DNA from: Schizophyllum amplum
Taxonomy: Eukaryota > Basidiomycota > Agaricomycetes > Agaricales > Schizophyllaceae
DNA: 64,000 bases
Assembly (NCBI GenBank): GCA_007026445.1
Contig: VDMD01000007.1
Location: 620,001-684,000 of the forward strand
Direction of reading: 5' to 3'
Numbering within the stretch: position 1 is the stretch's first letter; each line of letters begins with the position of its first letter. Below, in pieces: positions 1 to 64,000 of this stretch. Position numbers and translations under genes: made by a program. Under the pieces are notes generated by a model. That model searched no databases. It was not told the origin of the DNA and was given only the letters and a program-made list of their open reading frames with translations.

Positions 1-220
1 TGTTGCTATGTATTCTACTTTTTTTGTCAAATGCGAGTTTTGCCACTGCATACTGTTATGGCCCAGGTGCCTGTTCTTCCTATCTGGCGACAGGGTTGTA
101 TCCAGCTCTCGTGCAGTTCCTCGGGCAGCGGGCATCCCTCTGGTATAGCTCCACTCACAATACAAAATGTCTACCTACCTTCAGAGTCCGTGCTATTCTC
201 TGCACAGCCAAGCAGATGCA

Positions 221-1531
221 CTAGGTAAACAAGGTGTCCTCCTCATCGTCCGACTGTCCTTCTGTCGGCCATGGATCCAGTCGCACCATCTTTTCGACCG
301 CAATCCCAGCCTCGGACGCGTAAGATTGGAACTCCGAAATATCCATGGTGGTACCGAGGCGCAGCGTCAGATTGCGTCGATGCTGAAGCTCTCGCCAGTC
401 CGCTAATTCGTCGATCATCGTGTACGCGCTGTCGTCCTCGTCGAACAAGAACGTGACACGCAGTAAATCCGGCCAGTTCCCCCTCTGCGGCCTCAAGTGC
501 CTCAAGAGGTGCGGGCAGCCTGCAGCCTCGCCGATATACGCGAAATCCCGCACGGTGGGGAATGCGGCCATGAAGAGTGGGTACAACGCGTCCGAGAACT
601 CGTTCCCGACACATGCGAATCTCTCGAGTTTGGGAAACACCGGCGCGACGGCGTTCGCGGGCCACAGCGCGTCGAGGTCGTCGTTGTGCACGTCCTTGAG
701 CGCGAGCGCGACGAGCCCTTGCGCTTCAATGCGCGTCAGAAGCTCGGAGTACGAGTGTCCGAGCACGCACTTGAGCCGCAGGGAGCGCAGCGCGGGCAGC
801 GGGATGCGCCCGACCGTCAACACCGGGGGCCACTGGTTTGGCTCGAGATACCCGTAGATGGAGAGGTGGGTGAGGGCAGGGGAGCAGGTCAGGAGCGAGC
901 GCAGCAACGCGTAGGAGAAGCGGATGCGGCGGGTAAGGTCGAGGTGGAGGGTGACAACGCCGACGAGGCTCGGGCGGCAGACGAGGAGGGCGAAGCCGCG
1001 GAGCCGAACGAAGGCGGGTGCGCAGGCTGGGTCGACGAAGATCTGCGGGGGCGCCTTGTCGCCCAAAGCGGGCGTCTCCGCTCCCTCGATGGCCTCCACG
1101 ATGGTGCAGACGCGCCGTAGCTGTGCGCACGTAGTTATGTGGCGCAGCGAGTTAAAGAGGGCGCCTTGGATGTTATCCAGGAGCGCGTTGACGGATACGG
1201 TGGCCCAGCGGGCGGATGTGGGCATGATGAGGGCGAGCGTTTCCGGGTCCTCCGACTCGGATAAACGGACATGCAGTTCTGCGCTTTCCGAACGCGCGAG
1301 GTACGCCGCAATTTTATCGCGCGGGCTTCGGCTTTCGATGTGGCACCAGAGAAGCGCGGTGCCGAGAGCGACGTGGCGCCAATAATTGTTTACTGCGCTG
1401 ACTAGGAGCTCAAACGGGTGCGTCGGCGCAGGCTCGTCGTCGTACGGGTCCTGACTGTCATAATGCGCCATACGCTGACCGATAATAAAGACATGGGCAA
1501 GGATCTCGACTGGAAAGGTAGAGAAGGCCAT
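221..1531 (-). CDS. F-box-like domain protein
   Basis: A single uninterrupted frame of 436 residues. The N-terminus (FPVEILAHVF at residues 6-15) followed by a conserved Trp-containing segment (NYWRHVALGTALLWCHIE) is the usual layout of agaricomycete F-box proteins, a large family of SCF ubiquitin-ligase substrate receptors. The rest has a leucine-rich, LRR-like character (LPALRSLRLK, LVALALKDVHNDDLDALWP), expected of the substrate-binding half. The C-terminus is acidic (SDDEEDTLF). The start was chosen at the Met directly before the F-box; no upstream exon could be recognised. The target cannot be predicted. It lies outside the retroelement to its right and shows no link to it. Confidence 0.75.
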   Translation of the reverse strand: MAFSTFPVEILAHVFIIGQRMAHYDSQDPYDDEPAPTHPFELLVSAVNNYWRHVALGTALLWCHIESRSPRDKIAAYLARSESAELHVRLSESEDPETLALIMPTSARWATVSVNALLDNIQGALFNSLRHITTCAQLRRVCTIVEAIEGAETPALGDKAPPQIFVDPACAPAFVRLRGFALLVCRPSLVGVVTLHLDLTRRIRFSYALLRSLLTCSPALTHLSIYGYLEPNQWPPVLTVGRIPLPALRSLRLKCVLGHSYSELLTRIEAQGLVALALKDVHNDDLDALWPANAVAPVFPKLERFACVGNEFSDALYPLFMAAFPTVRDFAYIGEAAGCPHLLRHLRPQRGNWPDLLRVTFLFDEDDSAYTMIDELADWRELQHRRNLTLRLGTTMDISEFQSYASEAGIAVEKMVRLDPWPTEGQSDDEEDTLFT

Positions 1532-2178
1532 AACCTATATGAGGCAGTGGTCAATGATCGGCAATGAGATACGAGTGGGTACGCTCACTGGAAGCAGCGT
1601 ATGCGCTAGTAGGCTGCCCACGTACTTGCTGTGTGACGCGGAGGCAATGTGAAGGGGGAGGCCTGGGCAAGTGTGGGCTGCTGGAAGGAGACTCTCTGTT
1701 GATCTGTGGACATAGAAGCAGTCTACCCGAGGTTTGCCTGGGCGCAAGGTGTACGCAGGCGGCAGGAAGATGGGCGTGGGTTACATAAAGGATTTTGGGG
1801 GTCGCCCGACTGAATGGCGCTCACCTTCCCTTGTATCAAACCTGTCATGCTTTAGTGATGACGACTGGCTTCATACCTCTGACTTACCATATATGAAGAA
1901 TGACGCCTAACGGATGCTCGAAGGGCGAGAGCACGCCGGGGTGGCAGAAGGTCAACCTGGGTGATTCTGGGTCGGCCCGGAGGAGCTCTAGACTCGGTTT
2001 AGATGACTTGAGTCATATGCAGCGGTGCCATTTGACTTACTTCGACACCGAAAGTTGCAGAATTCTGATAAGTCTGCCTCATTGGGCGCGAGGGGACAAG
2101 TAGGGTGGGCGAACTGGGGCAGACCATATATGGCACAAGCGCCCATCCCATGTCCAGTGACCTTATCCTAGAGCGTAG
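1532..2178. other. Intergenic, F-box gene to retroelement
   Basis: This holds the F-box gene 5' region and about 0.6 kb up to the retroelement insertion site. I see no coding region or RNA gene. The last four bases (2175-2178, GTAG) are the left copy of the retroelement target-site duplication. Confidence 0.6.
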
Positions 2179-2850
2179 TGTCAGGCTTGAAAAAGGTTTG
2201 AAGTGTGGGGAAAATAAAAAAGCCTTTAATCAAAAATACGAATTCTTAGCGAGGTGGTAGGCTTCGCGTTCGACGACCGTGAATTTAGTATGAGTAGAAG
2301 GAGAATGTTGAAGTGAAAGGAATACAAAGTCTAATAGGAGGGCGGAACGTATAAGCTGGACGAGTACGACGGGGACGGGGCGAGGCGGTACAAGGTATTC
2401 TACGGGGAATATTCGTGCGGGACAGGCGGCCGTGGATCGGAGGGCGGAGCGTAGATCAGGGGATTCGGAAGCTGCAGCGGTCAGTACGGGGTCAGTCAAG
2501 GTCAGCAGGAGACGTTCAGAGGGCGGGGTACTCAGCTAACGTGGTCGGTTTTCAGCGCGGCGGCGGGCGGTTCGGTGAGTTCAGCGGCGGGACGGGGGAC
2601 GAGACAGCAGGAAACAAGTTAGATAAGGAACTACTCTACGAGTATCTACTTTATATAGTCCGCTAGGGCGGGGACGCGTCACTTGCCCACGCCTCAGGGC
2701 TAAGGGTTCGGGGAGGCTCATCCCCGAGTTCGAATTCGGGAGTTCCCGAGGCAGGTCACGGGGTCATTTCGGGGCTTCCCGAAACAGGTCACCGGTCATG
2801 CTTTTCGCTCGGTGCCGAGCGTGATATGCATACCGATTTCCCGCACGACA
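2179..2850 (-). repeat. 3' LTR (relative to element direction)
   Basis: A 672-bp LTR with TG...CA ends, read by eye as identical to the copy at 23803-24474. Because the element runs on the minus strand, this is its 3' LTR. Identical LTRs imply recent insertion. The short open frames inside it have no coding meaning. Confidence 0.95.
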
Positions 2851-3093
2851 TCCGCGGGGGACGAGAGATTCCATCGTCCTCGATGGTGAGCGTCTCAGAA
2901 TCGAGCGAAAAGCACTACATGATAATTGGCCGAAGGGGTGTACGCGTACCGGATTCCAGGAAACAACTATCGGCCAAGAAATTTGAGTCCAAGCTCGAGT
3001 CTGCGAGGGCGTAACGAATCGTATGTACATAAACAAAAGTCCTTCGAAAATACGTATCTGAACAAAAGGAGGGTTCGAGTGCCTTACATTACT

Positions 3094-4266
3094 TCAACGA
3101 CCCTGCTGCTCCCGGCGACGGTAGGACTGGCCGAGCGGTGGCGCGGATGCCGCGAACAGGAGGTGAGTCGCAAAGTTCTGAGGCTCGGGCGGCGCGACCA
3201 ACAGACCCCAAATGTCCTCGGGTATGCGGCGCAGGATGTCCTCGCGCCCCCACTCCCGCAGGAGCATCTCGAGCGTGTAGATCCGCATGTGAGCGCACAA
3301 CTCAGTCCAGCGCTGGGGAGTGAGCGAGCGGCCCACCATCTGCGCGAGGGCGAGACGAGGGTGGAGGTTGAGAGTGAAGATGCGGAAAATCTCCTCGCGT
3401 GAGAGTACGGCCGAGAGGTGATGCGGGATCCGCACAACGACAGGAACCGCCTCGTGAGCCTGTATGTGATATCCCAGCACGTAGGCGTGGCGGCCACGTA
3501 CCGCGAGCTGCTCAAGCACATAGTACTCGCCCCACGGCACGTTCCAGTCGGTGCGTATCGAGACTACCGAGCCAGTGACCAGCCGTCGCCTGACTGTGCC
3601 CACCAGCACCAAGTCGCAAAGGGGCAGCAAGTGGGTAAACCCATCCACATAACGGGTGCGGCGGCGATGGTCACTCACGGCCTGGAAGCGTGCAATCAGG
3701 GGGTCGCTGGAGTCCTCCTGAGCTCGCACAAACGGGATGTCTCGAGCGAGAATCTCCATAATATCGATGGGATGAGCGAGGGAGCTCGGGAGCCCACGGT
3801 GTCCAGTATCGGCTCTCGGCGCGTCGAGGGGAAGCTGCTCATCGAGAGTGGGGAGGGGGTCATAAGTGAACGGTGGAATCGAGGGCGGACGGCTTGGCGG
3901 ACGAGTGTCCGAGGCTCCCCGAACAGGTTCGCGCTCCGGTTGGGCCGGGCAAGCAGGAAGCTCCGCCGACGGGGAGGCTGCGATCGGGAATGGATCGAAC
4001 GGTGTTCGCTCGCCGGGACCGTAACTGGGTGGAGGGTCTATTGAGCGCTCCGCGGGGGACGAGAGAGGAGGACTTGGCAGGGGGTTGAGCAGTGCTGCCA
4101 GGGGGAAAGGCGGAGGCGCGGTTGACACGGATGGGTGGCTCGAGAATCCGGACTCCACGCCCGCTGGGGAGCCTGCGCCTGCGCGGCGACTCCCAGTGTG
4201 CACCGTGAATCGGCTGGCTGGGGGTTCTGTCGAGACCCGAACTTCTCGTTGAAAGGTGGGCGCCAC
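3094..4266 (-). CDS. Retroelement 3' ORF, unknown function
   Basis: A 390-residue frame between pol and the 3' LTR, in the same direction as gag and pol. The first 150 residues are Pro/Ser-rich and probably disordered. The second half looks globular (LLPLCDLVLVGTVRRRLVTG; WGEYYVLEQLAVRGRHAYVLG; ICRIFTLNLHPRLALA-like helical segments). No signal peptide or membrane span is seen, so nothing supports an envelope protein. I do not recognise the family. Position and orientation indicate an accessory ORF of the retrotransposon rather than a captured host gene, but this rests on context only. Confidence 0.55.
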   Translation of the reverse strand: MAPTFQREVRVSTEPPASRFTVHTGSRRAGAGSPAGVESGFSSHPSVSTAPPPFPLAALLNPLPSPPLSSPAERSIDPPPSYGPGERTPFDPFPIAASPSAELPACPAQPEREPVRGASDTRPPSRPPSIPPFTYDPLPTLDEQLPLDAPRADTGHRGLPSSLAHPIDIMEILARDIPFVRAQEDSSDPLIARFQAVSDHRRRTRYVDGFTHLLPLCDLVLVGTVRRRLVTGSVVSIRTDWNVPWGEYYVLEQLAVRGRHAYVLGYHIQAHEAVPVVVRIPHHLSAVLSREEIFRIFTLNLHPRLALAQMVGRSLTPQRWTELCAHMRIYTLEMLLREWGREDILRRIPEDIWGLLVAPPEPQNFATHLLFAASAPPLGQSYRRREQQGR

Positions 4267-4638
4267 AACCCCCCCACCCTGTCGATGGGGTTCTCCGCCC
4301 TGGACCGGCCGAGTGGGCGCGTGCCCCGCCTCCCTGCGTCGATTATTAGTGACAAGTACATGACTCGGGGACTCTCACTGACAGATTGGATAACGCGGCT
4401 GAATCGTCGCGAGGGAGACCTTCCATTCGGGTCGTTTGGGCGGTTGCGGGTGCGGATGCACCCCTAGCCTCCGCCACCCGCCGCGATCGGGATGGTGCGG
4501 GGACATGAGACGCGTGAGGGCGTGGGGCCGAAGCGGCGCGCGGTGGTGGGAGGTTAGACTTGGGCATGAAGTGCGATGTTCGGGGGAATGGGGACGTTCA
4601 GCTCGATGGCATGGGCTATATATATTGCAGCTACCCAT
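4267..4638 (-). other. Non-coding spacer between pol and the 3' ORF
   Basis: About 370 bases inside the retroelement between the pol stop and the 3' ORF start. Several short frames cross it but none looks coding. A TATA-like run (about 4618-4626, plus strand) is seen. No function is assigned. Confidence 0.5.
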
Positions 4639-7600
4639 TCATTGTGTTCGCCGCGTGTGGGGAGTGAATTCTATGTCAGATGATGGCAAGTCGGCCCTGT
4701 CGCTCCCACTCATTGAGTCGTCCGTTGATGAGGAATTAGAGTCTGAATACAGGTCGTTGTCCCGCATGAATTCATGTCGCCGTGTAATATAGGGTAGCAG
4801 GCGGCGGGGCGCCACTGCGGCGTCCAGGACTGCACCATCCAACTCACACAGAACATAGGCTCCTCCTTGGTTGCGACGTACCACAGCATAGGGACCGAGA
4901 TATCGTGACGCCACCTTGGCTTCGGCGCTGATCTTGTTCTCCGCTGCCTGATTTCTGAGTAGCACCAGCTGTCCGGGCTTATATTCGTCAGTCATCAGCT
5001 TCTTCTGAAATCGGCGCTCGAATTGCGCTTTCGATACAAAACGTGCCTTGTGCAAGGTCTTGGCGGCCTTCTGAACGTCGGACTTAAGTCGCTCGAGCTG
5101 CCTTATACGAAGCTCCAAGAGGTCGGCAGTGCTCATGCCCAGCTTAAAGCCTTCCACCATAAACGTGGCCTCCGTGAGGTCCATGGGCAGGATGGGGTCG
5201 GTCCCATGCAGGAGCTGATAGGGTGAGAAACCGGTAACACGGCTTACGGTAATCCGGTCGGCGAAGAGAGCGAGTGGCAGCTTGGAGGGCCAGTCTTCCG
5301 GGTGATTGGCGCAGGCTTTGGCAATAGCTTCTCGTAAGGTAAAGTGTCCGCGCTCCACAACTCCGTTAGCGTGATGGTTGTAAGGTGTGATTTTTCTGAG
5401 AGGGATTCCAAATTTCTTCATTACCGCATCATATGCTCCCTGAAATTCCTTTCCGTTGTCAGACACAACTACTCGAGGAATGCCGTATCGGTAGACAATC
5501 TGAGTTTTAAAGAACTCTGCCACCTCGCTGGAGCGCAAGCTCTTGAGTGCCTTAGCTTCGCACACTCCCGACAGGTCATCGCGTGCCGCAATTATGTACT
5601 TGAACCCTTCCTCTGTCTCTGGCATGTACATAGCATCCATGTAGATCTTGTCGAATAGCTGGACGGGTACAGATATGGTCAGCGGGGCCTCCATTCGTTT
5701 AAGACTGCGGACCTGACAATCGTGGCATGAGCGCACATGATGGCGCACGTCAGCATATAGGTGCGGCCAGAAGACCCTGTTGCGTAAGGTTGCGAACGTT
5801 CCCTGCACGCCTCGATGGCCTAGCTCCTCGTGGGCCTGCTGCAATGCTCGGAGGCGGGCGGTCGAATCCAATATAACCTTTTGAGGCGGCCGATTCCGTC
5901 GGCGTCTGAACATGTGTCCGTCTTGCTTGAAGAACTCTGTCGCCTTGGCCAGGAAGCGTCGCTTCTTTTGCACGGTGTCAAATACTGGGGTCTGAAGGGT
6001 ATCAAGGAACTCACTGTACTGACGCAGGGAAGTTTCAGCCACGCCTCTGGCGATGTGCAGGCTCACGTCCTCCTTGGGGTAGGCTGAATCATGGTTGGCG
6101 ATGATCGGTGTAAAGCGGGGGCTCACCGGGTCTTCCGAGATGGCCGCATACAATGCAATGTTGTCTAGCCAAGAGTCGTCGTCACTGATAGGCGACTCGT
6201 CGGGCGCTAGGGGCCGTCGAGAAAGAGCGTCGGGTCCCTTGAAGCGTGTCGCGGGGACGTGCATCAGTACGAAGTCGTGCAGGAGGATACCTTGGATCCA
6301 GCGGTTTATGGTCGCGTTCGGCTGTAAGTCTGGATCGTTGAGCATCCCTTTTATATATTGAGCATCCACTTTTACGTGTAGCTTCTTCACACCTACGAGA
6401 TAGATTCGCCAGTGTCGAAGCGCGCGATACAGCCCGAAGAGTTCCAGTTTTGGCTGTGAGTAGCGCGATTCGCGCTCGCTCATCGGAATCGATCCATACC
6501 GGGCCGGATGCTCCTTTCCCTTCTCGTCGATCTGCGAAAGGATCATTCCAACCGCTTCTTTACTAGAGTCCACTGATAATATTACTGGGTTATCAGAAGT
6601 GTAATCAATAGGCCGAAGAGCGGGAGGACTCGCAATAAGTCGTTTGATTTCCTCGAAAGCCTTCTGCCGCCGCTCATCCCAGACGTAGTCGAACCCAACT
6701 CGGTACAGCTCTGTGAGGGGGCGTAGCAGCGTGGAGTATCCAGGAATCCAGATACGTACGGTTCCGCAAAGCCCCAAGAACTGGCGGACTTCCTTTGGGT
6801 TCTTTGGTGCCGGCCACGAGAGAATCTTGCTCACTTTGTCGTCATCCGGGAGTCTTCCTTCTTTGCAGCACGTTTGGCCTACGATTAGCACTTTAGGTCG
6901 ACATATCTGAGCCTTGTTAGGAGCGAAAGTGGCGCCGGCGCTCTTTATTCGGTGCATAATGCGATGAACATCAAGCGCGTGCTCCCAAACAAATCGCCGT
7001 ATCCCGGGGTTCTCCTTAAGGACTGCCGGCCGACCGGCATCATCCGGATACTGCGTGGTAGGTCCTTTTATTGCAAGATCGTCAATGAAAATATTCGCCA
7101 CGCGTGGAATCTCGGGCTCTAGGATGAAGGTCATGCATTTCTGAAATTCAGCTGGTGAGTTTGTGTACCCCATCGGCATAGAGGTGAGGCGGAGGAGGCC
7201 TAACGGGGATTGAAAGGCCGTGAGATCACGCGTGTCCGGATGGGTCTTTCGTGCATCAAATCCCCAAAACAGATCAAAGACCGAGTAGCACTCAGCTCCC
7301 GCGAATTTCTCCACGAAGTCATCAATTATGGGGAGCGTTCCCGCGTCTCGCAAGGATACGGCGTTAAGAGGCTGCAAGTCATGGACGATTTGCAGCTTCC
7401 TGTTCTTCTTAAGTACGCAAAACCATCGTGATCGGTACGATGATTGACTGGGCTCGTAGACCCCGGCCTTGAGCTTCTCACGCAGCAGGTCAATTACTTT
7501 GTCTTGTATCCCCGGCGGGATGGGGATATTTCGATACTCCCACGGACGATGAGGGATCGTTACATATGTGTACGGCGAGAAATATGATTCCTTTAGCGTG

Positions 7601-7860
7601 CCTCGCTGGCTCTCTTCGAAGGCGAGAGAGCGATCATTGAGTTGTAGGATATACGCGAACAGCTTTTCCTCTTCCGGCCAGAGGAAGCCGTCCTCATTGA
7701 TCTTTATACTAGCTAGTCGTTCGCGTGTGAGGCGCTCGGTAGGCAGTGGCAGGGGTGTAACCCCGGGTGTCGCCGTGCTGACCCCCACCCTGACCCCGGA
7801 GGGTTTCAACCCCTGGCGCGGGGTCAGGGTTTCCGCAGGGTTGGCAGGGATTGGGGTCAA
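4639..7860 (-). CDS. pol: Pol polyprotein (RT-RNase H-integrase), 5' end displaced by MITE
   Basis: A 1073-residue frame. Reverse transcriptase spans about residues 95-290 with the catalytic FIDD at about 258. RNase H is about 380-510 (ILSVDSSKEAVGMILSQ). The integrase zinc-binding HHCC segment is about 690-720 (HRGVQGTFATLRNRVFWPHL ... CHDC). The DDE core is about 740-833 (IYMDAMYMP, VVVSDNGKEF, GVVERGHF), followed by a GPY/F-type motif (LGPYAVV) near 990. These catalytic residues are present. The first 40 or so residues, including the start Met, are encoded by the inserted MITE and are not native. The true upstream part lies beyond the MITE at 8145 and above. Confidence 0.93.
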   Translation of the reverse strand: MTPIPANPAETLTPRQGLKPSGVRVGVSTATPGVTPLPLPTERLTRERLASIKINEDGFLWPEEEKLFAYILQLNDRSLAFEESQRGTLKESYFSPYTYVTIPHRPWEYRNIPIPPGIQDKVIDLLREKLKAGVYEPSQSSYRSRWFCVLKKNRKLQIVHDLQPLNAVSLRDAGTLPIIDDFVEKFAGAECYSVFDLFWGFDARKTHPDTRDLTAFQSPLGLLRLTSMPMGYTNSPAEFQKCMTFILEPEIPRVANIFIDDLAIKGPTTQYPDDAGRPAVLKENPGIRRFVWEHALDVHRIMHRIKSAGATFAPNKAQICRPKVLIVGQTCCKEGRLPDDDKVSKILSWPAPKNPKEVRQFLGLCGTVRIWIPGYSTLLRPLTELYRVGFDYVWDERRQKAFEEIKRLIASPPALRPIDYTSDNPVILSVDSSKEAVGMILSQIDEKGKEHPARYGSIPMSERESRYSQPKLELFGLYRALRHWRIYLVGVKKLHVKVDAQYIKGMLNDPDLQPNATINRWIQGILLHDFVLMHVPATRFKGPDALSRRPLAPDESPISDDDSWLDNIALYAAISEDPVSPRFTPIIANHDSAYPKEDVSLHIARGVAETSLRQYSEFLDTLQTPVFDTVQKKRRFLAKATEFFKQDGHMFRRRRNRPPQKVILDSTARLRALQQAHEELGHRGVQGTFATLRNRVFWPHLYADVRHHVRSCHDCQVRSLKRMEAPLTISVPVQLFDKIYMDAMYMPETEEGFKYIIAARDDLSGVCEAKALKSLRSSEVAEFFKTQIVYRYGIPRVVVSDNGKEFQGAYDAVMKKFGIPLRKITPYNHHANGVVERGHFTLREAIAKACANHPEDWPSKLPLALFADRITVSRVTGFSPYQLLHGTDPILPMDLTEATFMVEGFKLGMSTADLLELRIRQLERLKSDVQKAAKTLHKARFVSKAQFERRFQKKLMTDEYKPGQLVLLRNQAAENKISAEAKVASRYLGPYAVVRRNQGGAYVLCELDGAVLDAAVAPRRLLPYITRRHEFMRDNDLYSDSNSSSTDDSMSGSDRADLPSSDIEFTPHTRRTQ

Positions 7861-8144
7861 CCCCAGGGTTTTTATTCATTTCTCATGATTTAGATTATCT
7901 ATTGTATATTTAAAATGCAGATATAGCACCTTCAAGATAACATACAGGTTAACAATATCCAGATTGCTAAGTAACAGCACTTAAGTTACAAATAAATCTT
8001 GTATAACGTACGTCTCCGCACCCACATCTGAGTCTGGGGTTTTTCCGGGGTGTCGGGGGGTTGGGCAACAGCAACCCGCACCCTGACCCCAGCGGGGTGG
8101 GGTGCGCAACCCTGCAGGGTTGCCCCAACCCCTGCCATTCCCTA
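7740..8144. mobile_element. hAT-like MITE inserted in pol, 405 bp
   Basis: The ends form an imperfect 17-bp terminal inverted repeat: TAGGCAGTGGCAGGGGT on the left and TAGGGAATGGCAGGGGT on the right, read inward. It is flanked by the perfect 8-bp duplication GCGCTCGG (7732-7739 and 8145-8152). TAGG ends with an 8-bp duplication are the hallmark of the hAT superfamily. Subterminal regions are dense in GGGGT/CCCCA words, as in hAT transposase-binding regions. It encodes no transposase, so it is non-autonomous. Removing one duplication plus the element rejoins the two pol frames in phase, which confirms the boundaries. Confidence 0.9.
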
Positions 8145-9098
8145 GCGCTCGGTCGGCTCGAACTCTGGAGGGTGAGGAGACAGAGGTGTCATGTCCGCGA
8201 ACAGCTCATCCTCGGACGGGCGAGTCCTCGTAACCTGATGTTCTGTAGGAAAAACTCCCTTGATGGGGCGGACCTTTTGATCAACCCTCTTGTACGCGGT
8301 GAGCACGAGCGGCGAGTCTCCGATCTGACGCGAGTATGGCTCGGTACATAATATCAACGTGTCCCCGTCTTCTAAAAACTGAGCGGCCAACTCGTCCGGA
8401 GATACCCTTTCGTTACCTTCTCTTTCCACAACACCGAGTTCTGCCTCTATCTGCGCTTGCGAGCTGGGAGGGTGCACCGCGTAATACAGGACCTCCGCTG
8501 ACGGCACCTCCAGGTCTCGTGACGGAGCGGCCGCTTCCGAGGTAACGTGATCATCACCTGATTCACGGTTCATGTCGCTTCCGCTTCCCCAATTCGTCTC
8601 TCGCAAGGTTCTCGCAGATACCTTGGTATTGGCGAGATAATACAAGTACACTTTAAGTTTGATATACGTATCATAAGACCTCTCGTAGCAGCTCCCAAAC
8701 ACGTAAGTACACAAGATCAGAAAATCCGTTCGCGCAGCGAGCGGAAGACAGGTCCGGACAGGGCAGAATAGAAAGCGCAGGTGTCCTCGCGCCGTAAGCA
8801 GTGCGGGAAATGCGAGCAAGGCAGAAACAAATACAGAGAGACGGGAAAGGGGATCAGACACAAAGAGAAACATACAGAAGGACCCCGAGCACGCGGCAGT
8901 TCTGTCCCCCGGGGCACCGAGGGACCGGAAGGAGCTGATAAGTAGTGACAAAAACTTGAGCATAAAAGTACACAACCAGGAACGAAGCCGAAAGGGAAGC
9001 ATAGGGGGTGAACTCAGGAACGAGACGTACACGGAAACGGAGATAAACAAGACAAGCCATAAACACATACTGTACTTCAAAACGCGGCGAGCGTCCAC
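8145..9098 (-). pseudogene. 5' part of retroelement pol, cut by the MITE
   Basis: The frame ends at a stop contributed by the MITE. Its C-terminal 140 residues, from a Met near 8576, are the pre-RT linker of fungal gypsy pol proteins, ending in the Pro-rich stretch HPPEFEP just before RT. The frame continues in phase into the RT-RNase H-integrase ORF once the MITE is ignored. The upstream 180 residues of the open frame are unusually hydrophobic and Phe/Leu/Ser-rich. They have no counterpart I know and may be non-coding spacer that is merely open. The likely native pol start is near 8576. Confidence 0.7.
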
Positions 9099-9224
9099 GA
9101 CGTCCCCGGCGCGGATGGCGATGGGCGTCCTTAGTGATAAGCGAGACCCATGCTGATTCGTGGAGTCAGTCGCTGCATAAAGTGAATTCTCGACAAGAGC
9201 GTACCTATCAATGCCCTTCGCGCC

Positions 9225-11840
9225 TCAATAGTGGTAGCGTCCCGTGCCGCGCGCGCGCCGCTCGCCCTGAGCGATCACCGCCATTGTCGGTTCCGCCCCT
9301 CCAAGGTATCCGAGCCTCATGATTGTGCACAGCCGGTGGAGTGACACTGGAGGGTAGGCGTAGGTGAGCTTGTCGATTACGTCGCTCTCGGCGTCGTATC
9401 CCTCGTCGTAGAGGAAGCTGCTGATGCCAGTCAGGTAGAGTAGCTCCTCGAAGAAGAGAAGGGGGTTGAGGGGCTCGACGCGATCGCCGATGATACCTCG
9501 AATCTCCTGCCCGACGCCCTCCTGCAGGTTGTTGGCTGCCACCCAGTCCAAGAGAAGCCGCAGGCCCGCCACAAAGCAGCGACGCGCCGCAACAATCTCC
9601 CCTCCCATGTCCATGATGAGGGCGCCGTGCTCTCCGCGGTGCTCTGGGTAGAGGTACGTGAAAGGCGCGGTCTGTCCCGATGCGAGACGAGGTAGGTCGA
9701 GGATCGCCGGGGGTACATGTACGTGAAGTGCGGCGGCGGGGGTGAGTGCCCAGCGGTTCTGGTCGTCGGCGTAGACAGCGGCGGGGTGAGTGATGGCGAT
9801 GGCGCTGAGTAGGTCCTCGCTGCCCTGAGTTGTCCCGACGGAGAGGAATAGGTTATCGATTGCAGGGCGGTCGCTGAACTGTTGCATCTCTGGTGAGCGC
9901 CGTAGGAGATCTTCGTTCTCCTTGTCGTACTCGACGATCTGATCGAGTCGTAGCAATCCTGCCTTGAACTCGCGCATGGCGCCCTGCAGCGCGCGGCGGC
10001 CGGCCATCGGGTGAGCGTACTGAAGCGACGGGCGAGAGCCAAGGAGGTCCACCGTGCACTCTTGCCCCCATTTGTCGAGCGCGGCGATGTTGCTCAGCTG
10101 ACGCGTCATGCGGTGAGCATAGGCTTCAGCCCTCAAGGGAACACTCACCTTCTCGTTCTCAGGCAGGGTGCTATTGGCAAACAGGACGGTGCCCCGATGC
10201 ACCGCGGACATGATACAATGCACGTGGCGGAGCCTGCTCGTGTCCTGTCGCGCCGCTTCGTCGCCATCAGCCAGTTTCTGAAGGTAGTCCAATGGGGATT
10301 CGAAGGTCGGCCAGTCAGAGCGGTCAGACCGCGCTCCTGGGGAGGCGGGGTGACCTGTAGCGCGCATGGTTAGATAGCGAATAAACACTTCAATGTCGCT
10401 CCGCGGAGCGAACTCACTACTTTTCGTGGCTCCAACCTCTCCCCAGTCCTGGTCTGAGCCGCCGCCCTCCACCATCAGCCAGTCTGTTGTTGACGCCGCC
10501 TGCGCCCTCGTGCCCGGTCGATCCTCCTCGTTACTCGAAATGGGGGTCGAGGCCGGTCCCGCGTCGCTGTCCGAGGAGTCAGTTGTGGTAACCGACTGGA
10601 GCGATGGCATCGAGGAGCGCGAAGAGACATGTCGTCGAATGGCTGACTCCTGGTCGCTGGGGTACTCCACGCCGCTGATCATCGCAGGGTCTTCTTCGCG
10701 CGTCGTGTCCTCCTGGCCTTGGCTCGGTGGCGATGCAGGACCTGACTGGCTTCGCGGATCGACGTACCTCCCAGGCAGCAAGTGCTTCGGCGAGAAATAA
10801 TCTACCGGTTCTCCCGGCCGGCGCTCCAGGTCGCGTTGCATGTTGTTGGTCTGGCCGATGGGGATCTTTTCAAACCAATCCAAGTTATCTAGGTCCGAGA
10901 TGTCAGCATACGACAGTCCCCCGCTGTAAGTAGATCCTGAATCATTCATACTTTCGTTATCGTCTACTGGAAACGCTTCCTGCGACTCCGGCGAGGGCGA
11001 GTCGTGGCTGCTGAGTCTTGATACGGGTGAGTCGTTGGAATGGGGTGCTGGCGAGTTGATCTTGTCACCCGCGAGACCGGTGGGGGAGACCAGCGCTGTG
11101 TCGCTCGACCAGGCGCGATGCCTGGCATCGGAGTCGGCGGCGAGCTGAGCCACGCTGGCTGGGCGTAAGGAGTCGGCATAGGCATCCTCGTCCCCGCTGG
11201 CGCTAGACGAGGAGGGATCGCTGGTGTCGGGTTCCGAGAGGCCGTCGAGGCGAAGCGCACTTGGCTTGGTCCCGGAGTCGAAGACGACAAGGGGGCCGGA
11301 CGAGGTAGGCGGGGGTCGTAGGATGGCGAACGCGGCCTCAAGGGCGTCCATTGGGGCAGCGAGGGCGTTGCGGCCGAGGATGCGCCGGACTCCCGACGCA
11401 GAGCGGGCGCGAAAGGGCTGGATGCGAAAGGGCTCAGCTCGAAAGGGCTGCGAGTACGAGGACTTCCCGGTTGTCTTGTCGAGCAGGGTCGGAAAGGGTG
11501 TACTGACCCTTCCGCCGCCGCCCTCCTTCGATGGCGATACCGCGACCGATGCGAGGTCCGAGGCGGGGTTGAGGAGCTGGCGCAGGAAGTACACGGCCTT
11601 GACATTGGGGTCGCCGTCGTCGTTGCTGCTGTCAGCGGCCTGAACAAACGGGTCACCCATGAGCTGATCCTTCCGAGCACCTCCTGTATCCTTCTCCGCA
11701 CTCGAACCACGATCCTGACCCTCGGCCGCGGAGGCGAGCGCCTGCAGACCCCCCGCCTGACCTCCTTCCGTCTCAGGTTCGGCTTCCTCGATTTCTCCTT
11801 CTTCACGGGTGGCAGCGGTTGACGTCTCGGGCGCATGCAT
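9225..11840 (-). CDS. Retroelement ORF2, unknown 871-residue protein
   Basis: A long intact frame between protease and pol. The first 480 residues are low-complexity and acidic/Ser/Pro-rich. The last 350 look globular, with helical segments such as FVAGLRLLLDWVAANNL, LLFFEELLYLTGISSFLYDE and LHRLCTIMRLGYL. The first codon lies at the Plavaka insertion point: its AT is the target-site duplication. Excision would place this ORF in phase behind the gag-protease frame, so ORF2 may be the natural C-terminal continuation of that polyprotein. However, the expected protease strand (of LLGRPW type) is not visible after the junction. I do not recognise the globular domain. Confidence 0.6.
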   Translation of the reverse strand: MHAPETSTAATREEGEIEEAEPETEGGQAGGLQALASAAEGQDRGSSAEKDTGGARKDQLMGDPFVQAADSSNDDGDPNVKAVYFLRQLLNPASDLASVAVSPSKEGGGGRVSTPFPTLLDKTTGKSSYSQPFRAEPFRIQPFRARSASGVRRILGRNALAAPMDALEAAFAILRPPPTSSGPLVVFDSGTKPSALRLDGLSEPDTSDPSSSSASGDEDAYADSLRPASVAQLAADSDARHRAWSSDTALVSPTGLAGDKINSPAPHSNDSPVSRLSSHDSPSPESQEAFPVDDNESMNDSGSTYSGGLSYADISDLDNLDWFEKIPIGQTNNMQRDLERRPGEPVDYFSPKHLLPGRYVDPRSQSGPASPPSQGQEDTTREEDPAMISGVEYPSDQESAIRRHVSSRSSMPSLQSVTTTDSSDSDAGPASTPISSNEEDRPGTRAQAASTTDWLMVEGGGSDQDWGEVGATKSSEFAPRSDIEVFIRYLTMRATGHPASPGARSDRSDWPTFESPLDYLQKLADGDEAARQDTSRLRHVHCIMSAVHRGTVLFANSTLPENEKVSVPLRAEAYAHRMTRQLSNIAALDKWGQECTVDLLGSRPSLQYAHPMAGRRALQGAMREFKAGLLRLDQIVEYDKENEDLLRRSPEMQQFSDRPAIDNLFLSVGTTQGSEDLLSAIAITHPAAVYADDQNRWALTPAAALHVHVPPAILDLPRLASGQTAPFTYLYPEHRGEHGALIMDMGGEIVAARRCFVAGLRLLLDWVAANNLQEGVGQEIRGIIGDRVEPLNPLLFFEELLYLTGISSFLYDEGYDAESDVIDKLTYAYPPVSLHRLCTIMRLGYLGGAEPTMAVIAQGERRARGTGRYHY

Positions 11841-13871
11841 CAGGAAACGTCAACGGTCTTACAAGACTTGTGGGTCTGGCCAACTTTTTCAAGACGGCTA
11901 AGACAGCCAGTTTTCCTGACTTAGACAAGTTGTACTACCTTATACTAGCTAGAATCTCTGGACTGATGATGTTCGGTTTAATTGCCGTATTTACGTTACA
12001 TGGGATGTAGTCAAACTGAAAGTGCAACTGCGAGAGCCGCGCTGTCACCGCACACCTGGCTCGCCACTCGCCATCGTCCGTGACGCGTGCAGGGCTTGAA
12101 GCAGCACAGCAGAGTGAAGGGCACTGCGCCCGAGCGCTCGCCGCGCAACCACGCCCACACGGGATAGCTAGGAGAAGGGGGGCGTGTCGTGAGGGCGCGC
12201 GGCGCGAGGAATGAGGGGAAAATCTAGCGCGGCAAGGAGCGCGAAGAGCAGCGCTTGCATGCTGCTTGTCGCGAAAACATTCCACTCATCGCCCGTCAGC
12301 ACTGTTCATGATCATAAGGCCATCGCGTAGGGCGTAGTGCATGTCCTCCCGCGCTGCCAAGCACCGCCGACCGCCATTGCGCGTATTCGAGCCGCCGCTG
12401 CGGTCGCCTTCCCACGCACTTGCCGATGACGCATGCGGCGGAGGGACATGCGTTGGGGACGCGCCTGACGCGCTATATCAATGCCTCAGCGGATGATCTG
12501 CACGCGCAGGCTGGTCGGCGAAGGGTATGCCGGCGACGGTGGGGACGTGCGGATGACGCAGCTGTAGCACGTAGAGACAGTCGACAATGTCGGGGATGGT
12601 CGCAGGTCGAAAGCAGTAGTAAGCGGGAGGAAGGGGGGCACGATGAGCTCGCCCGCGTCATCCTCCTCCGGCCTGAGAGCGCCATACACTGCGTCGCCTA
12701 CGTCCTCCGTTGCTGTGCAAGCGTGAGTGACGCAAAGCGCCGCCGACCGCCACCATCAACCGCTGTCCGAGCACGTCGCCTAGCGCCACTCCCAGGAGCC
12801 TGTACGCCCTATATGCGTTGCATGAAGGACGAGAGCGGGACGACGCGCCCCTCCGTCGAGTTGGCGTAGCTAATCGAGTGTGGGCGAGGGGCGCAGTGGG
12901 CGCGCGGCGCCCCGCCCCGCTCCCGCGCTATGTGCCGCAGTTGTGAATGCGCGAGGTGCGTCTAGGAGAATGGGCCCGCCGTACGCGTGATCTGCCCAGC
13001 CACCCATTCCTGCTCCTCCCTTGACCTATACCTCACCAGGCGTGGGTGGTAACGGCTAGGGGAGGGAGCGGGCGAGCCAGCACTGGAGGTGGAGGCGGGC
13101 GGGGCGAGGTGAAGGGGCGGGTCCGTGTAGGGGGTGCGTTGAGGGTACGAGTAGCGCGATAGTAGTGCGAGGAGCGCGATGGGGGCGCGAGAAGCGCAAT
13201 GGGGGCGCGAGAAGCGCGATGGGGGCGCGAGAAGCGCGATGGGGGCGCGGAGGGTGCCGTGGGCGCGCGCGAGGCGCGGAGGGGACGGGGGACGCAGGGG
13301 TGCAGAAGGCGTGTCAAGGTGAAGCGGCGGAGCTTGGCATGGGAGCGACTAGTCGGGGGCCCTGAATGTCGTGGAAAGCGGTAGAGCTCGTTAACGTCTA
13401 CGGTAATCGTGAGCTCGGCAGGTAGACGGACATCACACGTACGCACCTTAAGGAGGCAAGCGCAATATCCACATCGACATCCACGTACGCGACCGCGGAT
13501 AAGGGCCCAGAGTAAGATAGAGACACGAAGGGGGAGGAAGGTAGCCGAGTCTGCATGGAGGATCACCCCGCCTCGAGAGCGCTCAAGGTGCAGCCGACCT
13601 GGGGAAAGAAAAGGAGGGAGGGAGCTTATAAGGGCGAGAACGCACAGGGCAATAACAAATATTCGAAAACAATGACATGAGGCGCGACGCGTCGGGACGC
13701 GCTTCCTCGCTGAGCCTCATTCTGCTGTTATTCCCAACCCCTAGTATATGCAGAACCTCAGTGGTCACGATGGCTGCTCTGTCCGACTCGCGAGCTGCGA
13801 GGATCTTCCTAAATTCACGTATTGGTACATCTATTCTATTCAACGAGTGCGTAGGGAAAGGAATACAGCTA
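11841..13871. other. Plavaka left arm, no recognisable gene
   Basis: A 2.0-kb arm between the left inverted repeat and the transposase stop. It is strongly GC-rich and CpG-rich from about 12.0 to 13.6 kb, with short frames on both strands that look like composition artefacts. It contains the minisatellite at 13151-13250. I searched by eye for a TET/JBP dioxygenase, which accompanies some related KDZ elements, and saw none. Confidence 0.55.
13151..13250. repeat. 20-bp minisatellite, about five copies
   Basis: Four consecutive near-identical units, GAAGCGCGATGGGGGCGCGA and variants, lie at 13171-13190, 13191-13210, 13211-13230 and 13231-13250. A degenerate unit precedes them at 13151-13170 and decayed copies follow. 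The array lies in the GC-rich non-coding arm of the Plavaka transposon. Confidence 0.85.
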
Positions 13872-16800
13872 CTAAAAAGCTATCTCATGTGCATGATGGT
13901 CCGCAAATTTGTTAACGAAAAACGTCCGAAAACAGTCCAAAGTATACGTATGATGAAAGGCAAAAGGAAGGGGCTCCTCGTCGAACACGGGTAGTAGATG
14001 TGCGCATCGAATGAGAGTATTCAGATGGACTACGGTGCGCTCGCGTTTCCCGCTGCGCAATAGCGCCGCTTCAACAATCCACATGCCGGTCTCGGGGTCA
14101 GGTACATCGTACACAGGAGAGAACCACTCCACCAACGCGCAGGGAACCGAGCCACCATCACAGTCAAAGGAGAAGAGGAGTATTACGCGCAAGACGTACA
14201 GACCGCGCATACCTGTCTCCCCCTTATCCTTCACCGCGAAGACGGCGTCACGGCGGGGGCCCTCTTTGCGCCAGGAGGGAGTCGAGCGAATGTATTCTTT
14301 GCGCATGCCTTTGGTGCCTGAGACGTCGCTGGGGGCATAGAATTTGGCGGCAGCGGAATGGAAAACGTCCAGGTGGTGAGGCGCTGGTGGGAGATCCTCG
14401 AGCGATGCGTGGCTGCTGGTGCGCGTGGGGTGTAGCTGGTCGTAGAGAAAGCGGCGTATAAGAAGGGGGAGGTCGTTCTGATGGATGTGGACAGCGAGAT
14501 CGTCAGGAGAGCTAGGATAGCCAGGCTCTAGAATTAAGATTAGCATACTGCTCTTGCCATGAAACAGCGGTACACGTACGTGGTTGGCGTGGTAAGGACA
14601 CAGTGCCCTGGAATTGCGCGGCCTCGTCAACGGCACCCTCTTCGTCATCGTCCGTGTCGTCGCCGTCGTCTCCTCGCTCATCTTCGTCAAGATACCCTTT
14701 CCTACGCTTTGGCTCGAGCAGGCCGCTTGCCACGAAGCTGCTCCGTGCCGCATTGAGCTTATCTAGACGAGTGTTGGTCAAGAGCATCTGCCCTAGGGCC
14801 TTGTAGCGACTCGAGCGTCGCCAGGGCTTCTTGACGGCGGTGATGTGGCGGTTCTCCGTGATGGAGGTGCAGAGGCCGTTGGGTGCGCCAAAGTCCTCGA
14901 TCATCTCCCGATAGTGGACCATGGAGTGTTGACGAGGGAGGGAAAGGGTGTCGTGAACGCCGGCACGCCGAAAGACTTCGCGGTACTTGTGAAACCGAGT
15001 GAGTGCGTCGTCGAGCTCAATGAGACTACGCGTGTTCAGATCCGAGCGGCGCGCAATGTAAGTGAAGTCCAGGAATGCCGTTAAGCATCGCAGGACATCG
15101 CTTTCGACGTGCTCGCGGATTGCCGGGATGTAAACCTGTGAAGAATGTGAGCTACGTCAACCGTATTTGGACGTGCCGATACGTACCTTCATGAGAGCCT
15201 TTGAGTCATCGCCTGTCCATTGCTTGAACCGTCGCCCGTGCGGGAATCGCCGTAGTCCAGGAAAAGAAGGTGCTGCCGCAATCCTAAACGGATAGTGAGC
15301 AAACTGGTGGACAATTCGGTGTGAGACATCGTACTTGCGATCAATGTCGTCAAGGATCTCCTTGGCGCGCTTCGGGGTATGCTTGCGCCTTATATACTCG
15401 CAGACCCACTCGACGAGATGATCCTTGAACGTGCCCTTGATGAGTTGGTGTAGGAGATCCATAGATATCAGTTCGTGAATGTCCGCGCGAGGAAAGTCGT
15501 AAGTGAAGGGCTAGAAATAGAGATCGTGAGACAACAGCATAAAAGGAAGATGGAAGGACATACAACTATCCCGTCATTGATGCCGAACTCGCGCCAAAGG
15601 CAGTCGCTGTCGAGCAGCTTAATGAGCTCGTCTGTCAAAGTCTGGTCTCGATCGCCTGCATCTCCGCCATCCAGATCATCTGGCAATGCTGTGCACCTAA
15701 GAATGTGTCAATGCTGTTAAGCAGCCTGAGCAGCGCGGACACGGCACCGTCACTCACCTCGGACACCATCCTTGAACAATACCACTGAGCAGGACCTGCT
15801 CTGGATAGTCCGCTATGTAAGGTCCGAGGCCGTATATTGCGCGCCTCCAATGGCCGTCGCAGCAACGCACCACTTGAGGCCTGGTCATACCCTCCTTCAG
15901 CGGTTGAAGAACTGCGGAAAGCGAGCTGTGGAAGAGTTGCTGTCGAAAAAGTCGAAACTCCGCGTTGTTGTCGTATTTGCGATCCGCTAGGGAGATGTCA
16001 GTACAAGATTAGTGTGTAGCTTGCAGTGAAGGACCCCGTGGACTCACATTTCGGTATCGAGAGGAAGGCTATTGGCACAACTGCGTTGCGATGCGCGCGA
16101 CGTACACTGTTACGAACATTTCCGATAGACAAGTACACAGGCCAGTACTCATTGTTTCCTGTCGCAACCGAGACCGTCGTCTTGTCACTTCCGAGGATGA
16201 TAGGAACAAACATGGAGCCTCGAGTATCTGGATCGCTTGAGATAGTATCCTGCAGAAATGTATCAGCGTGCATATACTTGTAGGAGAAGAATGGCATACA
16301 CATTGACGCCAGGCCCAATTGCCGGAGAAGAAGTCGCGGAGGTGACGCTCGCCAGTGGCATCGTACTCGGTGTATGGCGTGAAGTCGAACTCGTCCTTGA
16401 AGTCTTCATTGCCGAGTATGTTCTTCACCACCTCGGCGGGGTCACGATACCAGATGGTGTGTGTTGCGCACTTCCACGTTGGCGCATCAGCTGGAACATC
16501 GCCAGGAAAAGCCGTCTCCATGCATTGCCAGGGAATATCGGCAAGTTGCGTGGCATCAATGGTTTCGTGGAGGTCCTGGTAGTGAACAAAAGGCGGCGCC
16601 GGTGCGTCTTGATCAGGATCGTACTCACAGTCATGAGAGCTTGCAAACTCGCTGACTGCTCGCTCAAGATCGGCCGACCAGAGGTCAAGGAGCTCGTTGA
16701 TATCCGGTTGAGACATCTCGACCTTCTGAAAGAGGAACTCGGCAAGGCTGAAGCGAGTCTTGTCACCATACGGTGCCCACTTGTGGTCTTCTGCATCTCC

Positions 16801-17369
16801 GGGACTCGCCGTTGTTGAACCAACTTGAGGAAGAGGATGCGCACCCTGAGGAAGGTCGTTACCCTGCTCGTCACATGGGATGGCTACAGAATATGAGCAT
16901 GGACTGGCAGCAGTTGGGAGCATAATGGCGCACCGTTCATAAATGGGTGGAAGTCTCTGTGAGGACCACGCTTCCAACGCTGCCTACACTCCTCCTCACT
17001 CTCGTCATCAACAAGCTGGTGCGCCTTCCGATATCCTCCTTCAACCCAGCCCGTACGCGCCTCGTTGTAGTCTTCCTCAGCCTCCGACTGCCCTACCAGT
17101 GGATGCACATCGGAATCTCCAAGGCCAAGATCCGCGAAAGCGACGTCGGCGAGATCATCAACACTTGAATGTGTGACACGGTTGGCATCCTCAGGTGCAG
17201 GCGATGCAGCTTGCGGCTGACGATGACGCTGGGGGTGACTGCGATGTAGGTGCTGCGTGAGACCAGAGCGATTTGGGAAGGTACGAGTGCAGCCGTCAAT
17301 GTGGCATGCTAGACGCGCAGAGGCGCTCTTCCGTGTACGAGCTCGAGAGCTTCCAGCTTTCCTGGGCAT
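13872..17369 (-). CDS. Plavaka transposase (multi-exon)
   Basis: About ten exons can be followed on the minus strand. The N-terminus carries a C2H2 finger (CHIDGCTRTFPNRSGLTQHL ending HRSH, about residues 22-46). Next come family blocks: FSLAEFLFQKVEMS ... LLDLW; ADIPWQCM; EFDFTPYTEYDATGERHLRD; a highly conserved stretch with VPIILGSDKTTVSVATG and LYLSIGN-like YLSIGNVRNSVRRAHRN; a middle domain (DLLHQLIKGTFKDHLVEW; FPHGRRFKQWTGDDSKALMK; EDFGAPNGLCTSITENRHI); and the characteristic end VNKFADHHAHEIAF. All blocks of the family seem present and no internal stop was needed, so it may be functional. Plavaka is a basidiomycete-specific DNA transposase class. The start was chosen at the Met before the C2H2 finger. 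Confidence 0.9.
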
Positions 17370-17522
17370 AATTCTTGTAGGGCAGTGTAGGCGTTGAAGG
17401 GGAAGGAGGACTTAGCCCAGATACAGGTCAGGGCGCCACAAAGCGTGTTCGGGCCGCCGGCAGACAAAAATCAATATCAATATTTCAAAAGCTGCTTCTT
17501 ATCTCGTACGACGACAACCGCC
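17370..17522. promoter_or_regulatory. Divergent promoter of the two Plavaka-element genes
   Basis: A 153-bp gap between the transposase start (-) and the partner-gene start (+). Such head-to-head spacing implies a shared bidirectional promoter. No clear TATA box was located. Confidence 0.45.
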
Positions 17523-20365
17523 ATGAGCAGCAGAGTTACACGCGCGAGTAACAAGACCAGCCATCCTGGGCGGCTCCTCGACCTAGTCCCTATAGACGGA
17601 CTCGACGATGAGCAACCACAAAAAGCCAAGCGGAAGAAGAAGAGCACACCTCGTAACGAAACGGAGCCCATAAATTTGGACGCCGTTGCAGCCGTTGAAG
17701 ACCGCGCAGCCCAGCGTAAGGCTGATCGTCGCAAGGACACCCAGCAGAGAGCTTTCAAGCCGACAGCCAAGGAGCCAGCCACCCTCCCAAACCCTGTGCG
17801 TACACAAGTTGATTGCTGCATAGCTCCTTTACTCAAACTTGAGCATAGACACAAAAAGGACGGGAGACCAACAGGTCCTCACCTTCAGGGCCTGTGTATG
17901 CATCACAGACCAGCTCCGACGCCGCGCAGGAGTATAGTCAGGTCGCGCAGGGGCGCAGCGAGGTTGCGCAGGAGCGCGGCGAATTCGACGCACAGAGGTT
18001 CCCGGAGCGTCCCGTCACGCGCGCACCAGCCCAAGATCGCCAGCGGCAAGAGTACGTTGTCCCTCGAGTTGGAACTAGGGACGTTGATGAGGTGGGCCCG
18101 TCCCTCAGAGAAGATGAAGGTGGCTATGCGCCGGCGGGTCTTGACCCAGCTGACGGCGAAGATGGGGAGAACCTTTTTGCGGGAGGATACGAAGGTGCGG
18201 AAGTGGAAGATGTCTCTGAGATGGGCAGCCGTGAGCTTGTGGTCGATCGAGCGACGGCGCCACCGTCCAGCGGAGATGAATATTTCGAGGACGATTATTA
18301 TGCCGCTGGGTATATTGACAACGACGGCGACGATTCCTCAGCTGACCCTGACTATGACGCGAATGAGGAAGAGGAGGGGCACGAGGAGGAGGATGAGGAG
18401 GTTGACGAGGAGGATGAAGGAGCAGAGGAGGGTGATGTGATCGCGCGCGCGCCAAAGAAAGGCAAGGTGAGAACAATGGCTCAAAATTTCTATATCCGTC
18501 CTTGATCTCTTCTCTCACGCACATTCCTGTAGGCGAAGGCAACTGCACCGCCCCGGGGCTCCATACGTGCACAGATCTCGCAGCGCCGTTTGCCCGCTTC
18601 CACCACCGTCATCCCAGCCTCAAAGCCGGGCCAGTTCACGTCTGCTGCAAAACGTAAGGTTCCTCACGAGCCGGGCGAGACTACAGAGTACAATGGGCAT
18701 AGCTTGGAGGAGGCGCGTGAAGGGTGCGTGGCTACGTTCTATACCGCCTACCTAAAACTGACCTTGCGTTACAGACCTAGGCCTGCTGCCAAGAAGACCC
18801 GGCGCACTTTCGAAGTCGGCCTTTCGCGGAACTGGAAGGAATTGCGCCCTCCCACCACACCAGGCGTAGCCCGCCAATCGAACAACAACGTCATGCAGCC
18901 CACACCTTCTCGGGCCCCGACAGGCTCTCTACCGCCCCGTCAACGCATTGCTGCAAGCGCCCACCTGCCCTCGCGCCCTTCGTCCTCACGCCCTACGTCA
19001 GCAATGTCCATGAACTCATCCAGCTGCCCGCCATCCAGCATGTCGAACCGCCCTGCGTCTTCCTTGTCCACTCACCGGCCTCCGTCTTCAATGTCCATCC
19101 GCTCCGAGACACGCCCCGACTCCCGGATGTCTAGCGCAAGTAGCCACTTCGACAGTATACCACCTGACGAGGTGCGCGATACGGAATATCGGGCCAGCAC
19201 GGCCAGCACAACTTCTGTAAAGAGCGCGTCTCGTTCTACTGCACAGGTATGTTGCTGGGTCATGAGTTGTATGTCATCTGATGCTATGCGAGCAGATGGG
19301 CATCAAGCTTGAGGCCGCCGAGTCCAGGCTACCCACACGCCCTCGAAAACGCCGAGGGGAATCCGCGACCCCCAAGTTCACAAATGCGAACCTTCCGGAC
19401 TGCTGCCGCGGGGACTCTCGATGGAAGAACACATTCATTCCTACGATCACGCTGCGTACGGGCACCATGACGGTGCCTTGGGACTTGACCGCCCGCGACG
19501 ATACGCTTGACTTCATCAGCAGCGTGTTTGAGCAAGTTTTCGGTCACGACACAGGCGAGGTCATCGACCACAAGTGTGCCGTGTATCTAGTCGTGCGTAG
19601 TCTCCGAATGTCACCGTCATTGATCTATTGACCTTCCTCAGACGGTTCAACGTCAAGTGGAGTACCGGGGCAAGTTTGGGGAGGTCGCACTCGACGTCCT
19701 CCAGGAGTTCTTTGAGACTACGAAGGATCCGGAGGCGCTCAGACAGAACCCTAGGGCGACGAAGCTCCTTTACCCCACTCAGGCTTCTCGGCAGCAGTAC
19801 GTCAAGCGCGCGCTCAATGGTCTTTGCTGCTTCTATGCACACCCAGACTACGATGACCCTTCGGTATGTTCTGTCCTCTCACGCGATCTCTTAGTCATCA
19901 TAGAAAACCAGGAATCGACCGGGATCTTTCGGTCCCACTTCGTCCTTGCCACCTTGGCACATCACTACAGGGCTACGGAGGGAGCTCTCGAGGAGGCTCT
20001 TCGTGCCGATCTAGACGTCGCCGCAAACGAAATGACACCACCGTCGGGTGCGCTCGCCTTGGCAGCAGTAGCGGTATGTCTTATTGCTTATACTGTACCA
20101 CATACTGACTGTCCCTTAGGTCGAGCGTGCTTTCCAGCACTACACGTCGGGTGAGCGCGCCAAGCAAGTCCAGGCCTTTTCCGAGGGGAAATGCCGCTCC
20201 GCCACCGAGGTGTACGCCGAGAAAATTGATCAGGTGGACTACGACACGTGGATGGAGATTATCGAGGGTGCGCGGGCTGTTGCAGATGGTGAGACGGGTG
20301 CCGAGGATGTGAAGGTCATCGCGGAGCAGGTCAACAATCAGCGTCTTCAACTGCGTGTCCGCTGA
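17523..20365 (+). CDS. Hypothetical partner gene of the Plavaka transposon
   Basis: A multi-exon gene (about eight exons). The N-terminal half is basic then very acidic and low-complexity (YDANEEEEGHEEEDEEVDEE), followed by Ser/Pro-rich linker. The C-terminal half is globular, with blocks FTNANLPDCCRGDSRWKNTF, IPTITLRTGTMTVPWDL, QVEYRGKFGEVALDVLQEFF, LATLAHHYRATEGALEEAL and ALAAVAVERAFQHYTSGERA. This resembles hypothetical agaricomycete proteins (DUF6532-like is my tentative memory) often found near transposons. Divergent placement 153 bp from the transposase, inside the same inverted repeats, suggests it is an element-encoded accessory protein. Function unknown. The start was taken at the Met of MSSRVTRASNKTS. 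Confidence 0.65.
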
Positions 20366-20842
20366 TCATTGCTTGCTTACCATGAAGGTAAGTACAGGCT
20401 GCTGGTTTAACACCACTGCGATACTGATGTCATCCGTCGCTCTAGCTTCAACAGCTTTGTGTGTCGTTGTGAGGTGGAGGTTGGTCTTTGAACGTCGCAG
20501 CCGAGGTAACGCTGTGCACGCCCTTCGCATGTGAATTGTGATTCGTATTGTTATGTAATATCTGCTTTGATATACTGCTAATGCAATATGCACGCGTCTA
20601 TCCTCACATTATCTGCTGCTATGTCTGATCTCCTGGGTATTGTTCCCTTGTGCCAGAAAAGGAAACTGGACCAGAATGAATACTTAATGTCTTATCCGCA
20701 TGCCTTAAAATCTTATCTTGCCTGCTTGATCTTAACTATCTTATCTTGTAGGCTGGAATAAGTAGGTCCCAACTTAAGCAAGTTGCCATCTTATTATCTT
20801 ATTGACTGCTGCCAGACACTTAAGACGAAAAAACGTTTCCTG
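20366..20842. other. Plavaka right arm
   Basis: About 480 bp from the partner-gene stop to the right inverted repeat. It is AT-richer than the rest, with repeated CTTATCTTG/TCTTAT words (about 20700-20805) that may serve as subterminal transposase-binding sites. No gene is seen. Confidence 0.5.
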
Positions 20843-20844
20843 AT

Positions 20845-23694
20845 GTACGTGGTTACCGTTACAGGCTGGCCTATGCCTATCTGCACGTCGCGGGCTACCC
20901 CTAGCAATGGCGCGGCCCCGCCGTTCGCGTCAGTCATGCGCACAGGATTCTGAATATCAATGGCTTTTCCCGCTAGAAGTGAGTGCATTAGACGCTCGCT
21001 CATGATGTTCAGCTGGGATCCGGTATCGATAATCGCTCTGACAGGTACCCCTTCACACACCACGTCAAGTCGGATTAGATGATCCTCTACCCTGGGCTCG
21101 CCACGATCGGTAATGTACACCCTCTTCTCGCCGTCGATTATCCCCTCTCCTTCCATCTCCGCGCCCGCAGCTAACACACGCGTAAGCAGTTTAGGCTTTA
21201 CCGCCTCGAGGAAGCTTGACCGCATCTCCTTGGACACACCTAGAAGCTCTCGTAAGCTGATAGGCACCTTCACGTCGTCCAATACCTTGTCTAATAGTTG
21301 TCCAGCATTCCCTTCATTAGCAAGCGGGGCCTGCTTGGCCGGGCCCCGTGCTCTCATTGTACCGGCATCGGGGTTGTTAAACGGTGAGCGATCGCCGTCT
21401 CCTCCTTCCTTGGCTTTACTGATACTCGTTGGTGGCGCTCCTTCTTGAGAAAACCTTACGCGAGGTTTTCGCGCGTCGATAGGGAAGGGACGCGGAAAGC
21501 CGTTGAATAAGTCGCTTCCCCGCTGAAGGGGGCGCCCACCTGTACGCGTAGTCTCCGCGCGATCCTCTGCCCTTGCTGCGCGCGGCACGGGAGCAGGTGA
21601 AGTAAGTTCCTTCGCGCCAGCTGCGCCCTTATCTGACGCCTCCGCCCCTTGCTTACTCGTAGAGTCCGCCATGGGTACGTCGCCGCGGGACGTGTTCGTT
21701 TCTTCGACGCGGGGTGCGTTGGAAGGAGGAATAGTCTGCACTCCCGGGAGCGGCGTGGCAGGGCGTGTCTGTATAGCGGTGCGTTCTGCCCTCCTTTCCG
21801 CGTTGATTGCACTCAGATCTGCTGAAGGAAGACCTCGAAATTTGCTGGGGACAGCTTGGCGTGGCACGTTCTGGCGGAGGCCGGGGGGCCGTCGAGGTAC
21901 GTCCATCCGTTCTCGTCGAGCCGCGGTAGACCGTTTCTCCGAGCGCTCTACTGGATAAGCCACTACGCGGAACACATTTCCCTCCGCGTCCGTCTCATAG
22001 TACGATTCCAGGTCCTCTTCGTCCACCTCGGTATCGGCTTCGTACTCGCCCTCGTCCTCGTCTGGTGCTTCCTTGTAGAAGGCTGCCAGTTTGTCGTGAT
22101 TAATCTTCTGTGAGTACTCCCCTTCGTCCTCTGATCCCGTGTCCACCGTCGCATAATAGGAGCTCACACGATTGTTCAGCGCATTTTGTTCTTCCTCATA
22201 GTACAAGCTGGCGGGGATACTAGCCTCACCTATCGTCAAGCGGTCGATGGCGCTTGCCAGGGACTCCATAGGTCTGCGACGGATGATCCCCCCGTTGTTG
22301 AGGACCAGGCGATTAGAGGTAGGGTCTCGTTTTGCCCTCCCTTCTCGCAGAATCTTATTGATCTTTGGACAGTCACTGATACGATGATCTGGGTCGTTGC
22401 ACCCAAAGCAGGTCAGGTCGGGCCCGTTCGAGGCTGTCGCCCCTCCCGGCGTAATTCGCGGCTGTGGCTGGAGGTGAGGGGGCGTGTCCCGCACCATCGG
22501 CGTCGGTACTGATGTCTGGGCCACAGCTACTCGCCCCGACGAACGCGGCGGAGAGCTTGAGAAGGGTCGTGAGTGAATCACTTCGTCCACGCGTCCAGTC
22601 TCGTCTAACGAAATTGCCTTGTAATAGAGCGAGGCGTATATAGGGTTTTCCGGCCTCATCGCATTAAGCTGACGGACTAGATTTGCGACCTCCCCTGCAT
22701 TCCCTGACATCTTGGCGGTGCGTTGCTGCTTCTTTTCAGCCTTCTTCCTCTCCTTTTCTTTCTTCCTCGCCCTTCGGCGCTTCCTCTTGCGCTCGTCCGC
22801 TTCTGAATCGGAACTCGCGTCTGAGGAATAGTCTGAGTCCGAGTCAGAGGCTGACAGCTCCTCCTCAGGCTCGAGCCCAAACTTATCAGCGTCGGGCCGC
22901 ATCGTCGTGAACCGCTGTCGCTGGAAGTGCTCCTCTGCTACGGTACAGATGAGGTCCATCGGGTATGCTTCCTGCAGGTCGTGATGCGGCTCTATAGCTA
23001 ATATTCGATTCTCCAGCACCGATCTCAGCACTGGATTGATACCTAGCCAAAAATACGAGGCTTCATCCTCCTCGGTCATCTTTCGCTTGTTGACTAGCTG
23101 GCCGGCACGGCTGATAAAGCGTGTATAATATTGATTCCACTGCGTGAGATTCGTTATAGACTTCTTCTGCATGCGAGTCGCGAATTTAACCACGTCGGAC
23201 GGCTTGTATTTGAGATGTACTCTCTCGGCATTGTAGTATTTGAGTATGATTGCTCTCAACCCGTCCCAGTCGCTCCGCGCGTACTGCCGGGTGGACATGA
23301 TAAATTCGCCTATATGCTGGGAACAGTACTGGACTATGCTATGACATTTATCATAGTCGCTAAATACGTTGTACTGACGCAGTAGACGATCGTAATGCTC
23401 AAGGAATCGTTCGGTCTCGTGGAAGGCGCCTCGGAAGGTTTTGGGGGCCTGACGCGACCCGGGGGTCGGCAAATCCAGCACGGTTAACGGTCGTACTGGG
23501 CGCGGCAAGGCAGAACGGTCCACGGTAGGGAAATGGTGGGATGGCGCGACCGGCGCGCGCACTTGCGGTAGAGGCGTATCACTTTCGCGCTCTTCCTCAA
23601 AGTCCTCCCGGGATCGCGAGGCCGTGGCATATTGTCCTTCTTCATCGGAATGATTCATAATTTCGAAGTCTTCGGTACTAGAAAGTCTGGTCAT
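20845..23694 (-). pseudogene. gag: Retroelement gag with aspartic protease, 3' end cut by Plavaka
   Basis: The open frame is 966 residues; the last few codons come from the inserted transposon. Residues about 80-280 form the retrotransposon gag capsid region (FRGAFHETERFLEHYDRLLRQ; WDGLRAIILKYYN; MTEEDEASYFWLGINP). A strongly basic Lys/Arg run follows (about 310-340). A CCHC zinc knuckle, CX2CX4HX4C (CFGCNDPDHRISDC), lies at about 429-442. A retropepsin-like protease begins near residue 880 with the catalytic DTGS at about 889. The protease C-terminal half is missing because the frame runs into the Plavaka element at 20842. Confidence 0.9.
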
Positions 23695-23802
23695 GTTTTA
23701 GAGGCAATGTATGTAAAGGAAATAAGTGTATAAACTACTCAAAAAAAGGGTTCAAAAGTGGTAGTCGAGATCAAGATACCTCCCCTCGCGGTGGGCTCCA
23801 GA

Positions 23803-24474
23803 TGTCAGGCTTGAAAAAGGTTTGAAGTGTGGGGAAAATAAAAAAGCCTTTAATCAAAAATACGAATTCTTAGCGAGGTGGTAGGCTTCGCGTTCGACGA
23901 CCGTGAATTTAGTATGAGTAGAAGGAGAATGTTGAAGTGAAAGGAATACAAAGTCTAATAGGAGGGCGGAACGTATAAGCTGGACGAGTACGACGGGGAC
24001 GGGGCGAGGCGGTACAAGGTATTCTACGGGGAATATTCGTGCGGGACAGGCGGCCGTGGATCGGAGGGCGGAGCGTAGATCAGGGGATTCGGAAGCTGCA
24101 GCGGTCAGTACGGGGTCAGTCAAGGTCAGCAGGAGACGTTCAGAGGGCGGGGTACTCAGCTAACGTGGTCGGTTTTCAGCGCGGCGGCGGGCGGTTCGGT
24201 GAGTTCAGCGGCGGGACGGGGGACGAGACAGCAGGAAACAAGTTAGATAAGGAACTACTCTACGAGTATCTACTTTATATAGTCCGCTAGGGCGGGGACG
24301 CGTCACTTGCCCACGCCTCAGGGCTAAGGGTTCGGGGAGGCTCATCCCCGAGTTCGAATTCGGGAGTTCCCGAGGCAGGTCACGGGGTCATTTCGGGGCT
24401 TCCCGAAACAGGTCACCGGTCATGCTTTTCGCTCGGTGCCGAGCGTGATATGCATACCGATTTCCCGCACGACA
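23803..24474 (-). repeat. 5' LTR (relative to element direction)
   Basis: A 672-bp LTR matching 2179-2850 without a difference that I could see. It should drive minus-strand transcription into gag, whose start is 108 bp inside. A candidate primer-binding site (minus strand, starting TGGAGCCCACC) lies at about 23784-23800. The 3' neighbour on the plus strand is the MCD4 promoter region. Confidence 0.95.
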
Positions 24475-24849
24475 GTAGATAGTCATCAGAAGAGTTGCAG
24501 AAGGTTTGCCGTCGCCCGAGCATGCGGGATTTATTCGCAGGAGTGAGGAATTCGGTGACTTGCTTTGTTCACAAGTTCAACTTTACCGGCGATCAAACGT
24601 ATTAGAAGGTCACGCTCCGAGAGAAAAAATGGATATCCTGTTCCGATTCCTCAATCTGTTAAGCGAGCAAACTGCCCTGTAAATGAGTCAGTGACCATTG
24701 GACAGATGTGGGACGAAGAGCTAGCTCGTTATGGTGGGAGGAAGCAAGAGCAGTAGTTTTATTTAAAGCCGGCTAGCGGCCCGTCGCCCGTTCCGCATCA
24801 CGCGTCTCAGGGGTGTTCTTTCCGAAAACGCGCATTCCCTTTGCCAACC
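24475..24849. promoter_or_regulatory. Short upstream region of MCD4
   Basis: Only 375 bp separate the retroelement LTR from the MCD4 start codon, so the element landed in or just above the native promoter. The first four bases are the right target duplication GTAG. No clear TATA box was identified near the start. Confidence 0.4.
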
Positions 24850-27800
24850 ATGGGGGAGAGCATCGGGCGCTTACTGCTCCTTGGCTTAGTCTTCCATCTG
24901 GTCTTCATTGGCTCTGTATTCGACTGTTACTTTACAAGTCCTGTACACCATGGAATGCACAGCTACAGTCTGCCACGCCCAGAGGCGATGCGCCTAATGC
25001 TCATAGTCGGTGAGTGAGGCGATCGCGTGTAGACTGCTATGGCTGTTTGACAACTGTTTAGGAGATGGCCTTCGGGCAGACTTGCTATTCCAAAAGAATG
25101 GTTTCGGGGAGCTGTACAAGGAGGCCGACGTGGTTGCGCCATACCTAAGAGAAGTCATCGAAGCGCGGGGCGCTTTCGGTGTCTCCCATACACGCGTACC
25201 GACAGAGAGTAGACCAGGACATGTTGCTATCATAGGTGCGTTTGCTATGTCCCTCACAAGCATCGCTTCTCACCAAACTTTACTCAGGCGGCATGTATGA
25301 AGACGTCTCTGCCGTGACCAAGGTGTGTGTGTCGCCGCTTGAACGGATCTCGAGCTCATCATGTGTAGGGCTGGAAGACGAATCCAGTACGTTCTGTTCA
25401 ATGTCAAATTCACGCTCGCGCACCTGTTCATCAAGGTAGACTTTGATTCCGTCTTCAACCGGTCCAGGGTCACCTTCTCCTTCGGTTCCCCGGACATACT
25501 TCCCATGTTCGCGCGCGGCGCTGAACCAGGACGAGTGCACACATGGTCATACGAGGAGGAGGATGAGGACTTTACGAAAGGTGGGCAGACGAAAGTACTC
25601 GTACACCGGACGTCCGCTCACGAATCCTCGGTGCAGATGCGACTGCTCTCGACATATGGGTTCTCGACGAACTAAAAACATTACTCCGCAACGCTACCAC
25701 TGATCCTGAACTCGACGCGCATCTACGTGGGGACAAAGTCGTCTTTTTCCTCCATCTGCTCGGACTCGACACCACGGGACATTCATATCGTCCTTTCTCC
25801 CGCGAATACGCCCACAACATCAAGGTCGTGGATGGCATTGTGCGCGAGGCCGAAGAATTGCTGGACAGATTTTACGGGCGTGACGGCGAGACGGCGTTTG
25901 TCTTCACCGCGGACCATGGTATGAGCGTCATCGGGAACCACGGCGACGGAAGTGAGTACTTAGGCATGCTACAGACGTATCTAACGCGCTGTAGATCCCG
26001 ACAGCACGCGCACGCCCTTGGTGATGTGGGGTAAAGGCATTCGAGGGCCCCTGGAGGACTCTGTCCCGCCGTCTCACGACGCGTACTCTGCGCCATGGGA
26101 CCTCGCGCATCTCTTCCGCCGCGACGTTGAGCAGGCGGATATTGCGCCTCTTATGGCCACTCTACTCGGCATCGAATGGCCCGTCAACTCTGTTGGCATC
26201 CTTCCGGAAGTTGATGCTTTACGGCCTGGATTCCTGCAGCCTACGGAAGGAGACAAGACTTTGGCACAGGCCGCGCTAGTCAACGCCAAGGTACGAAGTT
26301 GTCCGACCCAATTGCTTGTACTTCATCCTTACGTGAGTTGCTCTCAGGTACTCCTCGAAAACTACAGAATAAGTCACGGTCAGTATAGGTTCTCCCGTAT
26401 ATCTCTCTAGCCCTGACAAAACGCAGACCTCAAGAAGTCTCGCACATTCTGGTTCCAAGAGTTCTCGGCTCTTGAAAGGATAGTCACCGACGCATCTCCT
26501 TCAGAAGACCTCGCCATACCCACCAAGGCACCATTTCGCGCCTGGCTGCTCCGCCGCATTCAAAACCTCATCGACGCCGGCGACTACACCGAAGCGCGCG
26601 CCTCTGCATCCGAACTCATTCGGCTCACGCTGCAAGGTCTTCGTTATCTGCACACCTACGAACGCTTTCTCATCCGTGCCCTGGCTGTTTTCGCCTACAT
26701 GGGGTGGGCAGCGCTCATGACCCTCTATATCTTCCCTCCGGTTAGGGATTCGACGAGAGCTCGGACGATGCGCAAGGGTACTGTAGAGCCATCTTTCGGC
26801 GCTGTACTGGCGGGCTTCTCTGCTTTTTTCGCGGCCCAGCATTCACCGTGGACATACTATCTCTATGTCCTCTTCCCTACGTACTTTTGGTATACCTTCG
26901 CCAGGGATGGGGGACCTGTACTGCAAATGCTTGTCGAAGAGGCGAGGGCCCATCCCGGAAGCCTGATGTGGCACACAGGCCTCGTCGGGGGCAGCCTCAT
27001 GGCGATGGTGGTAAGTCTTTTGGGAAACGTCGGCATGCAGTCATTGACTCACCTTACAGATGGCGTACACGCAACGTTATATATGGACTGTGGGCTATGT
27101 TGTAATAGGCTTGATGTGGCCAGCGACGTCGTGGTCGGCAGCAGCGAGAGCGAAAATGGGCTCAAAGGTGCTACTTTGGCCCTTGGTGTGCGCCGCTAGC
27201 GGTGTGTTTCCGTTGCTCAGCGTGGACAAGACGGAAAGCCCGACAACTATGTGCGTGGTCTATACGCCTCTCTCGCTTGAAGCTGACATGGTTATAGCAT
27301 GTCTGGAGGCGTCTGTATATTGCTGGTCTCGTATATGGTGTACTACGTGAAGGTGGCGGCCTCAGCCGAGGCGGCGACCAAACGATTGTTTCTGTTCCAG
27401 GTGATTTCAGCCCAGTCTATCGTCGTACTATGGCTTATGTATTCTCGCGCAGGGAGTTCTTGTCGTGGCGTCTATGCTTGTGACTGCAAGCTCGGTACAT
27501 AGTTTGCAGGCGAAGCGTGGCTTGCCCCTCATGAATCAAGTCATTGGATGGTTGATGCTGAGTATGTCTACTCCTGATTGTCCCCGTGGCCATCGTGTAC
27601 ATTGTCCCTTTACTTACCACAGACACAGCTCTGTCGACGCTTACGCCCTTTGTGGCCACCGTCAAGCACCGGCGGCCCGGTTCCAAGATCCTGATGTACT
27701 TTCTGGGCTTTGGGACCTGCTTCATCTTGCTTTCGATCAGCGTCGAGGGCCTGTTCTATGCCGCATATACGGCAACGCTTGGAGTTTGGGTCGAGGTGGA

Positions 27801-28582
27801 GGAGGCTTTGCGCGACGCGTCAGCTGGTAGTTCGATGACGACGCAGGCGGCTTCCGAGCAGACGCGGATGAATTCCGCCGCAGAACTGTTGAGGCAGTTA
27901 GACACTAGCGCAAGTGCGAAGGGTGTCTCAAAGGCGGACGACAGCAAGCACCAGAGAGGCTTTGCTTTTATCGCGGATGACTTGCGGATCGCTCTTTTCT
28001 TCCTGTTCTTCGTCCAGGTTGGGTTCTTTGGTACGGGCAAGTGCGTAGTATTAGTCTTGTTGAAAGTGAAATACTGATCATACCCAGCGTGGCATCCATA
28101 TCCTCGTTCTACCTAGCTCCAGTCTATCGCCTCATCCCAGTCTTCAGTCCCTTCTTTATGGCCGCACTCTTGGTACGCGTATTTCATCACGATACTTCAG
28201 ATTTTAAGCTGACGATGCGTCGCTATATAGATATTCAAGATTGTTGTACCCTACGTGATGCTTGCGATGGCATTTGCTGTCTTGAACCATCGCTTGCACC
28301 TCCCGCCCTTCTCCCTCTTTGTTGTAGCTCTGGCGTTGACGGACGGTACGCAGCCTGTCGCTTGCTTACAATATTGTCGACTGACGCTCGTCGACAGGCA
28401 TGACGCTGGCATTCTTCTTCATGGTCTCCGACACGGGCTCATGGCTGGAGATTGGGCAGACGATCAGCTTCTTCTGTATTACGTCCCTCCTGTTGTTATG
28501 GTCGGCGGGCATATGTGCGGCGGGGGAGTGTCTGATGGCGGATACGTTCTTGCGAGGTTCCGCGCTGGAAAAAACTAGATGA
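24850..28582 (+). CDS. MCD4: GPI ethanolamine phosphate transferase 1 (PIG-N/Mcd4)
   Basis: A multi-exon gene. The N-terminus has a membrane anchor ([21 protein letters not shown]) and the family signature VHHGM. The luminal alkaline-phosphatase-like catalytic domain follows: [59 protein letters not shown] and the metal-binding TADHGMS ... GNHGDG. The C-terminal half has about a dozen membrane spans of the PigN domain ([45 protein letters not shown]). The enzyme adds ethanolamine phosphate to the first mannose of GPI precursors in the ER membrane and is essential in yeast. Catalytic motifs are intact. Exon joins in the N-terminal half were checked and keep frame; the membrane half was followed less closely. 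Confidence 0.93.
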
Positions 28583-28965
28583 TATAATCGGCTATCTGTT
28601 GTATGCGCTGAATCGGCGTGGCAAAATGGCAGCCTTCCGAAGGCGCTGGTATGCATGCATTAATCGAATCAAATAAGAAGAATTGTGTTCAGCCTCAAAT
28701 GTTGCTAGAAAACTCCCGCCTACGCCGATTTTTCAGTCTTGCCTTGCGGACCGTGGGCAGGCGGCTCGAGAGGAAGGGTAAGTAGTAGTTCGCGTGCGCA
28801 CGCGTGGATGAAGGGTGGCGAGCTTGAGCTCATTACATATCCAACCTCTGTTGTCCAAGAGCGCTGCGCTGATTGCTGCCTTCCTGGTACAGTCTTGATA
28901 CTTTTCATACAAGTGTCGAGGGTCCTTGCAAGGTAAGGAAATGGCTCTTTTCTGAATCATGTTAA
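28583..28965. other. Intergenic, MCD4 to tRNA
   Basis: About 380 bp holding the MCD4 3' region and the upstream flank of the tRNA gene. No further gene is seen. Confidence 0.5.
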
Positions 28966-29050
28966 GCCCGAGTAGTCTAACGGTTATGACGTCGCTTTCC
29001 GGTTTCGCATCTGTAGGCGGAGGTTGCGGGTTCGAATCCCGTCTCGGGTT
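28966..29050 (+). tRNA. tRNA-Arg(CCG), intron-containing (isotype tentative)
   Basis: The cloverleaf folds as: acceptor 28966-28972 with 29043-29049 (one G-T pair); D stem GTC/GAC; anticodon stem TCGCT/GGCGG; T stem GCGGG/CCCGT with loop TTCGAAT. Internal promoters match A-box (TAGTCTAACGG) and B-box (GGTTCGAATCC) consensus. A T4 Pol III terminator follows at 29053-29056. The anticodon loop is 19 nt, so a 12-nt intron at the canonical 37/38 position (29003-29014) is inferred, leaving anticodon CCG (29 kb positions 28999-29001). The isotype depends on that intron placement. Confidence 0.78.
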
Positions 29051-29828
29051 CCTTTTATCGTCCGCTTTTTGCTTGGCATAGAAACGCGCCGTCCGGGCGG
29101 CGGGGATACGAACTTCAACTGTCGGAGCCGCCGGTACCGCGCGATTTCTCATCACGTGACAGTAGTTGAACTTTATCTGACGGGGGATTGACGATTAGGC
29201 TCACTGATGTCAGCAGATCGACCTGAGAATGGATGGACATATTGCCAGCGCTTAAGTGAAGTCGTCTAACTCGAAACCGGTGTCAGCCGATCACTATATT
29301 GTTCGAGCAACAACCACGAGTCTACTAGGGCGGCGCGTGTCTGAAGGCTGATCCCACGTTTCGGTGGTCTGATACTCTACAATGATATAAGTAAGTAGAG
29401 CCGATAGAGAGTGAGATTAGCAGGCCAAAGTACGGCTGAATGCGCTGCTGTATTAGCAGCGCCTGTCGCGAGCAATCCTTGGGAGTCAGGCAGATATGAA
29501 GATAGCTGAGTTCACATGAGTCAGGTCCTGATCAGGTCAGACGATCACTGTGGGCGTCCTCTATGGTACCGGTACAGGAAGCACAGCTTGTCATGGGTAG
29601 AGCATGCCCGATAAACAATCGTCCGTACCAAAGACTCGCGCACCATCTCACGCCACACTACCACATCTTCTCTTCCGGATCCATCTTCAACGTCGCATTC
29701 CATCTGTCGTCAAGCGGATTACTTCGAGCGAGTCGACCCGTCCTCCCCGTCATTGAAAGTCTCCGAAGACGCTCGACCTGAACTGGCGCTTCGCAGGTTC
29801 AAGCTGACTAGGTGTTTAGCAGCGTGCA
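29051..29828. other. Intergenic / 5' region of NADAR gene 1
   Basis: Nearly 780 bp between the tRNA and the first NADAR gene. A short open frame at 29563-29781 shows no recognisable protein and probably lies in the 5' UTR. Nothing else is supported. Confidence 0.45.
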
Positions 29829-31953
29829 ATGCAGACCCAAAATCAGACAGCGGGAGCACTGCCACAAATTCCAGGCTGGAGGACAGCGCAGAACGCACAG
29901 GCCCCAAATCATTCCTGGTGGCCGACATGGCAGGGTTGGGGTACACTCCCGTGGCGCAGGCAGCCCCGTGCTTACCCAGGCGCCACACAAGGTCAGCCTC
30001 TGCCGCCGGGGCCCACCGCACAACGACGCGGGCCGCGACCGCCTCCTCCGCTGAACAGGACTGCCCCCGGACAAAGACACGCACCTCCTGCGGCCATACA
30101 GAACGCGTACAATTGGCAACACAGACAAGGGCCCGCACCTCAGCGCGAGCAAGCGCATACACCCCAGACCACCGCGCCACAGCAAACGACTATTTTCTAT
30201 CCCGGGGCTGTACCTAACGGCCCTGCGGTGCATACAGTACCAGTGACTAACCAGACGCGAGCGCCCGATCCCGCTGCAGCGACGGTCCAGAACAACGTGT
30301 TGAGCGTGCCGCCGGTGCATCCCGCCACACATCGTCCGGCACCTACGTACCCGCGCACAACACCGGTCCAGGATAATGTGTTGAGGGTGCCGCCAGTACA
30401 CCCCGGCACAGAACGTCCCCCGGCACACCAGGCCGCAGCGCTGACGCCAAACCAGGCCGCAGCGCCGATGCCGACCCGGGCTGCAAAAGTGTACCCAACC
30501 GTCAGGCCTCGGCCAGTGACACCATACCCCGCTCCAGCGATGCTATACCACGCACCGACACCATATCACAGCTGGCCATCGCACTTGCCTCCGGGAAACC
30601 AGCAGGCGCACGGGCACAATCACCACGGGGCCGGGGGGCACCGCGACAATAAACGTCACCCTCATTTCGACGACGGTAACGACCGCGGCCACCGCATCTT
30701 GTTCCACGACAAGCGCAAGCCGCATTATGGGTTCACGAACCTCTCCAAGCATAATGTGTTTTACGATGGGAAACTATACCCGACAAGCGAGCATCTGTTC
30801 CAGGCCTTGAAGGTGCGTGGACGAGGATGGTGTCAAGGTGGTGAAGAACGGGGCGGTTTGATGGCAATAGAGGTGGGGGTTCACTTGTCAGAAGATCGGT
30901 GCGGCTGGGAGGTGGGCAACTTCACGTGCTGCTCGAGGCTGATGAGAGCCAAGGAGGGTGGGCGTTGGGGGACATAAGATCGAATGCTGCTGACGCCGCC
31001 TGCGAAGCCAGCACTGACGGCGCTGCAGTTCCTGAAGGTCAAGCCTGATCTCGCCGAGCACATTCGCATGTGCTCCGATAAGCCGCGCAGAGCGATTGAA
31101 GAGGCACATCGGCTTCGAAAGAGTCGGCGTAGTGATTGGAAGGACGTGAGGATCCGGATGGTGAGTGACAGGCATTTTGTGAGTTCGCGTTGAAGAGCGT
31201 TGCGTACGCCGCAGACTCGAGGACTCTCGTACACTTCATGTTGGAGAATGCCGTCCAGGGCTGATTCCATTGCGCAAAATCAATTGCGTCGCCCCCAGTT
31301 TCGTCCACGACCTGTCGCCCGCTGCGTACACCCTGCTAACACCCCCACAGATGTACAGAGCCATCCGGCACAAGTTCAAACAGCACCACACCCTGCGCCA
31401 GGAGCTGCTTGATACGGGGAATGCGAAGCTCGTTGAGGTGCGTCTGACGGATGATTGCGACGGAGTTTGAGTTTGTTGGAACGGCTGGAGTCTCGCCCAG
31501 GCAGCGGGAGACGAGGATTTCTTCGAGACAGTGTTCGCGAAATCTTGCGATGGACGGAAGCTTTGTCGATCGGGCGAGCCGCCGCGCGAGTTATCTGTTC
31601 CCGAGCGAACTCTACCAAGCTGTTTTCTCCGAAGCTATCCACCCTCGAGTGTTCCCTTGCCGAGCCGTCGCTTCCGGATCCGTCCTCTGCGAAGGTGTTG
31701 CCTACTGGCGTGATGCTGATGTGGTAGACGACTGCGTCAACGGTGGCTGGGCACGCCGGTGGTGGCTGGGCATGCCGGAGTGACGCAGATGCTCGTATAA
31801 TATCGCCCAACTGACCACCTCCGACAGGCCTCCCCAACTGACGACTTCTGGGGCATCGGCAAAGATGGGAAGGGCCGCAATGAGCTCGGCAAGGCGCTGA
31901 TGAGGCTACGCGATGAGTTTCGGCGGGAGGGTGGGCAAGGGCGGAAGGGATAG
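29829..31953 (+). CDS. NADAR-domain protein 1 with long Pro/Gln/His-rich N-terminus
   Basis: Four exons: 29829-30812, 31029-31160, 31351-31437, 31828-31953; about 442 residues. Residues 1-280 are Pro/Gln/Ala/His-rich and probably disordered, with a short internal duplication (VQNNVLSVPPVHP and VQDNVLRVPPVHP). The NADAR (YbiA-like) domain follows: RILFHDKRKPHYGFTNLSKH, LYPTSEHLFQALK, FLKVKPDLAEHIRM and the terminal block DDFWGIGKDGKGRNELGKAL. Characterised NADAR proteins are N-glycosidases that release ADP-ribose from guanine or act on riboflavin-pathway intermediates. The introns are unusually long (216, 190 and 390 nt against 50-70 elsewhere). Internal exons of 132 and 87 nt match the three other NADAR genes here. 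Confidence 0.85.
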
Positions 31954-32400
31954 GTCGAGGATGGGCGAGGGATGAAGGGGTGTGTTAAGCGAAGGTCGTG
32001 CAGGTGATGAGAGAGTGAGTCGGGTTGCTGATGCGGGGAAGCGATGACGAGATCATTGCCTGAAGGAAATGGTGGGCCGCCGGTGAGAGAAATTCTGTGA
32101 ATAGTGTGCGAGGCCGTCTAGTGTTCTGGTTCGGGGTTTCCGGTGTATTTGTAGTCATGACTGGTATATCGTTGGTGATCAAGGATGGGTGCCTTCTCAG
32201 GACTATGGACCCGGTGAAGGAGATCGTGAGCGTCGCGGTGCTCATCCAGAACGAAGTCGAATCCTAAGCGTGGCTGGCCGCACCGATCGTACGGAGTCCG
32301 TAAATTCGCCGTGCGCTGCTGCTGGTGCATATCGGATCCATGGATCAACGATAGAAAACAAGGGCGAAAGTATAGGCTCTTCCCGCAGCAAAGGACGATA
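31954..32400. other. Convergent intergenic region, NADAR 1 / VPS71
   Basis: About 450 bp between two convergent genes, holding their 3' regions. No coding or RNA feature is recognised. Confidence 0.5.
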
Positions 32401-33125
32401 TCACACCACGCGCTTCTCGCAGCGAGTCTCATCGTGCACGCCCAAGCAGTTGCGATCGCAGTAGGGCATCGCGCATCGCATGCACTTGTAGCGGCCCCAG
32501 TAGCCGCAAACAGAGCAGAACAAGCGCGGAGGATACGGAGGTGGCGGGCTGGCCGCAGTCAGGTAGGTCGGGCCTGACATCGTCTCGATTTTCTGTATGT
32601 TGAGTCAGTAAGAGTATTCCGAGCAGTCGAGACAAACTTGACAGTTGGCCAGACTGGATGGATGGAGAGCAACATGAATGTATAAAAACGCACCGACTTG
32701 TCCAAGAGGTTGTTGAAAGACGTCGAGTATAGCAGCGCAGAGCGCACAGCCATAACTGATTTCTTCTTCTTCGTCGCTGGGGAATTGCCGAGAAGGCGAA
32801 CCTTGCGCTCGTCTGTGATGGGGTAACGTGCCTTTCCCTTCGCATGACGCGACTTGGTGCTGCTTTCCCCGGCATCCTCGCCAGTGGCTTCGGTATAGTT
32901 AGATCGCTACCAGGGGGTCAGAGATATCGAGGGGGGCATGTCTTGAGCGTACTTCGAGTTCATCAAGGTGTCTTTTCGTTCTCTTTGCTAGGATCTCTGG
33001 TGCGAAATTGGATGAAGACGCGTTCACTTGGCGCTGTTCTGGCGAGGCGCTTTAGATTTATATAAGGTATATAAGAGGTGGAACGTACTCTGTTCACGCG
33101 CCTTCTTCGGAGGAAGGTAGGGCAT
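32401..33125 (-). CDS. VPS71: SWR1-complex zinc-finger HIT protein (Vps71/ZNHIT1)
   Basis: Four exons can be joined in frame to about 175 residues. The start is a 12-codon exon (MPYLPPKKAREQ); next comes a basic helix (LAKRTKRHLDELE), then a conserved block (YPITDERKVRLLGNSP ... TSFNNLLDKS) and a C-terminal HIT zinc finger with CSVC, CMRC, YCDRNC and HDETRC ligands, ending CEKRVV. Vps71/ZNHIT1 is a subunit of the SWR1 chromatin remodeller that deposits histone H2A.Z. Length and domain position are typical. The gene is divergent from the fusion gene to its right, with 204 bp between start codons. The first intron join is the least certain. Confidence 0.9.
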
Positions 33126-33329
33126 TTTGGGCAATGGGTTCAGAAACAAGAGTCGAACGATTGAACGGTGCCGGTGAGAAGACGGCGGCGCCGGTAGTCG
33201 GCCCGAGTCGGCCGATCATCACGCCATCGGTCAGTCATTCTATCTAAAAGGTTGACCAGGACTCGGAGCGCATTCACATCTTGTCGTTCCCCATCACCGC
33301 GACGACGAACAAAACAGAAATATCGGAAT
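33126..33329. promoter_or_regulatory. Bidirectional promoter, VPS71 / lyase-kinase fusion
   Basis: A 204-bp head-to-head gap between two housekeeping-type genes, so a shared promoter is likely. An in-frame extension of the right-hand gene back to 33252 exists but begins with TTG; the first ATG at 33330 was preferred. Confidence 0.5.
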
Positions 33330-36300
33330 ATGGCACCGACAATAGATCTGCGGGCGACTCGGGATCTCCCTACCCCAGAGCCCGACTCACCGTTGAGACC
33401 GCGAAAACCGTATAGGTTCTCGACCCTCTGCGCGACAGTGGAGAACCCGGCGCAAAAGGATCAGTACGGTAGCAGCTCCGTGCCCATCTACCAGACCGCG
33501 ACGTTTAAGGGCGTTGGGGGCCAGTACGACTATACCAGGAGCGGTAACCCTACCAGGAGTCATCTCGGTGCGCGTGCACTTCTCGCTCGTAAAGAGTGTA
33601 CATAGTATTGTCCAGGAGCTGACAAGACGCACAGAACATCACCTTGCCAAAATTTCATCCGCAAAGCATGCGTTCACCGTCTCGTCTGGAATGGCGGCGC
33701 TAGACGTCATTCTGCGCCTGCTCAAACCTGGAGACGAAGTCATCGCCGGCGACGATCTTTACGGCGGAACCAACCGTCTCCTCACCTTCATCAAGACCCA
33801 CGTTGGCGTGACGGTCCATCATGTCGATACCACCAACGCCGCGAACGTCCTCCCGTATATTCATCCGACTAAGACGGCCATGGTGCTACTCGAATCACCC
33901 ACGAACCCCCTCATCAAGATCGTCGACCTCGCGACTATCGCACAAGACGTGAAGGAGAAGGCACCGGGCGCCATCGTCGTGGCCGACAACACCATGATGA
34001 GCCCGTACCTCCAGCGGCCGCTCGAGCACGGATGCGACATAGTCTACGACAGCGCTACCAAATACCTGAGCGGACACCATGATCTCATGGCCGGTGTCAT
34101 CACTTGCAACCGCGACGACATTGCCAAGGTATGCTCCGAGCAGATGCATGCGTTACCCTTCTTGTCTAACATGCCCACTCAGAACTTGGCTTTCACGATC
34201 AACTCAGTCGGCAATGCGCTGGCGCCCATCGACTCGTTTTTGCTCCTTCGCGGCGTCAAGACGCTTGCCATCCGCATGGACCGCATGCAGAGCACCGCTG
34301 GCGTCGTCGCTACCTATCTTCACAACCTCGGCTTCAAGGTCAACTATCCCGGCCTGCCCAATCATCCGAACCGCGAAATCCACGAGCGCCTTTCCGATGG
34401 TAACGGCGCCGTGCTCAGCTTTGAGACTGGAAACAAGGAGCTCAGCGAGCGTATCGTCGGCAGCACCCGCCTATGGGGCATCTCCGTCAGCTTCGGATGC
34501 GTGAACAGCCTGATCAGTATGCCCTGTGTTATGTCGTGCGTGTGGACCGACTTGGCTGCCCGTACGACGTTTCTGACGATGATTATCTGTAGACATGCAT
34601 CTATCGACCCGGCGGTTCGCAAGGAGCGCGGTTTGCCTGAGGACCTCATCCGGCTGTGCGTCGGTATTGAGGATGCGTCAGACTTGCTGGACGATTTGGA
34701 ACATGCATTGTACGATGCAGGTGCCATCTCGTTCAATGCGGCGCAGCACAAGTTTGTTCGCACGCCATTGCCCGACTCTGATGAGGGATTGAGCCAAGCG
34801 ATTGACGGACTGGCCGTCGATGAAGATCACGAGACGGAGTGGTTCGTCAGCTCTCCCGGCAAGGTTATCCTGTTCGGAGAGCACGCTGTGGTACATGGTG
34901 TGGTAAGTTCGACGATGATCTTCTGTGGTGTGATGTTTAACAAGAGCCACAGACTGCCATCGCCGCATCAGTGGACCTCCGCTGCTACGGTCTCTGTTCC
35001 CCACGACACGATGGCAAGGTCTCGGTCCACTTGCACGACATCGACAACTTTGCAGGCGCATGGGATATTGAGTCCCTGCCTTGGGAGCACGCCACCCCAG
35101 TTGCGGCCGGAGAGACGCATCCAGAAGCCCTGAACTACAAGCTGATCGAGGCGCTGTACAACGGCCCGCTCAAGTCCCTCGCCGCCGACCGCTACCGCCA
35201 CGCCAAGAGCGCTAGCGTCGCCTTCCTCTACATCTATATGACCCTTGCCGGCCGCCGGCGCCCCTCCTTCAACTTCTCCGCCCGCGCGACCCTCCCCGTC
35301 GGCGCCGGCCTTGGCTCCTCCGCATCCTTCTCCACCTGCGCCGCCACCGCCCTACTCCTTCTCCACCGCCGCATCAGTGTTCCTCCCCCGCCCGCGCCCT
35401 CCTCGCAAGAGACCGGTCACGTGCATGTCTCGCACGGCGGCCGTCGCGCCATCCCCGCGGACATCGCCGTGGAGGTCAATGGCTGGGCGTTCGTCGCGGA
35501 GAAAATTCTGCACGGGAACCCGAGCGGCGTCGACAATGCGGTCGCTGTATTCGGTGGCGCACTCGCGTACACGCGCGGCGGGTTCGGGCGTCCCGCTGGG
35601 ATGGTGCCGATCCAGGGCTTCAAGAGCCTGAGATTCTTGCTGACGAACTCGCGGGTGCCGCGGGATACGAAGAAGCTGGTGGCAGGCGTGGGGGAGCTGA
35701 AGGAGCGCGAGCCGGAGATGGTGGGGAAGGTGCTGAAGGCGATTCAGCATATCGTGGACGAGGCGCATCGGGCGTTGGTGGATGCGGAGCTGCCGAGAGA
35801 GGACTTGCTACATGCGTTGTCGGTGAGCAAGGCTTGTCGGCAGCAGGGATGGTTTTGCTAACATCGGGGGTAGGCGTGGATCAACGAGAACCATGCGTAT
35901 CTCGTGTCGCTAGGGGTGTCGCACCCGACACTCGAGAACATCCGCGCGAAGACGGCGAATGCGCCGTACGGCCTCAGCACGAAGTTGACAGGTGCTGGAG
36001 GCGGTGGCTGCGCGGTGACCCTCGTTCCAGATGGTATGCATATTATCTCCGTTCACTTGCACTTGTAACATCACTGAACGATAATGTAGAATTCAGCGCC
36101 GAGAACCTCGCTGCGCTCGTTCAGGAGCTCGTGGACGCCAACTTCGAGCCCTACTCGACCTCCATCGGCGGCAGCGGCCTCGGTATCCTCTCCCCCTACG
36201 CGCATCATCGCAACTTCCATGAGTCCTCGCACATCGATGGCGTCGTCACACCGCCGGAGACGCCTGGTCCGGAGCTGTCCACGCCACCAGGGAGCGAGAA

Positions 36301-36412
36301 GGCGGCGGCGGATGATAAGCCACTACCGCCTCTGCGCTCAGCGTTTGAACGCACGTCGCTCACCGACTTGTCGGAGTGGGTGGATGGCCTCGGGCGCTGG
36401 CTGTTTGTATGA
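33330..36412 (+). CDS. Fusion: cystathionine beta-lyase + mevalonate kinase
   Basis: Seven exons (33330-33567, 33635-34128, 34183-34535, 34593-34902, 34953-35822, 35874-36033, 36090-36412) join in frame to about 915 residues. Residues 1 to about 405 are a PLP-dependent cystathionine beta-lyase (STR3-like): YTRSGNPTR, SSGMAALDVI, ESPTNP, the Schiff-base Lys in SATKYLSGHHDLMAG (about 220) and the SHASI block. After a linker of about 35 residues, mevalonate kinase (ERG12-like) begins near 445: SPGKVILFGEHAVVHG, GAGLGSSASFS, GNPSGVDNA and TGAGGGGCAVTL. One uninterrupted exon (34593-34902) encodes the lyase end, the linker and the kinase start, with no Met between them, so separate translation of the kinase is unlikely. 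The first half acts in methionine biosynthesis, the second in sterol/isoprenoid synthesis. Confidence 0.92.
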
Positions 36413-37511
36413 GCGTGTCTCTTGGTGGATGTAGATGCCGAAGGTAAAGACGGGACGGAGGGTCTAATCTATTATAGATGTACACTATATTCAACGGTAG
36501 TACCTACCAGCACTGACTGTCACAGTTTGTATTTCTGAATATTTCTTGCAAAGAAAGGTTTCCTAATTTGGAACGTCTTGTTCTCTGATGACAATCTACC
36601 GGGCTAGTGCAGTGTTATGTTCGTGCTCTGCACGCTTCGCCGAAGGCGCGGCCTCTTTTCCGTCAGTCGTCCTTCCTCTTGCGTATTGCTGATCACCTCC
36701 CTCCACGGTAAACATTCCTGGACGCGTGGCTGATTAAACGGCTGGTTGTCCACTATGTCGACATCTGATTCGCAATGACAGAGCAAGAAGCTGCAACATG
36801 TAATGTACCCAACGTTATACGAGCCGGCGTGGCCTGCCCCTCCACGACAAGTGATTGCGTGTGCGCTCGGCTTCTGATTTACTGCGTCAGCCACCTGTGC
36901 CACAAACGGCAAAGTCTCCGGCCGCGTTCGACAAGGACTCTGCCCACCCGCGCAATCCAACTTAGCGACTCTATGCAACATACAGTATACCGTTGTGTTG
37001 TTACCTTGTTGTTACCTATATTGTAGACGCCGCGGCCTTGCAGCCGCGAGCTCGTCTGCCCACGGTCGCCGTCGCGTTGCGATTTTATCTTGGCGAGGGA
37101 CAGTTCGTGTACTATGTACATACTTATATCGCCTGCCAACGTCGGTGTATAACAGTATGCAATTTATCACTGTATGAAGGGATATAAGTACCTCAGGCTG
37201 AAGTCATGCTTTGAGGGGGTACTTACATGTCTAAACCGAACCTTCAAGACCTGCATAGTAGGCAAGCTGGGAATCAGTCACGGTAAATTGCAACGGAATT
37301 GAAGTCATTGCAGTGTAGTTGAACACGGTTATGTCCAACCGACTGGAGTGGCGAGCAATGAGCATCGAGCGATCGCTGCTTCGCTAAGCTTGGATAAGCC
37401 GAATTCTGCTTACGTGCCACCCAAACCAGACGCATAGTATAAAAGGCTATCATGAGCTCCAGGTCAAAGCCAGCAACATTGCTAACGAAGCAACCATCAC
37501 ACCACAGCAGC
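36413..37511. other. Intergenic, fusion gene to NmrA gene
   Basis: A 1.1-kb gap. It contains the 3' region of the fusion gene and the NmrA promoter (a TATAAAAGG box at about 37438-37446, roughly 70 bp before the ATG). No gene is recognised. Confidence 0.5.
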
Positions 37512-38674
37512 ATGTCCACCAACAAGCTCATCGTCGTGCTCGGCGCTACCGGGAAACAGGCTAGTGAGGCTCAATAGAAGGTCAACAGCCATTAACGAGC
37601 ACGAGCAGGGCGGATCCGTTGTTGACACATTCCTCGCCACCCCAGGCTGGAAGATTCGCGCCATCACTCGCAACCCGGACAAGCCCAGCGGGCGTGCCCT
37701 CGCCGAGCGCGGCGTCGAGGTCGTCAAGGCCGACATCAACGACGTCGCCTCGCTCACCGCCGCCTTCACCGGCGCGCACGCCATCTTCGCCGTCACGGAC
37801 TTCTGGGCACCCTTCTTCGACCCTGCATCGCAGGCGAAGCTCGCGCCGGGACAGACCCTCAACGCATACTGCATGGACGTGGAGGTGCAGCAGGCGAAGA
37901 ACATCTTCCACGCGGTGCTGCCGGTACTGGACGGTCTTGAGCGCTTCGTGTTCTCGACGCTCCCGGGCGGGCGCAAGTGGAGCGGCGGGAAGTACCAGTG
38001 GATTTACCACTTTGACGGCAAGCAAGCGGCGGTGGATCACCTCAAGGAAAGCCTGCCAGAGCTCGCGGCGAAGACGTCGTACGTGAACTTGGGTCTATAT
38101 CTGACGAACGAGCTCGAGATGCCTATGATGATGCCGCAGAAGGTGAGTCGACTGGGGAGCGGGCGTGCTTTTTGTATTGAGCTTCTCCCAGGTCGCCGAC
38201 GGTGTGTACGCAATAACCCGTGTCGGGAGCGCGGACACGAAATATCCCTTCGTCGCCACGAGCCAAGATACGGGGGCTTTCGTCAAGGCCGCGGTCGAGC
38301 TGCCGCCCCAGTCCAACTTGTTGGCGTATAGCGAGATGGCGTCGTGGGCCGAGTACGCCAAGACCTTCCAGGAGGTCACCGGCATCAGCCTGCATTACCA
38401 GCCTGTCACCATCGAGCAGATTGCCGCATTCCTGCCGGAGAACAACGTCGGAAGGGAGGCCGGCGAGGTGAACCTGTTCACAGAGGAGCTAGGCTGGCAC
38501 GGCGGCGATCCGAGCATGCTCTTCCTAGAGGACGTTAGTTTTCCTTGTTTCTTCGTGCGAAGACGGGTGTGCTGATAATGCTCCCGGCAGCTGGCCAAGC
38601 TGGGACATCCGGTGAATACGACGAGCCTGAAGGAGTGGATGGCGAGCCAAGACTGGTCCTTCCTGAAGAATTGA
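37512..38674 (+). CDS. NmrA-like NAD(P)-binding protein (atypical SDR)
   Basis: Four exons, about 330 residues. A Rossmann start (LIVVLGATGKQ then GGSVVDTFL after intron 1) gives the GxxGxxG nucleotide-binding loop. It continues with RAITRNPDKPSGRALAERGV, ADINDVASL, FAVTDFWAPF and FSTLPGGRKWSGG, and ends SLKEWMASQDWSFLKN. NmrA-like proteins are catalytically weak relatives of short-chain dehydrogenases that sense NAD(P) redox state or regulate transcription; the role here is unknown. Intron 1 (after CAG at 37559) appears to use a GC donor (GCTAGT), because only GC-AG splicing restores the glycine loop in frame. A TATA box lies about 70 bp upstream. Confidence 0.88.
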
Positions 38675-38760
38675 GGAGTTTGACTTAGCGGCGTATATAC
38701 AGTTCCCGAGAAACGTTGTCCAAGGAGTCAACAGAGCGGAAGATATATGACTTGTAGCAT

Positions 38761-39419
38761 TAGGGACGTGCGAAGTAGAAACCCGAGCCTCGGGTTTAGT
38801 CCTGGGCGCGGGTTTGGTCCTCACCGGCAAAGACCGAACGAAGTCACTCGGTTCGCCCCGACCCGGGTGCCCGACGCGTCGCCGCCAGTGTTCGCCTGAA
38901 GCCCTAAGGCCTTCAAATTTCAAAGATTGAAGCCCTTCAGGAAGGCTTCAGACAACGCGGCCCCCTGATTCTGAAGCCCTTCTACGGTCACGTGATAAAC
39001 GCGTCGGCATCGGCCGGGCGCCAGCGGGACGCGTCTTACATCTCACTTTTGTACGTCCGACTCGCCGCCGGGCGGCGTCGTCTCACCCGACGCCTGCGGA
39101 CGTGCGCGACGAGCACGCCAAAGTTTCCGACGTCGATCGAACAATTGATAGCAATCAAAGTGCATATCTAGACTCGTAGGGACTACTTATATTCCAGGCC
39201 ATTTTGTTCACAAATCACCCAGTCGGAGCTCCCGGTCGTTGTCCGACACGTCCCGATACTCTACAGAGCGCGCCAGGCGACGACGACGCTGACGGCGACG
39301 TGTCGTGGCCTGTCGTGGCGTATCGCCTGACTTTGTTCAGCAGTTGCCGGTGAGGACCGGACCCGCGCCCAGGACCAAACGGAAACCCGAGGCTCGGGTC
39401 TCTACTTTGAACGTCCCTA
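38761..39419. mobile_element. MITE with about 70-bp terminal inverted repeats
   Basis: The left arm starts TAGGGACGTGCGAAGTAG at 38761. The right arm, read inward from 39419, starts TAGGGACGTTCAAAGTAG. Similarity continues about 70 bp through ACCCGAGCCTCGGGTT and GGTCCTCACCGGCAA with one 7-bp gap. The TAGGG ends resemble hAT termini, but the flanks (TGTAGCAT and TTGACGAC) do not form a convincing 8-bp duplication. No coding capacity. Confidence 0.8.
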
Positions 39420-40276
39420 TTGACGACACAGACGGATACATAGCAGCCTAGAACGACGAAAAAACACGATAATTAAAATAGTTAGGTGGGGGACCCACAG
39501 TAGCTCACGCGAGGGCTTACGATACGTCAGTGAGTTGTTGAGGAGGTATCTAAAGCGCAAGACTGCATAAGAGAGAACGCCCGCGTCCAGTTGGCGTCAA
39601 GCGCAACCGGCTGCCGCCACCTGTGACCTCACGCCACCGAGCCCTGCTGTTGCTTGGAGGACAAACGTAGTCACTAATGTGCGAGGTCAATCTGTCGTTA
39701 GGCCTTCTGAGCGGTCCTACGCACAATGCCATTACAATAGATACAGTAGTGGAGTCGCTCTGCGCCACATCTGGCGCCAGCAAAGGTATGGCCGCCTCGC
39801 GGCCATTTGTTGAGTGATTCTCTCTCGGAAAGCGCCAATTCCTACGCCTTAGATGATAACAAATCCATCTGAGCAAAAAATAAGGCACTACAACGGGGAA
39901 TGAGCGTGCTGCGCGCCCTCGAACGCACGACGCGCTTTTTTCGACCTTCCGTGCAAAGAATTTGCACTTGTTTACATGGAAAGTCAAGCACCTCTTCGCG
40001 AACAGACTATTGCTCCCGCTGTCCCTCCCTCGTTCCTCGGGGGGCCCCCGCGTGAGCAATGAGGGCGCGCACCCCAGCAACACCCCAGTCGCTTCGTTTT
40101 TGGCAGATCTTAAGTTTAAGCAGCCGTGAGATCTTGAGAGATGCAAAATGTCGCCCGACCAATCTCGTGAGCATCCTCTAGTCATCGCATGACTTATAAC
40201 AATGTACAGTAACGTTGACCTCCGTACAATAAAGCTGATGAGCACCATAACCACGCCTAACTCAATGGTACCACAA
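39420..40276. other. Intergenic, MITE to NADAR gene 2
   Basis: About 860 bp with no supported gene. A long minus-strand frame (39550-40254) has no recognisable motif and unusual composition; I treat it as chance. Confidence 0.45.
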
Positions 40277-42184
40277 TTAACTTACAATACTAGTTACCCC
40301 GAAAGCAAGAGCCACGACAGCGACGACCACATACACCAGCCAGTCAGCGGGAGAGGCGGCGGGAGCACCGACCGTATCCCGTCTGCTCTTCCTCCGCCCA
40401 TCATGTTCAACACTTGGCGAGCGCTCCCACGTGCTGTACACCCCGCTATGACTGGATACCCCCGATATACGAGCTGCGCGCGACTTGCCCGTCGATCTTG
40501 ACGCACCCGAATTACGACGCCCCGAGCGAACGCTCTCGGCGGGCTCATATGCGAGGGATGCTGCGACGGCGGGCCTTATCTGCGGGTTCATTAAACCGTC
40601 CGTCCCGGTGGGCAGGAGCGCACTTGCCTCGGCGTCCTCTTTGCGGAGCGCCTCGCGTAGACGCATGAGCGCCTTGCCCAGCTCATTGCGGCCTCGCCCG
40701 TCGTGGCCGACGCCCCAAAAGGCGTCCTTGTCCGAGTCCTAGGTGGGGTGAGGAGGGAGTTGAAGTCAAGTAGATCTATGCTAACGCACCTCGACGAGCT
40801 CGGCGGTTCCTGTCTGGAGCAACTCCTCACGCAGATCGAGATGTTGCGTAAACTTCAGACGAAGCGCGTTGTCCATCTAGTTGCGAGATCAGACAGATCC
40901 GGGTCGCTTTCCGCGCTGCTTACCATCTCGATGTTCACTTTGAGCCAGTCTGGGCGGACTTCTGGCTGAAAGCGCCGCGCCTCGGAGAAGGCGACGGCCG
41001 GCCTCCGCGACACCTTGCGGATGTGTTCGGCGAGCAATGGGCGATGGTCTATGAACTATATCCACCGCGTCAGCCGCATGCCGCAACACGGGCCCGTTAT
41101 CCCTGACCTTGGACGCCTGGAACAGGTGCTCGCTCGTGGGATACATCTTCGCCCTATACTCGACAGGATGATCGGAAAAGTTGGTGAAGCCATAGTGCGG
41201 ATCGTGCTTGTGGTAGAATAGAATACGTTCGGGTGTCCGGGAGGCGACGGAGATTTGGCTGGAGCGGGGGCTTGTAACGGTGTAGGTATTGTGGTAAGGG
41301 GTAGAGCGCATGCCGACAGGATCTGCGCTGACAGGTCGGGAGGAGGCCAGGCTCGCTGGGCGAGGGTATGGCGCATTACGCTTGCCGGCGCTTGACGGAG
41401 GGCTTTTGTAGCCGGGGGAGTAGGAGTGAGGGGCGAGGGAGCCAGTGCTGGCGTACGCATTCTCGCGGCTGGTCGCTTGTGTGGGTAGCACCGACGACAT
41501 GGGTCTGCGCGGATCCTTTTGACCCCTCCGCGAGGATTGGTCGCCCATGGTCGGTGAGAAGCTTTGCCGCTTTCCGGAATTCGGGCAGCTGTGCGTCTGT
41601 AGGTCGCGTTCGACGTGCACGAATTCGTCGCGTTCGGCGCTCGCCTCCCTGTCGATGAAGCCTAGGCGCCGCTGCCGGGGGCGTGCAGTGCTCTCCTCAT
41701 AATGGTCCTCAGTGGTCTGTGGCGGTGCTGCAGTGACGACAACGGGAGACATGGGCGAATGCGCAACGGGGCTTCCTGGTTCACTTGGAATGTCCCCAAC
41801 CGCCTCTGAATGAGCGGACGAGTATGGCGGCTTGACCCCAGACGTGTACTCCTGTGGTGTACTGACAGACAGAGTGGACAGTGGAGAGAGCGTGGAAGTC
41901 GAAGCAGCCGGGGTGAGAGCGCTCTCGAAGCGTGATGAGGTAGGGGTAGTTGGAGCGGATGAGGTGGGCGTGTGCATCGCGCGAGGATCGCGAGGCTTGA
42001 AGGTGATCTGGCAGCCGTGGGGCACGTATATCTGGACGTCACCGTTCTCGGCAGTGGTCACCGTCGCTTGGCGAGGATTATCGACCTCCGGTGGGGGGAT
42101 CTCGTCGATTTGAACTATGAGGGGTGTATCAGGGTTGAAACCGCCCGTCAAGGGAGCAGCTGCAGTGGGAGGGAGCGCAGACAT
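40277..42184 (-). CDS. NADAR-domain protein 2 with C-terminal membrane tail
   Basis: Exons 41108-42184, 40924-41055, 40790-40876, 40277-40738; about 585 residues. Residues 1-320 are Ser/Thr/Pro-rich and probably disordered, except a conserved-looking start (LIVQIDEIPPPEVDNP). The NADAR domain follows: RILFYHKHDPHYGFTNFSDH, MYPTSEHLFQASK, WLKVNIEM and DAFWGVGHDGRGRNELGKAL. After about 80 basic/Ser-rich residues the protein ends in one hydrophobic span (WLVYVVVAVVALAFGVTSIV), so it looks tail-anchored, probably to ER or another membrane with the enzyme facing the cytosol. It is divergent from PARP gene A with an 824-bp gap. Confidence 0.88.
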
Positions 42185-43008
42185 GCAATGCGGGGTCTAT
42201 AGATGTCGATATTGAGTACTGCGGATGTCGATAAGTGGGGGATCGTAGTGGTTTAGAAGGCGGGTCAGAAACAAGGAGCTCGGCAGTTTATGTGGCAGGC
42301 GGGCTACGACAGACGTGCTCTTAGAGGCGCCCAGGCATGAGGAGAAGCTGAGGGGAACGTATACGCACAGCGATAACAGCGCGCTCCCCTTCATTCCTCC
42401 ACGTTGATCAGGCGAGGCGTCGGTTGGTGCCGGCTACTGCTTCTCATATATGAGCTGCACGTGGCTGCTGCATGTACGACTCCCGGGAACGGGAGCAAAA
42501 GCGCCTGGGAAGCGCCAAATGTCGCTTTTGAAAGGAGTCACTTCAGAACTCTCCGAGGACGGAGGACCGAAGAGAGTGGCGTCTAACTGCAATGATCATT
42601 GACTCCGCCGGCCCGCTGGGCCGGCAAGGATCTGCTTCCGTCTTCCTGCTTGTTCTTTACTTTCACTGCTTGATTATTGGCGCCTCTGCTTGCCGCTTGA
42701 GTTCTGCTTGAGCTCCAACCTCACAAGAGTACCATATGTGGCACTCCTCAGTGCACGATGAACCTCTACACAGGCCCGGGCTCTCGGTCGAAGTGTGTAG
42801 CTAGGGGATAACGCGGCGAAGGCAGCCTTCCTTGTTACTACATACGGCAGCCAGGTAGGCGTGGGCTGCCTCATGGGCCTCAGGTGAGACGATCTCGATA
42901 ATCTCCTTATGTGCAAGGCGTGGCTTCCGCAAGCAAGCACCCGGCTAACTATAAGTTTCACCAGAGCCTTGACTGTCCCATCCACACTATCGGCATTCGC
43001 TGGTCGCT
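42185..43008. promoter_or_regulatory. Divergent intergenic, NADAR 2 / PARP A
   Basis: An 824-bp head-to-head region that must hold the promoters of an eraser-type and a writer-type gene. No ORF or RNA gene is recognised. A GC-rich inverted run (GGCCCGCTGGGCC, about 42610-42625) is the only visible local structure. Confidence 0.45.
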
Positions 43009-44824
43009 ATGCCTGCTCTACTCAACTCCTACCAGCCCGCATATCTCTGCGACGTGAGTTCTGGTAGACCGCTACCTCTGCGCTCGCTCACTTCGCCCGC
43101 AGCATTGTCATTCGAGACCTAGGTACAGGGCTGGCGGCAGCGCGTATAAATATTGTGGCAGGACGTGCGCCAACGCAGCTGAGAAATTGTGTGATGTGCG
43201 TGTCATGCACCGTCTCTTACAGCGAAGAAGCTCACACTATCTGCAGTACTGTCACGCTCGTCCAAAGCACAGGGAAGGGAAGAGGGTATACCCATGCTGC
43301 AGCAGGCTCTGCGCATCATCCGCCGCCGAGGCAGCAGCCAAGGCCGCCGTAGCCACGACGCCCCTACTACGACGCTCCTCTTCACCTGTTCCCACCGCGG
43401 CAGATTCATCAAGTAGGCCATCTTCTCGCTCCATCTGGGCCATCCAAGTTGACCGACTAAGCAGTGCCAACGTGCAAGGTCGTAGACTGCGGCAGCCCGG
43501 TCTATAAGAAGAGCGATGGAAAGCTGTCCGAATACTGCTCACTGAAGCATAGGAAGTGCGTGGCCAACTGTGCATTCCGACTCCTGATTGACCTCCGAGC
43601 CCAGTCTGGCGGAACACATCTGCCTACTATGTCGCAAGACGGGCACGGACAGGGTGTCTGCGTACTGTGGCAAGGCCTGCAAAGACACGGCGCAGGAGAA
43701 GGGCCCGCTAGTCCTCAAAGTGCCTGTCGATCATGATCGCTTCCGTAGTGGTGAGTTCTGCTAGCAGCAGCTCCCCTTGTGCTGCGTACTACCTCGGCGG
43801 CGTTGTACTGACTTGATCACGCAGTTGCCCGCCAGTTTCAAGACTCCTGGAGGCACCGCTCGTCCATACCCCCGGTCAGAGGTGTCTACATGATTCAGCC
43901 TCCCCGGGAGGTCGTTGACCAGTATAAGGAGTACCGGTACGTGCCGTGTTCGCTTCGAGCTGCTGCTGCCCTTCCTCATTCCGCTGTCTCTATTCATTCC
44001 CGACCTGCTGTTCATTCCCGACCTGTTGTTTCCACTCCCGATCTGCTGCCCATCCCCGACCTGCTGCCGAAACTGACTCCCGTCGCAGCGAGGAAGTCGA
44101 GGGCCGCGGCCACTTCACCGCGCAGAACCTGACGAAAGGCAATGAGCACCGGCGCTGGCACGGGACGAAGCGGCAGTGCCGCCTCGGCGATGAGGGCCAG
44201 ACAAGTCTTTGCGACGCGCCTACGTGCGCTCTGTGCAGCATCATCCGGACGTCGTTCGACTTGCGCTTCTTTAAGGGGAATACGGGGTGGGGAAGGTAAG
44301 TGGGCAACTATTCTTCCAGTACTCAGTCGTCATGCCTCCTGAATTTTTGCTCAACCAATTAACAGATTCGGCAAGGGTCTCTATACCTCCTCAACATCCT
44401 CGAAGTGCGTTACTATGGTTTGTTTGGGCAGCTGAACTGACCTCCTTACCCTCCCAGATCCAACGATTACTCGGCTAACCTTGGCGAAACCCAGAGCACC
44501 TGCAAAGCCGTGCTCCTGACCAAGGTGGTGGTGGGAAAGGGGTTCAAGGTCCTACACAACAATACGAAGCTGACTGAGCCTCCGCCGGGGTATGATTCGG
44601 TGCGTGTTGCTGCTCGAGGCTCAAGGCTTGCGTACAATAACCTGTCGACGCCTATGCTCCTGGCTCGGCGTTTGAGGCACGTGCGCCGGGAAAAGAGAGA
44701 CTGAACTGATCACTCTTTGCAGCTGATCGCGGAAGTCGGCGGCGACCTCAACTACGACGAGTTGGTGGTATATCGCAATGAGGCTATCAAGCCAGCGTAT
44801 CTCGTGGTCTACGACTCGCGGTAG
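43009..44824 (+). CDS. PARP-type ADP-ribosyltransferase A with four Cys-rich fingers
   Basis: About nine exons, roughly 430 residues. Four finger modules come first: LCDHCHSRP ... YKYCGRTC; LCDYCHARP ... PCCSRLC; TCKVVDCG ... SEYCSLKH; HICLLCRKT ... AYCGKACKD. The repeated CX2C ... [YF]C[SG]X2C pattern resembles FCS/TRASH-type zinc sites. A linker (VARQFQDSW ... YMIQPPREVVDQYKEYR) leads to a PARP catalytic fold with the H-Y-E triad: His in RRWHGTKRQC, Tyr in FGKGLYTSSTSSKSNDY, Glu in LNYDELVVYRNEAIKPAYLV. A Cys cluster between H and Y (CDAPTCALCSII) recurs in its paralogues and may bind zinc. Presumed to transfer ADP-ribose from NAD+; substrate unknown. No WGR domain or macrodomain was seen. 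Confidence 0.85.
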
Positions 44825-45089
44825 CGCGCATGCAGCCGCGGACGGGCTACGGCTCCAGGTAGCGGATGATCTCGTGTGAAGGGATGATTGTCTCCTGGTG
44901 AGGCTCTATCGCTTCCTGGCGATGCATCTGTACGACTATCATGACACGATGTACGACAAGAGGGGATGAATCTAAGTATCTATTATTTGTATTCTGTGTG
45001 GTGAGCATTACAGCTTGTTGACAGGAGACTCGCAATGCAAGACCAGTGGAGGTCCGCAGCGGCATGATGTCAAGACGCGCAAGTCCTAT

Positions 45090-45495
45090 TGCTCCTAAAG
45101 TCGAACAATAGGAAGAAGGCTTACCGAGCAATCCACGTGATAGCTCATCCGTGGGCTACACATATAAGGGCGCATCTCTCGCCCTACTTCTCTGTTCCGC
45201 GTCTCGTCGGGGACTGAGGACGACATTCGTGGCACTCCGGGCGCGGGCTGGAGGACAAGCACTTCGTGGCGACTCCTCTGGAAAGCACTTTTGTGCGACT
45301 CCTACAGTCCGCGCAATCTGGATGTGGGGTCATTCTGTTTGCATTAACTGGGGTGGCAGTAACTGCTCGCCTCTGAATCTGCTCGCTATATTGTGGCGAG
45401 TGGTGAAGGAGGCGTGCAGCGACGAGACGATGGCGCCCCTCGGCTTCGGCCGAGGTTCTTTTTTGCACGTGATATTCTCTAACCCTAACCTTACA
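45090..45495 (+). repeat. Duplicated promoter-plus-hairpin block, copy 1 (possible ncRNA gene)
   Basis: Homologous to 54880-55262 in inverted orientation. Conserved parts: an upstream AAAGT.GAACAATAG motif; CACGTG at 45134-45139; a TATA box (CATATAAGGG, 45161-45170); about 270 bp of moderately conserved sequence; a perfect hairpin CCTCGGCTTCGGCCGAGG with UUCG tetraloop (45438-45455) followed by a T run; and CTAACCCTAACC (45479-45490), the complement of the TTAGGG telomere repeat. No frame is conserved between copies, so an RNA gene or non-coding element is likelier than protein. It lies about 270 bp downstream of PARP A on the same strand. Confidence 0.6.
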
Positions 45496-46211
45496 TAAAC
45501 TCCGGCCATTGTTCTGAACCCTCACACCGTGCACTCGTTCTCCTCGTCACCTACACATAGTATGCGTGTGCAGGTCATTCAGATGACTTCATGATGTACA
45601 ATCGACCTTTCGTGGTCGGACTGAGCGCTAGCTCTATCCTTTCGATCGTGGCCTAGGAGTGTCCCACTGGGTGATCTCTTCCATGTCGAGGGCATCCGGA
45701 CGGCGACTCACAGATGAACGCATAGGTAGCATACAGATTGACATTAGCTGCGTCAACCTCGCTACTTGCCACGAGCCTTGCTAGCGACTCCATTACCTCA
45801 GAAAATGACTGTTCCGCACGTTGTCCGGGAATGATGCACCATACGCTTCACGACGGCGATGAGGCCTCTATAACGTTGTCCTTTCCCATCGTGCTCTTTG
45901 AGCCGAATTCCCTAGCATGCCGTCTCTTGTGTTCTCTGGTCGCGAGCTCGACCAATACCGGCGGGTACGTTCTAAGAGCTTTTACTGCTTCAGCCAGTTT
46001 GACCTCTGACTTCTGTATAGCGACGTAATGCAGCACCGTCTCCGGATAGTTTTGGCATCGACTTCCAACAATGCCCATACTCATGTAGTGATGCCTCGTC
46101 TTGCAAGGTATGATGTCGTCTTATCGTTATGCGTTGCTCTCAATCACTGAAGTAAATCCCAACGCGTAGCTCCGTTGTCGCGTCGCAGAGGCGCCACGAA
46201 GCGTCTTCAGC
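45496..46211. other. Region upstream of PARP B, possibly eroded exons
   Basis: About 700 bp in which the first finger modules of PARP B would be expected by analogy with PARP A and D. Only weak Cys-containing fragments are visible and I could not assemble modules. No other gene is seen. Confidence 0.35.
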
Positions 46212-47468
46212 ATGGAAGATAGCCCGTCTGCGGTTTCGTCAGGTGGCGCCCTGCGTGTGAGAAGAGGCGTCGATATTAGCGGTGGGGCACTTGAACGATG
46301 TATGAGTTCCATATCTGACGTACGCTTTATCAGAACTCTTTATGCCTGCGAGCAAAGTGTCTCAAAGCCGCGGACAATCTACGCTGCTAAGCATATCGTG
46401 CGCTTATACCCTGCCCTTCTTCTCTCCTTTCTCACTATCTGGTTCAGAACCTCTGCAGCCCGCTCTTTCTGCCTCATATGTGGCGCGAAACCCCAACATC
46501 AGCGCGCTTTGATTTGCAGCATGGCATGCGACGAGAAGGTTCGGCTGAGGGGACACAAAATCATGCGCATCCCCTATGACCACGCAAGCCATAAGAGCAG
46601 TGAGCATTCTCGACTCTCCCGACAAGGTATCTGACCGTGATCAGTTGTCAATCAATTCGAATCATCCTGGCGGCACACTGGAAAGAAGTGTCCTGCTGTG
46701 AAGCATGTATATCTAATTGTTTCACCCAAACTCGTTGTCGATCGCTACGAGGCTTATAGGTGAGCCGAGCAGCTTACTTCAACTTGCAGCTCTATCATCC
46801 TCTAAACGCGAGTGCTCAGGGAAAGGGTAGAAGCGCGTGGCAACTTTGCTGCAACAGGTCGCTCTGCGGGAAATGAAAATCGTCGGTGGCATGGTACCAG
46901 ACGCGAATGCGATCTGGGCGAAGACGGACAGACGGAGCCATGCACGTTACCGACGTGTTCGCTGTGCAAAATCGTCCGCGAGTCGTTCGATCTGAGATTC
47001 TTCAAGGGCAGGACTGGTTGGGGCAGGCGAGTCTTCCTGTTTATCACTCAGTGGTGGTGACGTCCGTCTTACGAGCTCAGTAGATTCGGCAGAGGGATCT
47101 ACACCTCGTCGACATCCTCAAAGTGAGCGAGCTCCCTGGTTCTCGCTGCAAAATTTGCTGAGTGACGTTCTTGAAGGTCTGACGACTATGCTTGCGACGC
47201 GACCGCGCAGTCGTCGCTCAAGTCGATGATTTTGGCCAAAGTCGTCGTCGGCCGGGGTTGCAAGATGAGATACGACGACACCACGCTGACCGCGCCGCCA
47301 CTTGGATACGATTCGGTAAGTCCACGTTCGCTGTCCTCGGATCTAGTCCCATCACTAACCTACGGCCAGGTTCTTGGCGAGAAAGGCGCTCGACTGAACT
47401 ATGATGAGGTTGTAGTGTACTCGAACGAGGCCATCAGGCCGGCCTACCTGATTTTGTATGAGGTATAG
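46212..47468 (+). CDS. PARP-type ADP-ribosyltransferase B, N-terminally reduced
   Basis: The catalytic part is complete: RRWHGTRREC (His), the 39-nt exon with FGRGIYTSSTSSK (Tyr), VVVGRGCKM, APPLGYDS and LNYDEVVVYSNEAIRPAYLI (Glu), plus the inter-motif Cys cluster (CTLPTCSLCKIV). Only the last finger module is clear (FCLICGAKP ... ICSMACDE), followed by the linker (VNQFESSWRH ... YEAYR). An open frame from 46212 runs in phase into that finger and was used as the start, but it is uncertain. The intron after GWGR (near 47028) begins GCGAGT instead of GT, so a GC-AG intron is inferred. It may be a functional short form or a gene losing its N-terminus. Confidence 0.72.
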
Positions 47469-47702
47469 GTAGAATCGAAGCAAAAGGCGTCACGAATCCT
47501 CAGACTCGAGATTACGCTAGGCTGGCCACTCGCGTAGGCCGACTCTATACAACTGACATAGACTGACTTACCGATACGCTTGCGCTATCGTCTCTCCCAC
47601 GAAATAGCGTCGACTGAAGGCAAAGACATGTGGTAGCGGCGCAGGTGGGCCTTCAAGCTTCAGGCTTCAGGCTTCAGGGAAAAGAAAATCCAGTCATCGA
47701 CC
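47469..47702. other. Intergenic 3' of PARP B
   Basis: A short spacer with a triple CTTCAGG micro-repeat (about 47651-47679) before the foldback element. No gene. Confidence 0.5.
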
Positions 47703-48249
47703 AAGAGGACCGCGGAGCTAAGATCGGGTACACGGATCTGCTCGCGTGAAGCTCGCGTGTACGCCCGCCCCACCGCCCGCCCCACCGTTCGAATGACGTG
47801 CTGCATCACGTATCGTGACGGTTCGCGACGGAGGTCTTGTCCGCCGTACCGCGAAGGGTGTAGACGCTGCACTTATTGTACTAACCCTCGAGACACACCG
47901 GGTGCGAACATATGTGGTGACACGAAGGCGGGCCAGATGCCGGACGAAGTTGAGGGCTCGGGCTGTCGCGGGTCGAGATTCTGATTTTGTGTCGGCGGGG
48001 ATGCTATTTACATGATAGTTTTTTTTTGTTACCTGGAGGCTGCACGTTGACTAGAGTGCAGAAGTACTGTATGGGCGGACGAGCCTGCGCCGACGACGCT
48101 GATGGGCGACACGAACAAGACGCCTACAGACGACGCGATGCGTTACATCTCCGTCACGATCCTACGGCACTTGAGCGGTGGGGCGGGCGTACACGCGAGC
48201 TTCACGCGAGCAGATCCGTGTACCCGATCTTAGCTCCGCGGTCCTCTTG
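47703..48249. mobile_element. Foldback-like inverted-repeat element, 547 bp
   Basis: The arms 47703-47776 and 48175-48249 are near-perfect inverted copies of about 75 bp, starting AAGAGGACCGCGGAGC when read inward. Weaker inverted similarity extends further in (ATCGTGACGG). The loop has no coding capacity. No target duplication could be fixed. It could be a MITE or a foldback element. Confidence 0.75.
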
Positions 48250-48300
48250 TCATCGACCGCAGCACTCGCGGGACGTGTAAGTGCATGCCCTCGGTAAGTA

Positions 48301-48699
48301 CCGTCCCGTAACGGGATATGCACCACTTGGCCCAGGGAACGGGATATGCACCACTCGGCCTGTGCCGGTCAAATTTTCATAAAAGCCTTAGATATTCGGT
48401 ATATCTGTAGCGCAGCATGACATCTACCGTAGCCTGAAAGATCATAGGGCAGGTGTATCTACAGCGAGAGGTAGAAAAATCAGAAGTAGCACGGCAACTC
48501 CCGAAAAGTGGTGCATTACGCTATCACCGTCTTTGCGCACAGACAGTACGGTCGTTGTCCAGTGATAATTCTCATAAATATTTGAGCAAAGAGGGAAGAG
48601 TCTTATTCATAGGCCTGATTGATTTCAGAGCAATCGAAGACAACGGCAGCGAGTTGTGGCTTGCAGACTCAAAGTGGTGCATATCCCGTTACGGGACGG
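48301..48699. mobile_element. TA-flanked MITE (family 1 member), 399 bp
   Basis: Terminal inverted repeats of about 28 bp: CCGTCCCGTAACGGGATATG at the left and its inverted copy at the right, flanked by TA on both sides (48299-48300, 48700-48701). A second internal copy of ACGGGATATGCACCACT lies near 48345. TA duplication suggests mobilisation by a Tc1/mariner-type transposase. The ends resemble those of the element at 56792-57358. Confidence 0.85.
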
Positions 48700-48735
48700 T
48701 ATCATATCATAGCTGACAGTGATAATGCAGTCTTT

Positions 48736-49434
48736 GGGAGTCCTTATTGGACAAAAACGCAAATTATGTTCCGAATCCAGTTGACGTATGTTTTGCGCCG
48801 TCACACTCATGCGTGCGTGACGATTGGTGACGCCGTGATGGTTGTTACTCACTTAAGTGCCTGCCTTGTCCTCCGCTCGTGGTGCCGTTTGTGACCCATG
48901 GGCCATCCAATGCTGTTAGCTAAATGGTATGCAATGGCGAGAACGACTCTGTCTCTTCTCCCATAAGCACGGCAATAACAACTTCCTTGCTATGGCTACT
49001 AGAACTTCGGCACTCCCGGGCCACCGTCTACGCGTTCCCCTAAGCAACAGGAGATACCGTCTCCTCTGTCTCTACCAGCGCATCTAGAAGGGGAACGTTC
49101 CATCTCAGTTGTAGAGCATGTTAGAGATCAATCCCAGCAGTGTGCGGGTGCACCGGCCCTATGCCGCCATGAGGCCTATGGCTTCGACCTTCAAGTTGGT
49201 ACCCGAGCTTAGAAGGCATCCGTCTGTGCTCCTATAGTCTCACATGCATCTGTGGATGGCGCGAATGCAGACGAACAAATCATCGAAGCAAGGGGACCGC
49301 TGCAAAATACGAACGTTCACGCGTCTCACGCGTGATCACGGATGAATCATGCGCGATTCACGTGTGAACGACAAAATTCACGATAATCATGCGTGACACG
49401 CAAAATCCTGTATTTTTGTCCAATAAGGACCCTC
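48736..49434. mobile_element. Inverted-repeat element with GTCCTTATTGGAC ends
   Basis: Ends share the 18-bp inverted core GTCCTTATTGGACAAAAA (left from 48740, right ending about 49430). The core is itself a small palindrome. The right half holds several short palindromes built on TCACGCGTGA/GATTCACGTGTGAA words (49318-49400). No target duplication is convincing; GCAGTC occurs near both flanks. Non-coding; probably a MITE. Confidence 0.65.
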
Positions 49435-49821
49435 ATAGCAGTCCCTACCTACAGGCTACTTACCCCGATTGACCATCAACGTGCATCAACGCCGGCCGTA
49501 GCGTCGCTCGACGTCCATTTCTGCCCCAAGTAGGCCTATCGCCGTCGGAGCCGGCAACATGCACTTCGTAGAGATTTTCTCGCGCTCTATCTCTCACCTT
49601 CGTACATTGAGTACTTGGCGTGCCTGACTGCTCTTCCCAGACGCACGCTTACTGGCGTGGCTACTGATGTTCTCCGCAATCAGTCATTGGGCCCCACATA
49701 AGTCGGAGTTGGCGAGCTGTTCGCCTATCTCTTCTTTCTTTCCCAGCCGCCGTGTCGCCTGCCTTGACAAGCTGCACGCGTGTTCTGAACGTCTACATTG
49801 ACGAGCCGGTCGTCGCTGACC
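49435..49821. other. Intergenic before the membrane-protein gene
   Basis: About 390 bp with no recognised feature; it should hold the promoter of the gene starting at 49822. Confidence 0.4.
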
Positions 49822-51230
49822 ATGGTCGCGGAGGTGTTCGATGACGCCAATATCAGGTATCTACGGTATCTGATAGCTTACACAGCCGTCGAATATTCTT
49901 TCTATGGTACGTCCGGATCGGGTGTCGTCCGATATCGAAACTGTGGCTGACGTTGACAACGTCTTTGCAGCGCTGCATGTCGTGACATTCGTCAGCGCAA
50001 CCTATATACTGCTGTAAGCCATGTCCGACGACCCAGTTGTTTTTCCGGCGCACTGAACGCGCTCAGGAAGCGGGATGTTCGCGCGTCGCGCGCCCGATTG
50101 TGGCTCCTGCTCGTCACGGTCGCCATGTTCTGTTTGGCGACCTCCTTCGTTGCGATAGATGTCTTTCTGCTACGAGAGAACGTGCGCATCACCGCAGGCA
50201 GGTCCACAGATCGCGAAGCGAACTACCTGCAGAGTACAATAGCACAGAACGTTATATTCCGCGTCATGGCAAGTGTTCCTCCTTGCTTGCTCCGAGGATG
50301 CTTCGTTAGCTGACCTCGACCCATAGTTGATGATGAGCGACACAGTCATCGTCTGGCGCGCTTGGGTCATATGGCGACATGAGCGGAAAGCGCGTATCAT
50401 ACTGGCCGCCTGCTTGACCTTGAGCTACTGTGAGTCGCCAGAGCTGAGAGAGGTACATGTCGATATTCAGTACTGACCCTGCACTAGTGGGTCTCATGGC
50501 AGACATCGGAGTCATTGCCTGGGAGACAGCGACGGAGTACTATGCAGATCAATTCTATTACTCCCTCATCCTGACGGTCCCAACCACCCTCACAAACATC
50601 GTGGTCACCGTGATGACCGGTATCAAAGCATGGTAAGACGGGACCCACGTGCACATGCCTTGGGGCCATCCGGCTGACAAAAGTTCGACGTAGGACGCAC
50701 CGGAGGTTCATGATGTCGGGAGTGTCCTCCGGAGACTACTCGCACCGCGTCTTCAAGGCCTTGCTCGTTCTCTGCATTTCTGGCATATTGTATTGCGCGC
50801 TCTGCGTACATAAGTTTCTTGTTTGCATATATCATCGGAGCTGATGCATGTTTCCAGGTGACCTTTACTGCTGCTGGCCTGACGCAGCGCGGGGCTGCAC
50901 ACTGGGGCGAGATAATCCTTGCGGTTGGGGCTAGCGTTTCCGTACGTGCCACTCATGCATGCAATGTCTCAGTCTCACTGACTCAATACCCTGCAGGGAT
51001 CATACCCGACTCTGATTGTCATATGGGCAGCCCTCGAGCGCGACGTCGAGCCAGCCATAGAGGTGCAACTCGGCGTCATGCAGAACACGACGGTGAACTT
51101 TGCGACTCCGCGAGATAGCGTGATACAGGTTGCACAGATCGAGAGCTGGGCACGGCAGGACTCCCTGCGGCGGAGTGGCCAGCAGCCATACTTCCATGAT
51201 GACAAGGATGAGTCGCATGATATTGTTTGA
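49822..51230 (+). CDS. Multi-pass membrane protein, agaricomycete 7-TM type
   Basis: About six to seven exons, some 340 residues. Hydrophobic spans: ALHVVTFVSATYILL, LWLLLVTVAMFCLATSFVAI, an intracellular-type motif DTVIVWRAWVIWRHERKARI, a span in IILAACLTLSY, LGLMADIGVIAW, ILTVPTTLTNIVVTVMTG and ALLVLCISGILYCAL. The tail is hydrophilic (VQLGVMQNTTVNFAT). The VWRAWVIW signature and topology match a large family of uncharacterised basidiomycete integral membrane proteins. Function unknown. The intron after VIFRVM uses GC (GCAAGT) as donor, since only that joins the frame to LMMSDTVIVW. The middle exons at 50.8-51.0 kb were not fully resolved. Confidence 0.75.
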
Positions 51231-51499
51231 TTTACATTCTAGAAAGGCTTCGGGACTTCCAGCCTGCTACTTAGATTGTTTACAGAAGGCCTATTGTCTT
51301 CCACTCGCTCCTGATACTGTACGCGCTATTGATGTGCTGGCCCCATATTGTATGTTTCTCATTTGCTCAGTCAGTAAGTATGAGCATCGAATGCCGAGAA
51401 AGCGAGAAAGTCGAACATGGCCTAAATGACCGGGAACTGCCGAAAGCTCGACGCGACGCGTCATTCCGTTCACAGATTCGCGTCTTGCTTTCAACCATC

Positions 51500-51980
51500 A
51501 TGTCTGCCGCCGCCTCTGGATCTGCCTCTACGTCCAAACCTGCTGACTCTGTGCCTGCGAAGACTCAGGCGCAAGACTCAAACCCGCATCTCGGTGTGCT
51601 GGAGGAGGACGATGAGTTCGAGGAGTTCCCTGTGCAAGGTAAGATCGCGGCTCCCCCGATCCCCCTTCGTCCTGCGGCGGCTTCCATAGTCAGCGAAGCT
51701 CTTATTGAAGCGTACGGAGCCTCATATATGCGTGTACTGACACAAAATAACAGACTGGGACGACTCCCAGACGGATTTGGCACATCTAGGTGGCGCCGCA
51801 CCAGGTGCTGCCAAGTCGGGAGGAGACAAGCTGTGGGAGGACAACTGGGATGACGACGACATTGACGATGACTTTAGCAAGCAGCTGAGGTGCGTCGTTT
51901 TGTTGTCTGCGTTGGGGTGCGAACTCACATCATTTCGCAGGGGAGAGCTCACCAAGAAGGACGACGCGATGCAGCAGTGA
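51500..51980 (+). CDS. SEM1: 26S proteasome subunit Sem1/DSS1
   Basis: Three exons joined in frame to 104 residues. The hallmark acidic/aromatic segments are present: LGVLEEDDEFEEFPVQDWDD and LWEDNWDDDDIDDDFSKQL. Sem1/DSS1 is a small disordered subunit of the proteasome lid that also joins TREX-2 and BRCA2-type complexes. The N-terminus is longer than in yeast and Ala/Ser/Thr-rich. The start is the first Met after a stretch that is open further upstream but shows no conservation. The downstream MFS gene is convergent. Confidence 0.95.
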
Positions 51981-52226
51981 AATATCATATCCCTCGTCTT
52001 TTGTGTGTCAATGTAATTCCGCACTGTCCTGCTTCCAACGATCCAAGACCCGACACTATTAGCGACGTGAACGTAAAGACATGATGTGCAAGACTACAAC
52101 AAGCAATATATAAGTATGGCCATACGTATCTAATGGACATCTGCATCAATAAGCATACAAGGAACAACCTCGTCGACCCGGCTTCACACTCGAGAGCAGT
52201 GAACAAGAACTGACCTCAGACAGTCA

Positions 52227-54292
52227 CTATACCTCCAACTCCTTCTTGTCCTTCTCGATATCGACGGAAGCAGTCGACCCCATGTCCACCAAACCCATCT
52301 GTGACGTGTCGTAGCCATTCGCCTCGAGATACTCACGAAACTTGAGGAAACGTTAGCGTCCCAACCCCGGCTCTGCAGTCCGACACTGACCTTCGCGTCC
52401 TCCTCGAGCATACCGTCGTGCTCCAAAGGCTTGATGAAGAAGTACGTGACGAGCGCGCTCAATATCGCGAGCCCGCTACCGACCCAGAAAGGCCCGGTGT
52501 TGCCGCGATCCGTCGACGAGCCGCCAAACGCATCAATCATCGGCGGGAAAGCCCACGTCCCGACGAACGCCCCGATCTTGCCTACCGCCGCCGCGATCCC
52601 GTAGAAGTGGCCACGAATCGCGGTCGGCGAGGTCTTGCTGGCGAGCAGGCCGAGGCAGTTGCCAGGCCCGACCTCGCCGAAGGAGAGGAAGATACCGTAG
52701 ACGACAGCGAAGGCGGCGATGTTGTCAGAGAGCTGCTTGTAGCAGCCACTCATGATGAAGCCGATGATCGCCTGCATGATGAGGCCGAAAATCTGCTAGA
52801 GTGTCAGAAAAAGTGCGCGTGCGATAAGCATTGGGAGCTGACCATGGTGTTCTTGGGGCCGAGGTAGTCGACGATGAAGGCGCCGATGAGCGTGCCGGGG
52901 AGGTAGAATATATTGATGACGACGTTCCAGCCGAACACGACGCTCAGTGCTGTTGCGCCGCCAGTAATGTTGTCAACCACAGTGGACGAGTACAAGCCGA
53001 ACTAATGTCCTTGTCAGTCATAAGGCGATCCGCAACGGAGGACGAGCGAACATACAGGGTATCTTTGGCAACCGTCAGCATACAGAATGAAAAACTCGCT
53101 TATGCAAGACTTACACAATGAAGTCGTATAGGAACCACGTGAAGGAGATGGCGGCGAGCTGGAAGCCATAGCGCTTCAAGACGAGCATGTACGGGATCTT
53201 CGCGTGCTTCATCGAGTCCTTCTTGTACCGCTCCGGCTCGTCCATGTTCAAACGCCACACGAAGACGAGCACAGCGGGGATGGTGCCCAGGGCGAGCGAC
53301 CCTCTCCAGGCGGCGCGCATGTGATCATTGCCGAAACTAGGAGAACTCAGTCAGTCGACAATCCCATTGCAGCTGTTCTAACGCACATCCAGTAGAGCAC
53401 CAGCGGCACGAATGCGCCGATGACGAAGCCAAAGTCAATCATGGAGTCTGCGTAGGTGAGCAAGCTGCATGTTAACGGGATGAATATACGCACTCGTTGC
53501 GAGCGCGAACCACCGGTGCTGTGTGCCTTTGGCGATAGCGCTGCCCTCGGACTGCTCCGAGGCGGACACCGAGCCACAAGGGTACTCAGCGCCTATCCCT
53601 ATCCCGAGGAAGAAGCTATGAGCGAGTGTTTAGGGGATGTGGAGAAATCAAGCGGAGGGGGGGAGCGCGCACCGCATCACACAAAGCATGGCGAGAAGAC
53701 CGTCGATGTCCACGCCCTGCGAGCAGGCAGAGAGAAACGAGAAGAACGCGACGATAGCTGTGGCGGTCATCATGCCGAACTTGCGCCCCATCTTGTCAGA
53801 TAGGTAGCCTGTGATCCGCTGTTAGCATTAACAAGGTAGAGGGGAACGTCGCCACGCACCAAAGACCAACATGCCAACGACTGTCCCGGCGAATGCGACG
53901 GAAGAGAGAATGGTGCTGAAGTCATGACGGTCAAGGACGTCGGGCCCGTAGATACGGGTAAGGTCTGTCTTGAATGAATACGCGTTCTTTAGCAGCGCCA
54001 AGGAAAACGTACAGGTCTTGACTGCAAAATCCGGTAAGCGCTCGATCGGACGGGACTCAACAAGTCCACTCACCACTACCGATCACATTGTTCGCGTAGC
54101 CTACGTCCACACTCGTGAGCACTCCGCCCTTCCTCGAGAAAGTAAAAAAGAGAGCGCACCGTCCGAGAACAGCGCCGTCCCACATCTGGGCGTTCTCCAT
54201 CAGTATCTCCCTACCCCTCACATTCGAGCGAGTACTCACGCGAAGATCAGGGAGACATTGCGCACGCGCTCACGCAGGGTGTGCTCGGCCAT
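52227..54292 (-). CDS. MFS permease, phosphate / glycerophosphodiester type (Pho84/Git1-like)
   Basis: About nine exons, roughly 500 residues, 12 predicted spans. Recognisable blocks: an N-terminal FSDGYANNVIGS, the MFS loop motif GYLSDKMGRKFG, GIGIGAEYPCGS, DFGFVIGAFVPLVLYWM, a central loop (MDEPERYKKDSMKHAKIPYM), TWFLYDFIV, FGWNVVINIFYLPGTLIGAF, FGEVGPGNCLGLLASKTSP and IRGHFYGIAAAVGKIGAFVG. This pattern matches the phosphate:H+ symporter family, closest in feel to Git1 glycerophosphoinositol permeases. The C-terminal tail carries acidic residues (DIEKDKKELEV). Substrate cannot be fixed from sequence. The start is the Met of MAEHTLRERVRNVSLIFA. Confidence 0.88.
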
Positions 54293-54879
54293 GATGACGG
54301 GCTGGGAGAAGCAGCAGCGGAGTGCTTCGCCTCCCGGACCTTCTCGCACTTATCGTCGGTCTAAAACCACTCACTGATCAGGGATTCCCAATGCGTCACC
54401 TGCGGGCGGATTGGCGGCGCCCTGATAGAGACATGTGCAGACGCCAATGCCCGTTGATTGTAGAGGCACGTTCGTCGCAAACCAGACGTCGCAGCGCTGA
54501 GCGCTCGCTAGCGTCGCGAAGAGACTTGGAGGACATGGAGATCTGACATGGCCTGACAGTTCGAGCGTCCGCACACCTCGACTTCCACCGACTGCCATAC
54601 AGGAATGATAACTGAAGAGTGTAGCCTGAGCCTGTGCAGATGAGGAAGAGGTGGGGAATCGACGTCCGTTTACGAAACTTGGCGTGGAAGAAGATCCTTG
54701 CCATTATGTTCGGGACACTGTGGCCCGAAGGACGACGCCGACGCGATAGCGATGGGACTCAGAATGATTCATGTCTGGATTCTTGTTCTCGGCAATCATC
54801 AACGCGTTCCGGACGATAAGCAGCGTTCAAAGGGTCGCACCATCGTGAACAACCACTGCCAATATTGAATATTGAATAT
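54293..54879. other. Intergenic upstream of the MFS gene
   Basis: Nearly 590 bp containing the MFS promoter (minus direction). Several short frames are open but none is convincing. Copy 2 of the duplicated block begins to its right. Confidence 0.4.
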
Positions 54880-55262
54880 CTGGTCGTTAGGGTTAGGGTT
54901 AGACATCGTCACGTTCAAAAAGGAACCTCGGCCGAAGCCGAGGGGCGCCATCGCCTCGTCGCTACACGCCCCATTCACCACCCGCCATGATAGCAAGTAG
55001 ATCCGAAGGCGAGTATTACCGCCACCCCAGTTAATGCACACGTCGCAGCTCCACACCCCAACTGCGCAAGCCAGAGGAGTCGCACCGAAGTACTATCCTC
55101 AAGCAAGTGCCCGGAGTGACCCGAAATGCCGTCCTGGTCGCAGTCCACGACGAGACGCGGAGCAGAGAGACGCACAAGGAGGAGTGTCCTTATATAGACG
55201 GCGAGGGGATATCACGTGTCTTGCTCAGTCAGCCTTCTATTGTTCTACTTTGGGACCAGAGT
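54880..55262 (-). repeat. Duplicated promoter-plus-hairpin block, copy 2 (possible ncRNA gene)
   Basis: Inverted homologue of 45090-45495. It keeps the AAAGTAGAACAATAG motif, CACGTG (55213-55218), a TATA box (55188-55198), the hairpin with UUCG loop (54926-54943) followed by a T run, and a longer telomere-like tract reading CTAACCCTAACCCTAAC on the minus strand (54886-54902). It lies about 120 bp downstream of NADAR gene 3 on the same strand, mirroring copy 1 behind PARP A. Similarity stops after the telomere-like motif. Confidence 0.6.
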
Positions 55263-55378
55263 CTTGGCAATGGCCTCGCTCTCGAAGAAACCTCAGCTCG
55301 CCAGGAGGCAATGTCAGTTGTATGCGTGGTAGTCGGTACAAAGTACACAAAGCTATAGCCGCAGGGAGGTATCGTTGC

Positions 55379-56276
55379 TCAGTCAAGGGTGGTGCGACGC
55401 CGTAGTCTGTCTCTCAGCCTTCCCAATGCCTTTCCGAGTTCGTTCCTCCCGCGCCCGTCCTTGCCGATGCCCCAAAATGCATCAACAGGAGAGTCCTGAG
55501 TGTGTGATATGAGTTGCTGTCCACTATCAGAGACTGAGAGAAAGCCCACCTCCACGAGCTCCGCGTTTCCTGTGGCGAGCAGCTCGTCACGCAGCTCCTT
55601 GTGCTGAGTGAACTTGTGGTAGATCGCCTCGTCCATCTAAGGGTAGTTCAGTACTAGATGGGCTCAGAGCGATGCAGATACCTACCATGTCGATATTGAC
55701 CTTAAACCAGTCCGGGCGCTGCTGGGGTTTGAGACGACGCGCCTCTGATAATGCATCTCGCGGCCGAGGTGAGCACGTGCGTATGTGCTCCACGAGCTCA
55801 GGATGTGTATCCATGAACTGCAGCACTGTAAGTCCGAGCGGCATGACGCGAGAGCACACGCCACTCGCCTTGAAAGCCTGGAATAGATGCTCGCTTGTCG
55901 GGTATATCTTGCCCTTGTACTCGACTTGGTGCGAAGAGAAGTTCGTGAACCCATAGTGCGGCTGATTCCTGTCGTAAAACCCAATGCGCTGACGCGGGCG
56001 TGCTGTTCTGGGTGCCGGGCGAGGGGACTCGTCCCGCGGGCCAGGGAATTGGCTCTGCGACGACGGTGACGGCCCGCGCGTCGACGTCGCGAGGAACGTG
56101 TCGGCGGTCCTGTATGGCTGAGGGATGTTCGTGGTGATATTGGGGTATGTGCGTTGCGCCATTTGAGGCTGCTGGCCAATACGCTGGACTCTGCGGGGTC
56201 CGGGAACCCCGTGCAAGCTCGCATCGTTGGGATAAGGAGGGCGCGCCATTGTCGTTCTGCACATGCCTGATCGCAT
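55379..56276 (-). CDS. NADAR-domain protein 3
   Basis: Exons 55869-56276, 55686-55817, 55550-55636, 55379-55495; about 247 residues (238 if the Met at 56249 is used). A Pro/Arg-rich N-terminus of about 100 residues precedes the NADAR domain: QRIGFYDRNQPHYGFTNFSS, IYPTSEHLFQAFK, FMDTHPELVEHIRTC, DWFKVNIDM and DAFWGIGKDGRGRNELGKAL. Intron 1 (51 nt) starts GC (GCGAGT) and is in frame without stops, so retention would simply add 17 residues. No membrane tail is present, unlike NADAR 2. The gene is divergent from PARP C, with a MITE between them. Confidence 0.88.
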
Positions 56277-56791
56277 CTAGGGTGAGATTGCTATGTATGC
56301 CAGACAGAGAAGATAGACTCACAATTCAAGGGCTTAGCTACCGCAAGAGTATCAGTACTGACGGGGCGGCTGGACTCTCGACGAGGGGAAAGGCTATACG
56401 AGGAGAAAGAGAGGCGGCCTTTATGGATGGATCCGGATTCCGTAGCACTTGATGTCCTCGTGTAAGCCGCGCATCCTCCAATGTGGCTATGAATCGTCCG
56501 TTTCATGAATGCAGCCAGCCGGTGAGCGAATGGGACGAGCACGAGGCGGCGTAGCAATGCCTCGCGAATGCCGCATGCACCGGTCGGCGCCCAATGTGGC
56601 TGCTTCCCGCGAACCTCAGCCCAGTTCATGCTCAGAGAAGACAAAAGTCTTCTGCGCAGTATTGTCCCGTGATCTGGTTACAACAGAGCGAGGCTACTTA
56701 CAGCGATCAATGCATGGTGACTTGAAGTCTTGAACGAGAACAATGGAATTCCCGGCCCGGCGACAGCCGTCAATAGCTGCCGCTGTGACTA
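56277..56791. other. NADAR 3 upstream region
   Basis: About 510 bp between NADAR 3 and a TA-flanked MITE; presumably promoter. No gene recognised. Confidence 0.4.
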
Positions 56792-57358
56792 CCGTCGTGT
56801 GACGGGTAATGCAACACTTTTGGTCCACCAGCCACCGCTGCTCGTAATCATATTCGATTCTCTAGGAAATAATCACAGTACATCTTGGCATGAATATGCG
56901 CTACCACGATTTTTTTCAGAGCCCAGGAGTGAGGAGCAAATGTGTGCTGAGGGCGGCTCATTTCGGGGGTGTAATGCAACAGGCCATAACGCTGTGACGG
57001 GACCCAATGCAACACGCTCTTCTGTGCGTTGAATCCTCGTTTTCTCGCCAAAGCAAAGAGATAGAAATACTCCTATCATGATTTGCTTACGCCCCTAATA
57101 TTCTGGAGAATTAAGAGCCAAGATTGAGCGTGTGATGCCCTCGGTGCCAGCGGCAAGGGCCGTGAGAGAGCGATTCGAGGTGGTCGTGATTTTCTGCATT
57201 CTGCCCCAGAGGTTGGGGGGCCTTCAAACTTTACCACAGTATCTCAGAGTGTATGCCCTATCATCCTATGAAGTCTCTAAGAAATTGGCCCTCGTTTCAT
57301 TGTCCGGGAACGGTTTGTTGCATTACCCACAACTGTTGCATTACCCGTCACACGACGG
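56792..57358. mobile_element. TA-flanked MITE (family 1 relative), 567 bp
   Basis: Terminal inverted repeats of about 24 bp: CCGTCGTGTGACGGGTAATG at the left and the inverted copy at the right, flanked by TA (56790-56791, 57359-57360). Internal partial copies (ACGGGACCCAATGCAACA near 56996) repeat the end motif. It shares the layout CCGTC ... ACGGG ... ATGCA.CA with the MITE at 48301-48699, so both probably belong to one TA-target family. It separates the divergent genes NADAR 3 and PARP C. Confidence 0.85.
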
Positions 57359-57360
57359 TA

Positions 57361-57687
57361 CGTGACTAAACATCACATACTTTCTTTTCCCCATCATGTT
57401 CAGTTGTTGTAGCTGTTCATAAAGGCGTATTGGCTGCACGATTACCGCTCGGTCTGTTGCCACCTGTCTTTCATCAGTATGCTTTGTACTACGGTAGGTA
57501 ATAAACCACCGATCTGCACGGTCACCGCGCATTGTGTCGAAACGGGGTTCTCGGCCATGCGACAAACACGCTTCCACCGTCGGTGGGACCGCAGCGACGT
57601 GCAGGGACGATTTTTCTCTTCTCCCGCCACATGAAGCTCCACATGGTACTTAGGTGAGGAGCGCACTCCACATCTCCTACCTCCAAC
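57361..57687. promoter_or_regulatory. Proximal upstream region of PARP C
   Basis: About 330 bp between the MITE and the PARP C start codon. No clear TATA box or other motif is identified. Confidence 0.35.
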
Positions 57688-59256
57688 ATGTCGGCGTCGA
57701 CGCCTCACTACAAGGACTATCCTTTTGCTCACTGCGCGGACCTGCGACGTCCGAACCTCGGGCGCCTCAAGGGGCTCTCGCGGTCAGATCCAGAGTATGA
57801 TCAAGGTGAGGATGCGCATGAGCTTTATCCATGTTACTAATGCGTTCGTCAGTTTTACAGTTCTTCCTAGCGGGGTGGCTTCACCCTCACAAGCCCGTTC
57901 CGGATGTCCTCGATGTATACAAGCTTCCTCAGCCCTCAAGAAGCGTCAAGGCATACGAGAACTACAGGTAACGCCTACTGCATCTTATGCTCGGGATTAT
58001 TCCTCAATCGCGTCTGTGTACAGGGATAAAGTTACGTCTGAACTTCGTCGCTCACGCAAGACCTCGTCCGCCAACGAGACGCTGCTCTTCCACGGCACTC
58101 GACATACCTGTCTAGGTGATCCAAGCCTGTCAGGGACTTCCTTGTGCGACCGCTTCAGCTGCTACTCATGTGGTGTCATACGCGCTTCGTTCAAGAGAGA
58201 CAGATGCGGTACGCTCAACTCACGAGGTCTTAAACGTCAACTCATCGAAATCACAGGTCAGAGGCACTCGTTTAAGCGGTTGGTTCAACGAAGTATGCGT
58301 AAACGATGTCGTCTGATGCCCTCTTCAGGTTCGGCACCGGTATCTATGTCAGTTCTTGCTCTTCTAGTACGTTGTCACCCAGATCGACGGTTTCCCAATC
58401 TCTCATCTTTTCGCAGAAGCAGACGACTACTTTGACGACGGCGGTACCGACCCCGGAGTCCGCACGCTGCTAGTCAACAAGGTCGTCCTGGGACAGCCGC
58501 TTGAGCTACGCTTCAGCGATCCAAGTATCAGCGAGCCTCCACCGGCCCGCCACTCTGTAAGTGAGCCTACTGCACCCGCGTCAGCACGTTGTACTCACAG
58601 TATAGGTCATCGGGCTGCCCGGTGGAAATCTCAACTACCCGGAGACCGTCGTCTACGACGAAGACGCCATCCGGCCGGCCTACCTCATCAAGTATCGGTA
58701 CGACACGACTGTCAACGCAACGGCGACACCACCAGATACTTGCGCCTGCGCGACGGAGGTACCATGGGAGACCCAGGTCGACGGGTAAGTGATTTGCCTG
58801 ACTTTCTCTTTTGCCCATCTCACATCATGATCACAGGCTTGATATGCTGAAGAGCTTCATCCAGGGCGTTGACGGCGTCCTTCGGGGCGTACCAATCCCC
58901 GTCAACTTGAGACTACCGCCTCGCGGAGGATCGGACTCGGAGCGCATCGCGAGTACGCAGGTGAACGCAGAGGAGCGTCCAACTTCTCATCGGCGAACCG
59001 GCACAAGTCGTGATTTGACGGAGCAGAGCAACAGTGACCCTCCGAAGGCGGGGCGCGGGAAGGAGTGCGTTCCATTCAAAGTTTTCTGACTACGTTCTAA
59101 TCCACCCTCAGCATAATGTCTTTGTTCCGCAGCATCTGGTCTGACGATGTCGTCGAAGTGGAGGTCGCTGCCAATGTAGATGACTCCTCGGATTCGGATG
59201 GCGACGAGGAGAAGGACATCTCGGTGCTGATCTCCCAGTTTGCTTTCTTGTCGTGA
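57688..59256 (+). CDS. PARP-type ADP-ribosyltransferase C, finger-less, with acidic C-terminal tail
   Basis: About nine exons, roughly 390 residues. There are no N-terminal finger modules; the protein starts near the linker region (FFLAGWLHPHKPVPDVLDVY ... YENYR). The catalytic triad is conserved: His in LLFHGTRHTC, Tyr in FGTGIYVSSCSSK, Glu in LNYPETVVYDEDAIRPAYLI. The Cys cluster between the first two motifs is kept in altered form (LCDRFSCYSCGVI). Unlike the others it has about 115 extra residues, ending in an acidic segment (VEVEVAANVDDSSDSDGDEE). A short 16-nt exon upstream of the Tyr exon is needed to hold the frame; that join is the weakest part of the model. Confidence 0.8.
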
Positions 59257-59717
59257 ATGGGTATGTTCTCGAGGTTTATCTATTCTATCCCCGTGATGCT
59301 TTGCTGCTATTGTATGCTACTTTGTCATATATCTGGATCTATCCTATGGGCGAATTTCTTGATCAACTCGTGTACTCACCAGAGCCGCCATGTGAGGTAC
59401 GCAGGTTTTTTGCACTCCGTACCGCTATTCTGAACGTTACGATGGTAGTGATCGTGAACTCAAGTTCTCCTTTCTGTCATCGAGAGGAGAAACCGCGACG
59501 TGTTAGTGAGGCTGCCGGCATTGGCGGGTATCGATGTTGCCAAATCAACACGCGTCAAGCAGCACCTGCGCCTCGTGTTAGCAGCATGCCCCGCAGCCTA
59601 CTAGGTTTCACGCATCGTGGACGCCTTGCTGGTCATAGCGTATATCAGGCTTCAGGGACGCCGTCGAGGCATTGCTAGACTCATTCTCGACGCACCCAGT
59701 CGTCTCATCTCAACATC
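59257..59717. other. Intergenic, PARP C to PARP D
   Basis: About 460 bp in head-to-tail orientation between two PARP genes. No recognised feature. Confidence 0.4.
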
Positions 59718-61283
59718 ATGGCCGCGCCCCTATGCGACGTACGCATTCTTTTTTCGCGGGCAGTGTCGCATGTACCCGAGCTCACCCTGGTTTTCAGAAT
59801 TGCTTCATGCAGCCAGCTGTCTCTGGGTCGGCGTATTGTGGGAAGGCGTGTGAGGACAAGGATAAGTGCGAGGTGCGTGCTGCGCGTGAGCTCTGCGAGG
59901 AGGCGATCGTTGATTTGCGTGGCAGCTCTGTCACAAGAAAACTAAATACAAGGGCGGCAAGCGGCCTTCGGCGTTTTGCAGCATGTCCTGCGCGGACAAG
60001 GCGAAGGCGAAGTCCTCGCCGTCTAGATCTCCATCAGTGAGCACCTCCTCGACCGCGAATGGGCCAGGTGAGCGTCGTATAATATATGATTATTTACATG
60101 TCCGCTGGGCTAACATTCGGCATACAGCGTGCGCTATTCTCGGATGCAAGCGCGCCGCTCATCAGAATACGGACGGTACTTACGGGCGCTACTGCTCGAC
60201 CTCGCACAAAAAGTAGGTGTAAGTAAAGACGAGCATCTCACCGTATCCTGATTCCTGCATAGACTCGGCCAGAATATTTGCCTGTACTGCCGTAAGGGCG
60301 AGAAGCGCGGAAACTCTGCGTTTTGTAGCCGCACCTGCAGAGACGAGGCGGCAAAGAAAGGCCCGCTGCTCCTAGAAATCCCCTCGGACCACAATGTGTT
60401 CGCCAGCGGTACGTGTGACTTCGGTCAACGTGAGTCTGTCGTAATGATGGCGTTCAATGGCAGTCGCCAAGCAGTTCAGCGACACTTGGAGACACCCGAC
60501 GCGCTGCCCCGCCGTGAAGCGTGTCTACAAGATCATACCTAGTAACGCAGCTCATGACCGATACGACAATTACCGGTAAGTCTGCCGCACCTAGGCTCTC
60601 GCTGCTCTCATTCAAGTACTTCCCAGTGCAACGGTCGAAGCGCGTGGAAACTTTGCAGCCCAGGGAATGACGGCGGGCAACGAGCAGCGCCGCTGGCACG
60701 GCACGAAGCGCAACTGCACGCTAGGCGACATGGGCCAGACGACTATGTGTGGCGATCAGACGTGCAGCCTTTGCAGCATAATCAAGACCTCCTTCGACCT
60801 GAACCTCTTCGGCAAGAATACGGGCTGGGGCAGGTAAGCGACATCACGCTTCACCGCCGTATCAGCCCAACTGACCGTGGCTAGGTTCGGTAGGGGTATC
60901 TACACTTCGTCGACATCCTCAAAGTGAGTGTGGGCGAGTTGCATCAGCCGTTGGTTCTCATAAGTCACAGGTCGAACGACTACGTGTCCAACCTCGCGGC
61001 CAGCGTTGCATCGCCATTGAAGGCGATGCTGCTTAACCGCGTCGTAGTTGGGAAGGGCGACAAGACTTATTTCAATCACTCGACATGGACCAGTGCACCG
61101 CCTGGATTTGACTCCGTGAGCTACATACCGAGAGGAACTGCCTCTATGATGCTGACGGCGCATGTGCAGGTCTTGGCAGAGCCCTTGACTATTCCGCTCG
61201 CAGGCGCCCTGAACTATGACGAGGTGGTCGTCTATCGCAATGAGGCCATCCGACCTGCCTACTTGATCATGTATAAGGCTTGA
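59718..61283 (+). CDS. PARP-type ADP-ribosyltransferase D with four Cys-rich fingers
   Basis: About nine exons, roughly 400 residues. The finger modules come in the same order as PARP A: LCDNCFMQP ... AYCGKACED; LCHKKTKYKG ... AFCSMSCAD; CAILGCKRA ... YCSTSHKK; ICLYCRKGE ... AFCSRTCRD. The linker (VAKQFSDTW ... YKIIPSNAAHDRYDNYR) precedes the catalytic domain: His in RRWHGTKRNC, Cys cluster CGDQTCSLCSII, Tyr in FGRGIYTSSTSSK (39-nt exon), VVVGKGDKT and Glu in LNYDEVVVYRNEAIRPAYLI. All triad residues are intact, and this is the cleanest PARP of the set. It is convergent with NADAR 4, whose stop lies about 630 bp away. Confidence 0.87.
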
Positions 61284-61915
61284 CGACCTACCGCATGGAA
61301 TCTCAGTGCTTGGCTATAGCGTCTCCACTAAGTACTTGCTGCGCTGGTCGCTCGCTCATTGTATTCAAGTTTTAGTAACTGCAAGCTCTCGTGTTGTCGT
61401 TCACGCTCCCCATTAATGCACTACTGCTTAGCATATTTTCTTCACGACCTACATTGTTTCTAGAAAGTCTGATTTACGTGAAGGGATACTTACTCGGACT
61501 TCCAAACTTCGTTTGCGGTGGATACAGCACGTGCATGCGGTCGCAGACCTCGGAATGTTGAACGTAGGTGAACGCAGTTCAATAAAGAGTCGTAGCTTGG
61601 TGAATTTGGAAGCAAATCACGAGAAAAATGGGCTACTCATTCTATCCAGTGGCTTCCCTGCAGTACACATGGTACATAAGATAAGATACTTATGCCGAAC
61701 TCGACAGCCAGCCGTTGAATAGAGCGAACAAAGACACTCCTAAAGGCGTACATGGATGGCATGGATCGGTATATAGAGCATGGACGCATAAATATGGATG
61801 GTAAGGGCTTCGCATCTGGCTGCTGTGGGCCGACAAGCCGGCAGGCTGTTCTCGCAATCAATTCTGGTCGTACGGTTAGAAGTCCGCATAAGGCAAGAAG
61901 TGCGCGCTCACCTTT
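61284..61915. other. Convergent intergenic, PARP D / NADAR 4
   Basis: About 630 bp holding two 3' regions. No repeat, RNA gene or ORF is supported. Confidence 0.45.
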
Positions 61916-62826
61916 TCATCGCCTTTGATTGCGCAATTTCGTCCTCAGGCGCATAAGGGCCTTGCCCAGCTCGTTTCGTCCCTTCCCGCTCGTCCCGATG
62001 CCCCAGAACGCGTCCTGAGCCGAGTCCTACTTCGCGATCAACACGCTTTTCGACCAAAATATAGCCGGGCAACACACCTCTACTAGCTCCGCATCTCCTG
62101 TGGCCAGGAGCTCCCCACGCAGCGTTGCGTGCTGCGTGAATTTATGCTCAATGACAAGATCCATCTATCGCAGATATCAGGTACTCAACGCAAAGAAAAG
62201 GATAGGATAGAATACCATCTGCACATTGACCTTCTTCCAGTCCTTACGCTCCTCCTTCTGAAAGCGATGCGCCTCCGTAAAGGCCGAGCGCGGATTAGGC
62301 AAGGCCCTCCGGATATGCTCGGCTATCTGAGGTCGATGGGGCAGGAACTAGACGTACGCCATATGAGCTTCGGCACCCTCGCTTGACGTTCGCAAGCGGA
62401 ACGCACCTTGAGCGCTTGAAACAAATGCTCGCTCGTAGGGTAAACCTTACCCTCGTAGGTCACGGGGTGATCGGAGAAGTTGGTGAAGCCATAGTGCGGA
62501 TCGTGTTTGTGGTAGAAAAGAATGCGCTGCTGGGCAGAGGGATACGCTGCCTTGCCAGCCTGAGAACGGCCACCGTGTTGGCGGGGAGTCGGTAGACCGC
62601 GAGTGGTCGGCGCTGTCGTCCGCGGTGCATTGCCTTTCGCTGGAAGACACCAGTACACGGGATTGAATATGCGGAATGGGGAGGGACGCGCGGTTTTGTT
62701 CGAGGGGGCACGTCCACCAGATTGTGGCGTCTGCGCAAACGCAGGAGAGCGGCCCGCCCCTGGAGGAACGTGTTGGCTTCGGGCAGATTTACTGCCAGCG
62801 GTTTGACGCCGCGAGGGGGCGGGCAT
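61916..62826 (-). CDS. NADAR-domain protein 4
   Basis: Exons 62407-62826, 62216-62347, 62078-62164, 61916-62026; about 249 residues. A basic, Pro/Gln/Ser-rich N-terminus of about 100 residues precedes the NADAR domain: RILFYHKHDPHYGFTNFSDH (identical in this block to NADAR 2), VYPTSEHLFQALK, FLPHRPQIAEHIRR, DWKKVNVQM and DAFWGIGTSGKGRNELGKAL, ending RTKLRNQRR. No membrane tail. All exon joins keep frame with GT-AG introns. Internal exon lengths equal those of the three paralogues. Confidence 0.88.
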
Positions 62827-64000
62827 GGAGCGATGAAGACGCGGGAAATTGGGTGACCTGATGAGAGTGTGGGCGGATGGGAGCTTGAACCCAAGAAGAC
62901 TTCGGCCAGCTATATGTATGAACTTGACTTGGCAGTGCCGCTGCGCCGCCAGAATACAGCCGATGAGGGATCACGGCAAGGCCAGAGTTCAAAAATGAAA
63001 GCAATTGACTCCCTCATGCTACTGACTGGGGTGAGTCTTCCGCATGCCGTTTACACGCACTAGAACTGAGCGCTGACGGCAGAATGGAGAAATCAAATAT
63101 CACGGTGGGATAAAAGCTGGATCAAAGGCGCGGCGAGGCGGGCCGTGTTCATATACTTTACTTGAGCGCCCAACGCCCAAGCAACCTTGCGCGGACAGTC
63201 GTCGCTCCTAGTTGTTTCTCGACCTCATGCAAATACAACTTACGCGAAGACTACGACGCTGACTTGCAACAAGATGACATTCCTGTTCAAAATGCTTGCC
63301 TTCATGGTTCAGAGTGGCAGTGGAGCCTTCTCATCCATTGCATGAAGACCCTTGTTGCGATGGTCCTCGCCGTCTTCGCGTGCCCTAAGACTGCAGTAAG
63401 AGATACCTTTTCGACGTCGTCTACTCTGCAGTGCCGGAAATTGAGAGGGACCGTGCTCATGGACCTTTCGACCTCATCGGGTCGGACCTGGCGCATAAAT
63501 TTTGATAAAATGAATCAGAAATGTACCAAGCCACTCTCACGTTCTCATGCGCTCTGACGGTCTCGGGATGCCAGGACAGTCTGTGCAAACAAGCAGTACA
63601 ATGTCTATTCTCGTCAGATTCTCGTGGTACTTGTGTTATGCAGTGACAGCCTCATGACTACCGCAGTCTTGAATCCGAGGTAATCGAGCATGGGCGGGCG
63701 CCACCAGTCACGAACGCCCTGGCGCGTTGGCGCCGGGGATGGAAGCGCTGAGAAGGCATTGAGGACGTGGCAACGGGATGAAATTGTGCTATTGTCTTCT
63801 GTTTCCACGAGATGAGCAGCTAGGACGCCGGCGCAGTACTCACGGTGAGAGATCATGATATCCATATGCCAATTTACTACTACGTACCAGAATAGGCGTG
63901 TCGTCAAGGGTGACTCTCATCCGCAGGAGGTTATTAGTCTTATTGCCAACGCGAACCTGCACTCTGCGAGATATATCTCCGGATTTCTGAAGGGCCTCAC
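62827..64000. other. Right end of window, no supported gene
   Basis: About 1.2 kb upstream of NADAR 4. A few open stretches occur (for example a short plus-strand frame with YLFDVVYSAVPEIERDRAHG near 63390-63460) that could be exon fragments of a gene running off the window, but I cannot identify them. Confidence 0.3.

Follow-up and report, generated by a model that had tools for sequence, protein, structure and literature searches.

The window, a stretch of 64,000 nucleotides from Schizophyllum amplum, carries between positions 29829 and 62826 an array of eight genes, four for NADAR proteins and four of the PARP type with an H-Y-E triad. Spliced gene models, the triads and PF08719 matches bear out the first-pass annotation, which had placed four genes of each kind here and described two head-to-head pairs. 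These pairs are NADAR2 with PARP A (824 bp between them) and NADAR3 with PARP C (about 1.4 kb between them). PARP D and NADAR4 lie tail to tail. Beyond the window the array continues on the same contig (C277) with PARP E, PARP F and NADAR5, and its features are as follows.

29829..31953, plus strand: NADAR1, spliced model of four exons (29829-30812, 31029-31160, 31351-31437, 31828-31953)
40277..42184, minus strand: NADAR2, spliced model (exons 42184-41108, 41055-40924, 40876-40790, 40738-40277)
42185..43008: spacer of 824 bp separating the divergent genes NADAR2 and PARP A, from the gene models
43009..44824, plus strand: PARP A, complete spliced model of 10 exons, four Cys-rich fingers, H-Y-E
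46458..47468, plus strand: core of PARP B, finger 4 and catalytic domain, H-Y-E; model settled only from 46458 on
55379..56249, minus strand: NADAR3, spliced model with PF08719 (exons 56249-55869, 55817-55686, 55636-55550, 55495-55379)
57688..58698, plus strand: core of PARP C, divergent, H-Y-E; frames and junctions by eye
59718..61283, plus strand: PARP D, complete spliced model of 10 exons, four Cys-rich fingers, H-Y-E
61916..62826, minus strand: NADAR4, spliced model (exons 62826-62407, 62347-62216, 62164-62078, 62026-61916)
C277:685.7-687.1 kb, outside the window: PARP E
C277:693.6-695.1 kb, outside the window: PARP F, triad Y-Y-D
C277:764.7-765.6 kb, outside the window: NADAR5

Within about 116 kb of this contig lie five of the seven NADAR loci found with PF08719 in the 49.65-Mb genome, together with every gene found to encode this PARP family's catalytic part, both counts being lower bounds as only the best candidates were scored. 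The two NADAR loci outside the array are on contigs C1 and C112, and a PARP D-like fragment is present on C245. Within the array the PARPs are 28-53% and the NADARs 51-70% identical to one another, and both sets are old, diverged paralogues. Comparison of 11 start regions revealed no shared upstream k-mers or motif above random stretches.

Gene structure and catalytic residues of the two families

Each of the four NADAR genes of the window is interrupted by three phase-0 introns, at matching positions; all three are GT-AG in the spliced model of NADAR1, and the first intron of NADAR3 is GC-AG. The NADAR1 protein consists of a Pro/Gln-rich N-terminal extension followed by the NADAR domain, with PF08719 matches at C277:651.4-651.9 kb. 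NADAR2, which scores above the PF08719 cut-off and has S. fasciatum P0210 as its closest relative among the matches listed, was given by the automatic gene model another end and one extra intron than in the spliced model adopted here. NADAR4 is identical over its full length to S. amplum P0121 (E 8.6e-39 against PF08719), and its structure model matches both YbiA (2b3w) and NADAR (8bau). Against 2b3w there is a match at the sequence level (7e-31) and in structure (TMt 0.78), and NADAR1-4 are of the YbiA type. With E. coli YbiA the fungal proteins share the fold and the catalytic residues, at 43% identity over the structural alignment; they differ from it in their linkage to PARP and in long N-terminal extensions, to which NADAR2 adds a hydrophobic C-terminal tail (WLVYVVVAVVALAFGVTSIVS). 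The five published catalytic-site residues are retained in NADAR1-4, and in the alignment to the 8bau chain the catalytic Glu (equivalent to E125, and neither Asp nor His) is found in NADAR1-5 and in 45/45 relatives, with NADAR5 carrying Asn at the D130 position. The fungal NADARs are predicted to remove ADP-ribose from guanine.

The array PARPs, by profile and by structure comparison of the catalytic fold, belong to one Agaricomycete family, in which up to four Cys-rich fingers accompany a catalytic fold that is tankyrase-like and has an internal Cys4 motif, and they are predicted to transfer ADP-ribosyl groups from NAD+. PARP A matches PF00644 with an E of 8.6e-10, and its closest named relatives among the matches listed are S. 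commune P0019 and S. fasciatum P0053, while PARP D matches S. commune P0001 (77% over 100%) and also S. amplum P0002. The introns of these two genes are GT-AG and follow an identical phase pattern (0,0,1,2,1,2,2,2,0). PARP B was found by tblastn with PARP A as query (3.5e-63) and has a possible upstream start at 45917. PARP C, whose open frames one automatic model extends to about 59256, is 28-39% identical to the other PARPs, and no N-terminal fingers were seen in it. The H-Y-E triad is present in PARP A-E and in 62/62 relatives, and PARP F has splice sites intact by eye despite its deviant triad; given this Y-Y-D and the Asn of NADAR5, not every copy is a standard enzyme.

A true tankyrase was rejected as an identity for these proteins, there being no ankyrin repeats or SAM domain ahead of the catalytic domain: PARP A and P0001 match PARP alone at E up to 1, and across all 62 family members neither domain appears among the 25 of 30 matched families listed. 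Cys-rich fingers stand in place of these tankyrase parts. Moreover, the alignment places the fungal Cys4 motif before FGxGIY and the zinc-binding Cys/His cluster of tankyrase after it. A profile search of the 62 members for the identity of the fingers gave weak minority matches, including zf-FCS (7/62), zf-HIT (5), RPAP2_Rtr1 (9) and EsV_1_7 (6), the best E for this part being about 0.003 to 0.006, and only the PARP profile matched all 62. With the same mean of +4.4 per 100 residues, in 61/62 members, the region of fingers 3-4 does not exceed the catalytic part in basicity, so nucleic-acid binding is not evident from charge.

Linkage of PARP and NADAR across Agaricomycetes

Conservation of the neighbourhood in other species, which the first-pass annotation had proposed to check, is indeed found. 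PARP and NADAR lie on the same contig, scored where their contigs have identical length, in 38 of the 48 other species present in both match lists, where about 2 would be expected by chance; these 38 are related by descent and do not amount to 38 independent events. The count draws on the best 120 of 419 PARP matches and, for NADAR, on the best 120 from each of two lists (672 and 662 matches), after removal of unnamed metagenome or assembly rows, of those lacking an NCBI contig, and of those from S. amplum and S. commune. In all four species with positional locus tags on both records, the tags of the two genes are 1, 2, 3 and 18 numbers apart (Leucoagaricus has such a tag on its PARP and none on its NADARs, and falls outside the four). 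Genetic linkage of a transferase with NADAR, a trait of ART–NADAR toxin–antitoxin pairs, is seen here in both contig sharing and locus tags.

Tandem copies of one gene beside unrelated NADARs were rejected as an account of the array on the strength of this linkage. Whole-chromosome synteny was likewise rejected as the sole explanation, as sharing on short contigs is far above its null: where the PARP contig does not exceed 600 kb, 23/26 are shared, against 2.7 expected even with both genes always on one 3-Mb chromosome. For all 48 species the same-chromosome null predicts 15.5 sharers if the chromosome measures 3 Mb and 29.1 if it measures 1 Mb, and in the latter case 38 were reached in 30 of 200,000 simulations. 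Genome and chromosome sizes are assumed values in all these nulls. Among the ten non-sharers, Agaricus bisporus, Ephemerocybe angulata and Lentinula raphanica are represented by different strains or assemblies by name, and the contigs of S. fasciatum are at most 8.1 kb. Neither strain difference nor tiny contigs explains the other six, namely Collybia nuda (contigs of 347 and 161 kb), Favolaschia, Leucoagaricus (45.5 and 55.3 kb), Lyophyllum shimeji, Mycena capillaripes and M. epipterygia; for Leucoagaricus and the two Mycena species the listed NADARs are only two-domain proteins, so a NADAR with a single domain may lie outside the matches listed.

Among the best 120 of 419 matches, 74 of the 80 other species show a single PARP of this family, so that the usual arrangement may be the linked pair, with the array as a special case; the multi-gene array is a Schizophyllum expansion of the PARP–NADAR pair. 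No protein with both PARP and NADAR was present among the matches listed, in a search with length limits that would miss many fusions, and none of the pattern matches to the PARP alignment, 79 in viral contigs and 44 in prokaryote genomes, was a relative by tblastn.

A putative writer–eraser module and its alternatives

The passages of the bacterial literature drawn on here describe two systems in which an ADP-ribosyltransferase is genetically linked to NADAR. In DarTG1, the NADAR linked to DarT1 has Asp at the diagnostic position (PMC11543638) where the fungal NADARs have Glu, and DarT toxins have diverged strongly from PARPs (PMC11833690), whereas both profile and fold place the fungal transferase with the PARPs. 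A DarT1-type pair, with a DarT-type transferase and the catalytic Asp of a BC4488-type NADAR, was therefore rejected. The other system is YarT–YbiA of myxobacteria, in which the gene of an H-Y-E ADP-ribosyltransferase adjoins a YbiA-subfamily NADAR with catalytic Glu (PMC11125620). YarT, however, is described there as a small transferase that resembles Rhs toxins and is encoded in a bacterial operon, while the fungal pair combines a tankyrase-like PARP carrying Cys-rich fingers with intron-bearing genes, is linked in many Agaricomycetes, and has a predicted activity.

The first-pass annotation had suggested ADP-ribosyltransferase writers with matched NADAR erasers, and this idea gains strength from the catalytic residues of both enzymes and from the kept neighbourhood, as far as sequence can tell; the roles it offered, in genome conflict, nonself recognition or defence against viruses or transposons, are putative. 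We put a probability of about 0.55 on each PARP–NADAR pair being a reversible ADP-ribosylation module in which PARP writes and NADAR erases, the target most likely being guanine in DNA or RNA. Genes, catalytic residues, predicted folds and conserved linkage form the basis of this reading, and from them we infer the activity, the substrate, the action of NADAR on the PARP product and any biological role. In such a module PARP, with its N-terminal Cys-rich fingers and tankyrase-like domain, would spend NAD+ to place ADP-ribose on a target that the fingers may help to choose, and the linked YbiA-type NADAR would hydrolyse the N-glycosidic ADP-ribose bond and so reset the target, keeping the activity of the writer tolerable or transient. 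Guanine in nucleic acid would be the likely target because it is the macromolecular linkage reversed by the NADARs assayed so far. The linked pair is retained in many Agaricomycetes and has been multiplied in Schizophyllum. Against the module reading it may be noted that the catalytic fold is tankyrase-like, while tankyrases modify proteins. Further points against it are the charge of the finger part, the deviant residues of PARP F and NADAR5, the six non-sharing species left over, the sharing expected over all 48 species under the same-chromosome null, and the lack of a common upstream motif.

That same fold, together with the YbiA-type similarity (2b3w 7e-31; TMt 0.78), would also suit two linked but biochemically unrelated enzymes, brought together by shared regulation or slow gene-order decay, with PARP modifying proteins and NADAR serving as a housekeeping N-glycosidase that clears reactive riboflavin intermediates, a role proposed for YbiA-type proteins of bacteria and plants and cited in a passage of PMC11543638. 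We hold this to be rather unlikely, given short-contig linkage far above the same-chromosome null and the expansion of both families in one Schizophyllum array; housekeeping, moreover, could be done by the NADAR loci on C1 and C112. A different alternative regards the array as a diversifying toxin–antitoxin-like or nonself-recognition locus, whose PARPs would poison a cell, virus or transposon without the matching NADAR. DarTG1 and YarT–YbiA are toxin–antitoxin pairs (PMC11543638, PMC11125620), and the old divergence of the paralogues, the triad-deviant PARP F with its intact splice sites and the fragment on C245 are in keeping with conflict; yet the single family PARP in most other species among the matches listed fits an endogenous pathway, and fast turnover is not obvious since S. 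commune has close equivalents of PARP A and PARP D, which leaves this alternative improbable. More improbable still is that NADAR acts on small ADP-ribose derivatives, cyclic or free, from downstream of PARP or NAD+ turnover: soluble derivatives of this kind have been proposed as NADAR substrates in viruses in a passage of PMC9503650, but in the assays of PMC11833690 and PMC11125620 NADARs hydrolyse guanine adducts in nucleic acid. The module reading can itself be extended, speculatively and with considerable doubt on our part, to a eukaryotic chromosomal counterpart of bacterial ART–NADAR systems, in which a finger-guided PARP and its neighbouring NADAR would reversibly ADP-ribosylate guanine in own or invading DNA or RNA, and the Schizophyllum array of matched pairs would work in defence or nonself recognition.

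The first-pass annotation knew of no description of such a fungal cluster, and none of the PARP–NADAR pair was found among the papers listed by searches of an open-licence library. The discussion of PMC11125620 states that the function of NADAR in eukaryotes is unclear. A transferase kept beside NADAR in many species of a fungal class provides a concrete candidate partner for eukaryotic NADARs, and the linked pair makes it testable, for instance in Schizophyllum commune or Coprinopsis cinerea, whether ADP-ribosylation of nucleic-acid bases may be a normal, reversible process in eukaryotes.

Gene content and layout of the array

Spliced models uphold all four NADAR genes that the first-pass annotation had placed in the window, and of the four PARPs reported with them, each with an H-Y-E triad, PARP A and PARP D are complete, with ten exons apiece and identical intron phases, while PARP B and PARP C are backed over the catalytic core. 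PARP E, PARP F and NADAR5 extend the array beyond the window on the same Schizophyllum amplum contig (C277). Of seven NADAR loci located genome-wide, five fall in a stretch of ~116 kb, and so does every gene located that carries the catalytic part of this PARP family; these are minimum counts. Both pairs earlier seen as head to head (NADAR2/PARP A and NADAR3/PARP C) are divergent, and the mixed orientations of the pairs argue against simple block duplication.

Orientation and spacing of array pairs
NADAR2 / PARP A: divergent, 824 bp
NADAR3 / PARP C: divergent, ~1.4 kb
PARP D / NADAR4: convergent
NADAR4 / PARP E: divergent, ~2.9 kb

Further matches in and around the array within the window are all ordinary (PIG-N, a Cys/Met PLP enzyme, a GHMP kinase, an NmrA-like protein, a sugar transporter), as is a nearby DSS1-like match under its cut-off. 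Three other frames sit in the window's first third:
4642-7872 (-), retrotransposon pol-like frame
16072-16980 (-), Plavaka transposase frame
20797-23694 (-), aspartyl-protease-domain frame

Linkage across Agaricomycetes

A PARP and a NADAR gene share a contig, taken as contigs of identical size in the two records, in 38 of the 48 species found in both lists of best matches (best 120 of 419 for PARP; best 120 of 672 and of 662 for NADAR), leaving 10 non-sharers. This exceeds chance, since 2.3 were expected with 30-Mb genomes and 200,000 simulations gave at most 10, although the species are related and the genome sizes in the nulls are assumptions. A second null, forcing both genes onto one chromosome, guards against whole-chromosome synteny. 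With PARP contigs of at most 600 kb, 23 of 26 species share, against 2.7 expected for 3-Mb chromosomes and 8.1 for 1-Mb chromosomes, the latter reaching 23 in 0 of 200,000 simulations. Over all 48 species the expectations were 15.5 (3 Mb) and 29.1 (1 Mb), and 38 was reached in 30 of 200,000 simulations under the 1-Mb null. Because sharing species span Agaricales (A. phalloides), Polyporales (Wolfiporia, Grifola), Hymenochaetales (Rickenella) and Jaapiales (Jaapia), the linkage is probably old in Agaricomycetes.

PARP-NADAR distance, in steps of positional-tag number, in the four species tagged for both genes
Leucocoprinus birnbaumii: adjacent
Stygiomarasmius scandens: two
Amanita phalloides: three
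A. inopinata: eighteen

Within the array, PARP A, B, D and F stand farther from the common Agaricomycete form (at least 1.15) than PARP E does (0.8). S. commune has a near counterpart to each of PARP A and PARP D, and counterparts of NADAR2 and NADAR4 occur in S. fasciatum or S. commune; much of the Schizophyllum expansion therefore predates these species.

Eraser and writer families

NADAR4 has YbiA (2b3w) and a Phytophthora NADAR (8bau) as top matches both by sequence and by fold, and the array NADARs are YbiA-type. The residues around ADP-ribose described in PMC11543638 (E43, K50, E125, D130, W133) are conserved throughout NADAR1-4 and the relatives among the matches listed (45 of 45); NADAR5 carries Asn in place of D130. 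An N-terminal motif (consensus YRxExRxRTxYVTSDxPP), conserved in the NADAR alignment, is a possible docking site. Further NADAR features are:
window 55818-55868 (-), first intron of NADAR3, GC-AG
window 40277-40400 (-), hydrophobic C-terminus of NADAR2, which could be a membrane anchor
L033 (a stretch cut from the genome) ~5099-5240, hydrophobic stretch in frames downstream of the NADAR on contig C112

Two NADAR domains occur in one protein in 20 of the 161 NADAR matches listed (most of P0122-P0140, plus P0242, P0243 and P0251), from Mycena, Phanerochaete, Crucibulum, Cyathus and others; in Crucibulum and Cyathus the PARP contig also bears such a gene.

Further PARP-related observations are:
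C277:693.6-695.1 kb (L022/L023), PARP F, Y-Y-D replacing H-Y-E and splice sites seemingly intact, a candidate pseudoenzyme
C277:819.3-820.3 kb (L038 ~1800-2800, minus strand), four Cys-rich fingers, ordered as in the PARPs, in gene-like frames with no catalytic domain seen nearby, possibly a finger-only relative
C245:157.15 kb (L039 1650-1742), short piece similar to the third finger of PARP D, which looks like a relic

PARP-domain genes on contigs C79, C223, C166 and C35 gave no similarity to the array family (tblastn, 0.01); those on C166 and C35 score identically and could be duplicates of a single region.

A predicted writer–eraser module

The best-supported reading of the PARP-NADAR pair is a writer–eraser module, in which the PARP would write ADP-ribose and the NADAR would erase it. 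Guanine in nucleic acid would be the likeliest target, because NADARs are shown to reverse the ADP-ribosyl-guanine linkage, unlike the macrodomain- and ARH-type hydrolases assayed alongside them (PMC11833690). A protein target would suit the predicted tankyrase-like PARP fold equally well. For this predicted writer–eraser module, the nearest precedent is bacterial YarT–YbiA, where toxicity is rescued by the linked YbiA and not by K-12 YbiA, C7 NADAR or DarG (PMC11125620). The literature searches turned up no account of a PARP–NADAR pair in fungi, and 'basidiomycet', 'Coprinopsis' and 'Laccaria' are absent from the retrieved text of the 2010 PARP family survey (PMC2964712). We rate the transferase–NADAR pair as an already known kind of system, of which the fungal PARP–NADAR pair is a new form.
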